Shown: in pieces, positions 1 to 64,000 of the stretch
Layout of the letters: each line of letters begins with the position of its first letter
Numbering within the stretch: position 1 is the first letter of the stretch
DNA from: Eisenbergiella porci
GTDB lineage: Bacteria > Bacillota > Clostridia > Lachnospirales > Lachnospiraceae
Direction: 5' to 3'
Length of the DNA: 64,000 bases
Assembly (NCBI RefSeq): GCF_009696275.1
Contig: NZ_VUMI01000023.1
Span: 1-64,000 of the forward strand
The notes under the pieces: generated by a model
Database searches by the model: none
What the model was told of the DNA's origin: nothing
The model's input: only the letters and a program-made list of their open reading frames with translations
Made by a program: the position numbers and the translations under genes

Positions 1-126
1 ACAGGTTTGATTGTTTAGACAACGAAATCTACTAACCGATGGAACGCCGTGTGCGGTGAAAGTCGCATGCACGGTGTGAAGTGGGGGAAAAGCCTGAGAT
101 GATATCAGGGGCTTACCTATCACTAT
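1..126 (+). ncRNA. Group II intron, 3' end (domains V and VI)
   Basis: Positions 44-77 fold into a canonical 34-nt domain V: a lower stem, a two-base bulge (T68 G69), an upper stem and a GAAA tetraloop at 58-61, with every other base paired (some G.U). A domain VI-like stem follows, with arms AAGCCTGA (about 90-97) and TCAGGGGCTT (about 105-114) and an unpaired A at 115. The intron ends ...CTAT at 126, which fits the family's 3' AY end. The exon begins at 127 and restores a VirB4 reading frame if the upstream exon ends in one base (probably G, giving GAG). The intron-encoded reverse transcriptase should lie upstream of the window. Bases 1-43 would be the end of domain IV and the linker. The exact splice point is inferred. 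Confidence 0.88.
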
Positions 127-371
127 AGAACAGCGACTTCATCATCATGCTCAACCAGGCGGCGGGGGACCGCGCCATCCTGGCGAAGCAGCTCAACATT
201 TCGCCCCACCAGCTCTCCTATGTGACCCACTCCGGCGAGGGTGAGGGGCTGCTGTTTTTCGGCAATGTCATCCTGCCCTTCGTGGACCGTTTCCCCACCG
301 ACCTGGAACTCTACAAGATCATGACGACCAAGCTGACGGAGGTCAGGAAGCGGGAGGTGGACAATGGCTGA
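127..371 (+). CDS. VirB4-like conjugation ATPase, C-terminal exon (partial)
   Basis: Only the last 80 residues are present. They begin NSDFIIMLNQAA and include PHQLSYVTHSGEGEGL and a final DLELYKIMTTK segment, which match the C terminus of VirB4/TrsE-like ATPases of Clostridia ICEs. These enzymes power the type IV secretion channel at the inner membrane. The Walker A and B motifs lie upstream of the window. The frame is closed by TAG at 126-128 if read through the intron, so the gene needs splicing to be expressed. An internal ATG at 147 is not a credible start. The stop overlaps the next gene by 8 bp, as in a transfer operon. Family assignment is good; activity depends on the unseen half. 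Confidence 0.85.
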
Positions 372-2277
372 TAAGGCGCGCCGCCTCCATTTTACGGAGG
401 ATGAGCTTTCTGACCGGGACATCCGCAGGGCGGCGAAAAAGGCGGACAAGGCCGCCGATAAAGCGGACCGGGCGAATGAGAAGCTCCCGACCAAGAGGCG
501 TGTGCGTATCATCCGTGACAGTGGCAGGGCGGAGGCCGTGGACGAGCGGCTCTCGGATAAGCTCCACCAGTCCCGGCAGTCCTCCAAGGCGGACCGGGAA
601 AAGGAGAAAGCCCCATCCAAAAGGAAACCCCGCACCACCGCCAGAAGCGGCAAGGTGGAGGCCACCGCGGAGCGGCTCTCGGACAAGCTGCGCCGGTCGC
701 CGCAGTCCACCATAGCCGCAAGGGGCAAGCTCCGTATCGAGGTGACAGAAGTCACCGCCCAGAAGCCGGGGGCGGGTGGCCGGGCGGCGGTGAACGCCCC
801 CGCCGCTGCCCTCTACGCGGCAAGGAACACCGTCCGGGATGCCGTGGGCCGGTCGGACGATGACGGTGAGGGCAACTCCGGCGCGGACGCCCTGCAAAGC
901 GGGGAGTCCACGGTGCGGAACGCCGGGAACGTCGTGAACAACCGCCATTACAGCCACAAGCTGAAACAGTACGACAAGGCGGCGAGGCTGGAGCGGAAGT
1001 CGGACAGCGCCAATGTGGAGGCCCTGTACCAGCGGGAGCGCCACAATTCCCCCAACCATTCCTCCAATCCCATCTCCAAGTGGCGGCAGAAGCAGGAACT
1101 GAAAAAGCGGTATATGGAGGCCAAGGCCAGCGGCAAAGCCGGGGCTTCCGGGGCGGCGAAGGGCGGAAAAAAGGCCACCGAGGGAACGAAGTCACTGGTG
1201 GATAAAGGGATTGAGTTTGTAAAGGAGCATCCCAAAGCCATCCTTATCGCTGGTGTCCTGGGGCTGCTCATCATGCTCATCGCCGGGATGTTCTCATCCT
1301 GCACCGCCATGTTCGCCGGGAGCGGGAACGCGGTGCTGGGGACCTCCTACACGGCAGAGGACGCTGACATCATCGGAGCAGATGCGGACTATTCCGCTCT
1401 GGAGACTGCCCTCAATCACCAGATAAGCAATATCGAAAGCACCCACCCCGGCTATGACGAGTACCGCTACGACCTGGCGGAGATCGGCCACAACCCCTAT
1501 GAGCTGGCCTCCTACCTGACCGTCCTGTTCGAGGACTACACCAGGGCGGAGGTCCAAAGCACCCTGCAAAGCCTGTTCGCCCAGCAGTACACCCTCACCC
1601 TCACGCCGGAGGTGGAGGTGCGCTACCGCACAGAGACCCGGACGGACAGCGAGGGCAACGACTACGACGTGGAAGTGCCGTACAACTATCATATCCTCAA
1701 TGTGAAGCTGACCAACAAGGGGCTGGGGGCGGTGATCCGGGCCTCCGGGCTGACGACGGAGCAGGCTGACCGCTATGATGTGCTGATGACCACCAGCGGC
1801 AACCGTTCGGAGCTGTTCGGGGAGGATGTGTACGGCGTGTCCGGGGGTGAGTACACGGACTATGACATCCCCGGCGAGGCGCTGACCGATGAGAGATTCC
1901 GCAGGATGATAACCGAGGCGGAGAAGTATCTGGGCTACCCCTATGTGTGGGGTGGTTCCAACCCGTCCACTTCCTTTGACTGTTCCGGCTTCGTGTCGTG
2001 GGTCATCAACCACAGCGGCAACGGCTGGAGCGTGGGGAGGCTGGGGGCCAAGGGACTGAAAGGGATATGCGACATCATCCCGCCCGACCAGGCGAAACCG
2101 GGAGACCTGATCTTCTTCCACCACACCTACGACGCCCCGGACCCCAGCGACGCCACCCATGTGGGCATCTATGTGGGCGATGGGATGATGATCCACTGCG
2201 GAAATCCCATCTCCTACGCCAGCACCGAGAGTAACTATTGGCAGAACCACTTCCTATGCTTCGGGCGCATCAGGTGA
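364..2277 (+). CDS. Membrane C40 (NlpC/P60) peptidase, CD1108-like transfer protein
   Basis: 637 residues. Residues 1-290 are highly charged (K/R/D/E-rich) and probably cytoplasmic. A hydrophobic segment at about 292-315 (AILIAGVLGLLIMLIAGMF) is the single membrane span. A linker domain follows, then an NlpC/P60 domain from about 515. The catalytic Cys is C540 (in FDCSGF) and the His is H599 (THVGIYVG); H611 (MIHCGNP) is the third polar residue. The family cleaves peptidoglycan stem peptides, and here it most likely opens the wall for the conjugation channel. It overlaps the VirB4 gene and is followed by a DUF4315 gene, the standard order in these ICEs. Confidence 0.9.
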   Translation: MADKARRLHFTEDELSDRDIRRAAKKADKAADKADRANEKLPTKRRVRIIRDSGRAEAVDERLSDKLHQSRQSSKADREKEKAPSKRKPRTTARSGKVEATAERLSDKLRRSPQSTIAARGKLRIEVTEVTAQKPGAGGRAAVNAPAAALYAARNTVRDAVGRSDDDGEGNSGADALQSGESTVRNAGNVVNNRHYSHKLKQYDKAARLERKSDSANVEALYQRERHNSPNHSSNPISKWRQKQELKKRYMEAKASGKAGASGAAKGGKKATEGTKSLVDKGIEFVKEHPKAILIAGVLGLLIMLIAGMFSSCTAMFAGSGNAVLGTSYTAEDADIIGADADYSALETALNHQISNIESTHPGYDEYRYDLAEIGHNPYELASYLTVLFEDYTRAEVQSTLQSLFAQQYTLTLTPEVEVRYRTETRTDSEGNDYDVEVPYNYHILNVKLTNKGLGAVIRASGLTTEQADRYDVLMTTSGNRSELFGEDVYGVSGGEYTDYDIPGEALTDERFRRMITEAEKYLGYPYVWGGSNPSTSFDCSGFVSWVINHSGNGWSVGRLGAKGLKGICDIIPPDQAKPGDLIFFHHTYDAPDPSDATHVGIYVGDGMMIHCGNPISYASTESNYWQNHFLCFGRIR

Positions 2278-2288
2278 AAGGAGCAAAA

Positions 2289-2591
2289 ATGAGCGAGAAA
2301 CTGGACAGGATCGGGGCCGACCGGGACCGCGCAAAGGAGAAGCGCGACCAGTGGGACGCCCGCTACAAGGAACTTTGCCAGAAGTATATCCAGCAGGAGA
2401 ACACGGAGATCCATGAGATGGTGCGGGCGCAGAACCTGACCCCGGACCAGCTTGCGGAGGTCCTGAAAGCCCTGCAAGGCGGGCTGTTCCCCGCCCCGGC
2501 TGCCATGCCGGGTGCGGGCGCGCCGGGGATGCAGGCTGGCCGTGACAACAACACTTCTGAGATCAAGGAGGATGAACAGGATGAAATTTAA
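2289..2591 (+). CDS. DUF4315 family ICE protein
   Basis: 100 residues. The start is taken at ATG 2289 because AAAGGAG lies 7-13 bases upstream; an in-frame ATG at 2238 lies inside the preceding gene and has no such site. The N-terminal two thirds (EKLDRIGADRDRAKEKRDQW onward) is a charged helix likely to form a coiled coil, ending in a motif of the type TEIHEMVRAQNLTPDQLAEV that is typical of DUF4315. The tail is Pro/Gly/Ala-rich, then acidic. The function is unknown; the family is found almost only in conjugative elements, between the C40 peptidase and the DUF4366 protein, as here. Confidence 0.85.
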   Translation: MSEKLDRIGADRDRAKEKRDQWDARYKELCQKYIQQENTEIHEMVRAQNLTPDQLAEVLKALQGGLFPAPAAMPGAGAPGMQAGRDNNTSEIKEDEQDEI

Positions 2592-3837
2592 GAGCATGAT
2601 CGCCGGCCTTCTGGCTGGCGTTCTGATGATGGGGAACCTCTCCGCCGTCTGCTTTGCGACGGAGGGCGCCCCGGCCCCCACCAGCGGGGCCACAGAGACG
2701 GAGGCCGTGGAGACTGCCCCCGCTGAAACGGATGAGACTGCCGGGGTCGCTTCGGAGGACGGCAGCCCCGCCCTGCCTGACGGCGTTACCCTTGGCACAA
2801 AGGTCGTCCTGCCGGAGGGCGTGAGCATCGGTGAGGATGGGAAGATCACCTTTTCCGCCCAGGGCATGGAGCAGATCATGGCCGCCCTGATGGGCGGCGA
2901 GGCCGGTGGGGACACCGATACCGCCCCCGATACCGAGCCGGAGACTGAGCCGGAGGCCGTCACCGTTGGCACAGTTAATGTCCGCAGCGACACCTACCTG
3001 AACCTCCGCTCCGGCTCCGGCCTGGAGCATTCCGTGATCGGGCATCTGCTCCGGGGGACCGAGGTGGAAGTCGTTGGCGAGGACGGCGACTGGTATCAGG
3101 TCGTGATCCCGGAGGCCACCGGGTATGTCTACAAGGACTATCTGGATGTGACGGAACAGGAGGCCCCCGCCGCCCCGTCTGAGGAGGACGGGCAGGATGC
3201 GCCTGACCCCGGCAGCGGCTTTGACGAGGACACCCTGATGATGCTCCTGCTGATGATGAGCATGGGCAATACCGACACGGCAGAGCCTCCCTCCACCGCC
3301 CTCACCCCGGACGGCAACCTGAAGCTGGTGGACGATTATGACGAGGCCCATGCGGACGGCTCCGGCAAGCAGTTCATCACGCTGGTGACAAAGGCCGGGA
3401 ATACCTTCTACCTCATCATCGACCGGGATGACGAGGGGGAGCAGACCGTCCACTTCCTGAACCTGGTGGACGAGGCGGACCTGCTGGCCCTGATGGACGA
3501 GGAGGAAGCGGCAAAGTACACCAAGCCTGAGCCGGAGGTCCAGCCGCCCGCCGAGACCCAGGAGCCGGAGGATGGGGAGGACAAGCCGGACGAGGAAAAG
3601 CCCGCGCCCAAAGCGAACCCCCTGCCCGCCCTGCTTCTTGTGCTGGCACTGCTGGGCGGAGGCGGCTTCTTCGCCTACACGAAGTTCTTCAAGGGCGGCG
3701 GGAAGAAGGAACAGGCAAAGCCCGACCCGGACGCGGATTATCTGGATGATGACGAGGACTACGGCCTCCCGGAGGACATTGGGCTTGACGATGAGGACGA
3801 GGATGGCTTTGACGGGTCGGACGATGAGCCGGTCTAA
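2581..3837 (+). CDS. Exported SH3b/DUF4366 membrane protein (CD1107-like)
   Basis: 418 residues from ATG 2581, chosen because AGGAGG at 2566-2571 lies 9 bases upstream; the ATG at 2572 abuts that site. A signal peptide (MKFKSMIAGLLAGVLMMG) is followed by a Thr/Glu/Pro-rich region, a bacterial SH3 domain at about 135-195 (VNVRSDTYLNLRSGSG... GYVYKDYL), a DUF4366 region around residue 280 (KQFITLVTKAGNTFYLIIDR), an acidic linker, one transmembrane segment near residue 350 (LPALLLVLALLGGGGFFAY) and a very acidic C-tail. Inferred role: a wall-binding accessory of the conjugation apparatus, anchored in the membrane. It overlaps the DUF4315 gene by 11 bp. Confidence 0.88.
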   Translation: MKFKSMIAGLLAGVLMMGNLSAVCFATEGAPAPTSGATETEAVETAPAETDETAGVASEDGSPALPDGVTLGTKVVLPEGVSIGEDGKITFSAQGMEQIMAALMGGEAGGDTDTAPDTEPETEPEAVTVGTVNVRSDTYLNLRSGSGLEHSVIGHLLRGTEVEVVGEDGDWYQVVIPEATGYVYKDYLDVTEQEAPAAPSEEDGQDAPDPGSGFDEDTLMMLLLMMSMGNTDTAEPPSTALTPDGNLKLVDDYDEAHADGSGKQFITLVTKAGNTFYLIIDRDDEGEQTVHFLNLVDEADLLALMDEEEAAKYTKPEPEVQPPAETQEPEDGEDKPDEEKPAPKANPLPALLLVLALLGGGGFFAYTKFFKGGGKKEQAKPDPDADYLDDDEDYGLPEDIGLDDEDEDGFDGSDDEPV

Positions 3838-3923
3838 GCGGAGCCATCTGTATCTGATGGAACAGTCTGCGGCTGGCGGCTGAGACCAGCCGCAAACCCT
3901 TTTGTAGAACAGGAGGTGCGGCT

Positions 3924-4061
3924 ATGCGTATTGACCCCCGAAGGTTTCTTGAACTTCTGGTCCTCCTGATGATCTGCCTGTGGCTGATGGTCATTTATCT
4001 GGCCGGCTTCCCAAATGCCTATGGCGGATATGCCGCATCCATGTTACAATGGGTGCAGTAA
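3924..4061 (+). CDS. Small single-pass membrane protein (45 aa)
   Basis: A short open frame with a strong ribosome site, AGGAGGT at 3911-3917, and ATG at 3924. The product starts MRIDPRRFLELLVLLMIC and has one hydrophobic helix (about residues 9-28), then a short Gly/Tyr-rich tail. It sits between the DUF4366 gene and the next transfer-operon gene with no terminator, so it is probably co-transcribed. I do not recognise a family; small membrane proteins at this place in ICE operons are common. The coding call rests on the ribosome site and the clean hydrophobic helix. Confidence 0.6.
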   Translation: MRIDPRRFLELLVLLMICLWLMVIYLAGFPNAYGGYAASMLQWVQ

Positions 4062-4079
4062 TGTCCGGGAGGTGATGGC

Positions 4080-4556
4080 GTGGGCGCAAGGGAATGGAAA
4101 GACCTGAAAGCAAAACAGAAACAGAAATTATCCGAGGTCATGTTCGGCGTGGTCTGCGCCCATTACAAGGAGCATGGGCAGATGCCCGCCGGTGCGGAAC
4201 TGGAGAAGCTGGCAAAGGCGGCCTTTACCAAGATACAAGGCCGTGGGCTGGGGCTGTCCTATGAGACCGTCCATGATGTTTTCCTGAAAAAACAGGCCAG
4301 ATTTACGGAGCGGATCGAGAAGAACGGCCTCCCGGAGCCGCCGAAGCCCAGGGTGAAGAAAACCGAGGCGGAGAAGCTGGCGATCAAGCGGGCCGCCCGG
4401 AAACGGAAAAAGGCGAGGCTGGCGGCGCAGGAGCAGCAGAGCTTGCCGGAGCAGGACGGCCGCTTCTTTTATATCGCCGGGTACACCTCCGGGGGCGCCC
4501 CCTATGGCGTCACCTGGGAGGAGATGGGACTGGAACCCTGGGAAGAACTGGAGTAG
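4080..4556 (+). CDS. Conserved ICE protein of unknown function, basic C-terminal half
   Basis: 158 residues from GTG 4080; GGAGGTG at 4068-4074 sets the start, and the nearby ATG at 4075 is out of frame. The N-terminal half looks helical (KQKQKLSEVMFGVVCAHYKE). Residues 90-125 are strongly basic (PRVKKTEAEKLAIKRAARKR), suggesting nucleic-acid or membrane contact. The C terminus (GYTSGGAPYGVTWEEMGLE) is acidic and aromatic. No enzyme motif is visible. It lies 11 bp before the HExxH gene, in the same operon. Confidence 0.7.
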   Translation: MGAREWKDLKAKQKQKLSEVMFGVVCAHYKEHGQMPAGAELEKLAKAAFTKIQGRGLGLSYETVHDVFLKKQARFTERIEKNGLPEPPKPRVKKTEAEKLAIKRAARKRKKARLAAQEQQSLPEQDGRFFYIAGYTSGGAPYGVTWEEMGLEPWEELE

Positions 4557-4567
4557 GAGGTGCGGAT

Positions 4568-5383
4568 ATGGGCCGCTACACGGAGCAGGAACTGAGGGAC
4601 ATCTTTTATGACGCCCTGGACTTCTTCAACGAAGCCCTTGACTCCGGCATCACAAGGGACAACACCGTCCTTGCGTTCTTCACCCCGGAAAACGGGCTGG
4701 ATGTCTATGAGCAGTTCTGCCGGGAGCATTTTCCGAAGAACCTGGACGAGGACTACAAGGCGGAGGGCTATTTCCAGACCTTTGCGGCACAGGCTTTTTG
4801 GGGCAAGGGGCAGTACGGCGTGATGATACGCGCAGACATCGACTTCCCCCTGCCGGAGCTGCACCGTGTTTTCCTCCATGAAATATCCCACCTGTTCTGC
4901 TGTGAGAACGAGATCGAGGGCGGCGGCTTTTTTGACCGCTACTGCATGGGCAGCGGGGCGGAGGATGGCATGATGAACGCCGGGTACGCGGTCTGGCGGG
5001 AGGCTGTGGCTGACATCATGGCCGATTCCATCCTGAGCGAGTACACGTCCCTGACGCTGGCGGATGTCCGGGAGGAGGTCGGGCGGCTCTACCGTATGCT
5101 GTCCCCGGCAGACCCGGACTCGAAGAAATGTATGTCGCTGATCCTCGTGTATGTCATGGCTACAAGGGAGGTCGGCGGCGTGACGGAGTGGGCCGATGCG
5201 GAGGCGGGGCTGAAACAGCGTCTTGGGCTGGAAGACCCGGCATTGTATGCCGTCCTCAAGATGGCCTTTGACAATCTGCACCGCTCCCCGTTCTGGTCCA
5301 TCACCCCGGACTTTATCATGGAACTGGGCGAAGCCTACCTCTCCCTCCTGTCGCACAAATTCCTCCGGGAGAACCTTTCCTGA
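4568..5383 (+). CDS. HExxH-containing putative zinc metallopeptidase-like ICE protein
   Basis: 271 residues, with AGGAGGT just upstream of ATG 4568. The frame contains LHEISHLF, a zincin HExxH motif with H104, E105 and H108, and 37 residues further on EAVADIMAD, where E145 is a plausible third zinc ligand (gluzincin-like spacing). No signal peptide or membrane segment is visible, so a cytoplasmic place is likely. The substrate is unknown; it could act on a host or transfer protein, or the motif could be structural. It is followed by a terminator and then topoisomerase III. The motif is seen directly; peptidase activity is inferred. Confidence 0.7.
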   Translation: MGRYTEQELRDIFYDALDFFNEALDSGITRDNTVLAFFTPENGLDVYEQFCREHFPKNLDEDYKAEGYFQTFAAQAFWGKGQYGVMIRADIDFPLPELHRVFLHEISHLFCCENEIEGGGFFDRYCMGSGAEDGMMNAGYAVWREAVADIMADSILSEYTSLTLADVREEVGRLYRMLSPADPDSKKCMSLILVYVMATREVGGVTEWADAEAGLKQRLGLEDPALYAVLKMAFDNLHRSPFWSITPDFIMELGEAYLSLLSHKFLRENLS

Positions 5384-5416
5384 AACAGGCGGCGGGCAAA
5401 ACTTTATAAAAACCGT

Positions 5417-5455
5417 AAAGCGGACAAGGATCACACATCTTTGCCCGCTTTTTTT
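5417..5455 (+). terminator. Rho-independent terminator after the first transfer operon
   Basis: Left arm AAAGCGGACAAGGAT at 5417-5431 pairs with ATCTTTGCCCGCTTT ending at about 5451 (one mismatch, one G.U), followed by a T run to 5455. It separates the operon ending at 5383 from topB, although read-through is possible. Confidence 0.75.
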
Positions 5456-5509
5456 GATGCCCAAAATCGGGCGAAAACAGTTGATTTTTTCAGAAAGGAG
5501 CAACTGCCT

Positions 5510-7714
5510 ATGAGCAAGTTAGTGATCTGCGAGAAGCCCTCAGTGGCGCAGAGCATCGGCAAGGTGCTGGGCGCCTCGAAGCGGTGTGACGGCTATCTGG
5601 AGGGCGGCGGGTATATCGTGAGCTGGTGCGTGGGCCATCTGGTGGAGCTGGCCCAGCCGGAGGCTTACGGTGAGACCTACGCCAAGTGGCGGCTGGAGGA
5701 CCTGCCCATCCTGCCGGAGAAGTGGCGGTACCAGGTGTCCCCGTCCACCAAGAAGCAGTTCCAGATTTTGAAGGGGCTGATGGGCCGGGAGGATGTCGCC
5801 TCCATCGTGGAGGCCACCGACGCCGGACGGGAGGGCGAGCTGATCTTTCGGCTGGTCTACCACCAGTGCAAGTGCAAAAAGCCCTTTGAGCGGCTCTGGA
5901 TCTCCTCTATGGAGGACGCTGCCATCCGGGAGGGCTTCGCCCGCCTGAGACCGGGAACGGAATACGACGCCTTGTATGAGGCTGCCCTGTGCCGGGAGCG
6001 CGCCGACTGGATCGTCGGCATCAACGCCACCCGGCTTTTCTCATGCAAGTACGGCCCCACCCTCAATGTGGGCCGGGTGATGACGCCCACGCTGGCGATG
6101 GTCTGCGGACGGGAGGCGGCGATCAGCGGCTTTCAGTCCGAGCCGTTCTACACGGTCCAGCTTGTGCCGGAGGGCTTTGCGGCGAACGGAGAGCGTATGA
6201 AGGAAAAGACCGAGGCGGAGAAGGTGGCGGAGGAGTGCCGCAGGGCTGGTACAGCCACCGTGGTAAAGTCGGAGCGTAAGGACCGGACGGAGAAGCCCCC
6301 GGCGCTTTATGACCTGACCTCCCTTCAGCGGGACGCCAACCGCCAGTTGGGATATACGGCGCAGCAGACCCTGGACTACACCCAGAGCCTCTATGAGAAG
6401 AAACTCGTCACCTACCCCCGGACGGACAGCCGCTACCTCACGGAGGACATGGCGGGGATGCTGCCGGGGCTGGTGGAAATGGTGCAGAAAAAGCGGGACA
6501 TCTCCCCGGACGCCCCCGTCCCCGTGAACGCCGCTCAGGTCATCAACGGGAAAAAGGTCAGCGACCACCACGCCATCATCCCCACGAAAACGCTGGAGTC
6601 CGCCGACCTCGCCGCCCTGCCCTCCGGGGAGCTGGCGGTGCTGGACCTGATCGCCCTGCGCCTCGTCTGCGCCGTGGGCGACCCCTGCCGCTACTCGGAG
6701 ACCACCGTCACACTGGAGTGCGCCGGACACCAGTTCAAGTCCAAGGGCAAGACGGTCGCGGACCCCGGCTGGCGGGCGTATGTCTCCGCCGCTGACGGGG
6801 AGAAGGACGGGGACGATGCGCCGCCCATCCCCGCCCTTTCGGAGAATGCGGAGCTGCCCCTCGCCAGGGTGGAGTTGAAAGAGGGCAAGACAACGCCCCC
6901 CAAACGGTTCACGGAGGACACCCTCCTCCAGAGCATGGAGACAGCCGGGGCCGAGGAGATGCCCGAAGATGTGGAGCGCAAGGGCATCGGAACCCCTGCT
7001 ACCCGCGCCGCCATCATCGAGAAGCTGGTGCAGAAGGGCTTTGTGGAGCGCAAGGGGGACAAGAAGGCCAAGGCGCTGGTCCCTACGGACAAGGGCCGCG
7101 CCCTGGCCGCCGTAGTGCCGGAACAGATACAGTCCCCCTCCATGACGGCGGAGTGGGAGGAGAAGCTGCTGGGCATTGAGAAGGGCGGCTATGCGCCTGA
7201 CGATTTCATGCGGGAGATCGCCGGGATGGTGACGGACCTCGTGAAGAACTATGAGACAGTGAAAGGAGTGGAGATCAAGATGCCGGGTAACAGCAAGGTG
7301 ATCGGGAGCTGCCCCCACTGCGGGGCGGACGTGGCGGAGCGTGACAAGGGCTGGTTTTGCACTCATAGGGTTCCCACAAAATCGTCAGATTTTGTGGGAG
7401 AAGGAGGAGCAACGGAACGGAGCGGATGCTCGCCGCAAGGCGGGCGCAGCGGAGTGGAGTTTGTGACGACGCAGTGCCGCTTCGTCCTCTGGAAGGACAA
7501 CGCCTACTTCAAGAAGATCGGCAAGCACCTGACCGCTGGCATGGCCGAGAAGCTGGTGAAGGAGGGGCGCATCAAGCTGAAGGACTGCAAGAGCCAGCGG
7601 ACGGGCAAGACCTACAACGCCGATGTCCTGCTCACCACCGAGGAGGACGGCCGGGCGAAGTTCCAGATGGAGTTCGACAACAGCGGGAAGAAAAGCGGAG
7701 GAAAGAAGAATTGA
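5510..7714 (+). CDS. topB: DNA topoisomerase III with an insertion in its zinc ribbon
   Basis: 734 residues. ATG 5510 is preceded by AAAGGAG; the in-frame ATG at 5441 lies in the terminator. The Toprim domain is N-terminal (KLVICEKPSVAQSIG; EATDAGREGELIF near residue 105). The active-site tyrosine is Y302 in KLVTYPRTDSRYL. Type IA topoisomerases pass single strands through a transient 5'-phosphotyrosyl break; ICE copies probably resolve DNA during transfer or replication. The C-terminal zinc ribbon begins CPHCGADV, but between its third and fourth cysteines there are about 38 extra residues (618-655) encoded by a hairpin-bearing element, described separately. The frame stays open, so the enzyme is probably made; zinc binding may be altered. 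The stop overlaps the TTG start of the methylase gene. Confidence 0.93.
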   Translation: MSKLVICEKPSVAQSIGKVLGASKRCDGYLEGGGYIVSWCVGHLVELAQPEAYGETYAKWRLEDLPILPEKWRYQVSPSTKKQFQILKGLMGREDVASIVEATDAGREGELIFRLVYHQCKCKKPFERLWISSMEDAAIREGFARLRPGTEYDALYEAALCRERADWIVGINATRLFSCKYGPTLNVGRVMTPTLAMVCGREAAISGFQSEPFYTVQLVPEGFAANGERMKEKTEAEKVAEECRRAGTATVVKSERKDRTEKPPALYDLTSLQRDANRQLGYTAQQTLDYTQSLYEKKLVTYPRTDSRYLTEDMAGMLPGLVEMVQKKRDISPDAPVPVNAAQVINGKKVSDHHAIIPTKTLESADLAALPSGELAVLDLIALRLVCAVGDPCRYSETTVTLECAGHQFKSKGKTVADPGWRAYVSAADGEKDGDDAPPIPALSENAELPLARVELKEGKTTPPKRFTEDTLLQSMETAGAEEMPEDVERKGIGTPATRAAIIEKLVQKGFVERKGDKKAKALVPTDKGRALAAVVPEQIQSPSMTAEWEEKLLGIEKGGYAPDDFMREIAGMVTDLVKNYETVKGVEIKMPGNSKVIGSCPHCGADVAERDKGWFCTHRVPTKSSDFVGEGGATERSGCSPQGGRSGVEFVTTQCRFVLWKDNAYFKKIGKHLTAGMAEKLVKEGRIKLKDCKSQRTGKTYNADVLLTTEEDGRAKFQMEFDNSGKKSGGKKN
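7361..7474 (+). repeat. In-frame palindromic insertion element inside topB
   Basis: About 114 bp between the codons for the third and fourth zinc-ribbon cysteines (TGC 7358 and TGC 7475). It contains a perfect 11-bp inverted repeat, CCCACAAAATC (7373-7383) and GATTTTGTGGG (7388-7398), with loop GTCA, and a second hairpin around CGCC GCAA GGCG (7431-7442). Its length is a multiple of three and its frame has no stop, so it adds residues without breaking the gene. Relatives of topoisomerase III have only about four residues between these cysteines. The edges are placed by comparison with the usual protein and are accurate to a few bases. Confidence 0.7.
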
Positions 7715-9789
7715 ATAGAGGGCAGCTTACACTCGGTTCCCTGTTCGACGGCATAGGAGGTTTCCCCTATGCCGCCTCTTTTTATGGGATTCGCGCCCTC
7801 TGGGCCAGCGAGATCGTCCCTGAGTGCGTCTCCGTGACGAAGAAGCACTTCCCGGAGATGGAACACATGGGGGACATCACGAAACTCGACGGCGGCAAGC
7901 TGCCGCCCGTGGACATCATCACCTTCGGCTCCCCCTGCCAGGACCTGAGCGTGGCATCGGGCAAGCGGCTCGGACTTGCGGGGGAGCGGAGCGGCCTCTT
8001 TCTGGAGGCCATCAGGATCATCAGAGAGATGCAGGAGGCTACCAATGGAGAATACCCGAGATTCGCGCTGTGGGAAAACGTCCCCGGCGCTCTGTCGTCC
8101 TCTGGACGGCGTGACTTTAAGGCTGTGCTTGAAGCGTTCGCAGAAACCGAAGTTCCAATGCCTCGTTCTGGACAGTGGGCGAACGCCGGGATGGTACGAG
8201 GCCGAGGCGTTGACCTCGCTTGGTGCGTGTACGACGCCCAATATTTCGGAACAGCACAGCGGCGCAGGCGTATCTTTCTTGTCGCAGATTTTAGAGGCGA
8301 ACGCAGCGGAGAAATACTCTTTGTCCCCAAAAGCCTGTCAGGGTATTTTGCGGCGGGCGGAACGCCGCGGCAAGGACCTGCCGCCTATGCTCAAAGCGGC
8401 GCTGGAACAGCAGGCGCGGGGATAGACGGCTACAATGCCCAGATGACCGGCCATGTGGCGGCCACGCTGGGGACGAACTGCGGGATGTCCACCGGGCGCA
8501 ACGGCGTGATCGAGATGCCGGATGGCATGGGAGCGGCGGTCCCCGCCATCTCCATGCGTATCCGCTGCGGCTGTGAGGGCGGCGGCAAGGGGCCTCTGCT
8601 CCAGATAGAAAAGAGCGGCACTCTGGCGACCGGGAACGACCAATACCTCTTTGCGCCGAAAAATGCGGTGGAGATACTGAACGACCAGGGCGGAGATTCC
8701 CTCAGTGTGGAGAAGGGCGGCGTATCGCCCACCCTCCGCAGCCAGACCCACGGCAATCTGCCCATCACCGCATACGCCATCCAAGGCTCCATGATCGGCA
8801 GGGCGGACGGGAACGGGCCGCAGGGGGATGGTATCAACGAGAATGTGTCCTTCACCCTCAACACCATCGACCGCCACGCCGTCTGCATGGCGACCGGGCA
8901 GGATGAGCAGCCGCCCACTGTGGCCGCTGGCTTCGACCTCCAGCAGATCACCAGCAAGACGAACCGCTCCACCCTGAAGCCCGTCCAGCCCACCCTCTGC
9001 GGGGCGGGCAGCCCCCATGTTGTCACGGCTCCGCTGTGCATGGCGACCGGGCAGTCTAACGCCGAGATTATGGAGGAGAAGTCGCCCACGCTGGTGGCGG
9101 GGCATGAACAGCCCATTGTGACCCACCCCCAGATCGCCGGGACGCTCTGTGCCTCCGGCGCGGGGCTTTCCCGCCCTGCCGGACAGGGGAACGAGCTGGA
9201 CTTCTGCGTGGTGAGCGCGGGCTTCAAGCACAAGGCCGGCAGCCAGTCCGGGAGCATCGGCTTCCAGGAGGAGACCGCCCCCACCCTTCTGGCGGGCCAG
9301 CAGAGCGCCGTGATGAAAGCCTATGTCATCGGCGCCTACCACTCTGGCGGGATGCTCTCGGACAATCCCCAAAGTGGCTTCTATGAGGCAGATACCTCCC
9401 GGACGCTGGACCTGAACGGCGGGAACCCCTGCTGCAATCAGGGCGGCATGGCCGTGGTGGAGGGCGCTGACGGGCCGGAGGCCGCCGCCGTGGACTGCCG
9501 CAACCTCCGGGAGACGGATGAGGTCAGCGGCACACTGCTGGCAAAGGCGGCATCAGGCGGCTACTCGCTGAACTACCAGAACCCCGTCCGCACCGGGCTT
9601 TGCGTGAGGAGGCTCACCCCCACCGAGGCGGAGCGTTTGCAGGGCTACCCGGACGGCTGGACGGAGGCCGGCGCGGACGGCAGGGCCATCAGCGACACGA
9701 AGCGTTACCAGATGCTCGGCAACAGCGTGGCCGTACCCTGTGTGGCGTATATCATGCAGGGCATCCGTGACGCCGTGGGCGGTGAGTGA
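7711..9789 (+). CDS. DNA (cytosine-5) methyltransferase
   Basis: 692 residues from TTG 7711, with GGAGGAAAG just upstream; the start overlaps the topB stop. Motif I is LGSLFDGIGGF, motif IV is FGSPCQDLS with catalytic C76, motif VI is ENVPGA, motif VIII is QRRRRIFLVAD, and motifs IX-X lie at the C terminus (RRLTPTEAERLQGYPDGW, MLGNSVAVPC). Between VIII and IX is an unusually long region of about 380 residues with many PTL-type repeats, probably the target recognition region. C5 methylases add methyl groups to cytosine. No restriction enzyme gene is adjacent, so it is probably a solitary methylase that shields the ICE from host restriction. Confidence 0.93.
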   Translation: MNRGQLTLGSLFDGIGGFPYAASFYGIRALWASEIVPECVSVTKKHFPEMEHMGDITKLDGGKLPPVDIITFGSPCQDLSVASGKRLGLAGERSGLFLEAIRIIREMQEATNGEYPRFALWENVPGALSSSGRRDFKAVLEAFAETEVPMPRSGQWANAGMVRGRGVDLAWCVYDAQYFGTAQRRRRIFLVADFRGERSGEILFVPKSLSGYFAAGGTPRQGPAAYAQSGAGTAGAGIDGYNAQMTGHVAATLGTNCGMSTGRNGVIEMPDGMGAAVPAISMRIRCGCEGGGKGPLLQIEKSGTLATGNDQYLFAPKNAVEILNDQGGDSLSVEKGGVSPTLRSQTHGNLPITAYAIQGSMIGRADGNGPQGDGINENVSFTLNTIDRHAVCMATGQDEQPPTVAAGFDLQQITSKTNRSTLKPVQPTLCGAGSPHVVTAPLCMATGQSNAEIMEEKSPTLVAGHEQPIVTHPQIAGTLCASGAGLSRPAGQGNELDFCVVSAGFKHKAGSQSGSIGFQEETAPTLLAGQQSAVMKAYVIGAYHSGGMLSDNPQSGFYEADTSRTLDLNGGNPCCNQGGMAVVEGADGPEAAAVDCRNLRETDEVSGTLLAKAASGGYSLNYQNPVRTGLCVRRLTPTEAERLQGYPDGWTEAGADGRAISDTKRYQMLGNSVAVPCVAYIMQGIRDAVGGE

Positions 9790-9790
9790 T

Positions 9791-10246
9791 ATGCTGTCGC
9801 TGGTCCCCGTCTCCCTGCGGGAGGCGAACGAGTTCGCGCGCCGGCACCACCGCCACCACAAGCCCACGGTGGGACACAAGTTCTCCATCGGCGTCCAGGA
9901 GGACGGGCGGCTCGCCGGCGTTGCCATCTGCGGCCGCCCGGTGAGCCGTTTCCTGGACGATGGCTACACGCTGGAGGTCAACCGCCTCTGCACCGATGGG
10001 GCGAGGAACGCTTGCAGTATGCTCTATGGCGCAGCGGTCCGGGCGGCGCGGGCGATGGGCTACAAGAGGATCATCACCTATATCCTGGACAGCGAGTGCG
10101 GCGCGTCCCTGAAAGCCTCCGGCTTCGTGTGTGAGGGGCCTGCCGGGGGCTTGGAGTGGACGGGCAGGCGTAGGCCCAGGGACAGCGGGCAGTATCCCCG
10201 CCAGATGAAAACAAGATGGGTCAAAATTTTGAGACAGGAGGACTGA
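9791..10246 (+). CDS. XF1762-like small protein (GNAT-like fold suspected)
   Basis: 151 residues from ATG 9791; an in-frame GTG at 9782 overlapping the methylase stop is an alternative. The sequence LREANEFARRHHRHHKPTVG near the N terminus and the later RLAGVAICGRPVSR and LEVNRLCTDGARNACSMLYG match the XF1762 family found in phages and ICEs next to DNA methylase genes. The pattern of a strand, then an R/N-rich turn, then helix recalls acetyltransferases, but I cannot show an acetyl-CoA site. The function is unknown. It lies 1 bp after the methylase gene and 4 bp before the DUF3848 gene, so the three are co-transcribed. Confidence 0.78.
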   Translation: MLSLVPVSLREANEFARRHHRHHKPTVGHKFSIGVQEDGRLAGVAICGRPVSRFLDDGYTLEVNRLCTDGARNACSMLYGAAVRAARAMGYKRIITYILDSECGASLKASGFVCEGPAGGLEWTGRRRPRDSGQYPRQMKTRWVKILRQED

Positions 10247-10250
10247 TAGA

Positions 10251-11516
10251 ATGGCTGATACGGAACTGAGCAGCAAACTGTATGAGAAAGCGTCGGCGGA
10301 GCAGGACAAGTTCAGGGCATGGCTGGTGGACCAGCCGCCCGCCGATATCTTGAACCACGCTGTCGAGTATGCGGTGCGGGAGGACATCCTGATGGAGATC
10401 GGGGCGCTGGAACTGCCTGACGATCAGGCGAGGGCGCTGCTGGCCTCCCCGGACACGATGGCGGACATCTACAAGACCTTCTCCAAGATGGTCGATACCG
10501 GGCATATGGATGTAGTCCGGGAGAGCATCGAGGACCGGGCGGCCACTTTAAGTATGGAACAGGCTGTGCAGGAGGCTGTCCAGATGGAAATGGAGTCGCA
10601 GGGAAAACAGGAAGGCGTGTACCTTGTTGACCGTTCCTCCCTGCTCCACCTGAAAGAGGTCCAGGGCGGGGACTTTGAGTACACTGTGTTCGACAAGCAG
10701 ACCAAAGAAAAGACCGCCGAGGGCAAGATCAGCCTGGACGATGTGCTGGACGGTATCGACCCCACCCACGACCATCTTGCGGCGGCGCGGGCAGCCGCTA
10801 TCGGAGAGGCGGGGCTGCAAAGCGGGCCGCTGGGTGGCAGCGATGTGGCGCAGGTGGGCCTGACCTCCCTGAAAGATTTCCGCGATTCGGACATCCGCCG
10901 CCGCTCCGTCTGGGAGCCGGAGACACTGCCGAAGGATGACATCCGCTTCATCAACAGCGGCTATGAGGAGCAGTTCCGCATCCCGGACGGCGGTACGATC
11001 CAGGTGGAGTACCCGGACAGGACCTTCTCCGCCAAGTGCGAGTATATCGACGACTACCACACCTATGTCGGGAGCGAGGTCTACCATATCTGCCAGTTCG
11101 CCGAGGTGCTGGAGCGTGGCGGGGGCGTCTGCCGCCCGGAGCCAGAGCTGGATGCGGAGCAGGCGGCGTGGAAGATCGGCTGGAACGCCTATCTCGCCGT
11201 GGAGTGTGGGGCGGGCCATTGGGACTACCATCTGTACGATGAGAAATTCAACGAGACCAAGAGCGGCGAACTGGAGGTCGTGGGCTGCTCCATCAACGAG
11301 GTGCGGGATATGGTCCTTTTTGATAACAAACTGGAGCGCCGCTCCATGACGCCCACCGATTACGGGATGCTCATGGACAAGGCGGCTATGCAGGAACAGG
11401 AGGCGCAGGACGAGAAGCGGGAGTCCGTCCTGGGCCAGCTTTCCGCCCTGAAGTCCAGCGCAAAGGAACACCCCGCCCCCGCCCCGGCGAAGAAGCGGGA
11501 CGAGGCCAGCTTATGA
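10251..11516 (+). CDS. DUF3848 domain protein with LPD-like C-terminal region
   Basis: 421 residues. Residues 1-60 (SSKLYEKASAEQDKFRAWL, then PPADILNHAVEYAVREDIL) fit DUF3848, a short helical domain frequent in ICE and phage polyvalent proteins. A central region at about 235-300 (GTIQVEYPDRTFSAKCEYID... YHICQFAEVLERGG) resembles a large-polyvalent-protein-associated domain (LPD28-like, from memory). The tail is Ala/Pro/Lys-rich. There is no catalytic motif, signal peptide or membrane span. Its place among methylase, YodL and helicase genes suggests a helper in element defence or replication. The stop overlaps the next start (ATGA). Confidence 0.75.
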   Translation: MADTELSSKLYEKASAEQDKFRAWLVDQPPADILNHAVEYAVREDILMEIGALELPDDQARALLASPDTMADIYKTFSKMVDTGHMDVVRESIEDRAATLSMEQAVQEAVQMEMESQGKQEGVYLVDRSSLLHLKEVQGGDFEYTVFDKQTKEKTAEGKISLDDVLDGIDPTHDHLAAARAAAIGEAGLQSGPLGGSDVAQVGLTSLKDFRDSDIRRRSVWEPETLPKDDIRFINSGYEEQFRIPDGGTIQVEYPDRTFSAKCEYIDDYHTYVGSEVYHICQFAEVLERGGGVCRPEPELDAEQAAWKIGWNAYLAVECGAGHWDYHLYDEKFNETKSGELEVVGCSINEVRDMVLFDNKLERRSMTPTDYGMLMDKAAMQEQEAQDEKRESVLGQLSALKSSAKEHPAPAPAKKRDEASL

Positions 11517-11818
11517 GCCGCCAGAAGCTGACCCTTGCGGAGCAGGAGACCATCATCCTGTGGGACAATGAGCTGGACACGGCGGAGGTCTACACCCATG
11601 ACGCAAGGCTCATCAATAAGCTCCGGGAGCTTTCCCAGCGATTCCCGGAGGACTATGTTCTGGAGCGTTCCGGGCCGGGGCGGTCCGTGACCTATCAGGT
11701 CCCCAAGCGGTGCGTGGGCATCCGCCCACCGTACAGCGAGGAACGCAGACAGCGGCAGAGGCAGGACGCAAAGGAGAACGGCCTGCCTTTTTTGAGGAAG
11801 GAGGAACAGAATGTCTGA
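11513..11818 (+). CDS. Small ICE protein of unknown function
   Basis: 101 residues. ATG overlaps the previous stop by 4 bp. The sequence LTLAEQETIILWDNELDTAE is followed by a helical region and RCVGIRPPYSEERRQRQRQ, a basic segment. I recognise it as a conserved neighbour of the YodL gene in Clostridia ICEs but know no function. It overlaps the next gene by 8 bp, so translational coupling is likely. Confidence 0.72.
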   Translation: MSRQKLTLAEQETIILWDNELDTAEVYTHDARLINKLRELSQRFPEDYVLERSGPGRSVTYQVPKRCVGIRPPYSEERRQRQRQDAKENGLPFLRKEEQNV

Positions 11819-12425
11819 CATCAGGAAATGGGACGAGGTGAACGGCGTGGACGAGGCCCCCGGCCACCTGGCGGCGTTTCTGGAGAGCGCCACCGACTCC
11901 TACGCCATCTTACAGCTGCGGCGGACAGACGACACCCTCTATGAGCGGTTCGAGTCCTATGCCAGCCTCCAGCGACAGGGCAAGGAGCCGGACATCGACC
12001 ACTACGAGGTGGTCTACCACGGGGAGCTGCCCAAGGTGCCCGATACGCCGGAGGCGGTGATGGCGCAGCTGGAGGCGTTCTATGTGCAGTTCAACACCGC
12101 CCGCCCGGAGGATTTCCGGGGACACAGCCTGTCGGTCAGCGACATCGTGGCCTTGAAGGTGGGCGGCGTGGTATCCTGCCACTATGTGGATTCCATCGGC
12201 TTTAAGGAGCTGGAAAACTTCGCCCTGCGGGAGAACTACCTGAAGAACGCTGAGATGGCGATGGAGGACGACTACAACTCCATTGATGGGATCATCAACA
12301 ACGGGAGAAAGGATGAGCCTGAAACGGAGCGGCACTCTGTCCTGGACGCGCTGAAAGCCCTTTCCGGCGCGGAGCAGACAAAGCGCAGGCCGCCCCAGAA
12401 GCAGGCCGGACGGGACGAGAGATGA
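11811..12425 (+). CDS. YodL domain protein
   Basis: 204 residues with a good ribosome site (GAAGGAGG region at about 11797-11804). Residues 28-125 show the YodL pattern: SYAILQLRRTDDTLYERFES, then HYEVVYHGELP, then an F-QFNTARPEDFRGHSLSVSDIV stretch. YodL-type domains occur in ICE and phage polyvalent proteins and have no proven role. The C terminus is basic. It overlaps the following gene (ATGA) and belongs to the operon running into the giant methylase-helicase. Confidence 0.82.
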   Translation: MSDIRKWDEVNGVDEAPGHLAAFLESATDSYAILQLRRTDDTLYERFESYASLQRQGKEPDIDHYEVVYHGELPKVPDTPEAVMAQLEAFYVQFNTARPEDFRGHSLSVSDIVALKVGGVVSCHYVDSIGFKELENFALRENYLKNAEMAMEDDYNSIDGIINNGRKDEPETERHSVLDALKALSGAEQTKRRPPQKQAGRDER

Positions 12426-12631
12426 AGGACTTTACACGGGATGAGCGTATTATGATGATGCTCTACAACCCCGGCACGCGGGCGGGGCTGGTGGCGGAGC
12501 TGGAGGCCATGCGCCTCCAGCTTACGCCCTCGGAGCGGCGGCTGGGCCGTCTCTCCAAAAGTGTCCTGGAAAAGCTAGAGGGCATGACGGACACGGAATT
12601 TGACAGCCTGGACCTGTACCCGGACATCTGA
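12422..12631 (+). CDS. Transposon-transfer assisting (TTRAP-like) protein
   Basis: 69 residues, ATGA overlap with the YodL gene. The pattern FTRDERIMMMLYNPGTRAGL followed by LTPSERRLGRLSKSVLEKL and a C-terminal DSLDLYPDI matches the TTRAP family of small acidic-helical ICE proteins, named after elements in which they assist transfer. No catalytic residue is visible. The family call is from memory of its typical pattern. Confidence 0.78.
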   Translation: MKDFTRDERIMMMLYNPGTRAGLVAELEAMRLQLTPSERRLGRLSKSVLEKLEGMTDTEFDSLDLYPDI

Positions 12632-12668
12632 CCCAAGCACACAAATCTGAAAGAAACGGAGGCAACCT

Positions 12669-15600
12669 ATGGCATTGAATGAACCCTTACAGGCGGACGG
12701 GGCGGCGGTCGTACCGTTCCCCTCGAAAGCCGCCTACTACACCCAGATGGCGGAAGAAGCCGCCAGACAAGTGACCGGGAGCCGGGAGCAGTGGACAGCC
12801 TTCCTTACCACTGCGGCCCGGCTCTACAAATACCCCTACAATGAGCAGCTCATGATCTACAAGCAGCGCCCGGACGCCACGGCCTGCGCCGAGTATGACC
12901 TCTGGAACAAGACCATGCGCCGCTATGTGCGCCGCGGCTCCAAGGGCATCGCCCTGGTGGACAACACGGGCAGCCGCCCGAAGCTGCGCTATGTGTTCGA
13001 TGTGTCGGACACCGGGGAGAGGGAGAACTCCCGCCCGGTCAACCTCTGGTCCATGCGTGAGGAATATGTCCCCGCTGTGCAGGATGTGCTGGAACGGGCC
13101 TACGGCGTGGGGGCCGGCGCGGGGCTGGAGGAGCAGATCGGGGGCATCGCCTCCCGCCTCGCCGCTGAATATTGGGAGGAGAACAAGGACAGCATCCTCG
13201 GCATCGTTGACGATTCCTTCCTCTACGGGTATGATGAGTTCAACGTAGGGGTGTCCTTTCGGAGGGCGGCGGAGACCAGCATCAAGTATATGCTCTGCTC
13301 CCGCTGTGTGGAGGACCCGGAGAGCTGTTTTGAGCCGGAAGATTTCATGGACGTGTTCGACTTCAATACCCAGGCGGCGTCCAATGTGCTGGGTGCGGCG
13401 GTCAGCGAGGCATCCTCCCAGGTTTTCCGTGAAGTGGAACGGGCCATCCGAACCTACGAGAGGACGAAACAGATCGAACAAGCGGAGGAAAGGAGCCGGA
13501 AAAATGACAGAACTGACTTACACGAAGGCCGGGGATTACCTGATCCCGGACATCCAGTTGGAGGAAATGGAGGACCGTCTGCTGGGCAAGTACGGCAGGA
13601 TGCGGAGGGCGTACCTGGAGGAGAACAACAAGCTCCTCTACAACCACCTGACGCTGACCGGGAAGCTGTTCCCGCACCTGTGGGAGGTGCAGGAGACGGC
13701 CACCGCCCGGATGAAGCAGTTGATGGAGGAACTGCTGGCGGCGGACCCGGCGCCGGACAAAAAGACCCGGCAGATGGACTGGGTGCGGCACATGAACGCA
13801 CTGAAAGCGCAGGCGGAGGAGATCGTGATGGCGGAACTTATCAACAACTGACGCTGGAGGGGCTGTTCCCCTCCGAGATGGAACAGATCTCAATGATAGA
13901 CCGACAGGCGGAGAGCGAAAAGCCCTCCGCCTTTGCTATGCCCAAAAAAGAGGAACAGGCCCCGGCAGAGGCTCCCGCCCCCGCTTTTTCTATTCCTGAC
14001 GCGGAGATCGAGCGCATCCTCCGCCACGGTTCCCCCTATGACGGCGGCAAACTGCGTATCGCTGCCCTTTATTCGCAGGAGAACACGCCAGATGAGCGTG
14101 TGGAGTATCTGAAAGGCGAGTATGGGACCAACAGTGGGCAGAGCTGGCAATTTTCCGATGGCAGCCGGGGCGGTGTGCAGACCCGCCCTCAGGGACTGGT
14201 GATCCGTGACGCCAGCCACAACGCAGAGGTGCGCCTGCGCTGGTCCGAGGTCGAGAAGCGGCTCGGCGCGCTCATCCAGAACGGCCAGTATCTGAGCGGC
14301 CCGGACAAACAGCGGTATGCCGCCCTTGAGAAGAATTACGCCGAGTTCGGCGCCGTCCCTCTCCCTGCTCCCGGACACGGTTTTCCCCCTACCCCGGCAG
14401 ACATCTATGAGCGGTATTACCCTGTCATCCGGGACGCCCTCCTGCGGGACACGGCGTATCGGAACGCTTGTGACAACAACGACAAAGAGACCGCCTATGT
14501 GGAGGGCGGCAAGGCCATCGAACAGGCGGCGCTCACCATCCAGGACACGGGCTTCATGCGGCTGTATTTCGATGTGCCGGAGTACCGCAGTCGTCTCCAC
14601 CAGTCCCTGCTGGACGAGACCTATGAGGCCATGACCGCCGCCCCGGAACTGCCGGACCCGCCCGACCGCACAAGCGAGATGCTGACACAGGCGGCGCGGA
14701 TGGCGGACGGCAGCAACTATGCCGCCCCGGAGCGGTTCTTCCTGATCGAGACCGAGGGCGGCTATGCCGTCTGGGATGACATCCGGGATGAGATATATGT
14801 TGACCCGGAGGGCGTCTCCGAGGAGTTCACCAGCGAGTGGCAGGCCGAGGACTATCTGCTCCAGGTCAAGGAGGATGTCGCAAGGCGGGAGGCCGCCGAC
14901 TGGCTCAAAACGGAGGAGGCAAAGCTGCCGCCCCTGAAATATGGCATCGGGGACCCGTTCACCATCTATTCCGAGGACGGTACAAAGGAGATCGTCCTGA
15001 CGAGCATCACGGATGGGGATGTGTTCTATGTCTACCCTGACGAGCCGGGGCGGGACCAGGTGTTCATGGACCGGGAGATGTTCGAGCATAGCCTGCGGAC
15101 TGGACACATCCGGGACGCCCAGCCGAAAGAAGCAGTGCAGACTGCCGCCAGCTACCGCAGCGGCGATGAGGCTATCGTCATCCAGCAGTACCCCAACGGG
15201 CAGTTCTACAACCACTACGGCTACGATGAACAGCGCCGTTTTGCTATAGCTACGGCTGGCGGTTTCGCTACCTTTGAGGAGGCGGAGACGGCGCTCCGCT
15301 CACACCGCCCCAAGGCCGAGAGGGTCATGGAGGAGCCTATTCCCGGCACAGAAGCGGGGCAAACGCCGGAGGGCATGGCCCATGAAGGAGCCGGGAAGGA
15401 TATTACCCCTGCCGCACCTGGGACCGATGCAAAAAGCACTGCCGCACCGCAGGAGCCGACCTATCAGGTGGGCGATACCGTCTATCTGGAGGACACGGCT
15501 TATATCGTGGAGGAGATCGGCCTGTTCGATGTCCAGCTCCGTGACCCGACGCTGGCCTATCCCGTCCTCCGCGCTGAGAGCAAGGAGAGGCTGGAGCGGA

Positions 15601-18600
15601 TGCTCTGGGCGGATGTCAGGAACAACGCATTCCTGCCCGGTGCGAAGATCGAGGTCACGACCCCCAATTACCGGGTGAAGATCACGGCGGAGGAGGCCCC
15701 CGTCCTGGAGGAGCAGATGGGCGAGGCCGGCATCTCCACGGCGCGGTTCGTCCATGAGAACGGCGATGTCACATTCAGCTTTGCGGAGGCCGACCGGGAT
15801 GCGGTCGAGCATATCCTTTCCGCACAGAGGGAAGAAGATTCTTTTGCGGATGTTGAAAAATGGGCGGCGGACTACCAGCGTCAGACGCAAACGGCCATTG
15901 CCGCATTGGAGCCTGGACAGCGGCGTATCGTGGATGCCATGCAGACGGCAGGATTTTTCTATGACCCGCTTTCCAATACCGCCCTGGACCCCCTTATCTT
16001 CCGCGCTGGAGACCTGACAGGCGGGTATCCTACCTCCTTCAAGACATGGGACGAGGCGTATGCGTTCATTGACGGGGCCGAACTGAAAGATACCCCCGGA
16101 CTGCGGGAACAGGTCCAATCAGTTCTCCACCCAGACCCAACTTGGGCGCAAAACGCGCACAAGTTAGATGTAAGGCCAGCTTCAGACCAGGTTGGCCCGA
16201 AGCCGGAAGTCACCGCCACCGCCGAGACCATCTATCCCGGCGATAAGAACGGCCTGCCCTTTGATGTGGTCGTTGAACGGCTGCATTTCGGGGAGCCGGA
16301 ACACGGACAGCCGGAGCAGACCCAACAGCCCGCCGCCCGCAATTTCCGCATTACGGACGACCATCTGGGCGAGGGCGGACCCAAAGCGAAGTTCCGGGCC
16401 AACATGGACGCCATCAACCTCCTGCATGAGCTGGAGTTCGACGGCAGGGACGCCACGCCAGAGGAGCAGGAGGTCCTATCCCGCTATGTGGGCTGGGGCG
16501 GTCTGGCGGATGCCTTTGACGAGAAAAAAGATAGCTGGGCAGGCGAGTTCAGGGAACTGTATGCCGCCCTCTCCCCGGAGGAATACGCTGCCGCCAGAGC
16601 GTCCACCCTCAACGCCCACTACACCAGCCCCACCGTCATCAAGTCCATCTATGACGCTGTGGAGCGGATGGGCTTCCAGACGGGCAACATCTTGGAACCT
16701 TCGATGGGCGTGGGCAATTTCTTCGGACTGCTCCCGGAGTCCATGCAGGGCAGCCGCCTCTACGGTGTGGAACTGGACTCCATCACCGGGCGCATCGCCC
16801 AGAAGCTGTACCCGGAGGCGGACATCAAGGTGGCCGGTTTCCAGACCACCGACAGGCGGGACTTCTTCGACCTCTGTGTCGGGAATGTCCCCTTTGGTGA
16901 CTATAAAGTGAACGACAAGCCCTACAACAGGCTGGGCTTCTCCATCCACAACTATTTCTTTGCCAAGGCCATCGACCAGGTGCGTCCGGGCGGCGTGGTG
17001 GCCCTTGTCACCAGCCGCTACACGATGGACGCCAAAAGCCCTGATGCCCGGAAGTATATCGCACAGCGGGCGGAGTTGCTGGGGGCGGTGCGCCTGCCCA
17101 ACAACGCATTCAAGGCCAATGCCGGGACGGAGGTAGTCTCGGACATCCTGTTCCTGCAAAAGCGGGACCGCCCCATCGACATCGAGCCGGACTGGGTACA
17201 CCTGGGGCAGACCCCGGAGGGCCTTACCCTCAACAGCTATTTTGTATACCATCCTGAGATGGTGCTGGGCGAGCTGACCACCGAAAGCACACAGTACGGG
17301 CGGGAGGAATGTACCGTTGCCCCCACCCCCGGCGCCGACCTTGCGGAACAGCTCCGGGAGGCTGTCTCCCATATCCACGGCAGCTATCAGGCGGTGGAGC
17401 GGGACGAGGCGGACATCGCGGACGAGGCCGCCGAACGGGGCGCTATCCCTGCCGACCCGGATGTGAAGAACTTCTCCTATGCCCTGGTGGACGGGGAGGT
17501 CTATTTCCGGGAGAACAGCGTCATGAAGCCTGTGGAGCTGAGCGACACGGCAAAGGGGCGCGTGGCCGGGATGATCGGCCTGCGGCAGCTCGTGAACGAC
17601 CTGATCCAGTACCAGCTTGAGGACTACCCGGACGGGGACATCCAGGCGAAGCAGGCGGAGCTGAACGCCGCCTATGACGCCTTTTACGCAAAGTTCGGGA
17701 CCATCAATTCCAGCGCCAACGCGAGGGTCTTTGACGAGGACTCCTCCTACTATCTGCTCTGCTCCCTGGAGAACATCGACGAGGACGGGCGGCTGGAGAG
17801 CAAGGCGGATATGTTCACAAAAAGGACCATCCGCCCGGAACGCCATATCACCAGCGTGGACACGCCCAGCGAGGCGCTGGCGGTCTCCATCGGGGAACGG
17901 GGCAGGGTCGATCTGCGGTTCATGTCCGAGCTGCTGGGGACGCCCGGTGAGTACGGGCGCATCGCCGAGGAGCTGCAAGGCGTGATCTTCCGTGACCCCC
18001 GTGAGGCTGTGGCGGACGACCCCCTCCGGGGCTGGCATACCGCGGACGATTACCTCTCCGGCAATGTCCGGGACAAGCTGATGGTGGCGAGGATGGCGGC
18101 GGCCACCGATCCAGCCTACGCAGTCAATGTGGCGGCGCTGGAACAGGCGCAGCCCAAAGACCTGGATGCTTCTGAGATCGATGTGCGTCTGGGCGCCACC
18201 TGGATCGACAAGGACTATATCCAGCAGTTCATGGAGGAGACCTTTGATACCCCGTGGCGGCTTCGGAACGCGGTACAGGTGAAATATTCACCCTCCACCG
18301 CGGAGTGGCAGGTCACGGGCAAGAACGCCACAGGGCGGCACGATGTCATGGCGTATATGACCTACGGCACAGACCGGGCCAGCGCCTACCGCATTTTGGA
18401 GGACACCCTGAACCTCCGGGATGTCCGCATCTACGACACCATTGAGGACGCGGACGGGAAACAGAAGCGGGTGCTGAACAAGAAGGAGACCACCCTCGCC
18501 CAGCAGAAGCAGCAGGCCATCAAGGACGCTTTCCGGGATTGGGTGTGGCGTGACCCCAGGCGGCGGGAAGATTTAGTCAGGACCTACAACGAGCTGTTTA

Positions 18601-21194
18601 ATAGCACCCGCCCCCGTGAGTATGACGGCAGCCACATCGTCCTGGGCGGCATGAACCCGGACATCACCCTGCGGGAACACCAGCGGGGGGCCATCGCCCA
18701 TGTGCTTTACGGCGGGAACACCCTGCTGGCGCACGAAGTGGGCGCGGGCAAGACCTTTGAGATGGCGGCCTCCGCTATGGAGGCGAAGCGGCTGGGGCTG
18801 TGCCAGAAGTCCCTCTTTGTTGTGCCGAACCACCTGACCCTCCAGTGGGCCAGCGAGTTCCTGCGGCTCTATCCCAGCGCGAAGATACTGGTGGCTACTA
18901 AAAAGGATTTTGAGACGGCCAACCGCAAGAAATTCTGTGCGAGGATAGCGACCGGGGACTATGACGGCGTTATCATCGGCCACAGCCAGTTCGAGAAGAT
19001 ACCCATATCCGCCGAGCGGCAGGAGCGCATCTTGCAGGAGCAGATAGACGAGATCACCGACGCCATTTCCGAGATGAAGGCCATGCGGGGCGAGAGCTTC
19101 ACCATCAAGCAGTTGGAAAAGACCCGCCGCTCTCTGGAGGCGAGGATGGAGAAGCTGCAAGCCGCCGAACGCAAGGACGATGTGATAACCTTTGAGCAGC
19201 TTGGCGTGGATCGGCTCTTTGTGGACGAGGCACACGCTTTTAAGAATTTGTTCCTTTACACGAAAATGCGGAATGTGGCGGGGCTTTCCACCTCCGAGGC
19301 GCAGAAGTCCTCGGATATGTTCATGAAGTGCCAGTATATGGACGAGCTGACCGGCGGGAAGGGTACGGTCTTTGCCACGGGAACGCCCGTGTCGAACAGT
19401 ATGACAGAGCTTTATACCATGATGCGCTATCTGCAGCATGGTACGCTCCGGCAGAAGGGGCTGACCCATTTCGACCAGTGGGCCTCCACCTTTGGCGAGA
19501 CCACTACGGCCATTGAGCTGGCCCCGGAGGGGACCGGCTACCGCGCCCGGACAAGGTTTGCCAAGTTCTTCAACCTCCCGGAGCTGATGAATATGTTCAA
19601 AGAGGTGGCCGACATCAAGACCGCCGACCAGCTCCGCCTCCCTGTGCCGGAGGCAAAGTTTGAGACCGTAGTGGTGCAGCCCTCGGAGATACAGAAGGAG
19701 ATGGTGGCGGACCTGTCCGAACGGGCCGCCGCTGTCCACAGTGGGAATATAGACCCCTCGGTTGACAATATGCTCAAGATCACCTCGGACGGACGTAAGA
19801 TCGGCCTCGACCAGCGGCTGATGAACCCGCTCCTGCCCGATGACCCCAGCAGCAAGCTGAACGCCTGCGTCCAGAATGTCCTCCGCATCTGGGAGGAGGG
19901 GCAGGCGGACAAGCTGACCCAGTTATTGTTCTGCGACCTCTCCACGCCCAAGGGGGACGGCACGTTCAATGTCTATGAGGACATCCGGGACAAACTGGTA
20001 GCGGCTGGCGTCCCCCGTGAGGAGATCGCCTTTATCCATGACGCCGACACCGAGGCGAAGAAGAAGGAGCTGTTCGGCAAGGTGCGGACCGGGGAGGTGC
20101 GCGTCCTGCTCGGCTCCACCCAGAAGATGGGCGCCGGGACCAATGTGCAGGACCGTCTTGTGGCGGTCCACCACCTGGATGTGGGCTGGCGTCCCGCTGA
20201 CATGACCCAGCGCAACGGGCGCATTATCCGGCAGGGCAACCGCAACAAACAGGTGCAGATTTTCCAGTATGTGACCGAGGGGACCTTTGACGCCTACCTC
20301 TATCAGACGCTGGAAAACAAACAGAAATTCATCTCGCAGATCATGACGAGCAAATCGCCCGTCCGAAGCTGTGACGATGTGGACGAGCAGGCGCTCTCCT
20401 ATGCGGAGATCAAGGCCCTGTGCGCCGGCAATCCGCTGATCCGGGAAAAGATGGACCTTGACGTGGATGTGGCGAAGCTGAAAGTCCTCCGGGCCGACTA
20501 CCAGAGCAAGCACTTCCGGCTGGAGGACCAGCTCCTGAAATACTTCCCCGCCGAGATCGAGGCCCAGCAGAGCCGCAACCGGGGCTTTGAGGCGGATATG
20601 AAAACGGTGGAGGCCCACCCGCTCCCGGAGGAGGGCTTTGTGGGGATGGAGGTCGGCGGCAAACACTACACGGAAAAGGCGGACGCCGGGGACGCCATCC
20701 TTGCCCTGTGCAAGGAGATCAAAAGCACCGAGGGCATCCCCATCGGCAGCTACCGGGGCTTTCAGATGGAGCTTTCCTACAACACCTTTGAGAAGCAGTT
20801 CCAGATCACGATGAAGGGTGAAATGAGCCACCACGTCAGCCTGGGTACGGACGCAAGGGGCAACCTGACCCGGCTGGACAACGCCCTCGCCGGTATCCCC
20901 GGACGGCTGGAGCGGGGACAGGAGCAGTTGGAGAACCTGCGGAACCAGCAGGCCGCCGCACAGGTGGAATTGACAAAGCCCTTCCCCCAGGAGGCGGAGC
21001 TTGCCGAAAAGAGTGCGAGACTTGCGGAGCTGGACGCCGCCCTCAGTATGGACGAGAGCATCTCCCAGGATGAGGCGGAGGTCAGTGAGGAGGTCGGTGA
21101 GGGCGAACGGCCCTCTGTTCTGGAGGACCTGAAAAAACGGGCGGCGGAGATACCCCCGGACAAAAAGCCCGGAAAGGAGCTGGAGCGCGAATGA
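12669..21194 (+). CDS. Giant polyvalent protein: ArdC-like N terminus, N6-methylase, SNF2 helicase
   Basis: 2841 residues, with GGAGGC upstream of ATG 12669. Residues 1-150 look like the ArdC/LtrC N-terminal DNA-binding domain (EQWTAFLTTAARLYKYPYNE). Residues 279-395 are a Gly/Pro/Asp-rich stretch that is an alternate-frame reading of tnpV. LPD-type linker domains follow. The methylase part has motif I EPSMGVGNFFG near 1340 and motif IV GNVPFGDY near 1405 (NVPF instead of NPPY). The helicase has Walker A HEVGAGKTFEMA near 2022, DEAH box VDEAH at 2185-2189, TGTPVSNS, and motif VI QRNGRIIRQGN near 2514. It probably remodels or protects incoming DNA in the recipient. The C terminus is coiled-coil-like. 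The stop overlaps mobC (ATGA). Confidence 0.9.
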   Translation: MALNEPLQADGAAVVPFPSKAAYYTQMAEEAARQVTGSREQWTAFLTTAARLYKYPYNEQLMIYKQRPDATACAEYDLWNKTMRRYVRRGSKGIALVDNTGSRPKLRYVFDVSDTGERENSRPVNLWSMREEYVPAVQDVLERAYGVGAGAGLEEQIGGIASRLAAEYWEENKDSILGIVDDSFLYGYDEFNVGVSFRRAAETSIKYMLCSRCVEDPESCFEPEDFMDVFDFNTQAASNVLGAAVSEASSQVFREVERAIRTYERTKQIEQAEERSRKNDRTDLHEGRGLPDPGHPVGGNGGPSAGQVRQDAEGVPGGEQQAPLQPPDADREAVPAPVGGAGDGHRPDEAVDGGTAGGGPGAGQKDPADGLGAAHERTESAGGGDRDGGTYQQLTLEGLFPSEMEQISMIDRQAESEKPSAFAMPKKEEQAPAEAPAPAFSIPDAEIERILRHGSPYDGGKLRIAALYSQENTPDERVEYLKGEYGTNSGQSWQFSDGSRGGVQTRPQGLVIRDASHNAEVRLRWSEVEKRLGALIQNGQYLSGPDKQRYAALEKNYAEFGAVPLPAPGHGFPPTPADIYERYYPVIRDALLRDTAYRNACDNNDKETAYVEGGKAIEQAALTIQDTGFMRLYFDVPEYRSRLHQSLLDETYEAMTAAPELPDPPDRTSEMLTQAARMADGSNYAAPERFFLIETEGGYAVWDDIRDEIYVDPEGVSEEFTSEWQAEDYLLQVKEDVARREAADWLKTEEAKLPPLKYGIGDPFTIYSEDGTKEIVLTSITDGDVFYVYPDEPGRDQVFMDREMFEHSLRTGHIRDAQPKEAVQTAASYRSGDEAIVIQQYPNGQFYNHYGYDEQRRFAIATAGGFATFEEAETALRSHRPKAERVMEEPIPGTEAGQTPEGMAHEGAGKDITPAAPGTDAKSTAAPQEPTYQVGDTVYLEDTAYIVEEIGLFDVQLRDPTLAYPVLRAESKERLERMLWADVRNNAFLPGAKIEVTTPNYRVKITAEEAPVLEEQMGEAGISTARFVHENGDVTFSFAEADRDAVEHILSAQREEDSFADVEKWAADYQRQTQTAIAALEPGQRRIVDAMQTAGFFYDPLSNTALDPLIFRAGDLTGGYPTSFKTWDEAYAFIDGAELKDTPGLREQVQSVLHPDPTWAQNAHKLDVRPASDQVGPKPEVTATAETIYPGDKNGLPFDVVVERLHFGEPEHGQPEQTQQPAARNFRITDDHLGEGGPKAKFRANMDAINLLHELEFDGRDATPEEQEVLSRYVGWGGLADAFDEKKDSWAGEFRELYAALSPEEYAAARASTLNAHYTSPTVIKSIYDAVERMGFQTGNILEPSMGVGNFFGLLPESMQGSRLYGVELDSITGRIAQKLYPEADIKVAGFQTTDRRDFFDLCVGNVPFGDYKVNDKPYNRLGFSIHNYFFAKAIDQVRPGGVVALVTSRYTMDAKSPDARKYIAQRAELLGAVRLPNNAFKANAGTEVVSDILFLQKRDRPIDIEPDWVHLGQTPEGLTLNSYFVYHPEMVLGELTTESTQYGREECTVAPTPGADLAEQLREAVSHIHGSYQAVERDEADIADEAAERGAIPADPDVKNFSYALVDGEVYFRENSVMKPVELSDTAKGRVAGMIGLRQLVNDLIQYQLEDYPDGDIQAKQAELNAAYDAFYAKFGTINSSANARVFDEDSSYYLLCSLENIDEDGRLESKADMFTKRTIRPERHITSVDTPSEALAVSIGERGRVDLRFMSELLGTPGEYGRIAEELQGVIFRDPREAVADDPLRGWHTADDYLSGNVRDKLMVARMAAATDPAYAVNVAALEQAQPKDLDASEIDVRLGATWIDKDYIQQFMEETFDTPWRLRNAVQVKYSPSTAEWQVTGKNATGRHDVMAYMTYGTDRASAYRILEDTLNLRDVRIYDTIEDADGKQKRVLNKKETTLAQQKQQAIKDAFRDWVWRDPRRREDLVRTYNELFNSTRPREYDGSHIVLGGMNPDITLREHQRGAIAHVLYGGNTLLAHEVGAGKTFEMAASAMEAKRLGLCQKSLFVVPNHLTLQWASEFLRLYPSAKILVATKKDFETANRKKFCARIATGDYDGVIIGHSQFEKIPISAERQERILQEQIDEITDAISEMKAMRGESFTIKQLEKTRRSLEARMEKLQAAERKDDVITFEQLGVDRLFVDEAHAFKNLFLYTKMRNVAGLSTSEAQKSSDMFMKCQYMDELTGGKGTVFATGTPVSNSMTELYTMMRYLQHGTLRQKGLTHFDQWASTFGETTTAIELAPEGTGYRARTRFAKFFNLPELMNMFKEVADIKTADQLRLPVPEAKFETVVVQPSEIQKEMVADLSERAAAVHSGNIDPSVDNMLKITSDGRKIGLDQRLMNPLLPDDPSSKLNACVQNVLRIWEEGQADKLTQLLFCDLSTPKGDGTFNVYEDIRDKLVAAGVPREEIAFIHDADTEAKKKELFGKVRTGEVRVLLGSTQKMGAGTNVQDRLVAVHHLDVGWRPADMTQRNGRIIRQGNRNKQVQIFQYVTEGTFDAYLYQTLENKQKFISQIMTSKSPVRSCDDVDEQALSYAEIKALCAGNPLIREKMDLDVDVAKLKVLRADYQSKHFRLEDQLLKYFPAEIEAQQSRNRGFEADMKTVEAHPLPEEGFVGMEVGGKHYTEKADAGDAILALCKEIKSTEGIPIGSYRGFQMELSYNTFEKQFQITMKGEMSHHVSLGTDARGNLTRLDNALAGIPGRLERGQEQLENLRNQQAAAQVELTKPFPQEAELAEKSARLAELDAALSMDESISQDEAEVSEEVGEGERPSVLEDLKKRAAEIPPDKKPGKELERE
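13504..13851 (+). CDS. tnpV: TnpV-like protein encoded in another frame inside the giant ORF
   Basis: 115 residues in the +1-shifted frame relative to the 2841-residue gene. AAGGAG at 13489-13494 lies 9 bases before ATG 13504. The product (MTELTYTKAGDYLIPDIQ; LLGKYGRMRRAYLEENN; LLYNHLTLTGKLFPHL; LKAQAEEIVMAELI) matches the transposon-encoded TnpV family along its whole length. The overlapping giant frame stays open and is low-complexity here, then resumes conserved sequence (LTLEGLFPSE) directly after the tnpV stop. TnpV has no established biochemical role; homologues sit in Tn4451-type and other Clostridia elements. The frame and ribosome site are direct evidence; that both frames are translated is inferred. 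Confidence 0.82.
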   Translation: MTELTYTKAGDYLIPDIQLEEMEDRLLGKYGRMRRAYLEENNKLLYNHLTLTGKLFPHLWEVQETATARMKQLMEELLAADPAPDKKTRQMDWVRHMNALKAQAEEIVMAELINN

Positions 21195-21520
21195 AGAAAG
21201 AGGAAGAACTGAAGGTGCGTATCTCCCCCGAAGATAAGGAGCGCATCCGCTCCAAGATGGAGGAGGCCGGCATCCTGAACATGAGCGCCTATGTCCGCAA
21301 GATGGCTCTGGACGGTATCTGCGTGAGGCTGGACCTGGTAGATGTGCGCCAGCTCATTGTCCTGCTCCAGCGGTGCAGCACCAACCTGAACCAGTACGCA
21401 AAACGGGCGAACGAGACTGGGAGCGTCTATGCGGCGGACATCGAGGACCTGCGCTCCCGGCTGGACGAGATATGGGAGCTTTCCAGACAGTCCCTTGCCC
21501 GCCTTGCCAATATCCGATAG
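21191..21520 (+). CDS. mobC: MobC relaxosome protein
   Basis: 109 residues. The N terminus (KVRISPEDKERIRSKMEEAG) followed by MSAYVRKMALDG is the ribbon-helix-helix-like part of MobC, and LLQRCSTNLNQYAKRANETG is the family signature. MobC binds oriT and helps the relaxase open the DNA. It is coupled to the giant gene by an ATGA overlap. The relaxase gene lies 1.4 kb downstream, separated by a membrane protein, a small protein and a primase-like gene. The oriT should be near, but I could not place it with confidence. Confidence 0.92.
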   Translation: MKKEEELKVRISPEDKERIRSKMEEAGILNMSAYVRKMALDGICVRLDLVDVRQLIVLLQRCSTNLNQYAKRANETGSVYAADIEDLRSRLDEIWELSRQSLARLANIR

Positions 21521-21568
21521 CGGCTGGGGGCTTAAAAAGTTTTGCAAAAGGGCGCGGAGCGGTTCCGC

Positions 21569-21653
21569 GTCCTTTACATAGACGGCATCCTTGCCGGACA
21601 GCGGGCCAGCGCGGTAAACTGTACTCAGGAAACAGGAAAGGACGGGACAAAAT
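21569..21653 (+). promoter_or_regulatory. Leader with anti-ribosome-site pairing (copy 1)
   Basis: GTCCTTT (21569-21575), part of the shared string CCTTTACATA (21571-21580), is complementary to AAAGGAC (21637-21643), which overlaps the ribosome site of the gene starting at 21654. The same string precedes the genes at 22229 and 51064 and there too can pair with the ribosome site. A local hairpin around CGCGGA/TCCGCG (about 21553-21569) precedes it. A translational switch is inferred. Confidence 0.4.
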
Positions 21654-21947
21654 ATGAGGCTTCTGAAACTCCCTTTGAAACTGCTGGCGCTCCCCTTGAT
21701 GCTGGTACTCTATACATTCCATGTTGTAGGCAGGCTGGCATCCAACCTCTCCGCCTATGTTGTCGGGCTGTTCATGCTGGTGATCCTGGCCTGCGGCATC
21801 TATCAGGTGTGCGTCCGGGACTGGCTGAATGTGGCGATCCTGTTCGGCGTGGAGGCGGTCTGTGTGGCACTCCAGTTTTCCGCCATGCTCCTGGTGGAAC
21901 TGGCCGGCGAGTGGGCCGGCAGCCTTGGGGCTTTCCTCCACTCATAA
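21654..21947 (+). CDS. CD1845-like small membrane protein
   Basis: 97 residues with GAAAGGAC 10 bases upstream. It has three hydrophobic segments: about 6-22 (PLKLLALPLMLVLYTFHVVG), 32-52 (LSAYVVGLFMLVILACGIYQ) and 60-85. This size and pattern match the CD1845 family of ICE membrane proteins placed between mobC and the primase/relaxase genes. Its function is unknown; an accessory of the coupling complex is a guess from position only. Confidence 0.78.
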   Translation: MRLLKLPLKLLALPLMLVLYTFHVVGRLASNLSAYVVGLFMLVILACGIYQVCVRDWLNVAILFGVEAVCVALQFSAMLLVELAGEWAGSLGAFLHS

Positions 21948-21969
21948 ATCTTTGAAAGGATGTGCGAAG

Positions 21970-22146
21970 ATGGATTTTCCGAAGAACGAGGCTCAAACCT
22001 TGCTTGACTGGATGAGGGAGCAGATGTACGGCGATACCGTGACCGAGTGGACCTATGGGAACGAGCATGACCGCATGAGCGGAGCGGCGGATTTTCTGGG
22101 CGGTCTGCTTTCACGGGAGGGCGGCGATACAGAGATTTACGAATAA
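21970..22146 (+). CDS. Small acidic ICE protein (58 aa)
   Basis: ATG 21970 follows GAAAGGATG at a suitable distance. The product (MDFPKNEAQTLLDWMREQMY) is soluble, acidic and probably helical, with no motif I recognise. It lies 22 bp after the membrane protein gene and directly before a strong terminator, so it is the last gene of its operon. Confidence 0.62.
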   Translation: MDFPKNEAQTLLDWMREQMYGDTVTEWTYGNEHDRMSGAADFLGGLLSREGGDTEIYE

Positions 22147-22170
22147 GACAATTCCATAACCAACGCGCAG

Positions 22171-22201
22171 GAAGGAACGGCTTGCCGCTCCTTCTTTTTT
22201 G
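22171..22201 (+). terminator. Rho-independent terminator before the primase-relaxase unit
   Basis: Arms GAAGGAACGGC (22171-22181) and GCCGCTCCTTC (22184-22194) pair with one A.C mismatch and a two-base loop, followed by six T. It ends the operon of mobC and the small genes. Confidence 0.85.
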
Positions 22202-22228
22202 CCCCTTTACATACCGAGGAAAGGGGGC
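22201..22228 (+). promoter_or_regulatory. Leader hairpin sequestering the ribosome site (copy 2)
   Basis: GCCCCTTT (22201-22208), continuing into CCTTTACATA, pairs with AAAGGGGGC (22220-22228), which is the ribosome site of the primase-like gene. The loop is only 11 bases, so a stable hairpin would mask translation start. It directly follows the terminator T run, so a promoter must lie inside or upstream of the terminator. Regulation is inferred. Confidence 0.5.
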
Positions 22229-22903
22229 ATGACAATGAATTTATTTGAAGCGGTCAAGGACGCCATACCAACAAGGACAGCGGCGGAGCATTACGGGATC
22301 GAGGTCAAGCGCAACGGCATGGCCTGCTGTCCGTTCCACGATGACCGAACGCCCAGCATGAAGGTGGATAAGCGGTTCCACTGCTTCGGCTGTCAGGAGG
22401 ACGGGGATGTGATCGACTTTGTGGGCAAGCTGTTCGACCTCTCCCCCAAGAGGGCCGCCGAGAAGCTGGCGGCGGATTTCGGGGTGCGGTATGAGGGCCT
22501 GCAAACATGGCAGCCCCAGAGGAGGCCGTCCGTCATTTCCAAGCTGGCGGCGGCGCAGGAGTACCGCAAAAAGGAGAACCGCTGTTACCGTGTGCTGTGC
22601 GAGTACCTCCATCTGCTCCGTGACTGGAAGGAGCAATACGCGCCGCAGCCGGAGGACGAGGACTGGCATCCCCTGTTCTGTGAAGCCTTGCAGAAAATGG
22701 ACTATGTGGAGTATCTGCTGGACGAGCTGATTTCCGGCACTCTGGAGGAGCGCACCGCCATCGTGAAGGAAAAGGAGAAGGAACTGTCCGGCCTTGAAAA
22801 GAAGATCGCCGCTTTCGACCGCAGGGAGACAGCCGACCCGCAGAGGGACAGCTTCCCCGGAAAGATGAGGAGTACACGGTTCCCGGAGGAACTGGCAATG
22901 TAA
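22229..22903 (+). CDS. CHC2 zinc-finger (DNA primase-like) protein
   Basis: 224 residues from ATG 22229; ATG 22235 (MNLFEAVK) is equally possible. The N-terminal domain has the CHC2 zinc-finger pattern: MACCPFHDDRTPSMKVDK, then RFHCFGCQEDGDVIDF, with Cys-Pro-Phe-His and Cys-x2-Cys ligands. It is followed by a helical, charged region with no polymerase core, so this is the zinc-binding part of DnaG-like primases alone, as usual in ICEs. It probably recognises single-stranded transfer DNA. It lies 24 bp before the relaxase gene, in one transcription unit. Confidence 0.88.
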   Translation: MTMNLFEAVKDAIPTRTAAEHYGIEVKRNGMACCPFHDDRTPSMKVDKRFHCFGCQEDGDVIDFVGKLFDLSPKRAAEKLAADFGVRYEGLQTWQPQRRPSVISKLAAAQEYRKKENRCYRVLCEYLHLLRDWKEQYAPQPEDEDWHPLFCEALQKMDYVEYLLDELISGTLEERTAIVKEKEKELSGLEKKIAAFDRRETADPQRDSFPGKMRSTRFPEELAM

Positions 22904-22927
22904 GTTTTTGAACGAGGGAGGTGGGCT

Positions 22928-24343
22928 ATGGCGGCGACACGGCTGATCGCGCTCCACATCAATAAGGGCAAGACTATCGCCCAGACGCTGGCGGACAGGA
23001 CGGACTATTCCAAAAATGAGGAAAAGACCGAGGGCGGAAAATATATCTCCAGTTATGAGTGCGACGCCCGCACAGCGGATGAGCAGTTCCTTCTGTCAAA
23101 GCGGCAGTACGAACACATGACGGGCCGCCGCCAGGAGCATGATGTCATCGCCTATCAGATACGGCAGTCCTTCAAACCGGGCGAGGTCACGCCGGAGGAG
23201 GCCAACCGTATCGGCTATGAGCTGGGGATGCGCTTCACCAAGGGGAAACACGCTTTTATCGTTGCCACCCACACCGACCGGGCGCACATCCACAACCACA
23301 TCATCTTCAATTCCACCGCCCTGGACTGCACCCGGAAGTTCAGGGATTTCTTTTTGTCCGGGCTGGCCCTACAACGGGTCAGTGACCGTCTGTGTTTGGA
23401 GCATGGGCTTTCTGTCATAGAGCCGCGCCCCTACCGGGAACGGAAAAAGCGCACCGAGTACCCCAAGCGGCCTTCCAACCGTGATGACCTGCGGGCCATC
23501 ATTGATGCGGCATTACAGAGAAAACCAAAGGACTTTGAAGAACTGATCTCTTTCCTGAAGGAGGCCGGGTGCGAGTATAAACCGGGCAAGCGGCCATCTA
23601 TCCGATGCAGGGGGCAGGACCGTTTTGCCCGGTTCAGTTCGTTGGGTGATGGCTATACGGTGGACGATCTGAAAGACGCTATTGCCGGAAAACGCAGAGA
23701 GCGGTCTGCGGGGAAAAGCCAGCAGGTCCACGACAAGAAGTTCTCCCTTCTCATTGACATTCAAGCGAAGCTGAACGAGGGAAAGGGCGCCGGATACCAG
23801 CGGTGGGCGACCCTCTTTAACCTGAAACAGATGGCACAGGTCATGTGCTTTTTGCAGGAGAACGAGATCGACAGCTTTGACGAACTGGCGGCGAGGGCGG
23901 ATGCGGCAGTCACCCAATTCAATGGTCTGGGGGACTCCATCAAGGCGGCGGAACAGCGGATGCAGGAGATCGCCGCATTGAAAAAACACATCATAAACTA
24001 CTCCAAGACCAGGGAGGTCTATGTGGCCTACCGCAAGGCAGGGTACAGTAAAAAATTCCTTGAAGGGCATCGGGAGGCCATCACGCTCCACAAGGCGGCG
24101 AAGGAGGCTTTTGAACAGCTTGGCTTGAAAAAGCTCCCCCGTGTCAAGGAATTGAACGCCGAGTATGCCCAGCTTCTGGAACAGAAACGGGCGGCGTACC
24201 CGGCGTACCGAAAGGCAAGGACGGAGATGCAGGAGTACCTTGTGGCGCAGAAAGTGGTGGCTGTCCTTCTGGAAAAGGAGAAGGAACAGGCGGCTATGGA
24301 GGAGCGGCGCAAGGAGGAACAGCGCACCGATCCGCACAGATGA
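22928..24343 (+). CDS. Relaxase/mobilization nuclease (MOBP-type)
   Basis: 471 residues with GAGGGAGG before ATG 22928. Motif III is the His triad HTDRAHIHNHIIFN (residues about 117-130). The likely catalytic tyrosine lies in the N-terminal region (TDYSKNEEKTEGGKY). Relaxases cut one strand at oriT, stay covalently bound to the 5' end and lead the strand into the recipient. The C-terminal half (about 230-471) is helical and Lys/Glu-rich, perhaps for contact with MobC or the coupling protein. A strong terminator follows. The family is certain; the MOB subclass is from motif appearance. Confidence 0.93.
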   Translation: MAATRLIALHINKGKTIAQTLADRTDYSKNEEKTEGGKYISSYECDARTADEQFLLSKRQYEHMTGRRQEHDVIAYQIRQSFKPGEVTPEEANRIGYELGMRFTKGKHAFIVATHTDRAHIHNHIIFNSTALDCTRKFRDFFLSGLALQRVSDRLCLEHGLSVIEPRPYRERKKRTEYPKRPSNRDDLRAIIDAALQRKPKDFEELISFLKEAGCEYKPGKRPSIRCRGQDRFARFSSLGDGYTVDDLKDAIAGKRRERSAGKSQQVHDKKFSLLIDIQAKLNEGKGAGYQRWATLFNLKQMAQVMCFLQENEIDSFDELAARADAAVTQFNGLGDSIKAAEQRMQEIAALKKHIINYSKTREVYVAYRKAGYSKKFLEGHREAITLHKAAKEAFEQLGLKKLPRVKELNAEYAQLLEQKRAAYPAYRKARTEMQEYLVAQKVVAVLLEKEKEQAAMEERRKEEQRTDPHR

Positions 24344-24348
24344 TCTTG

Positions 24349-24390
24349 GCGGGGCTGGCTTACAGGAATGTAGGCCAGCCCCGCTTTTTT
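24349..24390 (+). terminator. Strong terminator after the relaxase gene
   Basis: Perfect 11-bp arms GCGGGGCTGGC (24349-24359) and GCCAGCCCCGC (24374-24384) with a 14-base loop that itself can pair (TACA/TGTA), then six T. Confidence 0.92.
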
Positions 24391-24649
24391 CTTTTTCCCG
24401 GAAACACCGAGGCGGTCGTTTCCGGCTCCACGCGGGGCGCAAGCCCCGCCTGTCCCTGCAAAGCAGGGACAACAGCGTTCGGGAACCGAACGCGTAGCCA
24501 GCCCCGGCTACGGGGCTGTTCACGGGGTTTGGGGTACGGCCCCAACGAGCAAAAATGGACTTCCAGCGGTCACGCTGGAAGTCCATTTTGAGCATTTGTG
24601 GGAACAAATGCACTGCTCGCCAAGTAGCGCAACTGCTGATTCTCAAGCG
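24391..24649. repeat. Cluster of seven consecutive hairpins between transfer and cargo regions
   Basis: No gene is visible. Back-to-back inverted repeats: GCGGGGC/GCCCCGC, loop GCAA (24432-24449); TGTCCCTGC/GCAGGGACA, loop AAA (24451-24471); GCGTTCGG/CCGAACGC, loop GAA (24475-24493); CAGCCCCG/CGGGGCTG, loop GCTA (24499-24518); TTGGGG/CCCCAA (24529-24545); 17-bp perfect arms AAAATGGACTTCCAGCG at 24552-24568 and its complement at 24573-24589, loop GTCA; GCATTTGT/ACAAATGC, loop GGGA (24592-24611). All are perfect. None is followed by a T run. Candidates are an oriT, a replication or single-strand origin, or a multi-hairpin RNA. Bases 24612-24649 hold nothing recognised. Confidence 0.85.
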
Positions 24650-26329
24650 TTATTGCTGATCATTTTCCTCCTGCTGTTTCATCAAAGTGGCATAACGAAG
24701 GAGTTGTTTCCGGGACGAAACTCCCAGTTTGTTGTAGATATTCTTGTTGTGAAACTTTAATGTATTTTCTGTAACTCCTAAGATCGCAATGATCTCTTTT
24801 GCGTTTTTTCCCTCAAGATACAGATCAAAGACCTTTCTTTCTGTTGGAGTAAGTTGACTAATCCCTTCCAAAAAATATTGAAAATCGTCGGGATCGATCT
24901 CTTGTTTTCTGGAATAGGCAAGTCGGGCAATTTCTGCCTGCGCGGACCCAAGATCACTGCTGGTCTGTTCCAGTTTGCTTTGTAGCCGTTCTTGTCTGCT
25001 CTCAGCTTCCAGTCGCTCCTGGTTCAAAGCGGATAAAGCTGCCTCGTGTTCTCGGTCCTGTTCTGCGAGGAAAGCAAAGAGGTCCTCAATCTCCAAAACA
25101 TGAGACTCGCTCTGCGTCCGGTCTGTGTTAGTTTTAATCTGTTCCAAGTCTTTTATTATGGGTGCAACATATTTTTTGCTGCCCCAAAGAATGGAGGCCA
25201 AAATGGCAAAAGAAGCGATAAACAAGAATGCGGCAATTTTGAGCCGCACCGTCTGCACAAGCGCCTGATATTCTGTGGCAGGGAGCATGGCAGCAACCAT
25301 ATGGGCAGTAGTCCCTATTGTTAGTTCCTGGGTCTTACCAACAAATTCAGTGTCTCCGCTATGGAAGGTAGTCAGGCTTGATCCGTTCTCAACAGAAAAA
25401 GAATTTTCAATTGGTGGGAAATAACCAGATTGATTCCCGGCGATCTGCCCTACATAACAATCCGAATCTTCCGTCAGCAAAGCGCAAAAGATATGTGCTT
25501 GGCTGCTTCCCATCGTCTTATGGGAAAGCGAAAAATACAGACTGCTGATCTCAAAGCCGCACACACCAATCGTGTTGCCACCAGAATCTAAAACAGGTAT
25601 ACAGAGAAAGCGCACACTTTCCCATGTGTCAGGCAGTTTATAAACGGATGTAAGAAAGAAGGCGCCGGAGATGTTCTCGCTTTTGCCGGACATCTCTCCG
25701 TCGATTTCCGGGAATAACCCCTCTTGTGTTTCCAACTGCCATGTACTATGGAGATTGATGTTTTTTTCTCGTGCGACAGTAGAAAATCCACGAAAAAGAC
25801 AAACATCATTATGGATTGTGTTTTCCGCATAAAGATTTGCAAACTTTAGATACAGCCCATTATAGCTTTTATCAGGCAGTGCATCGTTGACCGTTGTTTT
25901 CAAAAAGCAAAATGCTCCGCTGCAAGGTGCAAGTTTCATATTGCTGCTGACGATATCAAAGAGCCTGTTTTGCATGGACTCCAGTGCGTCAGGAGTATTG
26001 CGAAGTTCGTTGAAGGTAATCCCAGCATCTGAAAGTTCGTCTTTGACTGCCGCTGTTATCTGTTGGGAAAAGGCAAGCACATAGGCTGCCTGATCATTGC
26101 TTTGATGCTCTATGGAGTTTACAGAGTTCTCAAGTTGATTGCTTAAAGCCCGCTCAATTTCATATCCAATAGGATCGATTGCACCGAAAAGGAACAATAG
26201 CATAGCAATCAAGAACGCAAAAAAGAGCATTATGGTAAAAAGATAGAACATCAGGCGGCGGCGCATGGAAACGCTCTGCGTCTGAGCCGCCTCCAGTACG
26301 GATCTGATTTCTTTTAGGCGTAGTATCAT
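24650..26329 (-). CDS. Membrane-spanning LuxR-type regulator with extracytoplasmic sensor
   Basis: 559 residues. TM1 at about 27-51 (LMFYLFTIMLFFAFLIAMLL), then about 310 residues that should lie outside the cell (Cache-like appearance, not proven), TM2 at about 364-386 (LKIAAFLFIASFAILASILW), a coiled coil at about 410-480, and a C-terminal LuxR/FixJ helix-turn-helix at about 495-548 (LTPTERKVFDLYLEGKNAKE, then LGVTENTLKFHNKNIYNKLG). Sensor and DNA-binding domain are thus in one chain, with no kinase step. It is the last gene of a minus-strand unit, 18 bp after the solute-binding lipoprotein gene, so the two probably work together, for example with the lipoprotein delivering a ligand. Target genes are unknown. 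Confidence 0.85.
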   Translation of the reverse strand: MILRLKEIRSVLEAAQTQSVSMRRRLMFYLFTIMLFFAFLIAMLLFLFGAIDPIGYEIERALSNQLENSVNSIEHQSNDQAAYVLAFSQQITAAVKDELSDAGITFNELRNTPDALESMQNRLFDIVSSNMKLAPCSGAFCFLKTTVNDALPDKSYNGLYLKFANLYAENTIHNDVCLFRGFSTVAREKNINLHSTWQLETQEGLFPEIDGEMSGKSENISGAFFLTSVYKLPDTWESVRFLCIPVLDSGGNTIGVCGFEISSLYFSLSHKTMGSSQAHIFCALLTEDSDCYVGQIAGNQSGYFPPIENSFSVENGSSLTTFHSGDTEFVGKTQELTIGTTAHMVAAMLPATEYQALVQTVRLKIAAFLFIASFAILASILWGSKKYVAPIIKDLEQIKTNTDRTQSESHVLEIEDLFAFLAEQDREHEAALSALNQERLEAESRQERLQSKLEQTSSDLGSAQAEIARLAYSRKQEIDPDDFQYFLEGISQLTPTERKVFDLYLEGKNAKEIIAILGVTENTLKFHNKNIYNKLGVSSRKQLLRYATLMKQQEENDQQ

Positions 26330-26347
26330 GGTTTTCCCCCTTTTGTG

Positions 26348-27697
26348 TCACCGCTCTACGGCCTCCTGAATTTCCGAAAGCGAAGAGTCAAGGAGTTCTG
26401 ACATCACTGTCTCCGGGTCATCCCCGCGCTCTATGCGGCTGATATAGTCCCGGTGGGCAGCAGACAATATGCTCTTTGCGGTCTCCTCAAACCTGGATTG
26501 CGCTTCGCCGGAAGCGTCATACAGCGGCAAAGGGCAAAAGGAGTAGGAGCCATACATTTGGTCCACCGCACCATAGAGCATATGGGATTTCTCATTCTCA
26601 ATCATATCTATATTTGAAAACAGAGCAGAAAAGGCATTTTCCGTAACCGGCAAATAGCCGGAAGCAATCACAAAGTCCAGATTGTGTTCTTTCTGTGTGA
26701 TCCATTTTCCAAAAATGGCGGCGGCTCTATTTTTTCGCTCGTCCTCACTTTTCATGGAAAACAAACCAGTTCCCCTTTGTATAACCACTGGCGAGGCATC
26801 AGAAAAGGTGGGGTAGGGATATACCGCTGTTTCAATTTCTTCGGTGGTATTGTCCTGGTAGGTTACATAGTCCCTCAGATACAACATCCCTGCTGTGGAA
26901 CCGATATTGCTGATAACCTCGGCTGTTTTCCAGCGGTCGGAAGCATAACCGTCACCAGTACAAAGTCCTCCATGGATCGCCGCACGGGCCATTGGCAGAT
27001 AGGCTTGTTCAAATTCTGCACTGCACAGGTCCGGCTTTCCATTCCGAATGAACTGTCCGCCCAGCCCGGAGACATTGACCAGGAAGTAGTGATAGAAGTC
27101 GTTAATTTGGAACATCTCTGCGCCGCCTGACCAATCGTAGTATTGGCAGCACAGAGCAAAGAGAGATTCAAAATGGAGAAGCTCTTCTTCCGATACTCCT
27201 GTGTCAGCGGCAAAGCGGTCAAATATCGTCTTGTTTAAGAATAACAGTTCTGTTGATTTGGCGATGGGCAGCATAACCAGCCGTCCATCTATAACGCCTT
27301 CTGCCAGAAACTCATCCACATAAGCAGAGCGTTCTTCCTCTGAAAGATAACCACTCCAATCCAAGAGCCGGTCAAGCCCAATCTCTTCCGCCACCCTCGG
27401 ATAGGCCGTGAACAGATCCGGCATGGGAACCGCCCCCGGTTCGTTATTGGCAGAGGCAATCAGCGCATCGTCAATAGCGGTAGAATTTGTGACGGAGACA
27501 ACAGAAATAACAATACCGCTTTCTTTCCCCTTCGTTTGGTTAAACTCATCGATCATTACATTGAGCGGCGATTCTGTCTGACTTCCATAGACGTGCCACA
27601 TCGTCAATGTGATGGGATCGTTTGTAACCTTATTTCCACAGCCGGTCATGCCCACCAGCAGTATGATGGTGAGAAAGAAAATACATAATTTTTTCAT
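26348..27697 (-). CDS. Extracellular solute-binding lipoprotein (family 1-like), no transporter nearby
   Basis: 449 residues, with TAGGAGGAC upstream of the start at 27697. A lipoprotein signal peptide ends MTGC with lipidated C20. The mature part starts as a family 1 substrate-binding protein (ITLTMWHVYGSQTESPLNVM; IDEFNQTKGKESGIVI), with the usual conserved LMLPIAKSTELLFLNK-like region. These proteins normally feed sugar or oligosaccharide ABC importers, but no permease or ATPase gene is in the window. Placed between a receiver-like gene and the membrane LuxR regulator, it more likely serves as a ligand sensor. The ligand cannot be told from sequence by eye. Confidence 0.88.
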   Translation of the reverse strand: MKKLCIFFLTIILLVGMTGCGNKVTNDPITLTMWHVYGSQTESPLNVMIDEFNQTKGKESGIVISVVSVTNSTAIDDALIASANNEPGAVPMPDLFTAYPRVAEEIGLDRLLDWSGYLSEEERSAYVDEFLAEGVIDGRLVMLPIAKSTELLFLNKTIFDRFAADTGVSEEELLHFESLFALCCQYYDWSGGAEMFQINDFYHYFLVNVSGLGGQFIRNGKPDLCSAEFEQAYLPMARAAIHGGLCTGDGYASDRWKTAEVISNIGSTAGMLYLRDYVTYQDNTTEEIETAVYPYPTFSDASPVVIQRGTGLFSMKSEDERKNRAAAIFGKWITQKEHNLDFVIASGYLPVTENAFSALFSNIDMIENEKSHMLYGAVDQMYGSYSFCPLPLYDASGEAQSRFEETAKSILSAAHRDYISRIERGDDPETVMSELLDSSLSEIQEAVER

Positions 27698-27742
27698 TTT
27701 GGTGTCCTCCTATACCCTGCATGGTCCTCACCAGCCTCTGTC

Positions 27743-28126
27743 CTAAAGTGCGTCAATGACAGCGGAGAGATAGCTGGAAGAAACGGAACCGTAAATAAAA
27801 TTGTCTACCAGACCATCCTTCTTGGCCTGCCGCACCCTGTCCGCCAGCTTTTTCTCTGTGTTTTCATCCACCACCAGCACGATCTTGCAATCTGGCTGAG
27901 CCTTTTTCAGAGCGTTTCGGATTTTTAGCCGCTCCTCCAGTGTCCAGGATGTGTATACGGTAACTTCCATAATCAGAACATTTGCAAGCACAGCATCACA
28001 TAGCGACAGAGTTTTGTCCGGGCTCTCGCTCATGACTGGTTCCAGATTGGAATCAAAGTTGCGTAAGGCTTCGGCTACTGCGTCCGCAAACAGGACATTC
28101 TGCATATCAATCACGATTCTTCGCAT
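27743..28126 (-). CDS. Receiver-like protein with Glu at the phospho-acceptor site
   Basis: 127 residues; start at 28126 chosen because TAGGAGGCC lies about 7 bases upstream (the in-frame ATG at 28144 has none). It has the size and strand pattern of a stand-alone receiver: MRRIVIDMQNVLFADAVAEA, then VLIMEV where strand 3 of true receivers ends in Asp; here it is E54. The conserved Lys of strand 5 is not visible (VDNFIYGS). It is therefore a pseudo-receiver, perhaps fixed in an active-like state. It is the first gene of a unit with the solute-binding lipoprotein and the membrane LuxR gene; a terminator at 28231-28265 separates it from the regulator gene upstream. Confidence 0.72.
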   Translation of the reverse strand: MRRIVIDMQNVLFADAVAEALRNFDSNLEPVMSESPDKTLSLCDAVLANVLIMEVTVYTSWTLEERLKIRNALKKAQPDCKIVLVVDENTEKKLADRVRQAKKDGLVDNFIYGSVSSSYLSAVIDAL

Positions 28127-28230
28127 AAGGCGGCCTCCTATCAATCATTTTGAATCCTTTGATGATACCAGTATAGCGAAGAAGCCATTTTCTCGCACTG
28201 TCCCTGAGTACAGTTTTTTGAAGTTTTCTC

Positions 28231-28265
28231 AAAAAAATTTCCCGGCTTCATTGAAACCGGGAAAT
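28231..28265 (-). terminator. Terminator of the kinase-regulator operon
   Basis: On the minus strand arms TTTCCCGG and CCGGGAAA (plus positions about 28257-28264 and 28238-28245) are followed by seven T (28231-28237 read as A on the plus strand). It lies 17 bp beyond the end of the response-regulator gene. Confidence 0.85.
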
Positions 28266-28281
28266 AAAGCTGTGTGCTCTG

Positions 28282-28935
28282 TTATTTGGTTATGTCAAAG
28301 TCCAGATCCTCCGGGAGGCTCGGAATAATAAATTTTTTGCCTGTAACTGCTATGGCAAGGCGGGTCTTGTTGGCATAGCCTGTTTTTTGCAGGATGTTGG
28401 AAACATGATATTTCACGGTCCTCTCTGTGATAGAAAGAGTCTGGGCGATCTCGCTGTATTCCAGACCATCACATACAAGGCGCAGTACCTGGATTTCTTT
28501 TGCAGTCAGATCGGTGCTGCTTACAAGACCTAATTTCACTTGTGGCGTTTCATGGGGAAAGAGATGTTCTCCTGCCATTGTGCGATCAATGACATCGATC
28601 AGGTCTTCGGGACTTAAATCTTTGTACCAAAAGCTGTCTACCTTTGCGGCTTTGGCTCTTTCTAAAAAACCGACCTCGACCATTGATGTGACAACGATGA
28701 TCTTTATGTTTGGGAACGCCACTTTGATCTCGGCGGCAGCTTCGATGCCATCCTTGTTTCCAGCAGTACAGACATCCATCAAGATCAGGTCGATCATCTG
28801 ACGCTTGCAATAGGCAAGTGCAACATCCGCGCCGCTTATACTGGCTGCCAGGGCATATTTTTCACTGTCGGAGATCATTCTCTCCATATATTTGCGGGGC
28901 ATCCGCTGATCCTCTACAATTAACACCTGTTTCAC
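28282..28935 (-). CDS. NarL/FixJ-type response regulator
   Basis: 217 residues from GTG 28935 (AAAGGAGG just upstream; overlaps the kinase stop as GTGA). Receiver domain: VKQVLIVEDQRMPRKYMERM, phospho-acceptor Asp in LILMDVCTAG, and Lys in SFWYKDLSPEDL. C-terminal LuxR helix-turn-helix: LTAKEIQVLRLVCDGLEYSE and LSITERTVKYHVSNILQKTG. The coupled kinase upstream is the obvious partner. Targets could be the divergent cargo promoter region at 31856-32229 (inference). Confidence 0.93.
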   Translation of the reverse strand: MKQVLIVEDQRMPRKYMERMISDSEKYALAASISGADVALAYCKRQMIDLILMDVCTAGNKDGIEAAAEIKVAFPNIKIIVVTSMVEVGFLERAKAAKVDSFWYKDLSPEDLIDVIDRTMAGEHLFPHETPQVKLGLVSSTDLTAKEIQVLRLVCDGLEYSEIAQTLSITERTVKYHVSNILQKTGYANKTRLAIAVTGKKFIIPSLPEDLDFDITK

Positions 28936-30224
28936 TCTGCCGCCTCCTTTTCTACGGGCATGACGATTATCAGCGTAGAGGCTGGTGACCACTGTATTTC
29001 CATCGTACCTCCTAAGTTCGTAACATGGCGGTGAAGGTTGAGTAACCCGCCTCTCGGCACAATGACGCTTTCAGGGGGCTTTCCGTTATTTGTGATACGC
29101 AGGGAAATGTTGTTTCCGTCCTGCCGGGCGGTGACATAAAGGGCCGTTGCATCCGCATGGCGGACGCCGTTGGTGAGACATTCCCGCATGGCGATCACAA
29201 ATATGCGATATATTTCCTCCTGCTTTGGTAATTCGCCAGCCATTTCTACCTTTACGCCGATGGTACTGGCATCCCGCAAAAATTCCGCAAGCTCCCCGCG
29301 CTCCTGGGGGTATTCATTGTCATTTTTAATGGTCCTGATTGCTTTTTGAAACAATAGAAGGCTGTCTGCGGCCTCCTGGGATACCTGCTCTTGCTGCAAA
29401 ATCTGCCGCATAGCAATGATCCCCGCCCCCATCTGGTCATGCAGTTTGGTTTTTGCCGACAGGACTTCCGTTTCCTTTGTCAATGTCAGTACATTATCCG
29501 AAAGAATCTTTAAGTCACGGGAGAATTTTTTGAGCTGCTCAGTCTGTTCCTTGAGTCTCAGTCCCTTTTCGTAAAGTTCAGTCACATCTGAGAAGATCGC
29601 CTCTGTGTAAACTGTGCCGTCTGGTACCGTTATCTCCGTCTGGGAGTAGCGCCAAGCCTTACCATCGGGGAACAGATAGGTTTGCTCTTCATCCGGTAGC
29701 CTTACAACACCGCTTTTCTTATCACACTCTGTAAGTGCCTGCCGCAATTCATCGAAGTGCTGGAGATCGCTTTGCGCCAGTATGTGGAACAAGCGGTGCA
29801 TTTGTAGATTGCACAGTTTGAACTCACCCGATGGGGTGAAATAGCAGATCGCGTTGGGCAACATATCGATTGTCTGCTTCACGGAATTGTGGCTAAGTGT
29901 CCGGCCTTTCCGATGGATCAACACAGCGGTTTGACCAAGGAGCAAAGTACCCACCATGTCAGCGATGCACCACAGCGACCACATTGGAAATGGCAGCAAA
30001 GGATTGATAGGAAGTCCATCGGCCTTTTTGTCAAAGGCATCCCCGGCAATGCACAGCAGGATCAGCAAAGCGATAAATACCCCGGCGTTCAGAAGCCTGC
30101 ACCGTCTGCTCCCACCTCGGTCAGGGGATGCAAGAAAAAGAAACACATCCAATATCAAAGAAAAGAACAGGCAAATCATCCATACGGACTGTTCCATTTC
30201 GGAGGATAAATAGAATGTTGTCAC
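28932..30224 (-). CDS. Sensor histidine kinase, two TM segments, HisKA_3-like
   Basis: 430 residues from GTG 30224 (AGGTGG upstream, GTGA overlap with the previous stop); ATG 30197 is an alternative. Hydrophobic segments at about 15-32 (VWMICLFFSLILDVFLFLAS) and at about 46-63 and 85-105 form the N-terminal membrane part. A PAS-like region follows (AICYFTPSGEFKLCNLQMHR), then a coiled coil. The H box is KTKLHDQMGAGIIAMRQIL, the N box is MRECLTNGVRHADA, and the glycine box is VPRGGLLNLHRHVTNLGG. It should phosphorylate the regulator encoded next to it. It shares an operon with the 7TM pseudo-kinase, so a kinase/pseudo-kinase pair is likely. Confidence 0.9.
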   Translation of the reverse strand: MTTFYLSSEMEQSVWMICLFFSLILDVFLFLASPDRGGSRRCRLLNAGVFIALLILLCIAGDAFDKKADGLPINPLLPFPMWSLWCIADMVGTLLLGQTAVLIHRKGRTLSHNSVKQTIDMLPNAICYFTPSGEFKLCNLQMHRLFHILAQSDLQHFDELRQALTECDKKSGVVRLPDEEQTYLFPDGKAWRYSQTEITVPDGTVYTEAIFSDVTELYEKGLRLKEQTEQLKKFSRDLKILSDNVLTLTKETEVLSAKTKLHDQMGAGIIAMRQILQQEQVSQEAADSLLLFQKAIRTIKNDNEYPQERGELAEFLRDASTIGVKVEMAGELPKQEEIYRIFVIAMRECLTNGVRHADATALYVTARQDGNNISLRITNNGKPPESVIVPRGGLLNLHRHVTNLGGTMEIQWSPASTLIIVMPVEKEAAE

Positions 30225-31855
30225 GTTTGTCCACCTGCCTTTCCGATGCGGAGGATAAAGCGCCATACGCCATCCTCAAAGGAGCAGCTTTCACAGGTAT
30301 CCCGAAAATCTGCAAGGGAGCTTTCGCATTCCACCTCCAGACGGAGGATGATCGAATCTGCAAGAATACGCGCTTTCAACCAAACAAAGCTCATATCATC
30401 TATAGCGGTCTCCATCACCTTCTCAAAAAAGTCGTAGACCAGGATTGTGTCCTGGGTAAAGATTTTGCTGCCCTTCGGAATGTCTGCTTCACATTCGACC
30501 CCCATCAGTTTCAAATTTGAAAAGGATTCCTCCATGCAAAGGGCCAGTTCTGTGGTATCGATGGTTTCCGTTTTTTCACGGATAAAGATCAGGTTGCCTC
30601 TGCGTTTTATGTAAGCGCCGATTACAGTGATCTTCGCAAGCAGACTGCGGCGCTTTTCCGGATTTTCTTCTTCGTCATATAGATAAAACAGGTCATTCAA
30701 TAAATCGATCTGATGAGCGGTTTCTTCCTGTAAAAGGTCATAGAGCCGATTCTTTTCCCGCAAGGTGTGGATCTCCAGCTTGATACGATAATTTTCCTGT
30801 TCCAGATGGTTGCTTTCTGCAATGGTTTCCTTGTTCTCTTCTAACTTTTTGAGCAGTATGGTAATATCTGTTATATCTTCCTGCCAATACACATGACCGC
30901 CTTCGATAGGGTAACTTTTTAGCAGGGTATGTTTATCAAGGTTAACAGCGCCCGCCTCTGCCGTACACATGATCTGTTCAGAAAGCACAGGCGAATTTGC
31001 GGAGGCGTAGCGGACCTTATGGTCGTGATCAGCAATCTGGGCGCCGAAGGTCCCGGCCTTAAACAGCTCATCATAGCCAGTATTGGTCTGAATCAATCCG
31101 CACTGGATACAGCTTTCCAGTATGGCGGTAAACATCAGGCACTGCACCGCTGTAATATCTCCGCCTATCACTTGCATCCACCTGGCTCCGCTGGCGTAGA
31201 TAAAGGCATATAGAATGGAGCAGGACAGCAGAAGCGCCGGTAAGTATTTTCTCCTTTGCGCCAAACGGCATTTGATGAGCATGATCACAAAGGCGGCCAG
31301 CGCACAGATGATCTCCCACCCGATAACAAAATAATATCCGTACTCGTATCCGTTATCCGTATCGCTCCAAACCGTTCCGGTCGGGAAGGAGAAAACAAGC
31401 TGATGGAGATCGTTTGTCAGTACCAGCAGCAGAAAGAACAGGGTGGGAAGATAGAGCAGTCTTGTCCATTTCGGCAGATGGTAGCTTTCCGGCTTACCCA
31501 GCGACATGGAAACAAACACGGAAAGCAGAGGTATGAACAGCATAGGACAATAGTACCAGTACCATAGATGCCGGATCGCATCAGGAGCGACCACAAAAAA
31601 ATATTTTATTGACCGTATAACAAACCAGAAGACGGTCAGACATGAAACGCCGACCATATAGCGGCGCACCTGTGTTTGTAAAATGCGATGGCTGACAGAG
31701 AGACCCCAGCCAATGTACAGACTGATATAAAGGATCGTGCGGACCAAACCCAGCGGTACGGGAAAAACATCAAACTTTCCCAAAACGCGGGCAGAGATAG
31801 CACAGACGATCAGCACAGCTACCAGGACTCCCGTTCTTTGATTCTGCTTAGTCAT
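30221..31855 (-). CDS. 7TM sensor histidine-kinase-like protein, probable pseudo-kinase
   Basis: 544 residues from ATG 31855 (GGGGAGGTG upstream; the ATG at 31882 lies before that site). The first 240 residues have seven hydrophobic segments like the 7TM N-terminal region of histidine kinases (YWYYCPMLFIPLLSVFVSMS is typical). A PAS-like region and a long coiled coil follow (HLEQENYRIKLEIHTLREKN). AHQIDLLNDLFYLYDEE stands where an H box would be, but the last 120 residues lack an N box and glycine boxes, so ATP binding is doubtful. It is the first gene of the operon with the complete kinase and the regulator, so it may act as ligand sensor or allosteric partner. Confidence 0.82.
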   Translation of the reverse strand: MTKQNQRTGVLVAVLIVCAISARVLGKFDVFPVPLGLVRTILYISLYIGWGLSVSHRILQTQVRRYMVGVSCLTVFWFVIRSIKYFFVVAPDAIRHLWYWYYCPMLFIPLLSVFVSMSLGKPESYHLPKWTRLLYLPTLFFLLLVLTNDLHQLVFSFPTGTVWSDTDNGYEYGYYFVIGWEIICALAAFVIMLIKCRLAQRRKYLPALLLSCSILYAFIYASGARWMQVIGGDITAVQCLMFTAILESCIQCGLIQTNTGYDELFKAGTFGAQIADHDHKVRYASANSPVLSEQIMCTAEAGAVNLDKHTLLKSYPIEGGHVYWQEDITDITILLKKLEENKETIAESNHLEQENYRIKLEIHTLREKNRLYDLLQEETAHQIDLLNDLFYLYDEEENPEKRRSLLAKITVIGAYIKRRGNLIFIREKTETIDTTELALCMEESFSNLKLMGVECEADIPKGSKIFTQDTILVYDFFEKVMETAIDDMSFVWLKARILADSIILRLEVECESSLADFRDTCESCSFEDGVWRFILRIGKAGGQT

Positions 31856-32229
31856 GCGTGGACACCTCCCCGCGAAATACAACTCTCATCACCGTATCTT
31901 CCTTGGTATCTCATTTACAGCATTTCCAGTCTTAGCCTTGAAAGAAACCTGATTTTTTGTTTCCCCTACCCATTTTTCGGTTCGGGGTGGCAAGAAAATC
32001 AGATTTTTTCTTTTCAACCCTACCCTTTCGGGGGTTTGGGGTGGGGACAAAAGTGTGGAAATCGCTTAAATTATGGGTGCAGGCAATGCCGAAGGAGGGT
32101 ATGGGCTTTGTCTCCAATGAAAAGCCTCTGACTACGTTGCCAACAAACAGAGGCCGCTCTCCTTTGATTCCTATTATACCATATAACCATGACTTAATCG
32201 AGGGTCAAAGAAAAGAAAGGAGGGATTTG
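31856..32229. promoter_or_regulatory. Divergent intergenic region with a 51-bp-spaced direct repeat
   Basis: This 370-bp stretch holds the promoters of the minus-strand signalling operon and the plus-strand envelope operon. Two similar units start GATTTTTT at 31951 and 32002, each followed by a pyrimidine-rich part with CCTACCC and then CGGGG...GGGGTGG-type sequence ending at about 31990 and 32044. Each unit is also roughly an inverted repeat (CCCTACCC against GGGGTGG). This looks like a double operator or attenuator for a regulator encoded nearby. I see no convincing -35/-10 pair; CTATTATACC at 32171-32180 is a possible -10 for the plus strand. No protein is supported here. Confidence 0.55.
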
Positions 32230-32595
32230 ATGGCGCTTACCCATAAAACAGCACGCTACAAGGTGATCGCCGACTCGGGAGGAAATCGGTACAGCTTCTT
32301 TTGTGACATCACAGGTGCTTTGTTACATACGACCGATCCTATCCAAGCAGAGACACAGGAGCAGGAATTGGAGACCGCATGGGAAGACGCACGGAAATAT
32401 TTTAACCGATGTCACAAGTGCGGCAAATGGGTATCGAATGCCATGTATAACGCTGATGTGGCGGAATGTGTGGAATGTGCGCCGTGGGAAGATCCGCCTC
32501 GTTACTGCTCCCACTGCGGCAAAGAGATTACCTCCGCAGAAATATTTTGTCCACGCTGCGGCAAACGGCTTCAATATGGAGGAGAAGGGTTATAA
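32230..32595 (+). CDS. Double zinc-ribbon protein
   Basis: 121 residues; ATG 32230 follows AAAGGAGGG. The N-terminal half (THKTARYKVIADSGGNRYSF) has no known domain. Two metal sites follow: CHKCGKWV...CVEC and a classic zinc ribbon CSHCGKEI...CPRCGKRL. It is soluble. It is the first gene of the envelope operon and 1 bp from the next zinc-ribbon gene. Its frame also contains a small spacing pattern like DUF proteins of Lachnospiraceae, but I cannot name one. Protein-protein or nucleic-acid binding is likely; the role is unknown. Confidence 0.75.
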   Translation: MALTHKTARYKVIADSGGNRYSFFCDITGALLHTTDPIQAETQEQELETAWEDARKYFNRCHKCGKWVSNAMYNADVAECVECAPWEDPPRYCSHCGKEITSAEIFCPRCGKRLQYGGEGL

Positions 32596-32596
32596 G

Positions 32597-32896
32597 ATGA
32601 CACGGCAGCAAATTGAGCAGATCCGTCTGGAAAGCATGAAGCAATATGGATTTGGGCCAGAAGCTATGAAGCTGCTTAAAGTCTGCGCTAATTGCGGTGC
32701 AACCGTCTCTGCGGAGCAGCAAACTTGTGGAGAATGCGGCAGTGGACTTCCCCAGGAAACTCTTTATCAGTTCTACCTTAATTTACACCATCGCTGTCCA
32801 GTATGTGAAACAGCGCTTTCGGACAACGCAATCTTTTGTCCTAATTGTGGGGCAATGCTCACAGCAAAGCGCAAAGAAAGAAATGAAGGATTTTAA
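32597..32896 (+). CDS. Double zinc-ribbon small protein
   Basis: 99 residues from ATG 32597, one base after the previous stop. The N-terminal helix (TRQQIEQIRLESMKQYGFGP) is followed by CANCGATV...CGECGSGL and CPVCETAL...CPNCGAML, two four-cysteine ribbons. No membrane segment. It is very probably co-translated with the previous gene. The function is unknown; several other proteins of the operon carry like ribbons, which may mediate assembly. Confidence 0.75.
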   Translation: MTRQQIEQIRLESMKQYGFGPEAMKLLKVCANCGATVSAEQQTCGECGSGLPQETLYQFYLNLHHRCPVCETALSDNAIFCPNCGAMLTAKRKERNEGF

Positions 32897-32939
32897 TCGT
32901 CAGTAAAGAGAAATAAATCACGAAAGGAAGGATGTAACT

Positions 32940-34355
32940 ATGGGACTTATTAAAGCGGCATTAGGCTCTGCAGGCGGCGTGATGGCCGATCAGTGGAAGG
33001 AGTATTTCTACTGTGAGGCAATCCCCGCTACCGTGCTGGCGGTCAAGGGGCGGAAACGGGCCTCTGGGCGCTCCAGCAACACCAAAGGCAGCGACAACAT
33101 TATCACCAGCGGCTCCGTGATCGCCGTGGCCGACGGCCAGTGCATGATGATCGTGGAGCAGGGCAAGGTGGTGGAGGTATGCGCTGAACCCGGCGAATTC
33201 ACCTTCGACGCCTCCACGGAACCCAGCATCTTTTCGGGCGACCTGGGGGAGAGTATCGGGCAGGTGTTCCAGAACATCGGCAAGCGGTTCACCTTCGGCG
33301 GCGAAGCGCCCAAGGATCAGCGCGTCTACTACTTCAACACCAAGGAACTGATCGGCAACAAGTACGGCACGCCCTCTCCCGTCCCCTTCCGTGTCGTGGA
33401 CCAGCGGGCGGGGATCGACATTGATATCGCCATCCGCTGTTTTGGGGAGTATTCCTATCGGGTGGCAAACCCTCTGCTGTTCTATACCAATGTCTGCGGC
33501 AATGTGGAAGCGGATTTTGACCGCAGAGCCATTGACGGCCAGCTGAAAACCGAGTTGCTGACCGCGCTGCAGCCCGCCTTCGCAAAGATCAGCGATATGG
33601 GCATTCGATACTCTGCCCTTCCAGGCCACACCACAGAGCTGGCAGATGCTTTGAACCAGGAACTGTCCGCAAAGTGGCGGGATCTTCGGGGTCTTGAGAT
33701 CGTATCCTTCGGCGTTTCCAGCGTCAAGGCCAACGAGGAAGACGAAAAGATGATCAAGGAGCTGCAGCGCAATACGGCCTTTATGGACCCCACCCGCGCG
33801 GCGGCGCATCTTGTCGGCGCACAGGCCGGCGCCATGCAGGCGGCAGCCGCCAACCCCAATGCCGGTCCCGCTATGGCTTTCATGGGCATGGGGATGGCCG
33901 GTCAGGCCGGCGGCATGAACGCCCAAAGCCTCTTCCAGATGGGTCAGCAGCAATCGGTACAGCAACCCGTTCCGGCGGCTCCTGCCATGGAGGGATGGGC
34001 GTGTTCCTGCGGGCAGACCGGAAATACCGGCAAGTTCTGTGCGGGATGCGGCGCACCCAAGCCCGTCCCTAAACCCGCAGGGGATAGCTGGACCTGCTCC
34101 TGCGGGGCCACAGCCACCGGAAAATTCTGCCCGGAGTGCGGGAAGCCCAAGCCTGCGGATACAAACGGCTGGACCTGTTCCTGCGGAGCGGTGAACAAAG
34201 GAAAGTTCTGTGCCGAGTGTGGCAAGCCTAAGCCTGCCGGCGTACCGCAGTACAAGTGCGACAAGTGCGGCTGGGAGCCGGACGACCCCGCCCATCCGCC
34301 CAAGTTCTGCCCGGAGTGCGGAGATCCCTTTGATGACGGAGACATCCAGGGATGA
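32940..34355 (+). CDS. SPFH/Band-7 protein with C-terminal zinc ribbons (YdjI-like)
   Basis: 471 residues. Residues 1-280 match the SPFH domain of the YdjI type (VADGQCMMIVEQGKVVEVCA; RVVDQRAGIDIDIAIRCFGE; FGVSSVKANEEDEKMIKEL). A Met/Ala/Gly/Gln-rich linker leads to four zinc ribbons: three of the form WTCSCG...GKFCxECGKPKP and a last CDKCGWEP...CPECGDPF. There is no transmembrane segment, so it is a peripheral scaffold. In Bacillus, YdjI acts with YdjG and YdjH to place the phage-shock protein PspA at the membrane; YdjG- and YdjH-like genes lie at 41328 and 42457. SPFH rings organise membrane domains. The family call is firm; the role in this element is inferred. Confidence 0.88.
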   Translation: MGLIKAALGSAGGVMADQWKEYFYCEAIPATVLAVKGRKRASGRSSNTKGSDNIITSGSVIAVADGQCMMIVEQGKVVEVCAEPGEFTFDASTEPSIFSGDLGESIGQVFQNIGKRFTFGGEAPKDQRVYYFNTKELIGNKYGTPSPVPFRVVDQRAGIDIDIAIRCFGEYSYRVANPLLFYTNVCGNVEADFDRRAIDGQLKTELLTALQPAFAKISDMGIRYSALPGHTTELADALNQELSAKWRDLRGLEIVSFGVSSVKANEEDEKMIKELQRNTAFMDPTRAAAHLVGAQAGAMQAAAANPNAGPAMAFMGMGMAGQAGGMNAQSLFQMGQQQSVQQPVPAAPAMEGWACSCGQTGNTGKFCAGCGAPKPVPKPAGDSWTCSCGATATGKFCPECGKPKPADTNGWTCSCGAVNKGKFCAECGKPKPAGVPQYKCDKCGWEPDDPAHPPKFCPECGDPFDDGDIQG

Positions 34356-34454
34356 AACGAGGCCGAAAAGCTATAGTCTGACCCTACGATTGCTGGACGA
34401 ACAGACATAACACCTAAAACGATTAACAAAACATAAAACAGGAGGATTATACAC

Positions 34455-34862
34455 ATGAAAGGTCAAAAATTTTTGAAGGTCACTTCCATTCTCATGATTA
34501 TCGGCGGCGTCATCGGTGTCATCGCGGGCATCATCGCCATTCTCGGCATCAGCGCCTTGGCGGCGCTTATGGAGACTGGCGAAGGTACCGGCCTGCTCTA
34601 TGCCAGTTCCATTATTGTAACGCTGGCATCTGTCATTCAGTTTATCGCGGGCATTAAGGGCATCGGTGCCTGCAATGCGCCGCAGAAAGCGGCAGCCTGC
34701 ATCAAGTGGGGCATCATCATTGCCGTTTTGAGCATCATCTCTATGATCATCGGTCTTGTCGCAGGGGGAGAGTTCAGCTTTACCAGCCTGATCCTGAATT
34801 TGCTTGTGCCCGGCCTGTATATCTATGGCGCCATCCAGACGAAGAATGGCCCCCTGGAGTAA
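34455..34862 (+). CDS. Small four-helix membrane protein
   Basis: 135 residues, AGGAGG 12 bases before ATG 34455. Hydrophobic segments at about 9-34 (VTSILMIIGGVIGVIAGIIA), 48-68, 82-103 and 108-128. There are no charged catalytic residues in the helices. It lies between the SPFH and DUF4428 genes. Small membrane proteins beside SPFH genes are often partners (as NfeD-type proteins are), but this is not an NfeD. The function is unknown. Confidence 0.72.
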   Translation: MKGQKFLKVTSILMIIGGVIGVIAGIIAILGISALAALMETGEGTGLLYASSIIVTLASVIQFIAGIKGIGACNAPQKAAACIKWGIIIAVLSIISMIIGLVAGGEFSFTSLILNLLVPGLYIYGAIQTKNGPLE

Positions 34863-34908
34863 ACACCATAAAGGAAAGAGGTGGCGTACACCGAGGAGGT
34901 AGATTATT

Positions 34909-35808
34909 ATGGCACTGTTCGGAAAACTGTTTGAGAAAAAGGAATGCGCCATCTGCGGCGGCGAGATCGGGCTGTTGGGCAATCGGAAGCTGGAGGATGG
35001 GAACTGCTGTAAGAACTGCGCGGCAAAGCTCTCCCCCTGGTTCAGTGACCGGAGGCAGAGCACCGTGGAGGAGATCAAAGAGCAGCTGGCTTACCGGGAA
35101 ACCAACCAGGAGAAAGTGGCAGCGTTCCGGGTGACCCGCACATTGGGCGAGGGCATGAAAGTCCTGCTGGACGAGGATGACGGGAGATTCATGGTCACAT
35201 CCGCCCGGAACTGGCAGGAGGCCAATCCGGATGTACTGTCCTTCTCCGATGTGACTGGCTGCAAGCTGGACATTGACGAGAGCAAGACAGAGATCCAGTA
35301 TAAGGATGCGGAGGGGAAACGGCAGAGCTTTTCCCCCAGACGCTACGCCTTTTCTTATGATTTCTACATTGTAATCAATGTCAACAACCCATACTTTAAT
35401 GAAATTCGCTTCAAGCTGAACGGTTCTTCTGTTGACAATGATGAGGAAACCCTTTTGGACGGGCCGGATGCACAGCCCAGCGTCAAGGGCGGCGGTCTCC
35501 GCACCGGAGGCGCGGGGCCAATCCGCCCCGGTATGCCTGGAGGCTCCCGCCCTGGCGCACGGCCCTTCATGGGCGGTTCCCGGACATCCAATGCGGATGA
35601 GGTCCGTTCCAGTATGGAGTACCGGCAGTATGAGGAGATGGGACGCGAGATCCGGGATGCATTGCTCCAGGTTCGGGAGCAGGTAAGGAATGAAGCGGTC
35701 GCAGCCGCAGCTCCTAAGACGGCGCTGACCTGTCCGTTCTGTGGAGCCACCACCACACCAGATGCCAGCGGCTGCTGTGAATTTTGCGGCGGCGCTGTCA
35801 ATGGATAG
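34909..35808 (+). CDS. DUF4428 zinc-ribbon protein with second C-terminal ribbon
   Basis: 299 residues with GAGGAGG before ATG 34909. The N-terminal DUF4428 ribbon is CAICGGEIGLLGNRKLEDG...CCKNC. The middle part (KVLLDEDDGRFMVTSARNWQ) looks like a small PH-like beta domain. A Gly/Pro/Arg-rich linker follows, then a C-terminal ribbon CPFCGATTTPDASGCCEFCG. It has no signal peptide. The gene is followed 30 bp later by the first lipoprotein gene. DUF4428 proteins have no known biochemical role. Context suggests it belongs to the SPFH/zinc-ribbon assembly. Confidence 0.8.
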   Translation: MALFGKLFEKKECAICGGEIGLLGNRKLEDGNCCKNCAAKLSPWFSDRRQSTVEEIKEQLAYRETNQEKVAAFRVTRTLGEGMKVLLDEDDGRFMVTSARNWQEANPDVLSFSDVTGCKLDIDESKTEIQYKDAEGKRQSFSPRRYAFSYDFYIVINVNNPYFNEIRFKLNGSSVDNDEETLLDGPDAQPSVKGGGLRTGGAGPIRPGMPGGSRPGARPFMGGSRTSNADEVRSSMEYRQYEEMGREIRDALLQVREQVRNEAVAAAAPKTALTCPFCGATTTPDASGCCEFCGGAVNG

Positions 35809-35838
35809 AACAAATACACAACACAAAGGAGCATGATA

Positions 35839-36180
35839 ATGAAAAAATTAAGCAAGACTTTGGCGCTTCTTTTAGCGCTCACGATGGTTCTGTGTTTGGC
35901 CGCCTGTGGAGGCAGCAAGGACGCCCTCTCCGGCACATGGTCGGCCGACCTGGGTGATGACGGCGTTATCACATGGACGTTCGATGGGAAAGGCAAATGC
36001 ACCATGGAGAATTCCTACATGAAACAAAAGGGCACCTATACCATTGACGAAGACCAGCTTACGGTAACGCTGGAAAGCTGGAGCGATCCGTCTACCTACA
36101 CGTTCTCTGTGGATGGCAGCAGCCTTACCATGAACGAAAATTCCGGTTACGGTATCAGCGGAACTTTCGCAAAAAAATAG
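35839..36180 (+). CDS. Small lipoprotein, lipocalin-like repeat type
   Basis: 113 residues. ATG 35839 is 7 bases after AAAGGAG; an ATG 6 bases earlier is too close. The signal peptide ends LAAC with C23. The mature part is a small beta-rich domain of the type found in clostridial lipocalin-like/DUF5640 proteins (GTWSADLGDDGVITWTFDGK; GTYTIDEDQLTVTLESW). It would sit on the outer face of the membrane. The ligand is unknown. It is the first of eight lipoprotein genes in the operon. Confidence 0.78.
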   Translation: MKKLSKTLALLLALTMVLCLAACGGSKDALSGTWSADLGDDGVITWTFDGKGKCTMENSYMKQKGTYTIDEDQLTVTLESWSDPSTYTFSVDGSSLTMNENSGYGISGTFAKK

Positions 36181-36213
36181 CAGCTTTGTGTTCCGTAAAT
36201 TTTGGAGGGAACT

Positions 36214-38070
36214 ATGAAAAAAACAAAGACCAAACTTTTGTGCCTGCTGCTTGCGGCGCTGATGCTGCTCAGTCTCACCGCCTGTGGTAAAAATAAGGAA
36301 TCGACAGATAAGGCATTGGCAGACTCCAATTTGCTCAAGCTCGGCGATTATGAGCTGCTCTATAAGGGCGCGTGCATCATGGAGGATTCGGATGGAAACG
36401 ACGCGGTCGTTCTGACGCTGGATTTTACGAACAACGGCGAGGACAGTCATTCTTATCTCTGGTCGATCTCCGAAACAGCCATGCAGAACGGTGTGGAGCT
36501 GGCGGTTGCCATCGTCTATTCCAATCCGGACTCCTATGATGCTACGGTGATCGAAGATCAATTTACGGATGTCGCGCCGGGTGTGACCCTTGAGATCCGC
36601 ACAGCCTTTGTGCTGGCGAATACGACCAGCAAGGTCGAAGTGACATTTGAGGAGGCGTTCGGCGACAAAAACGGTAAAATCACCATCGATCCGTCCACAC
36701 TCAGCCGGGAATCAGCTGGGAGCGGTACGGCACAGTCTGCCGGGACCGGAGACGCGCTGCTCGACTGGTGGAATGGCGACTGGTACGGCTGGTGGATTAT
36801 GACGGGCTGTTCGGGCTACTACGAGGATAAGGGTATGGAGGGCGCTTGGTGGGATATCTGTGGCGCCGTTGACATCGGTGCAGACGGCATGGGCACCGTC
36901 ATCCTCTGGGATGGGGACTACACAAAATCGGAGCCTATGGTTTCCGCATCGGTCAGCCTCAGTGGCAATGGGACCAGTATATATGGCACTATGATGTCCG
37001 AGGGCGGCTCCTTCACGGATATTGCGCTTGAGCACGCGGACTGGATTGTTGATCCGGGGCTGGCGGACTACGGAGACATGATCCACATTGACGGTGATTA
37101 TGAAAACAGCGGGGATGAATTCCACTATGATATCTATCTGCGCCCATGGGGAACCTATTGGGTCGATGTGGACGAGGAGGATTTGCCTGATCTTTATGAT
37201 ACCTGGTATCTGCCTCTGATTGAGGCGGGCAAGCCAATGCCGGACAGCCTTGATTCAGACGCTCCGGAATCGAATTTGGGTGGAAACACAGCCGGAGGGG
37301 ACGGCATCGTGACAGAAGAACAGGTGCAAAAGGGCTATGTCTGGATGAACGATGTCAATAAAAATATTTTCGACACCACCTACGAGGAGGTTGTCGCTTA
37401 CTTCGGCGTGGAAGGTGAGTTTGTCAAGGAAGAGTACAGCGACCACATGAAGGCAAACTACCGCTACTATAAGTGGATCTCTGCGGACAATGACTCGCAT
37501 TTCATCTACGTCAATTTCAAGGAAGAGGAGACGGGCGTTTATGAGGTAAGCGGTTTCAACACCAGCGGCTTCTCCGGCAAGGAAGCCATCGCGAAGTATC
37601 TCGACATCGTGAAGGCAGAGGCCGCCGAAGAGAACAAGGCCGCCTCTGCGAACGCTGCGATGAAGGACTTCTCCGCGAAGGTTGCCATGTTTGCCCACGA
37701 TGAGATCAACATAACAATCAAGACGACCGTTCCGGATAGCGGGTGGTCGTATGACGAGGGGAAGTGCTGTCTGGTGGAAAACGACGATCCCACCGCGTTC
37801 GGCGCAGGCAGCATCCGGTTTGAGGTCAGGAAAAAGCTGGAGGACTTCGACTTCTACAAGGAGAAGTTCGAAAACTATCAGGATATAGAAGACCGCGTGA
37901 TCGGCGGCATCACCTTCCACGGCCGCACCTATAAGTACATCGGCTACGAATGGATTGAGTATATCGCGCAGATTGACGACACCCGCGCCCTTTCCATCGG
38001 CCTGCGGAATATGGACTGCGTCCAGGGAACGATGCCCGACATCATTCTCACCAACATGAAGTTCCAGTAG
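36214..38070 (+). CDS. Large multidomain lipoprotein with DUF5067-like domain
   Basis: 618 residues from ATG 36214 (GGAGGGAAC upstream). The lipobox is LTAC with C24. Residues about 35-155 fit DUF5067 (LKLGDYELLYKGACIMEDSD; VVLTLDFTNNGEDSHSYLW), an immunoglobulin-like domain of exported Firmicute proteins. Then come a Trp/Gly/Asp-rich domain (DWWNGDWYGWWIMTGCSGYY) of a kind seen in other clostridial lipoproteins, an acidic linker and a C-terminal domain at about 370-618 with no family I recognise. It is extracytoplasmic and membrane-anchored. A hairpin follows its end. Ligand binding or envelope monitoring is a guess. Confidence 0.8.
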   Translation: MKKTKTKLLCLLLAALMLLSLTACGKNKESTDKALADSNLLKLGDYELLYKGACIMEDSDGNDAVVLTLDFTNNGEDSHSYLWSISETAMQNGVELAVAIVYSNPDSYDATVIEDQFTDVAPGVTLEIRTAFVLANTTSKVEVTFEEAFGDKNGKITIDPSTLSRESAGSGTAQSAGTGDALLDWWNGDWYGWWIMTGCSGYYEDKGMEGAWWDICGAVDIGADGMGTVILWDGDYTKSEPMVSASVSLSGNGTSIYGTMMSEGGSFTDIALEHADWIVDPGLADYGDMIHIDGDYENSGDEFHYDIYLRPWGTYWVDVDEEDLPDLYDTWYLPLIEAGKPMPDSLDSDAPESNLGGNTAGGDGIVTEEQVQKGYVWMNDVNKNIFDTTYEEVVAYFGVEGEFVKEEYSDHMKANYRYYKWISADNDSHFIYVNFKEEETGVYEVSGFNTSGFSGKEAIAKYLDIVKAEAAEENKAASANAAMKDFSAKVAMFAHDEINITIKTTVPDSGWSYDEGKCCLVENDDPTAFGAGSIRFEVRKKLEDFDFYKEKFENYQDIEDRVIGGITFHGRTYKYIGYEWIEYIAQIDDTRALSIGLRNMDCVQGTMPDIILTNMKFQ

Positions 38071-38152
38071 CGCGGGTCTTCGGCGGACGGCGGTATGTGT
38101 CCTGCGTCACTCCAAAAAGCGGCAGGAAAAAGCGGGTAACAATCGTATGGGA

Positions 38153-38183
38153 TCGGCTCCCGTCCCAATTGGGGCGGGAGCCG
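38153..38183 (+). terminator. Hairpin after the DUF5067 lipoprotein gene (weak terminator)
   Basis: CGGCTCCCG with CGGGAGCCG, extended inward by CCC/GGG around AATT (about 38154-38183). Only a broken T run follows, so it may be a partial terminator or an mRNA processing site inside the long operon. Confidence 0.5.
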
Positions 38184-38213
38184 TATGGCTATTTTAGATG
38201 AGGAGGTACTACC

Positions 38214-38813
38214 GTGAAATTAACCCCGGGTTTTGCCGCGATAAGTATTCTGATGGGTATGCTGGGGCTTGCTGCCTGCGGACAGAACAGCAATCAGGTC
38301 GTGTATCAATATCCGGAAACCGCAGTCCTGTTTGATAATTTTCATATCCTGAAAACTGTATACACCTCGGGCGAAATGAAACTCTATTACCGCGGCATGA
38401 ATCTGGACGGGTGTCAGATCGAGTGCTACGATGCGGATTTCACGAAGCTGAGTGGCGAATTTGAGCATATGTTCGAAGACGGCGTTCTGACCATAAAGGC
38501 GGATTTTGCGGAGAAGGTCAGCGGCCTGACGATCGGTGACAGAAGAGGCGACGATACGATTTACTGTTTGCGCTATCTGGATTCCTCCCAGTTTGCGTGG
38601 CTGGCGGATACATTTTGGTATGACTATGGCTGGATGGAACTGGGCGATGTAGAGCGGTATTATAGCGAGGAGGAATTGGAGGTGGGACAGCAGCCTGTTC
38701 CCGCTCCGAAATCCGCTCGTGAAAGCTGGACCTGCTCCTGCGGAGCGGAGAACAGGGGAAAGTTCTGCACCGAGTGCGGCAGACCGTTTCAATCTCTCAG
38801 GGGTGAACTATGA
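38214..38813 (+). CDS. Lipoprotein with a C-terminal zinc ribbon
   Basis: 199 residues from GTG 38214, with GAGGAGGT upstream. The signal peptide ends LAAC with C22. The middle domain (KTVYTSGEMKLYYRGMNLDG) is unknown. The C terminus is WTCSCGAENRGKFCTECGRP, nearly the same ribbon as in the SPFH protein; by hand count 50 of 57 bases (38725-38781 against 34168-34224) are identical. A zinc ribbon on the outer face of the membrane is odd, because such ribbons normally work in the cytoplasm. Either the lipid anchor holds the protein outside with a structural ribbon, or the signal is not processed. It overlaps the next gene (ATGA). Confidence 0.78.
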   Translation: MKLTPGFAAISILMGMLGLAACGQNSNQVVYQYPETAVLFDNFHILKTVYTSGEMKLYYRGMNLDGCQIECYDADFTKLSGEFEHMFEDGVLTIKADFAEKVSGLTIGDRRGDDTIYCLRYLDSSQFAWLADTFWYDYGWMELGDVERYYSEEELEVGQQPVPAPKSARESWTCSCGAENRGKFCTECGRPFQSLRGEL

Positions 38814-39691
38814 AAAAGAAAAATGTATGTAAAGTGATGATTATCGTGTCAGCCCTCTCGATGTTCTCCGGACTTTTCGGATGTAGCGGAAGCAAAAAAT
38901 ATACTGCCGATGAGGTTGTTTCGTTCTATACCTCTTATTCTGGCATGGAAAGATACCCAGTGTATTCTTTTGCACTGCGAAAGGAAGACGAGAACTGGCT
39001 CTTTTCTGCAAGCTGCTATGTGGGAAGCCGGAAGGAGCATTACGCATCGTTCAGTTCCGTCCAGATCCCGCCTGAAGATGCAGAAGGATTCCTTGAGATC
39101 ATTCTTGAGGAAGGCGAGATAAAACGGCTCAGAAAATACCGTGAGCCGATACACTTTTTTCACATATCCGATGCGCCGATGCGCATCTCTGGAATGACAT
39201 TCACTGATGGAAGCAGTATAGACAAAGAAACCGCGTTCGGTGATAAGACGCTCGATTATCTCTATGCGCTTGCCGACAGGCACTATGAGGCAGCTGAGAA
39301 AATTGAGATCAGGGCTGTTTCCGTCCACAGCAGCTGTATGGATCATTCCTCTTCCTATTCGTTTACCATCGAAAAAGAAGGAGATGATTGGTTCTTTTCA
39401 TTTGATGCTGCACTCAACCGCAGTGGCGCTCACACGGAAGTGGAAAACCAGCGGATTGGAGAGAGCGATGCGGAGGAGATACTCCGCATCGTAAAGGAGC
39501 AGCAGCTCGTTACAAGAGTGAAAGAGTATGAAGAGCCGCCGGACAATGACATATTCGCCCTTGATGAAACCACATACCAGACGTCATTTGAGTTCGCGGA
39601 CGGCAACTCTATATATGCCCCGATCAATGCGGGTAATGAACTGATTGATGCGTTCTATCGTCTTGCGGGAGTGAGAATCTATCAAAGATAA
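38810..39691 (+). CDS. Lipoprotein with two repeated domains
   Basis: 293 residues, ATG 38810 overlapping the previous stop. The lipobox is LFGC with C25. The mature protein looks like two copies of one domain: copy 1 with SFALRKEDENWLFSASCYV and copy 2 with SYSFTIEKEGDDWFFSFDAA, each followed by an acidic helix (PPEDAEGFLEIILEEGEIKR; SDAEEILRIVKEQQLVTRV) and FxDGSSI/FADGNSI. It is exported and membrane-anchored. Codon use is more AT-rich than in the SPFH gene. The function is unknown. Confidence 0.75.
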   Translation: MKKKNVCKVMIIVSALSMFSGLFGCSGSKKYTADEVVSFYTSYSGMERYPVYSFALRKEDENWLFSASCYVGSRKEHYASFSSVQIPPEDAEGFLEIILEEGEIKRLRKYREPIHFFHISDAPMRISGMTFTDGSSIDKETAFGDKTLDYLYALADRHYEAAEKIEIRAVSVHSSCMDHSSSYSFTIEKEGDDWFFSFDAALNRSGAHTEVENQRIGESDAEEILRIVKEQQLVTRVKEYEEPPDNDIFALDETTYQTSFEFADGNSIYAPINAGNELIDAFYRLAGVRIYQR

Positions 39692-39774
39692 GCTGACACT
39701 GCCGCACGAAAGGAAAAACGGTCAGGGCTGACAGGCCGGCGGCAACCGTTGAATAGATAGGAGTGAATACGAAA

Positions 39775-40740
39775 ATGAACGACTTTAACCAGCTTGCGGC
39801 GTTATGCCACGGCAAGCATATCTACATACAGACCCATAATTTCCCAGACCCGGACGCCATTGCCTCCGCCTTCGGCTTACAGCGCCTTCTGGCCCAGCAT
39901 GAAATCCCCTCTACCCTCTGCTACGATGGAAGGATCGACAAGTTGAGCGCGTCCAAGATGCTGGAGGCGTTCCAGATCCAGATGTTCCCCTATGAGCAGC
40001 TGCGTCCGGACATGGCCGAGGAAGACTATGTGATCTGTGTGGACGCGCAGAAGCACAGTGGGAATATCACGGATTTTGTTGGGGATGAGGTGGCCTGCAT
40101 CGACCACCACCCCATTTTTGTGCCAATTGAATACCGCTACCAGGACATCCGCCCCACTGGGGCCTGCGCCACGATCATCGCCCAGTATTATAAACAGCTT
40201 CCGTGCCTGCCGGACAGGCACACGGCGACTGCCCTGCTCTATGGCCTGAAAATGGACACGCTGCAGTTTACGCGGGGCGTGACGGAACTGGATATTGAAA
40301 TGTTCGCATTCCTGTTCCCTCTGTGTGACCAGGAAATGCTGGCGCGGCTGGAGCGCAACAATATGGAGTTCAACGATCTGAAAGCATATGGCGCGGCCAT
40401 CGAGAGCATTGAGGTCTACGACAAGGTAGGCATATCCAATGTCCCCTTTCCCTGCCCGGACGCTTTGATTGCGATCCTCTCCGATTTCATCCTGGCGCTG
40501 CAGGAGGTGGAGGTCGCCGTGGTATTCTCCAAACGGGAGGATGGGATCAAGTTTTCTGTCCGCTCGGAGGATCCGGCTGTCCATGCGGGGCATTTAGTCC
40601 GTGATGCGCTCCACGGTTATGGAGATGGCGGCGGCCATGCGGAGATGGCTGGCGGGATGATCCGGAAAGAAAAGGAGTGTCTGCTGGGGCGGTATCCAAA
40701 AGACACCATCCGGGACTCGTTTTTACGGGTCCTGTCGTGA
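39775..40740 (+). CDS. DHH-family phosphoesterase
   Basis: 321 residues from ATG 39775; GTG 39763 in frame is an alternative but abuts AGGAG. DHH motifs: HNFPDPDAIASAFGLQ near the N terminus, DYVICVDAQKHSG, and IDHHPIF as the name-giving motif. The C-terminal glycine-rich DHHA1 motif is GYGDGGGHAEMAGG. This is the nanoRNase/pAp phosphatase and cyclic-dinucleotide phosphodiesterase superfamily, acting in the cytoplasm with Mn2+. Which substrate it takes cannot be told. Among lipoprotein and zinc-ribbon genes it is the only clear metabolic enzyme, so it may turn over a nucleotide signal or short RNA linked to the stress circuit. Confidence 0.88.
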   Translation: MNDFNQLAALCHGKHIYIQTHNFPDPDAIASAFGLQRLLAQHEIPSTLCYDGRIDKLSASKMLEAFQIQMFPYEQLRPDMAEEDYVICVDAQKHSGNITDFVGDEVACIDHHPIFVPIEYRYQDIRPTGACATIIAQYYKQLPCLPDRHTATALLYGLKMDTLQFTRGVTELDIEMFAFLFPLCDQEMLARLERNNMEFNDLKAYGAAIESIEVYDKVGISNVPFPCPDALIAILSDFILALQEVEVAVVFSKREDGIKFSVRSEDPAVHAGHLVRDALHGYGDGGGHAEMAGGMIRKEKECLLGRYPKDTIRDSFLRVLS

Positions 40741-40764
40741 ACAGTTTGATTGAGGAGGTTTGAT

Positions 40765-41295
40765 ATGGAGCTTTACCTGACTGAAAAAGTTCGGCTGGGC
40801 TACAGGACGGGGGAACTTATCCGTATGGCGGCATTCGCACTTTTGGGCGTGATTATTGCGGCATCGGTTTTCGAGGTGGATCTGGAGTTTGACCTGGGCA
40901 GTGTGCTTGCGGAGCTGTTCATGCTTTCAATGGGTGTCCTATGTATCTGGAAGGGTACGCTTGGCCCGGTCCGCCGCCAGAGCGCCAGCCGGCTTGCCCA
41001 TCGGCTTGCGGAATGCTTCTTCGCCAGCCCTGAGCCAGAGATTTCCTTTGACCAGCTTTCCAGAGCCATTGGCGGAAAGAACGTGGAACGTAAGGTACGC
41101 CATATGATCCAAAAAGGATACTTAGAAAACATCAGTCTTGATACGCCTAACAAGCGTATCATGCTGACAGCCTTTAACAAAGTTGCCCAGAAAGAGCAGT
41201 ACGAAACGGTTACCTGCCCCCATTGCGGCGGAGAGAACGTCATACGGCCCGGATGGGCTTCGTCCTGCCAATACTGCGGATCCAAGCTGATCTGA
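40765..41295 (+). CDS. Membrane protein with winged-helix-like region and C-terminal zinc ribbon
   Basis: 176 residues, GAGGAGG before ATG 40765. Two hydrophobic segments at about 18-35 (LIRMAAFALLGVIIAASVF) and 48-64, then a cytoplasmic region (EPEISFDQLSRAIGGKNVER; MIQKGYLENISLDTPNKRI) reminiscent of a winged helix, and a ribbon CPHCGGEN...CQYCGSKL. It is followed 32 bp later by the YdjG-like gene. Membrane segments plus a ribbon echo YdjG, so it may be a second anchor of the same complex. No family name known to me. Confidence 0.75.
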   Translation: MELYLTEKVRLGYRTGELIRMAAFALLGVIIAASVFEVDLEFDLGSVLAELFMLSMGVLCIWKGTLGPVRRQSASRLAHRLAECFFASPEPEISFDQLSRAIGGKNVERKVRHMIQKGYLENISLDTPNKRIMLTAFNKVAQKEQYETVTCPHCGGENVIRPGWASSCQYCGSKLI

Positions 41296-41327
41296 AGAAG
41301 ATAAACCAGTAGGAGGAGAGATAAAAG

Positions 41328-42440
41328 ATGCCTTCACAAGTAACAAATTACCAGTGTCCGGCCTGCACAGGCCCGCTGCACTTTGCCGGGGACTCCGGGA
41401 AACTGGAGTGCGATTACTGCGGGAGCGCCTACGAGATCTCCGAGATAGAGGCGCTGTACCAGCAGAAAGAAGAACAGGCCGTGAAAGCCCACGAGGACGC
41501 TCAGACCAAAGGCGCGGAAGATGACGGCTGGGACACCTCCGGCCTGAGCGGTGACTGGGGCGCGGATGCCGCAGGGATGAAAGCCTATAACTGCCCTTCC
41601 TGCGGAGCGGAGCTGATCTGTGATGAAAGTACCGCCGCCACATCCTGTCCTTATTGCGGGAACCCCACCGTAGTGCCAGGGCAGTTCGGCGGTACACTGC
41701 GGCCCGATTTTGTGCTTCCATTCAAGCTGAGCAAGGAGGATGCGGTCGCGGCCCTTAAAAAGCACTATAAGGGCAAGGTTTTTCTGCCAAAATCCTTTAC
41801 CGCCGGGAACCACATCCAGGAGATCAAGGGGGTTTACGTCCCTTTCTGGATGTTTGACGGCGAGGCGGAGGGCGATGCCCGGTATGCAGCCACACGTTCC
41901 CGTACCTACCGCTCCGGCGATTATGAGGTCACCGAGACAGAACATTATGACGTTTTCCGTTCCGGTTCCGTCGCGTTTGAAAAGGTTCCGGTGGATGCGT
42001 CCAGCAAGATGCCGGACGACTACATGGATTCCATTGAACCCTATGACTATACAGAACTGAAACCCTTTTCCACGGCATATCTGCCCGGTTTTCTCGCTGA
42101 CAAGTTTGATGTGACGGTAGAACAGAGCCGGGAGCGGGCTGACAAACGCTGCGAGAACACGCTGGCCGCCGCACTGCGGGATACCGTGAAGGGCTACAAT
42201 ACCTGCACGTCCAAGGGGGGCAGTACTTCCCTCAAGCGCGGCAAAGTCCACTATGCGCTCATGCCGGTCTGGATGCTTAATACCAAGTGGAACGGAAAAG
42301 ATTTTCTGTTTGCCATGAACGGCCAGACTGGCAGGCTGGTGGGTGAGCTGCCCGTGAGCCGCGGCAGATTCTGGGCGCTGTTCGCCGCCATCGCTGTGCC
42401 GCTGTCGGTGCTGAGCTCAGTCTTGTTCACGCTTTTGTAG
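41328..42440 (+). CDS. TFIIB-type zinc-ribbon membrane protein (YdjG-like)
   Basis: 370 residues. Two ribbons: CPACTGPL...CDYCGSAY at the N terminus and CPSCGAEL...CPYCGNPT at about 87-110. A beta-rich central domain follows (LPFKLSKEDAVAALKKHYKG; GVYVPFWMFDGEAEGDARY). One C-terminal membrane segment (WALFAAIAVPLSVLSSVLF). This layout matches Bacillus YdjG, which with YdjH and YdjI forms a membrane complex recruiting PspA. It is followed 16 bp later by the TPM (YdjH-like) gene, the same order as in Bacillus. No pspA-like gene is in the window. Confidence 0.87.
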   Translation: MPSQVTNYQCPACTGPLHFAGDSGKLECDYCGSAYEISEIEALYQQKEEQAVKAHEDAQTKGAEDDGWDTSGLSGDWGADAAGMKAYNCPSCGAELICDESTAATSCPYCGNPTVVPGQFGGTLRPDFVLPFKLSKEDAVAALKKHYKGKVFLPKSFTAGNHIQEIKGVYVPFWMFDGEAEGDARYAATRSRTYRSGDYEVTETEHYDVFRSGSVAFEKVPVDASSKMPDDYMDSIEPYDYTELKPFSTAYLPGFLADKFDVTVEQSRERADKRCENTLAAALRDTVKGYNTCTSKGGSTSLKRGKVHYALMPVWMLNTKWNGKDFLFAMNGQTGRLVGELPVSRGRFWALFAAIAVPLSVLSSVLFTLL

Positions 42441-42456
42441 ATAAGGGGGATCGGAT

Positions 42457-43794
42457 ATGAAGAAATTTGCGAGTTTTGTGCTGTCGGTGCTACTGGCACT
42501 GACCTTCTGTATCCCGGCTGCGGCAGCGGAAGATTACGGCGTGATCTACGATGAGACAGGGCAGTTAGGGTCGGAACCGCTGCGGTATGCAGGAGAGGTC
42601 ACGCTTCCCGCGCTCACAGAGCGGTATGGTGTTGACCTGCGGGTAGATATTCTGACGGAAAGTGATTATGATACCGTGCTTGACGCAGCGGAAGGTATTT
42701 ACGAAGAGTATGAATATGGCTATGGAAAATACCACTCCGGTATTACGCTGACCCTGCTGCTTACGCCCTGCGAAGACGCCTATACAATGGCCGCGGATGA
42801 CTGGTGTGTCTATCTGGGCGGTACGGATGAAAATCTGCTTTATGGGGATTGGCTTTACGATCTTACCAAGGCAGTGGAGCCTTATTTGTCAGTGGAATCC
42901 GGCATGGAGTCTGGGGCATGGTCCGGCAATATGGATATGAGCGCCGTGGCGCTTTCCCAGGCGGTGGGCGCTATGGCGGAATTCGTGGCGGACTTTTTCG
43001 CACCGGGAGACAGCGGCTATGAAATGACTGGAGGGCCGTCCGGTCAGGATGCGGAGGAACCGGACAGCACCTCGATGTACTATATTTTTGACATCAGCGA
43101 CCTGCTCCCTTTTGACCAGTGGGAGGAACTGGAGCAGTGGGCCGGGGACATTTCCCGGCGGCACGGCTGTGGCGTCTATGTGGTTCTTGTGGACGACTAT
43201 GAGGATTTTGGCTCCGGGGATGTCTATGATGTGACCACACAGATCTATCACTCCGAACAAAACGGCTTCGGAATGGGCGATGGGCGGGATGGCATCATGA
43301 TCCTTCTGAGCATGGCGGAACGTGATTACGCCATGTTTGTCTACGGTAAAAGTGCCGGATACGCCTTTAACGAATACGGACAGGAACAGCTGGAAGAGAG
43401 CTTTTTAGGCGACTTTGGCAATGATGACTGGTATGGCGGCATTTCCCATTACCTGGACTCCTGCGATGAGTATCTTGCCAAAGCGGATGCGGGGCATCCG
43501 GTGCGGGCCAACCCCTTGTGGGGAATTGGATTGATGACGTTTTTGTCCTGTCTGGCGGCGCTGGCGGTCTGCATGGTGCTGAAACGGAAGATGAACAATG
43601 TCCGGCAGAACGCGCAGGCCAACGAATACATTGTTCCTGGCGGGCTGCGCCTAGCAGACAGTTATGACCGCTACACGCACACCACCAAAACCCGTACCAA
43701 GATCGAACAGAAGAGTTCGAGCAGCAGTAGCAGCAGTAGCAGCAGTAGCAGCTGCAGCGGTGGCGGCGGTTCGGGCCGTAGCGGGAAATTCTAA
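42457..43794 (+). CDS. TPM-domain membrane protein (YdjH/YgcG-like)
   Basis: 445 residues. Signal peptide (MKKFASFVLSVLLALTFCIP...AAAA). Two TPM-like regions: about 25-150 (YGVIYDETGQLGSEPLRYAG...) and 205-335 (FDISDLLPFDQWEELEQWAG; DGIMILLSMAERDYAMFVYG). A transmembrane segment at about 355-373 (PLWGIGLMTFLSCLAALAV). The cytoplasmic tail ends in 13 serines, then CSGGGGSGRSGKF, a usual TPM-protein end. TPM domains are extracytoplasmic and in some proteins have phosphatase activity. It pairs with the YdjG-like protein. The serine run is encoded by a 9-bp repeat. Confidence 0.86.
   Translation: MKKFASFVLSVLLALTFCIPAAAAEDYGVIYDETGQLGSEPLRYAGEVTLPALTERYGVDLRVDILTESDYDTVLDAAEGIYEEYEYGYGKYHSGITLTLLLTPCEDAYTMAADDWCVYLGGTDENLLYGDWLYDLTKAVEPYLSVESGMESGAWSGNMDMSAVALSQAVGAMAEFVADFFAPGDSGYEMTGGPSGQDAEEPDSTSMYYIFDISDLLPFDQWEELEQWAGDISRRHGCGVYVVLVDDYEDFGSGDVYDVTTQIYHSEQNGFGMGDGRDGIMILLSMAERDYAMFVYGKSAGYAFNEYGQEQLEESFLGDFGNDDWYGGISHYLDSCDEYLAKADAGHPVRANPLWGIGLMTFLSCLAALAVCMVLKRKMNNVRQNAQANEYIVPGGLRLADSYDRYTHTTKTRTKIEQKSSSSSSSSSSSSSCSGGGGSGRSGKF
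43720..43752 (+). repeat. 9-bp tandem repeat coding for a serine run
   Basis: AGCAGCAGT is repeated about 3.7 times without mismatch, inside the TPM-protein gene. Slippage would change the serine tail by three residues and keep the frame. Confidence 0.85.
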
Positions 43795-43808
43795 GGAGGA
43801 ACAAATTC

Positions 43809-44975
43809 ATGAGGAGAATGATAATGCGGACCGCGTCCGCCCTTCTGGCGTTTCTGCTCCTGTTTGGCCTCGCCGCCTGCGGCAGTAAGTCGCAGGACGG
43901 CACCGGCAGCGGCGATGCAGCGTCCATACCAGCCGATGGAAGTACCGGCAAAGGAGTGCTGGCTGACGGCAGACAGCCGGATAAGGATATGTCTGCTGCA
44001 CCAGACGAGGGAACGGAGCAAGAGGCACTGGCCTGGCTGCGGGAATTTATGGCGGAATACGCACCGCAGGCAGCCATAGCTGCAGCATACCTTGGCTGTA
44101 GGGGGGCGGATGACACCACTTCTCTGACAGAATGGCTGTGGGACAACTCGCCCGGATTGATGGATGAGATGCCTTTTATCCGGACGATCCCGCCCGTGCG
44201 TATTCTGGGTCCCGGCTATGGGGACCTTTACTGCATCGTGCCAAGAGATGACAGGACCACCCTTTCAGTGAATCATGTCACATGGAAATCCACAGGCAAC
44301 GGAGTCTGGCCCGAGCCGGATGAAGTCCTCTACCGGGAAGAGTATGCCCAGCCGGTGCTGGTATTTGTAGGTTATGAGGAATTTCGCGATGAGCCGGATA
44401 TAGAGATCATTGCCAGTGACAGCGGTGGCGCAGGAGGTCTGGTAACATGGTATCCGGTATGGGACGTAGAGGTTGGGGGTGATATGATCGTTCCCACAGG
44501 CGAGGACTATGCCCCCCTGGTCATGGACTTCACCCTCTTTGGCGATATCACGGGTCTGGATTATTGGGGCGATCCGGACAGCTGGGAACCGACAGGGGAT
44601 GACTGGTGGGTGCCGCCCACGGAGGAAGGACTGGCGGATACCTGCTGGGTGTGCGATGGATGGTCTCTGAACCTGCTTGGTGGAGGCGGTGATCCGAACT
44701 GCGCGGGCATTGCCGAACTGTATTGCCAGTTCGAGGATGGGCAGGAATATCAACTGCTCTATTCCGGCGTCTGGCGGATGGTGGATGACTGTCTACAGCT
44801 AATTGTCTCCACGGGAGCAGGAAATCTTCCCAGCGATGCCAGCGGCGTCTTTCCTGTCCTGATTGACCCGTCCGGGGACTACCTGCATATCCAGCAGGAC
44901 AGGGACAACGGAATGCGTCCGCCTTTCTTTGATAATGACATGAGTTCCATGGAGCTGATACGCTCCTATGGATAA
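43809..44975 (+). CDS. Lipoprotein, paralogue of the next gene's product
   Basis: 388 residues; AAGGAGG ends 9 bases before ATG 43809. Lipobox LAAC with C24. The N-terminal domain (EALAWLREFMAEYAPQAAIA; PFIRTIPPVRILGPGYGDLY; YCIVPRDDRTTLSVNHVTW) aligns with the product of 44999-46597 (YPFIKEIPPERW; VYCIVPTDPKASTAVNTWD). A C-terminal lipocalin-like part (DTCWVCDGWSLNLLGGGG) resembles the start of the 46679 protein (NTCWQAVRYIMAKEGQ). Extracytoplasmic, membrane-anchored. The function is unknown. Confidence 0.75.
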   Translation: MRRMIMRTASALLAFLLLFGLAACGSKSQDGTGSGDAASIPADGSTGKGVLADGRQPDKDMSAAPDEGTEQEALAWLREFMAEYAPQAAIAAAYLGCRGADDTTSLTEWLWDNSPGLMDEMPFIRTIPPVRILGPGYGDLYCIVPRDDRTTLSVNHVTWKSTGNGVWPEPDEVLYREEYAQPVLVFVGYEEFRDEPDIEIIASDSGGAGGLVTWYPVWDVEVGGDMIVPTGEDYAPLVMDFTLFGDITGLDYWGDPDSWEPTGDDWWVPPTEEGLADTCWVCDGWSLNLLGGGGDPNCAGIAELYCQFEDGQEYQLLYSGVWRMVDDCLQLIVSTGAGNLPSDASGVFPVLIDPSGDYLHIQQDRDNGMRPPFFDNDMSSMELIRSYG

Positions 44976-44998
44976 ATAAACCGGAAAGGAACAATGGC

Positions 44999-46597
44999 AT
45001 GAAATATAGACGCATATTTGCACTTTTATTCGTTTTGATTCTGTCCCTTACCGCCTGCGGCAGGGAGCAGGTTCCGCCAGGGAACGGCCCCCTGGATCAG
45101 GACAAGAAAATACCCGGTAAAGGAGCTATCAATACCCCCACAGAGGATGGCGGAGCATCCGGTTCCGCCGCCAGTGAAGGGGCAGCCGCCTGGCTTTCTG
45201 TCGAAGGAGGGAAAGTATTGGATGACCTGCGTGAAGGGGCGCAGGCGGACGGCTGTATCTGTTCCGTAGCTTTTTTGGGCGCCGCCCTAGAGCCTGGGGA
45301 AGATATTGCGGCCTTTCTGGCATCAGAGGAGGCGGAGCAATATCTGGATGCGTATCCATTCATCAAGGAGATACCGCCTGAACGGTGGATTGCCCACCCG
45401 GAGGGTGGATATGAGGTCTACTGTATCGTTCCTACAGACCCAAAAGCTTCCACAGCGGTCAATACATGGGACATCAACGAGGACAACGATTTTCTTGGCG
45501 AAAGCGACCAGGTACTCTACCGCAGCGACTGCGGGGATCCTATCCTCCTTTTGGGCAACCTCAGCGATATTATGCCCAGCCTGGATGTGGAGATTGTGGA
45601 CAGTACAGGGAGAAGCCTGAGTTACCAGCCCTCTCTGTGGCTCTACGATGGTTCGCTGTCAGGCCCGTCTGAAATTTTTGATTTTACCATGTATCATAAT
45701 CCTGACCTTATTGGTATATGGTCCGCCGTGATTCCGGCGGAATTAGGAGGCGGTATCTCCCTGAACCTGAATATCGGGCGCGGGGGAAATCTTACCTACA
45801 GCTATGGCCGCGGTAACAGCGAACCGATTGCTCTGTACGAAGGCACCTGGAGCAGGCCGGATGAGGCGATGGTCCAGTTCGGGCCGGAGTGCGTGGTTTT
45901 CGAGCTGTGCCTTGTAGAGGGCATTGAGGATAACGATCTGTGGGGACAATATGGTCCGGGAGAACTCCATGATGAGATATGCGGCGTTTGGATCTGTGAG
46001 CGGGGGGACGGGCCAGGCACATCCTCACTCAGATTGACCCATGTTCAAGGGGATCCTTTTATTGATGGATGTGGAGGATGGGCCATTGTATTTGAGGGCG
46101 AAGACCAGGGCGGAAACAATGGAGGTATGGAACAGGGAGCAAACGTCAACCCTCATGTGCTTACCACAGGAGGACCCGCATTTACCCACATGACTGTCCT
46201 TCAAACGGAAAACTATCCTGATGGGGGCTATTACTATGAGGATATGACACAGGACGGTTCCATATTGATCATAAACTGCGCTTATCCAGGCGGCCGCAGG
46301 AATGGAGTGTCCATGGAAGAATACGCAGTAAAAAGTATCGAGCATCTGACGATGTATGAGGCAGAAGATCTCTCTGTCGAAAAGAACAGCGGCTACAGTG
46401 AGGCATTGGGACACCCCGTCTATATTTTGACGTATACGACAAGTGAAAATGATCACACATTTCACTGGAAAATCTTTATGACGGAGGCGGATGGCTATAC
46501 CTATCTCTATGCCTTTGACGTGTGGCACGAGGTCTACGCAGATATGGAGGATGTCATAGATGATGTTTTCGGACAGCTGTTCTTCCTTGAGATGTAA
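44999..46597 (+). CDS. Large lipoprotein, paralogue of the preceding one plus extra C-terminal domain
   Basis: 532 residues, GGAAAGGA before ATG 44999. Lipobox LTAC with C20. Residues about 60-200 are paralogous to the preceding gene's N-terminal domain (AVAFLG-type helix, PFIKEIPPERW, VYCIVPTDP). A middle beta domain follows, with GGISLNLNIGRGGNLTYSYG and a Gly/Asn-rich linker, then an extra C-terminal domain (about 390-532; FTHMTVLQTENYPDGGYYYE; HTFHWKIFMTEADGYTYLYA) without a known family. It is followed by an 81-bp gap. The role is unknown. Confidence 0.75.
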   Translation: MKYRRIFALLFVLILSLTACGREQVPPGNGPLDQDKKIPGKGAINTPTEDGGASGSAASEGAAAWLSVEGGKVLDDLREGAQADGCICSVAFLGAALEPGEDIAAFLASEEAEQYLDAYPFIKEIPPERWIAHPEGGYEVYCIVPTDPKASTAVNTWDINEDNDFLGESDQVLYRSDCGDPILLLGNLSDIMPSLDVEIVDSTGRSLSYQPSLWLYDGSLSGPSEIFDFTMYHNPDLIGIWSAVIPAELGGGISLNLNIGRGGNLTYSYGRGNSEPIALYEGTWSRPDEAMVQFGPECVVFELCLVEGIEDNDLWGQYGPGELHDEICGVWICERGDGPGTSSLRLTHVQGDPFIDGCGGWAIVFEGEDQGGNNGGMEQGANVNPHVLTTGGPAFTHMTVLQTENYPDGGYYYEDMTQDGSILIINCAYPGGRRNGVSMEEYAVKSIEHLTMYEAEDLSVEKNSGYSEALGHPVYILTYTTSENDHTFHWKIFMTEADGYTYLYAFDVWHEVYADMEDVIDDVFGQLFFLEM

Positions 46598-46678
46598 CCG
46601 CCCGATGTTATACGCACGAACGAAAACATTTGCAACTTAAATGTATAACGAGTGGATGAAAAGACGTGGAGGATAGAT

Positions 46679-47668
46679 ATGAGAAGCAGTAGATTTGCGG
46701 CAGCGTTGCTTTGTCTGCTGTTGCCGCTGGTACTGGCATCGTGTGGGAGAAACGGGAGAAAAATGGGTGAGAACGGCCCATCCAGTGCGCTGCCGCCTAT
46801 CAATAAAGAGAGCAGCACATATTCGGATGCCTTGCCCGAAAACACTTCGGAACCGGAAGATACTGAAGATCCGTGGACGAATACCTGCTGGCAGGCTGTA
46901 CGGTACATAATGGCAAAGGAAGGCCAGACGATGGAAGGGACTTTGCCGGAGGATGATTGGGTTATAGAACTGTACCTGTTGGAGGGCGGCGGTGCCCGGT
47001 ATCGGGAATGGAAGCCCCGGAGCTTTGACTATATCGGTGTGTACCACCTTCTGCTCGGAATCGGCCCGGACTGCTTCTGGTATTCGGATGGCAGCGGTGG
47101 CTTTTTTCTGAGTACGGAAGCTGACGGGACAAACGAAGACACGGTTTTTGCCCAAGGCCATATGGCGGATGGCCAGTTGATGCTGGATTTCTTGGGCGAC
47201 CAGTTCTGGATGGAGCGGCAGCCCATGCCGGCCAAGGGCGGGGAATACTGCATGGCGGACCTGTTCGGCCAATGGCGCATGGTTTCCGGCGAGACTGTCA
47301 CAGAAGGGGATCCGGAGGTCTGGAATTTCACGGCCAGCGAAATGGAGATTGACCGCAGATTGACTTTTCACAGTTCTTGGGACGAGACTGAGCCGGACGG
47401 TGTGGACTATTATGACGAGTGGCATCCCGGTTATCTCAGGGAGGCACAGGCCATGGCGGTGGAATACCAGGAGACCCCAATTTATGAGGGATGCGGGAAC
47501 GAGGCATGGCGTCTCCAGCTGTTCAGCGTTGAGACGATATACCAGAATTACGCAGAAGAAGAATTTTACGTCACAGTATTGGATGCGGATACCCTGCTGC
47601 TTCAAGTGCGTCTCAAAGATACAGACGGAGTCCACACCACCAGTACGCAGATTTTTAGCCGTTTTTGA
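46679..47668 (+). CDS. Lipoprotein sharing a C-terminal domain with the 48180 gene product
   Basis: 329 residues from ATG 46679 (GTGGAGGAT upstream); the in-frame GTG at 46652 would add residues before the signal. Lipobox LASC with C22. The first mature domain (NTCWQAVRYIMAKEGQTMEG) is lipocalin-like. The second (MADLFGQWRMVSGETVTEGD; GCGNEAWRLQLFSVETIYQ; VTVLDADTLLLQVRLKDTDG) aligns with the last domain of the lipoprotein at 48180. Exported and membrane-anchored. Unknown ligand. Confidence 0.75.
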   Translation: MRSSRFAAALLCLLLPLVLASCGRNGRKMGENGPSSALPPINKESSTYSDALPENTSEPEDTEDPWTNTCWQAVRYIMAKEGQTMEGTLPEDDWVIELYLLEGGGARYREWKPRSFDYIGVYHLLLGIGPDCFWYSDGSGGFFLSTEADGTNEDTVFAQGHMADGQLMLDFLGDQFWMERQPMPAKGGEYCMADLFGQWRMVSGETVTEGDPEVWNFTASEMEIDRRLTFHSSWDETEPDGVDYYDEWHPGYLREAQAMAVEYQETPIYEGCGNEAWRLQLFSVETIYQNYAEEEFYVTVLDADTLLLQVRLKDTDGVHTTSTQIFSRF

Positions 47669-47686
47669 AAGAAAGGAGACAGAAAA

Positions 47687-48175
47687 ATGCCAGTCACATT
47701 AAACATGATCCCCGCTACTTTGCAGGAATTCCAAACGTGTCCGCAGATGGATCTTTCCAAGCCGGAAAACACCTGCGCCATGTTCCTGTGTGCATTACAG
47801 CTATACATAAAGGACAGGGATGCCGGGGTGAAGGCAATGAATATGCTGCGGGGTCCCAGACCCATGACTCCCTACGACAGCCAGTTTCTCCGGGACCGCC
47901 TGCGGGATAAGCCTTATCTGCCCCTGGCCTACTTTGAGGGAGCGGCGCCTAAAAACAACTATACCCCGGCACAGCCCTATGTACTGAATGTGCTTCCGGA
48001 TCCACGTCCCCAGGACATAGAAGCCGGGTATATCCGGGTATTCCTGAAAACAGCGGGGGCGGATTCTCCCAGGCCGGTCAAGCTCCGGCAAAAGGGCAGC
48101 CTGTGGTATCTCTGGGAGTATTCCAGCATCCTCAGCGGGATACGGTCCCTCGCGGAATGCGATCCTTGGGGGTGA
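47687..48175 (+). CDS. DUF6935-like cytoplasmic protein
   Basis: 162 residues, GAAAGGAGA before ATG 47687, no signal peptide or membrane segment. It contains KAMNMLRGPRPMTPYDSQFL, GYIRVFLKTAGADSPRPVKL and SLWYLWEYSSILSGIR, which I recall as DUF6935, a domain of unknown function in Firmicute proteins found next to lipoprotein and SPFH-type genes. It is the only cytoplasmic product between the paralogous lipoproteins, and its gene lies 4 bp before the last lipoprotein gene. The domain name is from memory. Confidence 0.65.
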   Translation: MPVTLNMIPATLQEFQTCPQMDLSKPENTCAMFLCALQLYIKDRDAGVKAMNMLRGPRPMTPYDSQFLRDRLRDKPYLPLAYFEGAAPKNNYTPAQPYVLNVLPDPRPQDIEAGYIRVFLKTAGADSPRPVKLRQKGSLWYLWEYSSILSGIRSLAECDPWG

Positions 48176-48179
48176 GAAT

Positions 48180-49103
48180 ATGAAACAATGCTGGATAGGC
48201 ATCCTGCTGGCGCTTCTCCTGATTTTTAGTCTGACTGCCTGCAAAGATGCAAATAATGCCGCACAGCCGCTTCCAACAGCCGGAAGCGGCGGGAAGCTGC
48301 CGGAAATATCCAAGACGGAGACGGGTGATATGAACCGAGACAGTTCCGAAAGCAGTGCGGTTCCGGATGGTAAGCCAGATATGATTCCTCCATCTGACAA
48401 GGAAGCTGCCGCAGTTTCCGTTAGTGGTTCGGGCGCGGAGTATCCGGCCTCCGAGCAGGCATTTGAGCGTCTGCGGGAAACCGAGATTGTCCGGTATTAC
48501 CTCGAACTTGGCATGGTTATGCTGGACACAGGGCTTCAGGAGACTGTCAACGGGCAGAACTGCCGGATCATCTCCCTGGGTACTGACCATGAAACTCATT
48601 TTGTGCAGGAAATTTACTACGCTGTCAGCTGCGACACAATCTATACCTATGACCAGATCAACGATGAATGGCTGGAGTTGGGTAGTGAGCCTTCCATTCC
48701 GGGCGCGGAATTTGCCATGTCCGATCTGGAGGGCAGCTGGCAGATGGTCGAGGGAGAAGTCGAGGGGTGGCGGTACAGTGCGGCGGATGAGGGCATTGTC
48801 TCGACGCTGTGCTTTACCCGCATCTACGACAGCAATATTCCAACCACGGATCTCACTGCGGATTTTGACAGAATGGATGAAAATGGAAACGAGGCGCATG
48901 AGCGGAATATGGAGGTCAAATTCTTGGATGAACTGTTGTACTACGGCTGTCCCAACGAGGCCTGGTCTGTTCAGCTACTATGTGAGGAGGAAGGGGTCTC
49001 GTATTTCGTTGCCATCACCGATCCTGATACGCTGGAATTATACTTCTCTTTTGAAAAGAACGGCAATTCAGGGGCTTCTCTTGCTTACTACAGGCGGATA
49101 TGA
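48180..49103 (+). CDS. Lipoprotein, last of the series
   Basis: 307 residues; ATG 48180 is 4 bases after the previous stop, with GGGGGTGAG as a plausible ribosome site. Lipobox LTAC with C21. A Ser/Pro-rich stalk is followed by a helical segment (AFERLRETEIVRYYLELGMV) and a C-terminal domain (MSDLEGSWQMVEGEVEGWRY; GCPNEAWSVQLLCEEEGVSY; AITDPDTLELYFSFEKNGNS) paralogous to that of the 46679 protein. Exported. No enzyme motif. Confidence 0.75.
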   Translation: MKQCWIGILLALLLIFSLTACKDANNAAQPLPTAGSGGKLPEISKTETGDMNRDSSESSAVPDGKPDMIPPSDKEAAAVSVSGSGAEYPASEQAFERLRETEIVRYYLELGMVMLDTGLQETVNGQNCRIISLGTDHETHFVQEIYYAVSCDTIYTYDQINDEWLELGSEPSIPGAEFAMSDLEGSWQMVEGEVEGWRYSAADEGIVSTLCFTRIYDSNIPTTDLTADFDRMDENGNEAHERNMEVKFLDELLYYGCPNEAWSVQLLCEEEGVSYFVAITDPDTLELYFSFEKNGNSGASLAYYRRI

Positions 49104-49183
49104 GACCGCCCTGATGTCTAAAAAATTGGGATGGCAGCAAAAAAACATATCGAAAGCATTCCTATGAATAGGCGGTGTTGTCC

Positions 49184-49360
49184 ATGAAAGAGCAGGAACA
49201 ACAAAGCTCCCATTGGGTGCATTGTCCAATCTGCGGGGCTAAAACAAAAACCAAGGTAAATGAGGATACGATCCTTATCAGATTTCCTCTTTATTGTCCG
49301 CAGTGCAAAAAAGAATTTCGTGTTGATATTGTACAATTGAAAATGGTTATGAGCAAATGA
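49184..49360 (+). CDS. Cysteine-rich KTR-type small zinc-ribbon protein
   Basis: 58 residues from ATG 49184. HCPICGAKTKTKVNEDTILI followed by YCPQCKKEFRVDI is the pattern of the cysteine-rich KTR family, common as a short cargo or border gene in Clostridia conjugative elements. Four cysteines probably bind one zinc. It is soluble. A terminator follows. The function is unknown. Confidence 0.8.
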   Translation: MKEQEQQSSHWVHCPICGAKTKTKVNEDTILIRFPLYCPQCKKEFRVDIVQLKMVMSK

Positions 49361-49373
49361 GCCAGACGCTTTA

Positions 49374-49424
49374 AGCGGAGAGCCTGCTTCCTCTTTATAG
49401 GGGCGCAGTCTCTCCGTTTTTATT
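49374..49424. terminator. Bidirectional terminator between convergent genes
   Basis: GCGGAGAG with CTCTCCG, plus inner CTGC/GCAG, followed by a T-rich run at about 49418-49428. It can serve the KTR gene on the plus strand and the XRE gene that ends at 49425 on the minus strand. Confidence 0.65.
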
Positions 49425-49784
49425 TTATGTAATCGCACCGACCAGAAGATCACTTTGATTCCGAATGGCCGATAAGATGGCTCTGACTGCGGGAAGAAGG
49501 ATTTGAGCTTCCTGCTCACTGCACTGGGCGATCAGCAAACCCAGTTGCTCCACAGTGGGCGCATCACAGTTTTGCTCTGGGTAAAAAGTCTCCCGCGGGT
49601 CAATTTCAAGGGCACGGATCAACGCATAGAGCGCCACCATTTTGGGGTTGTCTTCATGGTTTTCGATATGCATAACCGTTCGGACTTCAATATCTGCCAT
49701 ATCAGCTACTTTGCGTTGGGAAAGCCCCTTGCTTTTTCGGGCTTTCTTAATGGTATCGCCAAGAGGGCGGGAAAATTCATACAT
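49425..49784 (-). CDS. XRE-family transcriptional regulator
   Basis: 119 residues. Helix-turn-helix at about 7-62: LGDTIKKARKSKGLSQRKVA, then DIEVRTVMHIENHEDNPKMV. The C-terminal part (ALEIDPRETFYPEQN; QLGLLIAQCSEQEAQILLPA) is a helical regulatory region as seen in ICE-encoded repressors. An inverted repeat just upstream of its start suggests autoregulation. It faces away from the plus-strand XRE gene at 50283, so the two could form a switch, but this is not shown. Confidence 0.85.
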   Translation of the reverse strand: MYEFSRPLGDTIKKARKSKGLSQRKVADMADIEVRTVMHIENHEDNPKMVALYALIRALEIDPRETFYPEQNCDAPTVEQLGLLIAQCSEQEAQILLPAVRAILSAIRNQSDLLVGAIT

Positions 49785-49794
49785 TGTATGTCAC

Positions 49795-49832
49795 CTCAAA
49801 GGTATTTTACAATATACCATCTTTGAGTGAAA
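49795..49832 (-). promoter_or_regulatory. Promoter with operator-like inverted repeat of the minus-strand XRE gene
   Basis: Arms CTCAAAG (49795-49801) and CTTTGAG (49821-49827), with inner GTAT/ATAC, flank a possible minus-strand promoter: TTTCAC (49832-49827) and TAAAAT (49809-49804) with 17-bp spacing. The hexamers are only fair matches. Binding of the XRE protein here is inferred. Confidence 0.45.
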
Positions 49833-50282
49833 TTCATTGTATAGCCATTAAATGATACATTACAAAGCACCATTCTTGAAGTGTGGTGGTTCATTAGAAT
49901 GAACCACGCAGATATATCAGAATTTTATTGCAACAAATTTGACTTATAAATACTAACTCATTCCTGCTGTTGTTTGGCGCACCATTTGATCACGGTGGCT
50001 CATCCCTTATGACAGCTAATTGAATATCGAACAGCTTTCCAATGAGCAGGACAGTTGCAATCTGGAATGGAGACCAATTTTCCAGGACTGCGGGGTGGAG
50101 TATACTGCCATTTTTAGCTGTTCTCAGAAAACACCTCCATTCTCCGAAACGAATGGAGGTGTTTTTGTGGGCAAGCACTGCTGGTATTATGCCCGCTTTC
50201 CATAATCTCCAAATCTTGGAAATCAGACAATTTGAAACGGCTATCCGTTCTGAAACTCACAAATGAAATGGAGATTTATGCT
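49833..50282. other. AT-rich non-coding gap with a strong hairpin
   Basis: No convincing gene. Short frames on both strands (60-74 codons at about 49990-50266) lack ribosome sites and family resemblance. A perfect 15-bp inverted repeat, AAAACACCTCCATTC (50128-50142) and GAATGGAGGTGTTTT (50151-50165), loop of 8, ends in T/A runs on both sides and would terminate transcription in either direction. It insulates the cargo from the plus-strand XRE gene. Confidence 0.6.
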
Positions 50283-50567
50283 ATGCATTACAACGCGCTT
50301 AATACCGGGAAAAGGATTCAGAAACTCCGTAAGGATAAAGGACTTACACAGGAACAGTTAGCTGAAAGGCTGAACCTCAGCACAGTCCATATGGCCAAGA
50401 TTGAGACTGGACAGCGCAGTTGCTCTTTGGATGTCCTGACCGAGTTTGCGATGTTTTTTAACGCCAGCTTGGATTATCTGGTACTTGGAAAAATCACGGA
50501 AAAAGAACTGCGGGGAGAGCTTGAAGTTGCTATCCACACTCTGGAGAGCCTACGGGATAGTCTTTAA
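50283..50567 (+). CDS. XRE-family regulator (Cro/CI-type helix-turn-helix)
   Basis: 94 residues from ATG 50283 (TGGAG 6 bases upstream). Helix-turn-helix: IQKLRKDKGLTQEQLAERLN, then LSTVHMAKIETGQRSCSLDV. It has the short C-terminal helix pair usual in small repressors (ASLDYLVLGKITEKELRGEL). It could control the mobile-element genes downstream of the leader at 50568-51063. No operator is clear. Confidence 0.85.
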   Translation: MHYNALNTGKRIQKLRKDKGLTQEQLAERLNLSTVHMAKIETGQRSCSLDVLTEFAMFFNASLDYLVLGKITEKELRGELEVAIHTLESLRDSL

Positions 50568-51030
50568 CTGATACAAAGAGTATCAGCGAGTGGTACTCCT
50601 GCGCCATAAGAATACCGCCCGTTTTCCACTAAACTTAAACCATCAGCCGGGGCGACCCGCTGATGTGGACTTTGAAAACTGAATATGCAGTCATCAGGAA
50701 GTCTTGGAGACAAGACCACGTTACTGTCTGGAATAGCCTGCACAGCGGAGCGCCACGATCCCCGGTTCCGGGAGGAGCGATCCATCCGACTGAAAATGCC
50801 AAGTTGCTCTTGGTTTGGCGATGACAACGGACAGCGATCATGATACTTCCGTAACTCGCGGCCCGGCCACAAAGAAGGCGGGGAGGTTAGACGCCTATGA
50901 GAGCAGCTTCGCAAGCTGACGAGCCTGATGATTCCCGTGATTCCGGGGTGTCGGGGACAAATAGGGATCAAAAACACGCTTTATGAAATTTGAGGGGCGG
51001 TCTGGAGACGGCATTTGCCGCGCTGGGTCG
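50568..51030 (+). ncRNA. Hairpin-rich non-coding leader upstream of the mazF-like unit
   Basis: Some 460 bp without a supported gene. Several short stems: TGATAC/GTATCA (50570-50586), CATCAGC/GCTGATG (50640-50664), GTCTT/AAGAC (50701-50716), CCCGG/CCGGG (50761-50772) and CAGCTT/AAGCTG (50906-50920). The density of paired elements and lack of coding suggest a structured RNA or long 5' leader of the gene at 51064. No known riboswitch consensus is recognised. This is an inference from local complementarity only. Confidence 0.4.
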
Positions 51031-51056
51031 CTCCTTTACATACCAGTAGAAGGAGG
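51031..51056 (+). promoter_or_regulatory. Leader hairpin sequestering the ribosome site (copy 3)
   Basis: CTCCTT (51031-51036), part of CTCCTTTACATACC, pairs with AAGGAG (51050-51055) within the ribosome site of the mazF-like gene. It repeats the string CCTTTACATA found at 21571 and 22204, with the same relation to a ribosome site. Confidence 0.5.
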
Positions 51057-51063
51057 TATCCAT

Positions 51064-51456
51064 ATGGACCGTAATTTTCACGATTTCCACCGCGGCGAGG
51101 TCTACTACGCCGACCTGGACCCAGTAATCGGCCACGAGCAGGGCGGCATCCGCCCAGTGCTGGTCATCCAGAACGACACGGGCAATTACCACTCTCCGAC
51201 CATCATTGTGATCGCCGTGACCAGAAGGACCTTTAAGAAACCCAAGCAGCCGACCCATGTGGTGCTGGATGATGCCCAGGGGCTTGCGCCGTCCCTGTTT
51301 ATGTCGGAGGTCGTCCGCACCATCGACAAGCGGCGGGTGCAGAGTTATGTGGGCAGACTCACCAAAGAGCAGATGAGGCGGGTCAACGCCGCCCTCTTGG
51401 TGAGTGTCGGGCTTGATAAGGACTACGCGCCCATTACGGGAACGGAGGTGTCCTGA
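51064..51456 (+). CDS. mazF: MazF/PemK-type toxin-like endoribonuclease
   Basis: 130 residues. ATG 51064 follows AAGGAGG; earlier in-frame ATGs lie in the leader. The family core is FHRGEVYYADLDPVIGHEQG, then GIRPVLVIQNDTGNYHSPT, IVIAVTRRTFKKPKQPTHV, and a C-terminal RRVQSYVGRLTKEQMRRVNA. MazF enzymes cut mRNA at short motifs. No antitoxin-like gene lies beside it: it overlaps a ParB-like gene (TGATG). It could be a stabilisation toxin whose partner is elsewhere, or a repurposed RNA-binding regulator. Confidence 0.9.
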   Translation: MDRNFHDFHRGEVYYADLDPVIGHEQGGIRPVLVIQNDTGNYHSPTIIVIAVTRRTFKKPKQPTHVVLDDAQGLAPSLFMSEVVRTIDKRRVQSYVGRLTKEQMRRVNAALLVSVGLDKDYAPITGTEVS

Positions 51457-52379
51457 TGGACAGGCTCATCATCGACCCGGAGTTCCGGGACAAGATACCG
51501 CCGCTGACGGAGGACGAGTTCTCCCTTTTGGAGGAGAATATCCTGTCTGACGGGGCGGTCTTTTCACCGCTCATCGTCTGGGACGGCACGATCCTGGACG
51601 GCCACAACCGCTATGAGATCATCCAGAAGCACCCGGAGCTGACCTACGCAGTCCACAGGCTGTCTTTCGCCAACCGCTATGAAGCACTTTCGTGGATATG
51701 CAAGAACCAACTCGGCAGGCGAAACCTGACGCCCCAGCAGAAGAAATACCTGATCGGGCAGAGGTATGAAGCGGAGAAGATGGCGCATGGCGGTGAACGG
51801 GTAGCAACGGTTCAAAATGAACCGTTGCCCTCCTCCCACAAAACCCGCGCTCAGATAGCGAATGATACCAGCACCAGCGAGAGTTATGTCATGCGGGCTG
51901 GCTGGTATGCCCAGGGTGTGGATGCCGCCGAAGAAGCCCTTCCCGGCATCAAACAGGAGATACTCACAGGCGCGATTAAGCCCACAGAGACAGCGGTAGC
52001 CGCTGTTGCCAGGGCTGGTCCGGAGGAGCGCCCCAAACTTGCCGCCGCACTGAAAAAGCCTAGGGAAAGCGGAAAGTCCGCATCCGAGAAGCCCCAGCCC
52101 ATTTATCACAAATCCGCACCGGCAAGCCCCAGGCAATCCACGCTGAAGCAGATACGGGAAATATCGGCAGAAATGGAACACCCCAAGGAGCTGGTCGCAG
52201 AGGATTCCATACTCCGCTCTATCGAAGCGGAGATTGTCTCGTTCACCGAGCTATGTGACCACTTCTTCCAAGAGTACCCAAGGCTCTTATCGGATGGCCG
52301 CTATAAGCAGGAGGTCATCCGTATCATGCAGACAATGAAACAGTATATCTCAAAGATCGAGGGAGGATACACAGAATGA
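51456..52379 (+). CDS. ParB N-terminal-like domain protein
   Basis: 307 residues, coupled to the mazF-like gene by TGATG. The ParB-like nuclease fold is at about 15-110 (PLIVWDGTILDGHNRYEIIQ; RLSFANRYEALSWICKNQLG, RRNLTPQQKKYLIGQRYEAE). A helix-turn-helix-like region follows (KTRAQIANDTSTSESYVMRA), as in ParB/Noc or KorB. The C-terminal part is helical. It probably binds DNA and acts in element maintenance or regulation. No ParA is in the window. The gene contains a perfect 10-bp palindrome at 51804-51828. Confidence 0.85.
   Translation: MDRLIIDPEFRDKIPPLTEDEFSLLEENILSDGAVFSPLIVWDGTILDGHNRYEIIQKHPELTYAVHRLSFANRYEALSWICKNQLGRRNLTPQQKKYLIGQRYEAEKMAHGGERVATVQNEPLPSSHKTRAQIANDTSTSESYVMRAGWYAQGVDAAEEALPGIKQEILTGAIKPTETAVAAVARAGPEERPKLAAALKKPRESGKSASEKPQPIYHKSAPASPRQSTLKQIREISAEMEHPKELVAEDSILRSIEAEIVSFTELCDHFFQEYPRLLSDGRYKQEVIRIMQTMKQYISKIEGGYTE
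51804..51828. repeat. Perfect inverted repeat inside the ParB-like gene
   Basis: GCAACGGTTC (51804-51813) and GAACCGTTGC (51819-51828) around AAAAT. It encodes a variable-looking stretch (VATVQNEPLPSS) between two conserved parts. It could be a binding site of the ParB-like protein itself or an RNA hairpin; both are guesses. Confidence 0.75.
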
Positions 52380-53155
52380 ACACGAAAAATCTCTTTTGCC
52401 GGGAAATCGTGCTGGACAGCCGGGAGCTGGTGATCCCCCGCACTACTTACCAGCGCACCTTGAACGAGGACCGGGTCCGCAGGATCGCCGCCGAGTTCGA
52501 TGAGCGCATCGCCAACGAGCCGAAGGTCAGCAGCCGGGGCGGGCGCTACTATGTCTTTGACGGCCAGCATACCATCGCCGCCCGGAAGTTCCTGAACGGC
52601 GGGAAGGACCTGCCCATCCGCTGCAAGGTGTTCTACGGCCTGACCGAGAGCGATGAGGCGCTGCTGTTCGCCCAGCAGACGGGAGCCTCCGCCAGCCTGA
52701 CCGCCGGGGCGAGGTTCCGGGCGCTCATTTTCGGCGGGGATGAGGACGCTATGGCGTTCCTGAAAGCAACGGAGGCCGTGGGCCTCTGCGTGGACTATAA
52801 ACAGACCAGGGGCGCGAAGCGGCTGGCCTGCATCAGTACCGCTTTCGGCCTGTTCCAGAAGGTCGGGGATGGGGTGTACCGGGAGGCGATGCAGGCCATC
52901 GTGGACGCCTGGAAGGGCGACCCGGACTCTCTCCGGGCGGAGACGGTGCAGGGCGTGGTGGAGTTCGTGGACCTCTACCGTGGGGAGTACAGCCGCAAAC
53001 GGCTGGTGACGCGACTGCGCCAGATGGACCCGGTGGTGATCTTCCGGGAGGGCCGGGCCATGACGAGCCTGCCGGGGTACAAGCGGTATCTCTACCAGGT
53101 GTACCGCATCTACAACGGCTCCAGCGCAAAGACCGCCCTGCCCATGAAGTTCTGA
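52376..53155 (+). CDS. DUF6551-like protein (ParB/sulfiredoxin-type fold)
   Basis: 259 residues, ATGA overlap with the ParB-like gene. It contains VIPRTTYQRTLNEDRVRRIA, then YYVFDGQHTIAARKFLNGG, which is the ParB/sulfiredoxin-type GQHR-like motif, and SDEALLFAQQTGASASLTAG. This fits DUF6551 proteins of ICEs (name from memory). It is likely a nucleotide- or DNA-binding partner of the ParB-like protein. No membrane segment. A G.U-containing hairpin follows its end. Confidence 0.75.
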   Translation: MNTKNLFCREIVLDSRELVIPRTTYQRTLNEDRVRRIAAEFDERIANEPKVSSRGGRYYVFDGQHTIAARKFLNGGKDLPIRCKVFYGLTESDEALLFAQQTGASASLTAGARFRALIFGGDEDAMAFLKATEAVGLCVDYKQTRGAKRLACISTAFGLFQKVGDGVYREAMQAIVDAWKGDPDSLRAETVQGVVEFVDLYRGEYSRKRLVTRLRQMDPVVIFREGRAMTSLPGYKRYLYQVYRIYNGSSAKTALPMKF

Positions 53156-53167
53156 GACAGTTGACGG

Positions 53168-53195
53168 GAGCGTCTGCCCTCCGGGGCGGGCGCTC
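53168..53195 (+). terminator. GC-rich hairpin between DUF6551-like and radical SAM genes
   Basis: GAGCGTCTGCCC (53168-53179) pairs with GGGCGGGCGCTC (53184-53195), two G.U, loop TCCG. There is no T run, so it is at most a weak terminator; it may instead protect the mRNA end. Confidence 0.5.
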
Positions 53196-53222
53196 TCTGC
53201 TATTCCACAAGGAGGTGGACTT

Positions 53223-54128
53223 TTGAAGATCGGGCTTATTGATGTGGACAGCCATCGGTGGCCGAACCTGTGCCTGATGAAGCTGTCCGCCTGCCACAAG
53301 GCCCAGGGGGACGATGTGGAGTGGTGGATGCCGGAGGGACGGTACGACCTCGTTTACAAGAGCCGGGTGTTCACGGACACCTACTCCAAGGACAGGATCA
53401 CCGTCACCAACGCCGACAAGCTGGTCTGCGGTGGCACCGGCTACGGTCCGGGGCCGAACCTGCCGGACGCCGTGGAGCATACCCGCCCTGACTACGGCCT
53501 CTATCCGCAGTTCCCGGATACGGCCTACGGTTTTTTGACAAGGGGCTGCCCGAACCGCTGCGGCTTCTGCGTGGTGTCCGGGAAGGAGGGCGCAGAGAGC
53601 GTCCATGTGGCCGACCTCTCCGAGTTCTGGGACGGGCAGAAGGAGATCAAACTGATGGACGCCAACCTGCTGGCCTGCCCCGACCATGAGCGGCTGATCG
53701 GGCAGCTTGCCGAAAGCCGCGCCCTGGTGGACTTCTCCCAGGGGCTGGACATCCGCCTCATCACGCCGGACAACGCGGCGCTCCTGAACAGGGTCCGCAC
53801 GAAAACCATCCATTTCGCATGGGATAACCCCAATGTTGACCTGACCGGCTGTTTCCAGCGGTTCTCCGAATTGTCCAAGATCAGGGACTTCCGCCGCAAG
53901 CGGGTCTATGTGCTGACGAACTACAACAGCACCCACGAGCAGGACCTTTACCGGGTGGACACCCTGCGCCGCATGGGGTACGACCCCTATGTGATGGTCT
54001 ATGAGCGGCCAACGGCGCCGCCCGTCACAAGGCATCTCCAGCGGTGGGTGAACAACAAGCGGATATTCCGCACCGTGGAGCGTTTCGCGGACTATGAGCC
54101 GGTGAAGAAGCTGGGTGGTGACAGATAG
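53223..54128 (+). CDS. Radical SAM protein of unknown substrate
   Basis: 301 residues from TTG 53223, set by AAGGAGGTG 7 bases upstream. The radical SAM cluster motif is GCPNRCGFC (Cys-x3-Cys-x2-Cys, about residues 109-116). The N-terminal part (MKIGLIDVDSHRWPNLCLMK) has the look of the B12-binding-like region of this enzyme group. Later motifs are DANLLACPDHERLI and VDFSQGLDIRLITPDNAALL. Such enzymes make 5'-deoxyadenosyl radicals. Homologues are known from ICEs and phages, next to ParB-like genes, but I know no proven substrate. Nucleic-acid or protein modification in element defence is possible. Confidence 0.85.
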   Translation: MKIGLIDVDSHRWPNLCLMKLSACHKAQGDDVEWWMPEGRYDLVYKSRVFTDTYSKDRITVTNADKLVCGGTGYGPGPNLPDAVEHTRPDYGLYPQFPDTAYGFLTRGCPNRCGFCVVSGKEGAESVHVADLSEFWDGQKEIKLMDANLLACPDHERLIGQLAESRALVDFSQGLDIRLITPDNAALLNRVRTKTIHFAWDNPNVDLTGCFQRFSELSKIRDFRRKRVYVLTNYNSTHEQDLYRVDTLRRMGYDPYVMVYERPTAPPVTRHLQRWVNNKRIFRTVERFADYEPVKKLGGDR

Positions 54129-54234
54129 GGCGGCCTGCTCCATATCGGGGCAGATCGTTGTCATTTTCGGGCCTGTCCCTCCCATAAGATGTTGAAAGGC
54201 TGAAAAGTTCTTTCAGGGAACTGGAGGTGTTGCC

Positions 54235-54474
54235 ATGACAGAGGCGATGAAGAATATCGACCTCCGCAAGGTGGATAAGGCGGCGCTCCGCGACCGCAGT
54301 ACGGTCCATATCGACCCGGAGGCTCCCACCGAGGAGCGCATCCGGGCGTGGATCGAGCAGCTCGGCAATCCCTATGTCTATCTGGACGGCGGGGTGGTGG
54401 TGAAGCTGAGCTTCGCGGACAGGGGCGAGACCATTGAGGAGCGTATCAACTCCCTCTACCTTGCCGGGGCCTGA
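54235..54474 (+). CDS. DUF6870-like small protein
   Basis: 79 residues, TGGAGGTG before ATG 54235. NIDLRKVDKAALRDRSTVHI and NPYVYLDGGVVVKLSFADRG fit a small ICE family that I recall as DUF6870. It is soluble, has no catalytic motif, and ends 146 bp before the first recombinase gene. The function is unknown. Confidence 0.65.
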   Translation: MTEAMKNIDLRKVDKAALRDRSTVHIDPEAPTEERIRAWIEQLGNPYVYLDGGVVVKLSFADRGETIEERINSLYLAGA

Positions 54475-54619
54475 CATCCTTAACAAACAGGCGGCCCGGC
54501 GCTACAATATGCCTGGGTCAAAAAAGGGACAGCATCACAAGGCCAGCGGCTTTGTATTCCGTTCCCATACGGGACAGGGCCTTCGGTTTTCTGAAACACA
54601 GACGACAAGGAGGTTCAAA

Positions 54620-56254
54620 ATGTCCAACAAAATCTATAAGACCGGCATCTATGCCCGGTTATCCAGAGAGGATGCTGACCGGCTGGAGTCCAACAGCATC
54701 CAAAGCCAGCGGGCCATCTGTCTGGCTTACATAGAGGGCCACGACGACCTTGAGCTGGTGGACACCTACATCGACGATGGTGAGACCGGCAGCAACACGG
54801 ACCGTCCCGGCTTTCAGAGGATGATCCAGGATATGCGTTCCGGGCGCATCGACTGCGCCGTCAGCAAGGACCTGAGCAGGTTCTCACGGAACTATATCGA
54901 TGCCGGGAACTACCTGGAGAAGATATTCCCGGCGATGGGCATCCGCTATATCGCCATCAACGACAACTACGACAGCATGGCGCCCGGGAGCAGCACCGAT
55001 GTCATCACCCTTCCTTTCAAGAACCTGGCAAATGACATCTACTGCCGGGACATATCCATCAAGATACGCACCAGCCTGGAGGTCAAGCGCAAGAAGGGCG
55101 AGTATGTGGGCAGCTTCGTCCCCTTCGGGTATCGGAAAGCCCCGCAGGACAAGAACCGCCTGCTGGTGGACGATGACGCCGCAGAGGTCGTGTCCATGAT
55201 CTTCGGGATGTATAAGGACGGTTTCCCCATCCTGAAAATTGCCCGGAGGCTCAACACCAGCGGCATCCCCACGCCGATGGAGTACAAACGGATGCAGGGC
55301 GTCCGCTTTGAGACAGCTTTCCGCACAAAGGAACGGCCGGAGTGGGAGTATGTGACCGTGAAGCGGATACTCTCCAACATCGTCTACACCGGGGTACTCA
55401 TCCAGGGGCGGCGGGGGACGCCGAACCACAAGGTACGGGTGACGCGCCCCAAGGATGAGGCGGACTGGGTGCGGATAGAGAACGCCCATGAGCCGATCAT
55501 CTCCTGCACCGACTTCGAGGCGGTGGCGGAGCTGATGCGCCGGGATATGCGCTGTGCCGGGGACAGCGACAAGCACGACCTGTTCTCCGGCTACCTGTTC
55601 TGCGGGGACTGCGAGGGGGCCATGATCCGCAAGACCCATAAGGCAAAGGGCAAGGCGTATGTCTACTACAACTGCGGCAACAACAAGCGCACCCACCAGT
55701 GCAGCCCCCACTCCTTCAGCGAGGCGAAGCTGGCGGACATCGTGTTCCACGCCATCCACGACCAGATTGAGGTAGTGCTTCACCTGGATAAGGTGCTGTG
55801 CTTCATCGACAGCCTCCCCCAGCGGGACCGCAGGGTGTTCAGCTATGAGGCGCAGATGACCCGTCTGGAGGAGGAGATACAGCGGTACAAAAAGCTGGAG
55901 CTGGGCCTCTATGAGAACTTCGTGGAGGGCATCATCAACAAGGCGGAGTACACCGACTTCCGGGAGAACTACCGGGGGCTGATCGAGGAGAAGCAGGAGG
56001 CTTTGAAGCGGCTGAAACGGGAACAGGAGGACGCCGCCGCGATGGGCAGCCAGAACCGGGCATGGGTACAGGTCTTTGCACAGTATGAGAACGTGCAGGA
56101 GCTTGACCGCCGCCTCCTGCTGGCTCTGGTGGACAGGATACTCATCTATGAGGACAAAAAGGTGGAGATTGTCTTTCGGTATCGGGATGAGTTCGCCAGG
56201 GCGATGGAGGCAGCGAAAAACTACAAGGACTGTCCGCTTCCGGCAGTGGGCTGA
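54620..56254 (+). CDS. Large serine recombinase 1
   Basis: 544 residues from ATG 54620 (AAGGAGG upstream; the frame is open further up without a ribosome site). The catalytic Ser is S15 in GIYARLSRED; the resolvase core includes DRPGFQRMIQDM and AVSKDLSRFSRNYIDAG. A recombinase domain follows (FGYRKAPQDKNRLLVDDDAA), then a zinc ribbon (FCGDCEGAMIRKTHKAKGKA...NC) and a coiled coil near the C terminus. It cuts all four strands at att sites to integrate or excise. It is the first of three tandem large recombinase genes. Confidence 0.93.
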   Translation: MSNKIYKTGIYARLSREDADRLESNSIQSQRAICLAYIEGHDDLELVDTYIDDGETGSNTDRPGFQRMIQDMRSGRIDCAVSKDLSRFSRNYIDAGNYLEKIFPAMGIRYIAINDNYDSMAPGSSTDVITLPFKNLANDIYCRDISIKIRTSLEVKRKKGEYVGSFVPFGYRKAPQDKNRLLVDDDAAEVVSMIFGMYKDGFPILKIARRLNTSGIPTPMEYKRMQGVRFETAFRTKERPEWEYVTVKRILSNIVYTGVLIQGRRGTPNHKVRVTRPKDEADWVRIENAHEPIISCTDFEAVAELMRRDMRCAGDSDKHDLFSGYLFCGDCEGAMIRKTHKAKGKAYVYYNCGNNKRTHQCSPHSFSEAKLADIVFHAIHDQIEVVLHLDKVLCFIDSLPQRDRRVFSYEAQMTRLEEEIQRYKKLELGLYENFVEGIINKAEYTDFRENYRGLIEEKQEALKRLKREQEDAAAMGSQNRAWVQVFAQYENVQELDRRLLLALVDRILIYEDKKVEIVFRYRDEFARAMEAAKNYKDCPLPAVG

Positions 56255-56268
56255 GAGGGAGAGAGAAA

Positions 56269-57981
56269 ATGGCACGAAAGAGCAGAAAAGCACAGGCCCA
56301 GCCTGTGGCAGAAGTCAAAAAGGAGGCAGCGGCGCTCCCCACCGCCATCTATGCCCGCCTGTCGGTGGAGAACAGCGGCAAGGACGATGACGGGAACTCC
56401 CTGCAAAACCAGATCGCCGTCTGCGAGGACTATCTGGACGGATGCCCCCACCTCCGGCTCACGGAGGTCTACTCGGACAACGGCAGGACGGGGACCGTGT
56501 TCGACCGTCCGGCGTGGAACCGCCTGATGGACGATGTGCGGACGGGGAAGATACAGTGCATCGTGGTCCGCGATCTCAGCAGGTTCGGGCGCGACTATGT
56601 GGAGACCGGCAGTTATCTGGAGAAGATTTTCCCGGCGCTGGGGACACGGTTCATCTCCGTGAAGGAGAACTTCGACAACTTCACCTGCGGCAACGCGATG
56701 GAGTCCCTGTCGGTGAGCCTGCAAAACCTGGTGAACGCCATGTACTCGCGGGACATCTCCAAGAAGGTCTCCACGGCGCTCCGGGCGCAGATGGAGACGG
56801 GGAGGTTCCGCAACCGCAACCTCCCCTACGGCTACCTCTGGAACGGGGATAAGACCGCCTATGTGGTGGATGAAGAAGCCGCCGCTGTTGTCCGGCAGAT
56901 ATTTGAGTGGAAACGGCAGGAGGTATCGGTCTACACCATCGTTGAGCGGTTGAAAGCCGGGGACATCGAAAGCCCGGAGCGCCACAAGCGCAGGGCCGGC
57001 ACCCGGAACGGCGACAACATCCAGGGTGAAGGCTGGTGTCCCTCCACCATCCGGGGCATCCTGCAAAACCGGGCGTATATCGGAGAGATGATCTGCGGGA
57101 AGTCCGAGACGGCGCTCTACAAGGGGCTGAAAAAGCACGTCACCGAAACGGACAAGTGGATCGTAGTCCCTGACGCACACCCGCCCATCGTATCTATTTC
57201 GGACTTTGAGGCGGTGGAGCGGCAGATGCGGGAGGACAGCGCCCACCGGGAGACCGCTATGGAGTGGTCGGCGGACATCCGGGCGGGCATGATCGACCTC
57301 TTTGCCGGGAAGATATTCTGCGCCGACTGCGGAAAGCGGATGTACTACAAGCGGCAGCGTATCCAGTGCAAGGGCGTTGTGTTCCGTGGGGTCTACGATT
57401 GCAGCACCCACTTGAGGCGGGGGCATGGGACCTGCTTCAAACACGCCATGCGGCAGGACGCACTCAATGAAAAGGTGTTCAACGCCATCCGGGACCAGCT
57501 TCAGGTGGCGCTGGACTATGAGAAGCTCCTGCTTGCCATGCGGGGCGGCTCCGGCGAGGCCAGCGTCCGGGAGAAGCACAAGGCGGCGGTGGCGAGCGTA
57601 AAGCTCCGGCTGAACGCCCTGAAAAAGAAACGGGCGGGGCTGTATGAGAGCTATGTCGAGGGCATCCTGAACGAGGAGGAATACGCCTTTGCCAAACAGA
57701 CCTATGAGGAGCAGTACGAAGCCCTGAACCGGCTTTTGGACGAGGCCGTGGAGCGCCGGGAGCGGTTCCTGGCGTCCATCTCCCCAGACAACAAATGGCT
57801 CACCATGATGCGGGGCGCTGCCGGGATGACAGGATTGACGCAGGAGCTTGTGGACGCGATAATCGAGAAGGTGCTTGTCTACGGCGGGGGCCGTATCGAG
57901 GTCGTGTTCAACTACAACGATGTATTTTACGCCATGCTGGAGTGCGTGGAGCAGATAAAGGAGGCGGGCGGCGATGACTGA
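56269..57981 (+). CDS. Large serine recombinase 2
   Basis: 570 residues, GAGAGAGAG before ATG 56269. A Lys/Ala-rich N-terminal extension of about 24 residues precedes AIYARLSVENS, with catalytic S32. Core: RPAWNRLMDDVRTGKIQCIV, VRDLSRFGRDYVETGSYLE. Zinc ribbon: FCADCGKRMYYKRQRIQCKG...CSTHLRRGHGTC. It ends in a helical region. The N-terminal extension is unusual for the family and is probably real because no later start has a better ribosome site. It overlaps the next gene by 8 bp. Confidence 0.92.
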   Translation: MARKSRKAQAQPVAEVKKEAAALPTAIYARLSVENSGKDDDGNSLQNQIAVCEDYLDGCPHLRLTEVYSDNGRTGTVFDRPAWNRLMDDVRTGKIQCIVVRDLSRFGRDYVETGSYLEKIFPALGTRFISVKENFDNFTCGNAMESLSVSLQNLVNAMYSRDISKKVSTALRAQMETGRFRNRNLPYGYLWNGDKTAYVVDEEAAAVVRQIFEWKRQEVSVYTIVERLKAGDIESPERHKRRAGTRNGDNIQGEGWCPSTIRGILQNRAYIGEMICGKSETALYKGLKKHVTETDKWIVVPDAHPPIVSISDFEAVERQMREDSAHRETAMEWSADIRAGMIDLFAGKIFCADCGKRMYYKRQRIQCKGVVFRGVYDCSTHLRRGHGTCFKHAMRQDALNEKVFNAIRDQLQVALDYEKLLLAMRGGSGEASVREKHKAAVASVKLRLNALKKKRAGLYESYVEGILNEEEYAFAKQTYEEQYEALNRLLDEAVERRERFLASISPDNKWLTMMRGAAGMTGLTQELVDAIIEKVLVYGGGRIEVVFNYNDVFYAMLECVEQIKEAGGDD

Positions 57982-59590
57982 CTACCGGGTGGGCATTTAT
58001 ATCCGCCTTTCCCTGGCGGACGGGGACGGGAAGGCCGAGAGCGACAGCATCGGCAACCAGCGGGAGCTGATCCATCAGTTTTTAGACCGCCATCCCCAAC
58101 TGAAAAATGCGCCCCGGACGGAGTTCGTGGACGATGGGTACACCGGGACCAACACGGATCGCCCGCAGTTCCAGGCGCTGATGAAGGAGCTTCGCGCCGG
58201 GGCCATCAATGTGATGGTGACGAAGGATTTTTCCAGATGCCACCGGGACTATACCCAGATGGGCAACTATCTGGAGTGCGTCTTTCCCTTCCTCGGCGTC
58301 CGCTATCTCTCCGTCAATGACAGCTATGACAGCGATGATTACAAGGGCATGACCTCCGGCATGGATGTGGTCCTGCGGAACATCATCTATGAGGCGTACA
58401 GCAAGGACCTGTCCGTCAAGACCACCACGGCGAAGATCATCATGATGAAGCAGGGCAAATACATAGGCAGCTTCGCTCCCTATGGCTTTCAGTTCCATCC
58501 CACGGTCCGGAACAAGCTGGTGATAGACGGGGACTCGGCGGCGGTGGTGCGGCGTATCTTCGATATGACCTTGCAGGGGATGGGCAGCACCGCCATCGCC
58601 CGCAGGCTGAACAGCGAGGGCGTCCTGACCCCCGGCGCCTACTTCCGGCTGAAAAATCCGGGGAGCGGACGGTTCCGCAAAGCCTCCGAAAAGAACGGCT
58701 GGACGGCGGCCTCGGTGCTGAACATCCTCCACCAGTATGAGTACACCGGGGCGCTGGTGGGGCGCAAGCGGTACAAGGCCAGCCTCCATGAAAAGCGGAC
58801 CGTCCCGCAGGATAAGTCCGACTGGATCATCTATGAGGGGGCGCATGACGCCATCATCAGCAGGGCGGACTTTGACCGGGTGCAGGAGATCATCCGGCAG
58901 AGGCCGAGGCGGGCAAAGGGGATACCACAGGAGTATCCGCTGAAAGGGCTTCTCAAATGCGGCAACTGCCATAGGACACTGAGCCGTATCCACAGTTCTG
59001 CCGGATACTACTACCGATGCACAAAGAGTAAGGCGGATGAGAACAGCGATTGCCCGAAGGGAAAGCTGTTCTCCGAGAAGGAGATCGAGGGCATCATCTT
59101 CCGGGCGGTCATGCAGATGCTGGCGATGTGTCAGGAGCGGAAAAAGCAGAAGTCCTCCCTGATGCTGACCCGCAAGGAGCGTATCGCCGCCTGTGTTGCG
59201 GAGCTTCAAAAGCTGGAACAGCAGCAGGAACGGTACAGGCAGGAGAAGTTCCGGGCCTACGAGGATTACAGCGGCGGGGCGCTGGCAAAGGACGCCTACC
59301 TGAGACAGCGGGCGGACATTGACGGCAAACTCGCCGCCGCCAAAGCCGAACAGGAGGCGCAGGAACAGCTTTTGTCTGAACTGGAGCATCTGGCCTTTCA
59401 GGATAAGGCGCAGGAGGATGATGTGTTCACTTCCTTTGCCGGGGCTACGGAACTGACGGCGGAGCTGGCGCAGACATTCATTAAGGAAGTGCTGGTATCC
59501 TCTCCCACCGAGATCGAGATCGTCTGGAAGTTCCGGGATGTGTTTGGAGGCCATTCTGATACCAAAGAGGAGGAAGGACATAATGGATAA
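57974..59590 (+). CDS. Large serine recombinase 3
   Basis: 538 residues from ATG 57974 inside the end of the previous gene. Catalytic S13 in VGIYIRLSLADG; VTKDFSRCHRDYTQMGNYLE core; zinc ribbon CGNCHRTLSRIHSSAGYYY...C; coiled coil at about 390-470. Having three large serine recombinases in one operon is a recurrent layout at the right end of Clostridia ICEs; they may form hetero-oligomers or act on different sites. It overlaps the small recombinase gene by 8 bp. Confidence 0.92.
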   Translation: MTDYRVGIYIRLSLADGDGKAESDSIGNQRELIHQFLDRHPQLKNAPRTEFVDDGYTGTNTDRPQFQALMKELRAGAINVMVTKDFSRCHRDYTQMGNYLECVFPFLGVRYLSVNDSYDSDDYKGMTSGMDVVLRNIIYEAYSKDLSVKTTTAKIIMMKQGKYIGSFAPYGFQFHPTVRNKLVIDGDSAAVVRRIFDMTLQGMGSTAIARRLNSEGVLTPGAYFRLKNPGSGRFRKASEKNGWTAASVLNILHQYEYTGALVGRKRYKASLHEKRTVPQDKSDWIIYEGAHDAIISRADFDRVQEIIRQRPRRAKGIPQEYPLKGLLKCGNCHRTLSRIHSSAGYYYRCTKSKADENSDCPKGKLFSEKEIEGIIFRAVMQMLAMCQERKKQKSSLMLTRKERIAACVAELQKLEQQQERYRQEKFRAYEDYSGGALAKDAYLRQRADIDGKLAAAKAEQEAQEQLLSELEHLAFQDKAQEDDVFTSFAGATELTAELAQTFIKEVLVSSPTEIEIVWKFRDVFGGHSDTKEEEGHNG

Positions 59591-60005
59591 ACCGAGAAAT
59601 GTTGCGGTCTATATGCGGGTCGCAAGAGCGCCCAGGGTGTGGATATACTGCCGGGTGGCAGCGCCGGACGCCTTTGCGCTGAGGACCCAGCAGGAAGAAC
59701 TTATGGCCTTTGCCAAGGAAAATCACTATGAGGTCATGGGCTGCACCGCCAAACAGGAAACCGGCACAACAATGGTCCGCTCTGGGCTGGCGGAGATCAC
59801 CAATGCCGCCCTCCGGGGTGAGATGGATATTCTGCTTGTCCTGAACGCCACAAGGCTGGGGCGCGACATCTGGAGAACGCTCGAATATGTTGGCTGGCTG
59901 GGAGAACATAATGTGGAGGTCGTCTGCCTGAACGGTGAGCTTTCCAACCGGGAAGTGGGGCGACTCCTGCGGACAAAGCAGGCTATGCAGGGCGGGGCAA
60001 TTTGA
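59583..60005 (+). CDS. Small resolvase-like protein lacking the catalytic serine
   Basis: 140 residues from ATG 59583. It has the resolvase N-terminal fold (TQQEELMAFAKENHYEVMGC; MDILLVLNATRLGRDIWRTL), but the place of the nucleophile is Ala: both YMRVA (A14) and IYCRVA (A26) replace the usual YxRVS. It has no DNA-binding C-terminal domain. So it cannot cut DNA in the usual way and may be a regulatory subunit of the three recombinases, for example a directionality factor. It is the last ICE gene before the right end. Confidence 0.82.
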   Translation: MDKPRNVAVYMRVARAPRVWIYCRVAAPDAFALRTQQEELMAFAKENHYEVMGCTAKQETGTTMVRSGLAEITNAALRGEMDILLVLNATRLGRDIWRTLEYVGWLGEHNVEVVCLNGELSNREVGRLLRTKQAMQGGAI

Positions 60006-60032
60006 CAAGTGAGTTTCCCCTTTCGCATGAAG

Positions 60033-60110
60033 CGGATGCCGGAGGCGGTCTTTCAGAAGAAGGACCAACAATCACCTCCGGCATCCGTAAAAAATTTGGT
60101 GTTTAGTTGA
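60033..60110. other. Right-end region of the ICE: long inverted repeat and probable attachment junction
   Basis: Perfect 13-bp arms CGGATGCCGGAGG (60033-60045) and CCTCCGGCATCCG (60075-60087), 29 bases apart, then TAAAAAATTT. About 20 bp further a recombinase frame begins without its N-terminal part (60107). The hairpin may end transcription of the recombinase operon; the bases 60088-60110 are the likely att junction. The exact core cannot be set without the left end or an empty site. Confidence 0.6.
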
Positions 60111-61399
60111 CACAAGGAGACTTTTCCCGGTTTGGGCGAAACAGCATTGAGACTGGCTATTTCATTGAGCGTGTGTTTCCGCTGTTTCACACCCGGTTCA
60201 TTTCCATCAACGATGATTTTGACAGCGATCAGCACAAGGGCGATACCGGCGGTATGGATGTGGCTTTCAAGTATCTAATCAGCGAGTATTACAGCCGGGA
60301 TATGTCCATCAAGACCAAAAGCGCCAAGTACGCCAAAATGCAGCGCGGTGAATACCAGAGCAAAGTTTGCCCTTACGGGTATCGCAAAAGCGCCGATGGC
60401 AGAATGGAACCGAACCCGGAAACCGCTGCTGTGGTACAGCTCATTTTCCAACTTGCCGCAACCGGAATTGGAGCGGCAGCCGTTACCAGGGAACTGTTTA
60501 AGCGAGGCATACCGACCCCAGGAGAATACAAAGCAGCTCATGGGCAGCAGTACCACGATGTCTCACGCTCCCGTGGACGCTGGAGCAGTTCTACGGTTCT
60601 CCGTATCCTGGAGGATGAACGCTATATCGGCTCCTATGTCATCGGGCGTCGTGCAGTCATTGAAGTAGGCGGCACACGGAGCCGCAGGAAGGACCGGGAC
60701 AAATGGTTCATTATTCCCGACCATCATCCGGCAATCGTTGATAAAGAACTATTTGAAAAGGTGCAGGCTGTGCAGCGCCGGTTTTCCTTGCCGACCAGGA
60801 AAACCAGGGAGTACCCACTGAAAGGCAAGGTCTATTGCGGCTGCTGCGACCATGCACTCTCCCGCATCGCTCAAAAGGTACCGTTTTATATGTGCCGCCA
60901 TTCTACTGCCGAGGTGAGCAGCCGTTGCCGCGATGTCCGGGCAGATGCTGCCAGTCTGGAAGAAGCAGTCCTCCTCACTTTGAAAAAGCAGCTGGAAATC
61001 CTGTTGCCCGTACATGAGGACGGCACCATTCACCTGGAGTCCACCGCTGCCAAATGCTCTGAGTATGAGAAGCAGTTGGAAGCTCTAAAGGACCAGAAGC
61101 AAGCTCTCTTTGAGCGGTATCTCCTGGGGCAGATCGAGCTGGACACTTATAAATCGGAGAAAGCTGTTTATGACGCAGAAATATTAAAAGTCAAAAATAC
61201 CTATGCAGCTGTCACCGCCCAGGTAAAGCTGAAGCAAGAAGAACAGGCCCGCCAAAGCAGCCGACAAGAGATTGCTCACTCGATTGCGGAAGCAGATGTG
61301 CTAACCTCCGAACTGACCGATCTGCTGATTGAAAAGGTGTATGTATTCCCCGACAACCGCATTGAGATTGTTTACAAAATCCATGACCTCTTTGAATAA
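60107..61399 (+). pseudogene. 5'-truncated large serine recombinase (disrupted target gene)
   Basis: 430 residues remain, opening QGDFSRFGRNSIETGYFIER, which corresponds to about residue 65-70 of a complete recombinase. The catalytic serine and the first arginines are missing. The rest is intact: recombinase domain, zinc ribbon CGCCDHALSRIAQKVPFYMC, coiled coil and C-terminal VFPDNRIEIVYKI. A TTG at 60107 could start translation but would give no active enzyme. Base composition is lower in GC than the ICE recombinases. The simplest reading is that the ICE inserted into this resident gene and that the 5' part lies at the other ICE end, outside the window. Confidence 0.82.
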
Positions 61400-61417
61400 T
61401 TGAAGATACAAAAACGG

Positions 61418-61460
61418 AAAACCCAGGCTATCAAATCCATCTTGGTAGCTTGGGTTTTCT
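61418..61460. terminator. Terminator after the truncated recombinase
   Basis: AAAACCCAGGCTA pairs with TAGCTTGGGTTTT (about 61419-61459; one G.T), flanked by A and T runs on both sides, so it can act in both directions. Confidence 0.75.
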
Positions 61461-61479
61461 GCTTTTCAGAATTATATTT

Positions 61480-62200
61480 TTTTGTCGTGTGCTTGACATA
61501 CGGGTGTCTGAGATCATGGAAGCGGACTGATTTTAAACCGTTTTTTCTGAGAACAATCTGAAAGTGCTGTGTTATGTAATTCGGTTTTATCAGTACTCCC
61601 ATATGATCGACATAAATATAATCCAGATAATCCATACAGTAGGAACTGCTGCATAATTTTTGATTTTCGGCCTGCAGCTTCCAAAGCTTGGACAAAATGG
61701 CCTCGAATGGTCCTAAAAGGGGCAGCGTTCGAAGGCTTTTTTTAGATTTAGGCCTGTCTTTGTAAATCATTTTGTATTTGCCGTCTACCATGGCCTGGGT
61801 TACAGTATGTCTGATTGTAATCGTCTTCTGCACAAAATCGATTGCTTCCCATTTCAGCCCTACGATTTCACTTCGGCGAAGTCCATAATAGCTGCCGAGC
61901 AGAACGGCAAGTTCAAGCGGATCGCCATGGAATATCTTGAATAAATTCATCAATTCCTCTGAGTGATAGATGGCTGAAACGAAATTGTTTTTCTTTGGAC
62001 GAATCACTCTGTCTGCCGGATTTGATAAAATTAACCCTACTGAAAAGTGTACTCCAGAGCAGAGCGTATATTTGCATGTCTGTGAATTACTGTATTTGTG
62101 GAAACCTTGCGTTCTTTAAGCTCATAGGTGTAGTACTCCTGAATATATATGGGATTTTTACTGGTTCCGTCTGTATTATAACAATCACTGTATCCATGAC
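61480..62200 (-). pseudogene. Tyrosine recombinase (phage integrase) remnant, frameshifted and truncated
   Basis: Minus strand. The upstream part, about 62200-62040, encodes the core-binding domain (YYTYELKERKVSTNTVIHRH, ANIRSALEYTFQ) and then hits TAG. The rest continues in the next frame from about 62045 (GLILSNPADRVIRPKKNNF; YYGLRRSEIVGLKWEAIDF; MDYLDYIYVDHMGVLIKPN) up to FHDLRH. After HDLRH (about 61506) homology stops, so the catalytic Tyr region is missing. The first catalytic Arg (GLRRSE) is present. It is therefore dead: one frameshift near 62040 and loss of the C terminus. An in-frame GTG at 62007 gives an apparent gene that is only a fragment. Confidence 0.85.
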
Positions 62201-62226
62201 GACAGGCAGGATATCTGGATGACAGG

Positions 62227-62597
62227 CAGCATCAGGTGGATTATCTGGGCATCCGGCATCAGGCCCTGCTGGATATGGCCGACTGGTGTGAAAAGGGGAT
62301 TGCGCCCGTGCCCTCCACCAATTACCGGGTAAACGACGGACAGATCGAGATCCCGGCAGGCGCAGCGGGCTGCAGCCTGTGGCGGATGCTTATGCCAATG
62401 GAAAAAAATGTGTTACCGTAAAGGCGGGAGAGGCTGTTGTATTCACCGCGGATATTGAGACGCTGCCCGGTGCCGGAAAGGTGACTGCGGCCGCATGGGA
62501 TTATGAGAAAACGGATGATTTCAGTGAATTTATACCGTTTGAGAAATCTGGACCGGGTGCGGGTGATTGTGGAATAACTCCTGTGGGATCCATATAG
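62227..62597 (+). pseudogene. Frameshifted fragment resembling the C terminus of a secreted hydrolase
   Basis: Two overlapping frames give one protein-like sequence: HQALLDMADWCEKGIAPVPS, STNYRVNDGQIEIPAGAAG in the first, then VADAYANGKKCVTVKAGEAV and FTADIETLPGAGKVTAAAWD in the second. The frame change falls at about 62360-62372. This recalls the C-terminal part of secreted alpha/beta-hydrolase-like proteins with a PKD-like domain; I cannot name the family. No start codon or N-terminal domain is present. A decayed host gene or old cargo. Confidence 0.6.
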
Positions 62598-63502
62598 TAA
62601 GGACGTGCCTGCTAAATCCTTTTTCTCCCGGAATCTGCAGTTTTACCCGGTTTGGTTCCCTGGGCCAGAATCGATATATGGCAGAGAGAAGAGGATAAGA
62701 AGATGGAGTTCATCGCACTGGTCAGGAAGCTTGGGTATGAAAAAAGGATGATAGACGTACATTTCTGGACCAAGAATTCGTAAATAAATTGTAAATAAAC
62801 GGCTTATTGTGCTTTGAGAAAAGAACTGCCACGCTGAAAATTAAGTTTTCCTATATTTCCAGCATGGCAGTTTTTTTAATAATTTATCATTTTCCTGATT
62901 CCCCGGCGTAGGGCAGAGCGTGCAGGCTTTGGATGTAGTGACATCGGGCGGGTTAGGGTTGGAGTTATGATAATAAATACAGCCTGCCCGAAAAAGCGGA
63001 TAATTCAAATTCCACTGTTTTTTCTCAAAATATTGTTCCGTCTCCGGGTACCTGTCCGTTCCGCCGTACTGTTCTATATCGCTTGCAATAAGCAGCCGGA
63101 AAGAATGGTTTTTTATTAGAAGCTTTTCCTTCAGTCAATAATGGGCTACTGCTTGGAGAAAACTACAGACCTCACCGCGGAAGTATGAACCAGAACGAAA
63201 TCCAGAAGCACGCTGATATCCATTTGGTGGTACAAGGAACTGGAGTGAAGTTTAGGATATGATTGCTGTATGGAGAACAGCTAATACAGCAACAGAAAGG
63301 GAAGGTGGTACTATAAGTTAAATACAGCTTTATAATACTGAAATTGTAAAAGAGAGACCGGAAATCCTAAAAATATAGGTTTTTCGGTCGTATAAAATAT
63401 TTATTTTCTATCAGCATAAATAAAAAAGTGCAGAGTTATTTTTATTCAATGTTTTTTAGTGAAATACAGATATTATGTGATACTACAAACTATGATAAAA
63501 GT
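62598..63502. other. AT-rich decayed intergenic region with two terminators
   Basis: No gene longer than about 90 codons with a start and ribosome site is seen. A minus-strand open stretch at about 63136-62850 lacks an ATG and a family. Two hairpins with T runs: AACTGCCA...GCTG with CAGC...TGGCAGTT (62824-62877), and GACCGGAAATCC with a TAGGTTTTTCGGTC-type arm (63355-63389). A 26-codon frame at 62703 (MEFIALVRKLGYEKRMIDVH) has no ribosome-site support. This looks like gene decay. Confidence 0.55.
62824..62877 (+). terminator. Rho-independent terminator in the right flank
   Basis: AACTGCCA and GCTG on the left, CAGC and TGGCAGTT on the right, one C.A mismatch, followed by seven T. No intact gene ends at it. 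Confidence 0.75.
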
Positions 63503-63814
63503 TTACGTTGACCCTAGATCAAGCTTCTGCAATGACTTAAGAAAACTAAGTAAGCTGTTTTGTTGCTGGGGTGACAAACGGTCAAAATATTGAAGTAATT
63601 CATGCTGCTTTTCTGTAATCGGATAGGACTCATTCGTTTCTGCAAAGAACTGGGCAAGAGTTATCCCGAAAGCGTCACATATTTTCTGGAGATTTGGAAT
63701 ACTGGGTATCGAATCTTTTGTTGACTAGAAGGATATGGTAGACTGTCTGATATTTGCTATTTTAGAGAGTTCGTACTCACTCCAGTTTCGTAAAATATCT
63801 GAAAGTATGACGGA
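63503..63814 (-). pseudogene. XRE-family regulator with an internal stop
   Basis: Minus strand. The frame gives NWSEYELSKIANIRQSTISF, then TAG (63725-63723), then STKDSIPSIPNLQKICDAFG, ITLAQFFAETNESYPITEKQ, HELLQYFDRLSPQQQNSLLS and a stop at 63503. This is a small Cro/CI-type regulator; relatives have a tryptophan near the stop, so TGG to TAG is likely. No good start codon lies upstream before the stop at 63815-63817. It is probably inactive. An 11-bp palindrome lies just upstream (63851-63878). Confidence 0.75.
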
Positions 63815-63850
63815 TTATGAGGCTGACCGAGTTATTCCTACTTTTCATAT

Positions 63851-63878
63851 ATAATTTTGCCGTAAATGGCAAAATTAT
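63851..63878. promoter_or_regulatory. Operator-like palindrome
   Basis: Perfect 11-bp arms ATAATTTTGCC (63851-63861) and GGCAAAATTAT (63868-63878) around GTAAAT, between the XRE pseudogene and the promoter of the gene at 63970. It is a likely binding site for the regulator that decayed. Confidence 0.6.
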
Positions 63879-63889
63879 TTAGTGCTTAG

Positions 63890-63918
63890 TTTACTTATAA
63901 AAACAAAAGAAGTATAAT
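63890..63918 (+). promoter_or_regulatory. Sigma-A-type promoter for the last gene
   Basis: TTTACT (63890-63895) and TATAAT (63913-63918) with 17-bp spacing; the gene starts about 52 bp downstream. Confidence 0.6.
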
Positions 63919-63969
63919 ACACTTAATAAAAGTGACATTTGCGTCAAAAATATTTAGTGAGGTAGAAAT

Positions 63970-64000
63970 ATGGAAATAAAAAGAGATGTGTATTTGGAGA
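63970..64000 (+). CDS. Start of a gene, perhaps an AAA/DUF4143-type ATPase (partial)
   Basis: ATG 63970 is preceded by GTGAGGTAG. Only MEIKRDVYLE is visible before the window ends. This opening is common in the ATPase family with a DUF4143 C-terminal domain of Lachnospiraceae, but ten residues cannot prove it. Confidence 0.4.
   Translation, partial: MEIKRDVYLE

Follow-up and report, generated by a model that had tools for sequence, protein, structure and literature searches.

A gene cluster of about 24.7 kb, carried as cargo on an ICE of the gut bacterium Eisenbergiella porci, is described in the stretch of 64,000 nucleotides analysed here (the window). Its predicted function, favoured with somewhat more confidence than doubt, is that of a mobile envelope-protection module of the Ydj type, lacking PspA and placed under its own sensor. 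Related joined sets of sensor and effector genes recur in other gut Clostridia.

The cargo unit and its genes

ORFs were obtained by a simple longest-ORF caller; the features are listed in Table 1. The unit extends from 24,470 to 49,170: DNA identity to relatives ends at 24,470–24,480 on the left, as seen in loci L184 and L187, and at 49,168–49,520 on the right, as seen in L267 and L268. A preliminary description, made from the sequence, had set closely similar limits (24,650–49,360), and the six minus-strand genes of sensing or regulation and the plus-strand genes that it listed were found in place. The lower GC it reported is also seen, most clearly for the minus block (47–49%; plus block 50–58%; ICE about 57–65%). 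Pieces of the cargo are found elsewhere in different surroundings, at 93–99.6% identity.

Table 1. Features of the cargo unit, in window coordinates, with the evidence for each.
Feature	Position	Strand	Evidence or remark
mLuxR	24650..26329	-	GerE E 3e-14; TM, outer region of about 300 aa, TM, linker, LuxR HTH
SBP, solute-binding lipoprotein paired with mLuxR	26348..27697	-	SBP_bac_8; lipobox
psREC, stand-alone pseudo-receiver	27743..28126	-	no Pfam hit; Glu at phospho-Asp place
Candidate RR dyad ACTGTACTCAGGGACAGTG	28196..28214	-	21 nt before -10 TATACT; sole perfect match in the genome
Terminator-like hairpin and T run behind RR gene	28237..28265	-	sequence
RR, NarL-type response regulator	28282..28932 (start inferred)	-	Response_reg (REC) and GerE
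HK, 3-TM histidine kinase	28932..30266	-	weak HATPase_c
7TM receptor, degenerate kinase-like paralogue of HK	30221..31882	-	HisKA_7TM, without HATPase_c
Two CCCTACCC-N12-GGGGTGG elements upstream of plus block	31964..32044	+	one copy in L199
ZnR1, zinc-ribbon protein	32191..32595	+	weakly matches the gene that follows mLuxR elsewhere
DZR, double zinc ribbon protein	32591..32896	+	profile match
SPFH with C-terminal zinc ribbons, YdjI-like	32940..34355	+	Band_7_1 E 1.4e-17, above cut-off; cysteine motifs in sequence
TM135, four-TM protein	34455..34862	+	hydrophobic segments
DUF4428 protein	34909..35808	+	profile match; C-terminal zinc ribbon in sequence
Lipoprotein DUF5640	35833..36180	+	profile match; lipobox
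Lipoprotein DUF5067	36202..38070	+	profile match; lipobox
Lipoprotein lp199, C-terminal zinc ribbon	38214..38813	+	lipobox
Lipoprotein lp293	38810..39691	+	LFGC, outside strict lipobox
DHH-DHHA1 phosphoesterase	39763..40740	+	profile match
2-TM and zinc ribbon protein	40750..41295	+	profile match; hydrophobic segments
YdjG-like	41328..42440	+	N-terminal zinc ribbons, C-terminal TM; adjoins SPFH and TPM in relatives
TPM-domain protein, YdjH-like	42457..43794	+	TPM_phosphatase E 8e-17
Lipoprotein lp388	43809..44975	+	lipobox
Lipoprotein lp532	44999..46597	+	lipobox
Lipoprotein lp338	46652..47668	+	lipobox
DUF6935	47687..48175	+	E 6e-53
Lipoprotein lp307	48180..49103	+	lipobox

Among the sensor genes, HK and RR are a predicted two-component pair, as indicated by catalytic sites and phospho-Asp: the His and Asn sites are intact in all 43 kinases compared, and the phospho-Asp and the other receiver residues are present in the conservation line of 79 regulator sequences. 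The HATPase_c match of HK (E 0.0015, 19.4 bits) lies below the Pfam cut-off of 26.4; HK also scores weakly to the NCBIfam models of UhpB, LiaS and NarX, and as a LiaS-type kinase it reaches 30.6 bits against a model cut-off of 450. The 7TM protein is related to HK by an HMM-HMM match (E 2.5e-7) and has, in the window, a Tyr at the His place. This position is Tyr in 43, His in 8 and another residue in 14 of 65 relatives; Tyr is thus not universal, and kinase activity may survive in part of the family. In psREC the phospho-Asp place is occupied by Glu in 82 of 84 sequences, by Asp in two. Hydrophobic segments of mLuxR span residues 24–58 and 356–385, and its matches to PDB sequences are confined to the C-terminal HTH part; the distances of mLuxR and SBP are correlated (r 0.93, n 10).

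On the plus strand, SPFH, YdjG and TPM form a trio, accompanied by eight lipoproteins, seven of them with a strict lipobox. DUF6935 is present in 19 of 80 psREC loci and has no credible match in PDB by sequence; the DHH-DHHA1 phosphoesterase is unmatched across the same 80 loci. The match of ZnR1 indicated in Table 1 has an E of about 1e-5, in very small databases.

The block had been described as ICE cargo, and ICE genes do surround it: relaxase, NikA/MobC, topoisomerase, C5-methylase, NlpC/P60 and three serine recombinases. A relaxase, a mobilisation protein and a recombinase are all present, and the element also occupies a different chromosomal site: in the compared parts, up to 60,142, it is the same in C. 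porci, where the flank at 61,500–64,000 is unmatched. Elsewhere, ICE-type genes lie near psREC in 12 of 80 loci, and in one locus, G214, both halves stand together beside ICE genes; none were matched in the fetched stretches of some other loci holding both halves. No plasmids carrying 7TM were found, a plasmid search for YdjG returned 12 records, every one below 60% identity, and 63 pattern matches to psREC on viral contigs gave no confirmed case.

Co-occurrence of sensor and effector genes

Genome searches started from 7TM, psREC and SPFH contradict the possibility that the two halves never co-occur elsewhere. Besides the window, 71 places were found for 7TM, from which 47 hits on 45 stretches were scored. 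Within 15 kb, SPFH is found in 13 of the 47, at least one of SPFH, YdjG and TPM in 15, and any of five effector families in 19; the other 28 feature none of the five. From copy number, SPFH would be expected near 7TM in about 1% of cases; the binomial probability (3e-16) was calculated for an assumed 1.2% and for a looser count of 14, reduced to 13 once the score limit was applied. In the search led by psREC, 80 of 104 relatives were retained, many cut by contig ends: SPFH, YdjG or TPM are present in 37, any effector from a wider list in 53. The two sets overlap, as judged by contigs of equal length (G214/L257, G221/L210, G355/L190, G448/L196, G412/L207, G073/L224). In the 40 stretches led by SPFH, YdjG is found in 18, TPM in 9, and 7TM, HK and RR in two, so that the trio mostly occurs without the sensor. 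The linkage of sensor and effectors exceeds chance, yet it is one-sided, being rare as seen from SPFH.

Gene order was compared as well. Trio and psREC are co-directional in 30 of 33 loci and opposite in three; the divergent layout of the window is the exception. Of the 68 loci that have RR and psREC, 64 show the two side by side on the same strand, separated by no more than one ORF. The gene after psREC (n=84) is SPFH in six cases, at 22–209 nt, and YdjG in three, at -4 to 44 nt. Distance correlations, calculated on a set that omits five near copies (L183–L187), give r 0.77–0.80 within the sensor set and 0.69 and 0.71 within the trio, and are moderate between the halves (0.25–0.54). For the latter, p is below 0.004 in six of seven tests (psREC–YdjG, 0.057). 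The psREC–mLuxR correlation has p 0.059; for mLuxR–SPFH, r is 0.03 (n 6, p 0.42).

A predicted promoter before psREC

Gaps upstream of psREC were collected from 53 loci and the window; of these 54, 48 measured at least 100 nt, and were reduced to 44, or 43 without L183. A dyad searched without fixed spacing is found at the 5 of 7 level in 42 of 44 gaps, against 24.8 expected, and at 6 of 7 in 26, against 5.8. With the spacing fixed, as picked from the output of that search, 35 of 43 gaps have an 18-nt dyad followed by a -10 box at a distance of 20–22 nt; in 200 shuffles the mean is 2.7 and the maximum 8. The first dereplication was loose, as both members were retained of the pairs window/L187 and L188/L202; the test was hence rerun more strictly, giving 30 of 38, 27 of 34 and 22 of 26 (shuffle maxima 8, 6 and 6). 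A terminator-like hairpin is present in 32 of the 43 gaps. The letters of the dyad vary along with the DNA-reading helix of RR, in a comparison that assigned regulator classes from simple patterns and put L238 in the wrong one.

Allowing up to 4 mismatches, no further intergenic copy was found in 35 loci, while L187, L205 and L238 contain one match each within genes. These loci are not the 35 positive gaps: they include L198 and L226 (4 of 7) and exclude L223 and the window. The candidate dyad was also searched before the plus-strand block of the window, and not found; control there would therefore be indirect, or exerted by another factor. Shared control, which the preliminary description had derived from the divergent layout, is supported in relatives by co-directional layouts and by a promoter that carries a probable site for RR; in the window itself the dyad precedes psREC only.

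A search for repeats upstream of the plus block did no better than shuffles. When a second promoter was sought downstream of mLuxR, three of the seven relatives examined (L190, L228, L261) had repeats scoring above every one of 12 shuffles. The window did not, and the pair in L190 could be a hairpin.

Proposed mechanism and alternative explanations

In the mechanism that we propose, 7TM, with its degenerate kinase-like half, and HK would jointly sense an envelope or extracellular cue; HK, whose residues are intact, would phosphorylate RR, which may bind the single conserved dyad, centred near -42, and activate the psREC-led operon. Two wirings are suggested by gene order. In some relatives, where SPFH or YdjG directly follows psREC, the trio would be read from the psREC promoter. 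In the window, as in loci like it, psREC, SBP and mLuxR would make up the operon; here, by conjecture, ligand-loaded SBP might lead mLuxR to activate the block of zinc-ribbon, SPFH, YdjG, TPM and lipoprotein genes from a second promoter. Also conjecturally, psREC, devoid of the usual phospho-Asp, may tune HK or RR as feedback. By homology with B. subtilis, YdjG and TPM would hold the SPFH scaffold at the membrane; the scaffold would act without PspA, in concert with the lipoproteins outside. A two-tier switch may be envisaged, rather speculatively: degenerate 7TM would license HK and RR, these would make SBP and mLuxR as a second sensor, and the scaffold would be produced only when both fire. 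If true, the arrangement would amount to a transmembrane AND gate, with a solute-binding protein as co-receptor of a transcription factor.

Confidence in the envelope module, and in the two-tier switch, is tempered by the presence of the sensor in 2 of 40 SPFH-led stretches and by the His retained in 8 of 65 7TM relatives. A different, though rather unlikely, reading is that the relay governs the display of large secreted proteins or of lipoproteins, the trio serving quality control of export rather than protection from outside attack. Among the 35 genes following psREC that belong to families not found in the window, 22 encode proteins of at least 400 aa with a signal-like N-terminus, and 6 of 9 scanned next-gene proteins have InlB-B, choline-binding, dockerin or SLH domains; G407 and L205 each have such a large secreted protein together with SPFH, and the eight lipoproteins of the window would fit. 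Against it, psREC is directly followed by SPFH or YdjG in nine loci, and no giant secreted protein is encoded in the window.

An anti-phage island, where the membrane module would be triggered by phage entry, seems improbable. ICE carriage and a passage in PMC11153139 count in its favour, as does the presence of DUF4428 at the N-terminus of certain homologues of the SNIPE nuclease (PMC13190303). A PADLOC scan of ten proteins, which left out the zinc-ribbon genes and seven of the eight lipoproteins, matched mLuxR only, by two weak CARF-model hits in its HTH part, and none of the nine others; as the seven effector-side proteins scanned match no PADLOC family, the earlier suggestion of phage defence gains no support. 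Pfam hits, moreover, include no clear nuclease or toxin domain, save that of the DHH phosphoesterase, for which nucleotides are possible substrates. Least probable, to a degree approaching dismissal, is that these are accessory genes residing in a hot spot without functional link: the modules do occur singly (SPFH without sensor in 38 of 40 stretches; in 28 of 47 loci none of the five effector families accompanies the sensor), but the excess of SPFH near 7TM (13 of 47, about 1% expected), the co-directional gene order and the promoter in front speak against it.

The envelope module thus preferred would be one with its own sensing, carried by a moving ICE. Since the trio is known in B. subtilis as a set of helpers placing PspA at the membrane, genomes with trio and sensor and no PspA offer a chance to ask for its role alone. 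The conserved dyad provides a ready-made reporter with which to seek the signal, and the Glu pseudo-receiver a marker protein, which finds about 100 sensor loci with varied outputs.

Comparison with known systems

The effector trio is predicted to be of the known B. subtilis YdjGHI kind: two reports describe SPFH with zinc ribbon, YdjG and TPM as the trio of the pspA-ydjGHI operon (PMC8581546, PMC11237479). As in that operon, SPFH with a C-terminal zinc ribbon (YdjI), a zinc-ribbon TM protein (YdjG-like) and a TPM protein (YdjH) lie in one cluster; YdjI and YdjH are recognised by their domains, and of the YdjG features (zinc ribbons, NTF2-like domain, TM) the zinc ribbons and a C-terminal TM are seen in the candidate YdjG. 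The B. subtilis operon is under sigma-W control. The block, in contrast, adjoins a multi-part sensor, shows no PspA, adds lipoproteins, DUF4428 and DUF6935, and is ICE-borne. PspA has no match in the block or in the host genome; it scores above cut-off in 2 of 18 genomes examined, controls being positive in 9 of 14. The earlier statement that no system with this combination was known needs qualifying, since an effector trio of this kind is already described in B. subtilis; on the combined set of sensor and trio, no paper was found in the literature searched.

The same trio, SPFH-YdjG-TPM in a row, is found on the Enterococcus gallinarum plasmid pK205-4a-A, its YdjG being 31% identical; unlike in the window, no sensor, lipoprotein or PspA gene is annotated within 6 kb. 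LiaFSR and UhpABC are three-part signalling systems, composed of a membrane partner, a kinase and a NarL-type regulator. The sensor half differs from them in its 7TM kinase-like partner, in the extra psREC and SBP-LuxR genes and in an HK far below the model cut-offs; it shares with them the arrangement of membrane partner, HK and NarL-type RR, with HK scoring weakly to UhpB and LiaS.

Linkage of the two halves

The sensing half and the effector half of the cargo occur together above chance when counted from the sensor. A search with the 7TM receptor gave a match in 58 of 397 genomes of the family, the window's included, and neighbors were counted within 15 kb of 47 hits on 45 fetched stretches. 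The kinase (HK) was found near 46 of them, the response regulator (RR) near 43, the pseudo-receiver (psREC) near 11. Among the effectors, SPFH was near 13, YdjG 14, TPM 9, any gene of this trio 15, DUF4428 9, DUF6935 2, and any of five effector families 19. At a loose threshold, 87 of 145 genomes have SPFH of the window kind, at about one copy per genome or fewer, so that about 1% near 7TM is expected by chance.

An alignment search of the species-genome collection with psREC gave 104 relatives, of which 80, labeled as Clostridia of several families, were kept. By tblastn, these loci contain RR (68), HK (61), 7TM (57), the solute-binding lipoprotein SBP (13) and the membrane LuxR protein mLuxR (12), together with SPFH (30), YdjG (24), DUF4428 (21), TPM (20) and DUF6935 (19). 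When ORF clusters are added, 37 of the 80 loci hold a trio gene and 53 at least one effector from a longer list; where 6 kb or more of sequence follows psREC (50 loci), the figures are 25 and 39. ICE-type genes are present in 12 of the 80 stretches.

Of 40 stretches found through SPFH, 18 carry YdjG, 9 TPM and only two (G055, G037) sensor genes: the trio therefore has many homes, and the sensor several outputs. The coupling of the halves, proposed in the preliminary description, is thus recovered in other genomes from the sensor side, while from SPFH it is rare. A second SPFH gene of the host (G000:C128:8370-9698) is 65% identical to the window's; no other block gene matched in the 20-kb stretch examined there, save a zinc ribbon shared with lp199. 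The latter, a predicted lipoprotein (38214-38813), ends in a zinc ribbon like that of SPFH, an odd site for a cytoplasmic-looking domain. Four such loci (L210, L211, L227, G257) also encode proteins that we take to be AIM24-like.

The usual order is 7TM, HK, RR, psREC, with SBP, mLuxR and a zinc-ribbon gene as optional members, followed by the effectors: SPFH, DUF4428 or a 4-TM gene, YdjG, TPM, DUF6935, lipoproteins. The trio lies on the psREC strand in 30 loci and on the opposite one in three (L183, L185, L187), all near copies of the window; L199 is likewise divergent by tblastn. Shared control had been proposed from the divergent layout, which is therefore the exception; the co-directional majority argues for such control more strongly.

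The cargo as a unit

All genes named in the preliminary description are present in the window, and the GC content of the cargo (47–49% in minus-strand, 50–58% in plus-strand genes) is, as described, below that of the ICE (57–65%), most clearly in the minus-strand genes. Within the 6.1 Mb host genome, the ICE extends up to about 60,142 in the window, with NlpC/P60, topoisomerase, C5-methylase, NikA/MobC, relaxase and three serine recombinase genes; the block lies between the relaxase and the HTH/MazF region. Judging from the identity edges, which nearly coincide across records of three other genomes, the block acts as a single movable unit.

Edges of DNA identity between the cargo and records of other genomes
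Edge	Record	Window position	DNA identity
Left	L184 (Bacterium 1XD21-13)	from 24,480	99.6%
Left	L187 (Roseburia metagenome genome)	from 24,470	93%
Right	L267 (genome of L185, uncultured Firmicutes)	to 49,520	99.5%
Right	L268 (genome of L187)	to 49,168	97%

Outside these edges the flanking DNA differs between records. In L184 the flanking ORF is interpreted as an ICE HTH protein, in L267 as a sortase; that of L187 is methylase-like and has a 95% match in window 8220-8421. In 1XD21-13 the matching left part lies at a contig start (L184 1-4058); the right half gave short matches only in this genome, which may therefore contain the left part alone. No recombinase was recognized inside the unit. The left edge (window 24460-24530) is rich in hairpins (GTTCGGGAACCGAAC, CCAGCCCCGGCTACGGGGCTG) and is joined to different genes in different records.

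Clostridium porci is at least 99.9% identical to the window, in the parts compared, over 17,746-38,126 (L183) and 42,300-60,142 (L266), while the flank 61,500-64,000 has no match there. Its copy of the element thus lies at another site, so that the element has probably moved, and recently. Near 60,121-60,142 the ICE ends where a further recombinase-like ORF (60107-61399) starts; this ORF is shorter than related ones and may be the ICE insertion target. Its region (60107-61526) has a 95% match at G000:C81.

Promoter region before psREC

RR adjoins psREC on the same strand, with at most one ORF between them, in 64 of the 68 loci containing both. Of 43 RR-psREC gaps, 32 contain a terminator-like hairpin and 35 an 18-nt dyad with its right arm ending 20–22 nt upstream of a TATAAT-like box. 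Over 200 rounds of dinucleotide shuffling, the gaps gave on average 2.7 such cases and never more than 8; the spacing had been chosen from earlier data. Since near relatives had stayed in the set, the test was repeated at three stricter dereplication thresholds: dyad and box are found in 30 of 38, 27 of 34 and 22 of 26 gaps, against shuffle maxima of 8, 6 and 6.

Spellings of the dyad vary (CTGTACTnAGGGACAG, TTTACCCTTATGGGTAGG, GTACCCATTTGGGGAAT, ACTATTACTTGTGATAGT, GTCCTCACTTYTGAGGAC), each going with different RR recognition helices; they are not independent events, because regulators with the same spelling are related to each other. The centre of the dyad would fall near -42, as for an activator substituting for the -35 box, and RR would be the protein binding there. 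A search of 35 loci that allowed up to 4 mismatches gave no other intergenic copy; three loci have one intragenic match. The window's genome contains one perfect copy, the remaining sites being three-mismatch ones at control level: RR seems, there, to be dedicated to the psREC operon alone.

Outside the window families, the gene next to psREC encodes, in 22 of 35 cases, a protein of at least 400 aa with a signal-like N-terminus. Nine next-gene proteins were scanned: six have InlB-B, choline-binding, dockerin or SLH domains, two match no family and one has zinc ribbons only. Secreted proteins with such domains stand directly behind psREC in L188, L193, L201, L202, L232 and L233. Possibly the sensor acts as a switch for the surface or envelope in general.

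Protein states and module histories

The His and Asn sites of HK are kept in 43 of 43 sequences, and phosphotransfer would run from HK to RR. 7TM and HK match in an HMM-HMM comparison (E 2.5e-7, probability 93) spanning membrane, coiled-coil and, in our reading, "PAS-like" parts. The similarity ends where HK reads K..HD and the window's 7TM reads EKNRLYD; at the place of the HK His, the 7TM family (n = 65) has Tyr in 43 members, His in 8 and another residue in the remaining 14. No Pfam match to an ATPase domain was found in the window's 7TM protein, which is thus a degenerate kinase, though perhaps not so in all relatives. In psREC the phospho-Asp place is occupied by Glu in 82 of 84 sequences and by Asp in two. 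mLuxR combines two hydrophobic segments, about 300 residues apart, with a LuxR HTH; sequence comparison with PDB gave relatives for its C-terminal part only. SBP would bind a ligand, and the LuxR protein would act as a relay.

Module histories were compared by correlation of pairwise distances. Values are high within the sensor set (r 0.77–0.80, n 53–65), within the trio (0.69, n 25; 0.71, n 24) and between SBP and mLuxR (0.93, n 10). They are moderate when the sensor set is compared with SPFH or YdjG (0.25–0.54, n 23–30; p 0.0005–0.0035, except psREC-YdjG, 0.057). DUF6935 gives 0.45 with RR and 0.40 with psREC; mLuxR gives 0.59 with RR, 0.39 with psREC (p 0.059) and 0.03 with SPFH (n 6, p 0.42). 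The modules are repeatedly associated and are swapped as well.

Comparison with known systems

In B. subtilis the trio helps to place PspA, as stated in two reports (PMC8581546; PMC11237479). PspA_IM30 was searched in 18 chosen genomes with the 7TM sensor, most having trio genes beside 7TM: it is above cut-off in two, and was not found in the window's genome, while 9 of 14 control genomes, including B. subtilis and E. coli, are positive. In these genomes, therefore, the trio stands without PspA. An Enterococcus gallinarum plasmid carries an annotated trio like the window's, also without PspA but, unlike the window, without the sensor; PspA-independence alone is thus not special to this locus.

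DUF4428 is mentioned in two papers of the PMC literature searched, DUF6935 in none; nor was a paper on the combination of sensor and Ydj-type genes recognized in that literature, which excludes most subscription papers and all preprints. With the Ydj-type envelope module the block shares SPFH-ZnR and TPM, and YdjG by architecture only; PspA was not found. Edges, sensor-side linkage, gene order, promoter architecture, residue states and the PspA result are all seen in the sequences themselves. We regard the block as a variant of this module with its own sensor, an apparently undescribed combination, which would protect the envelope.
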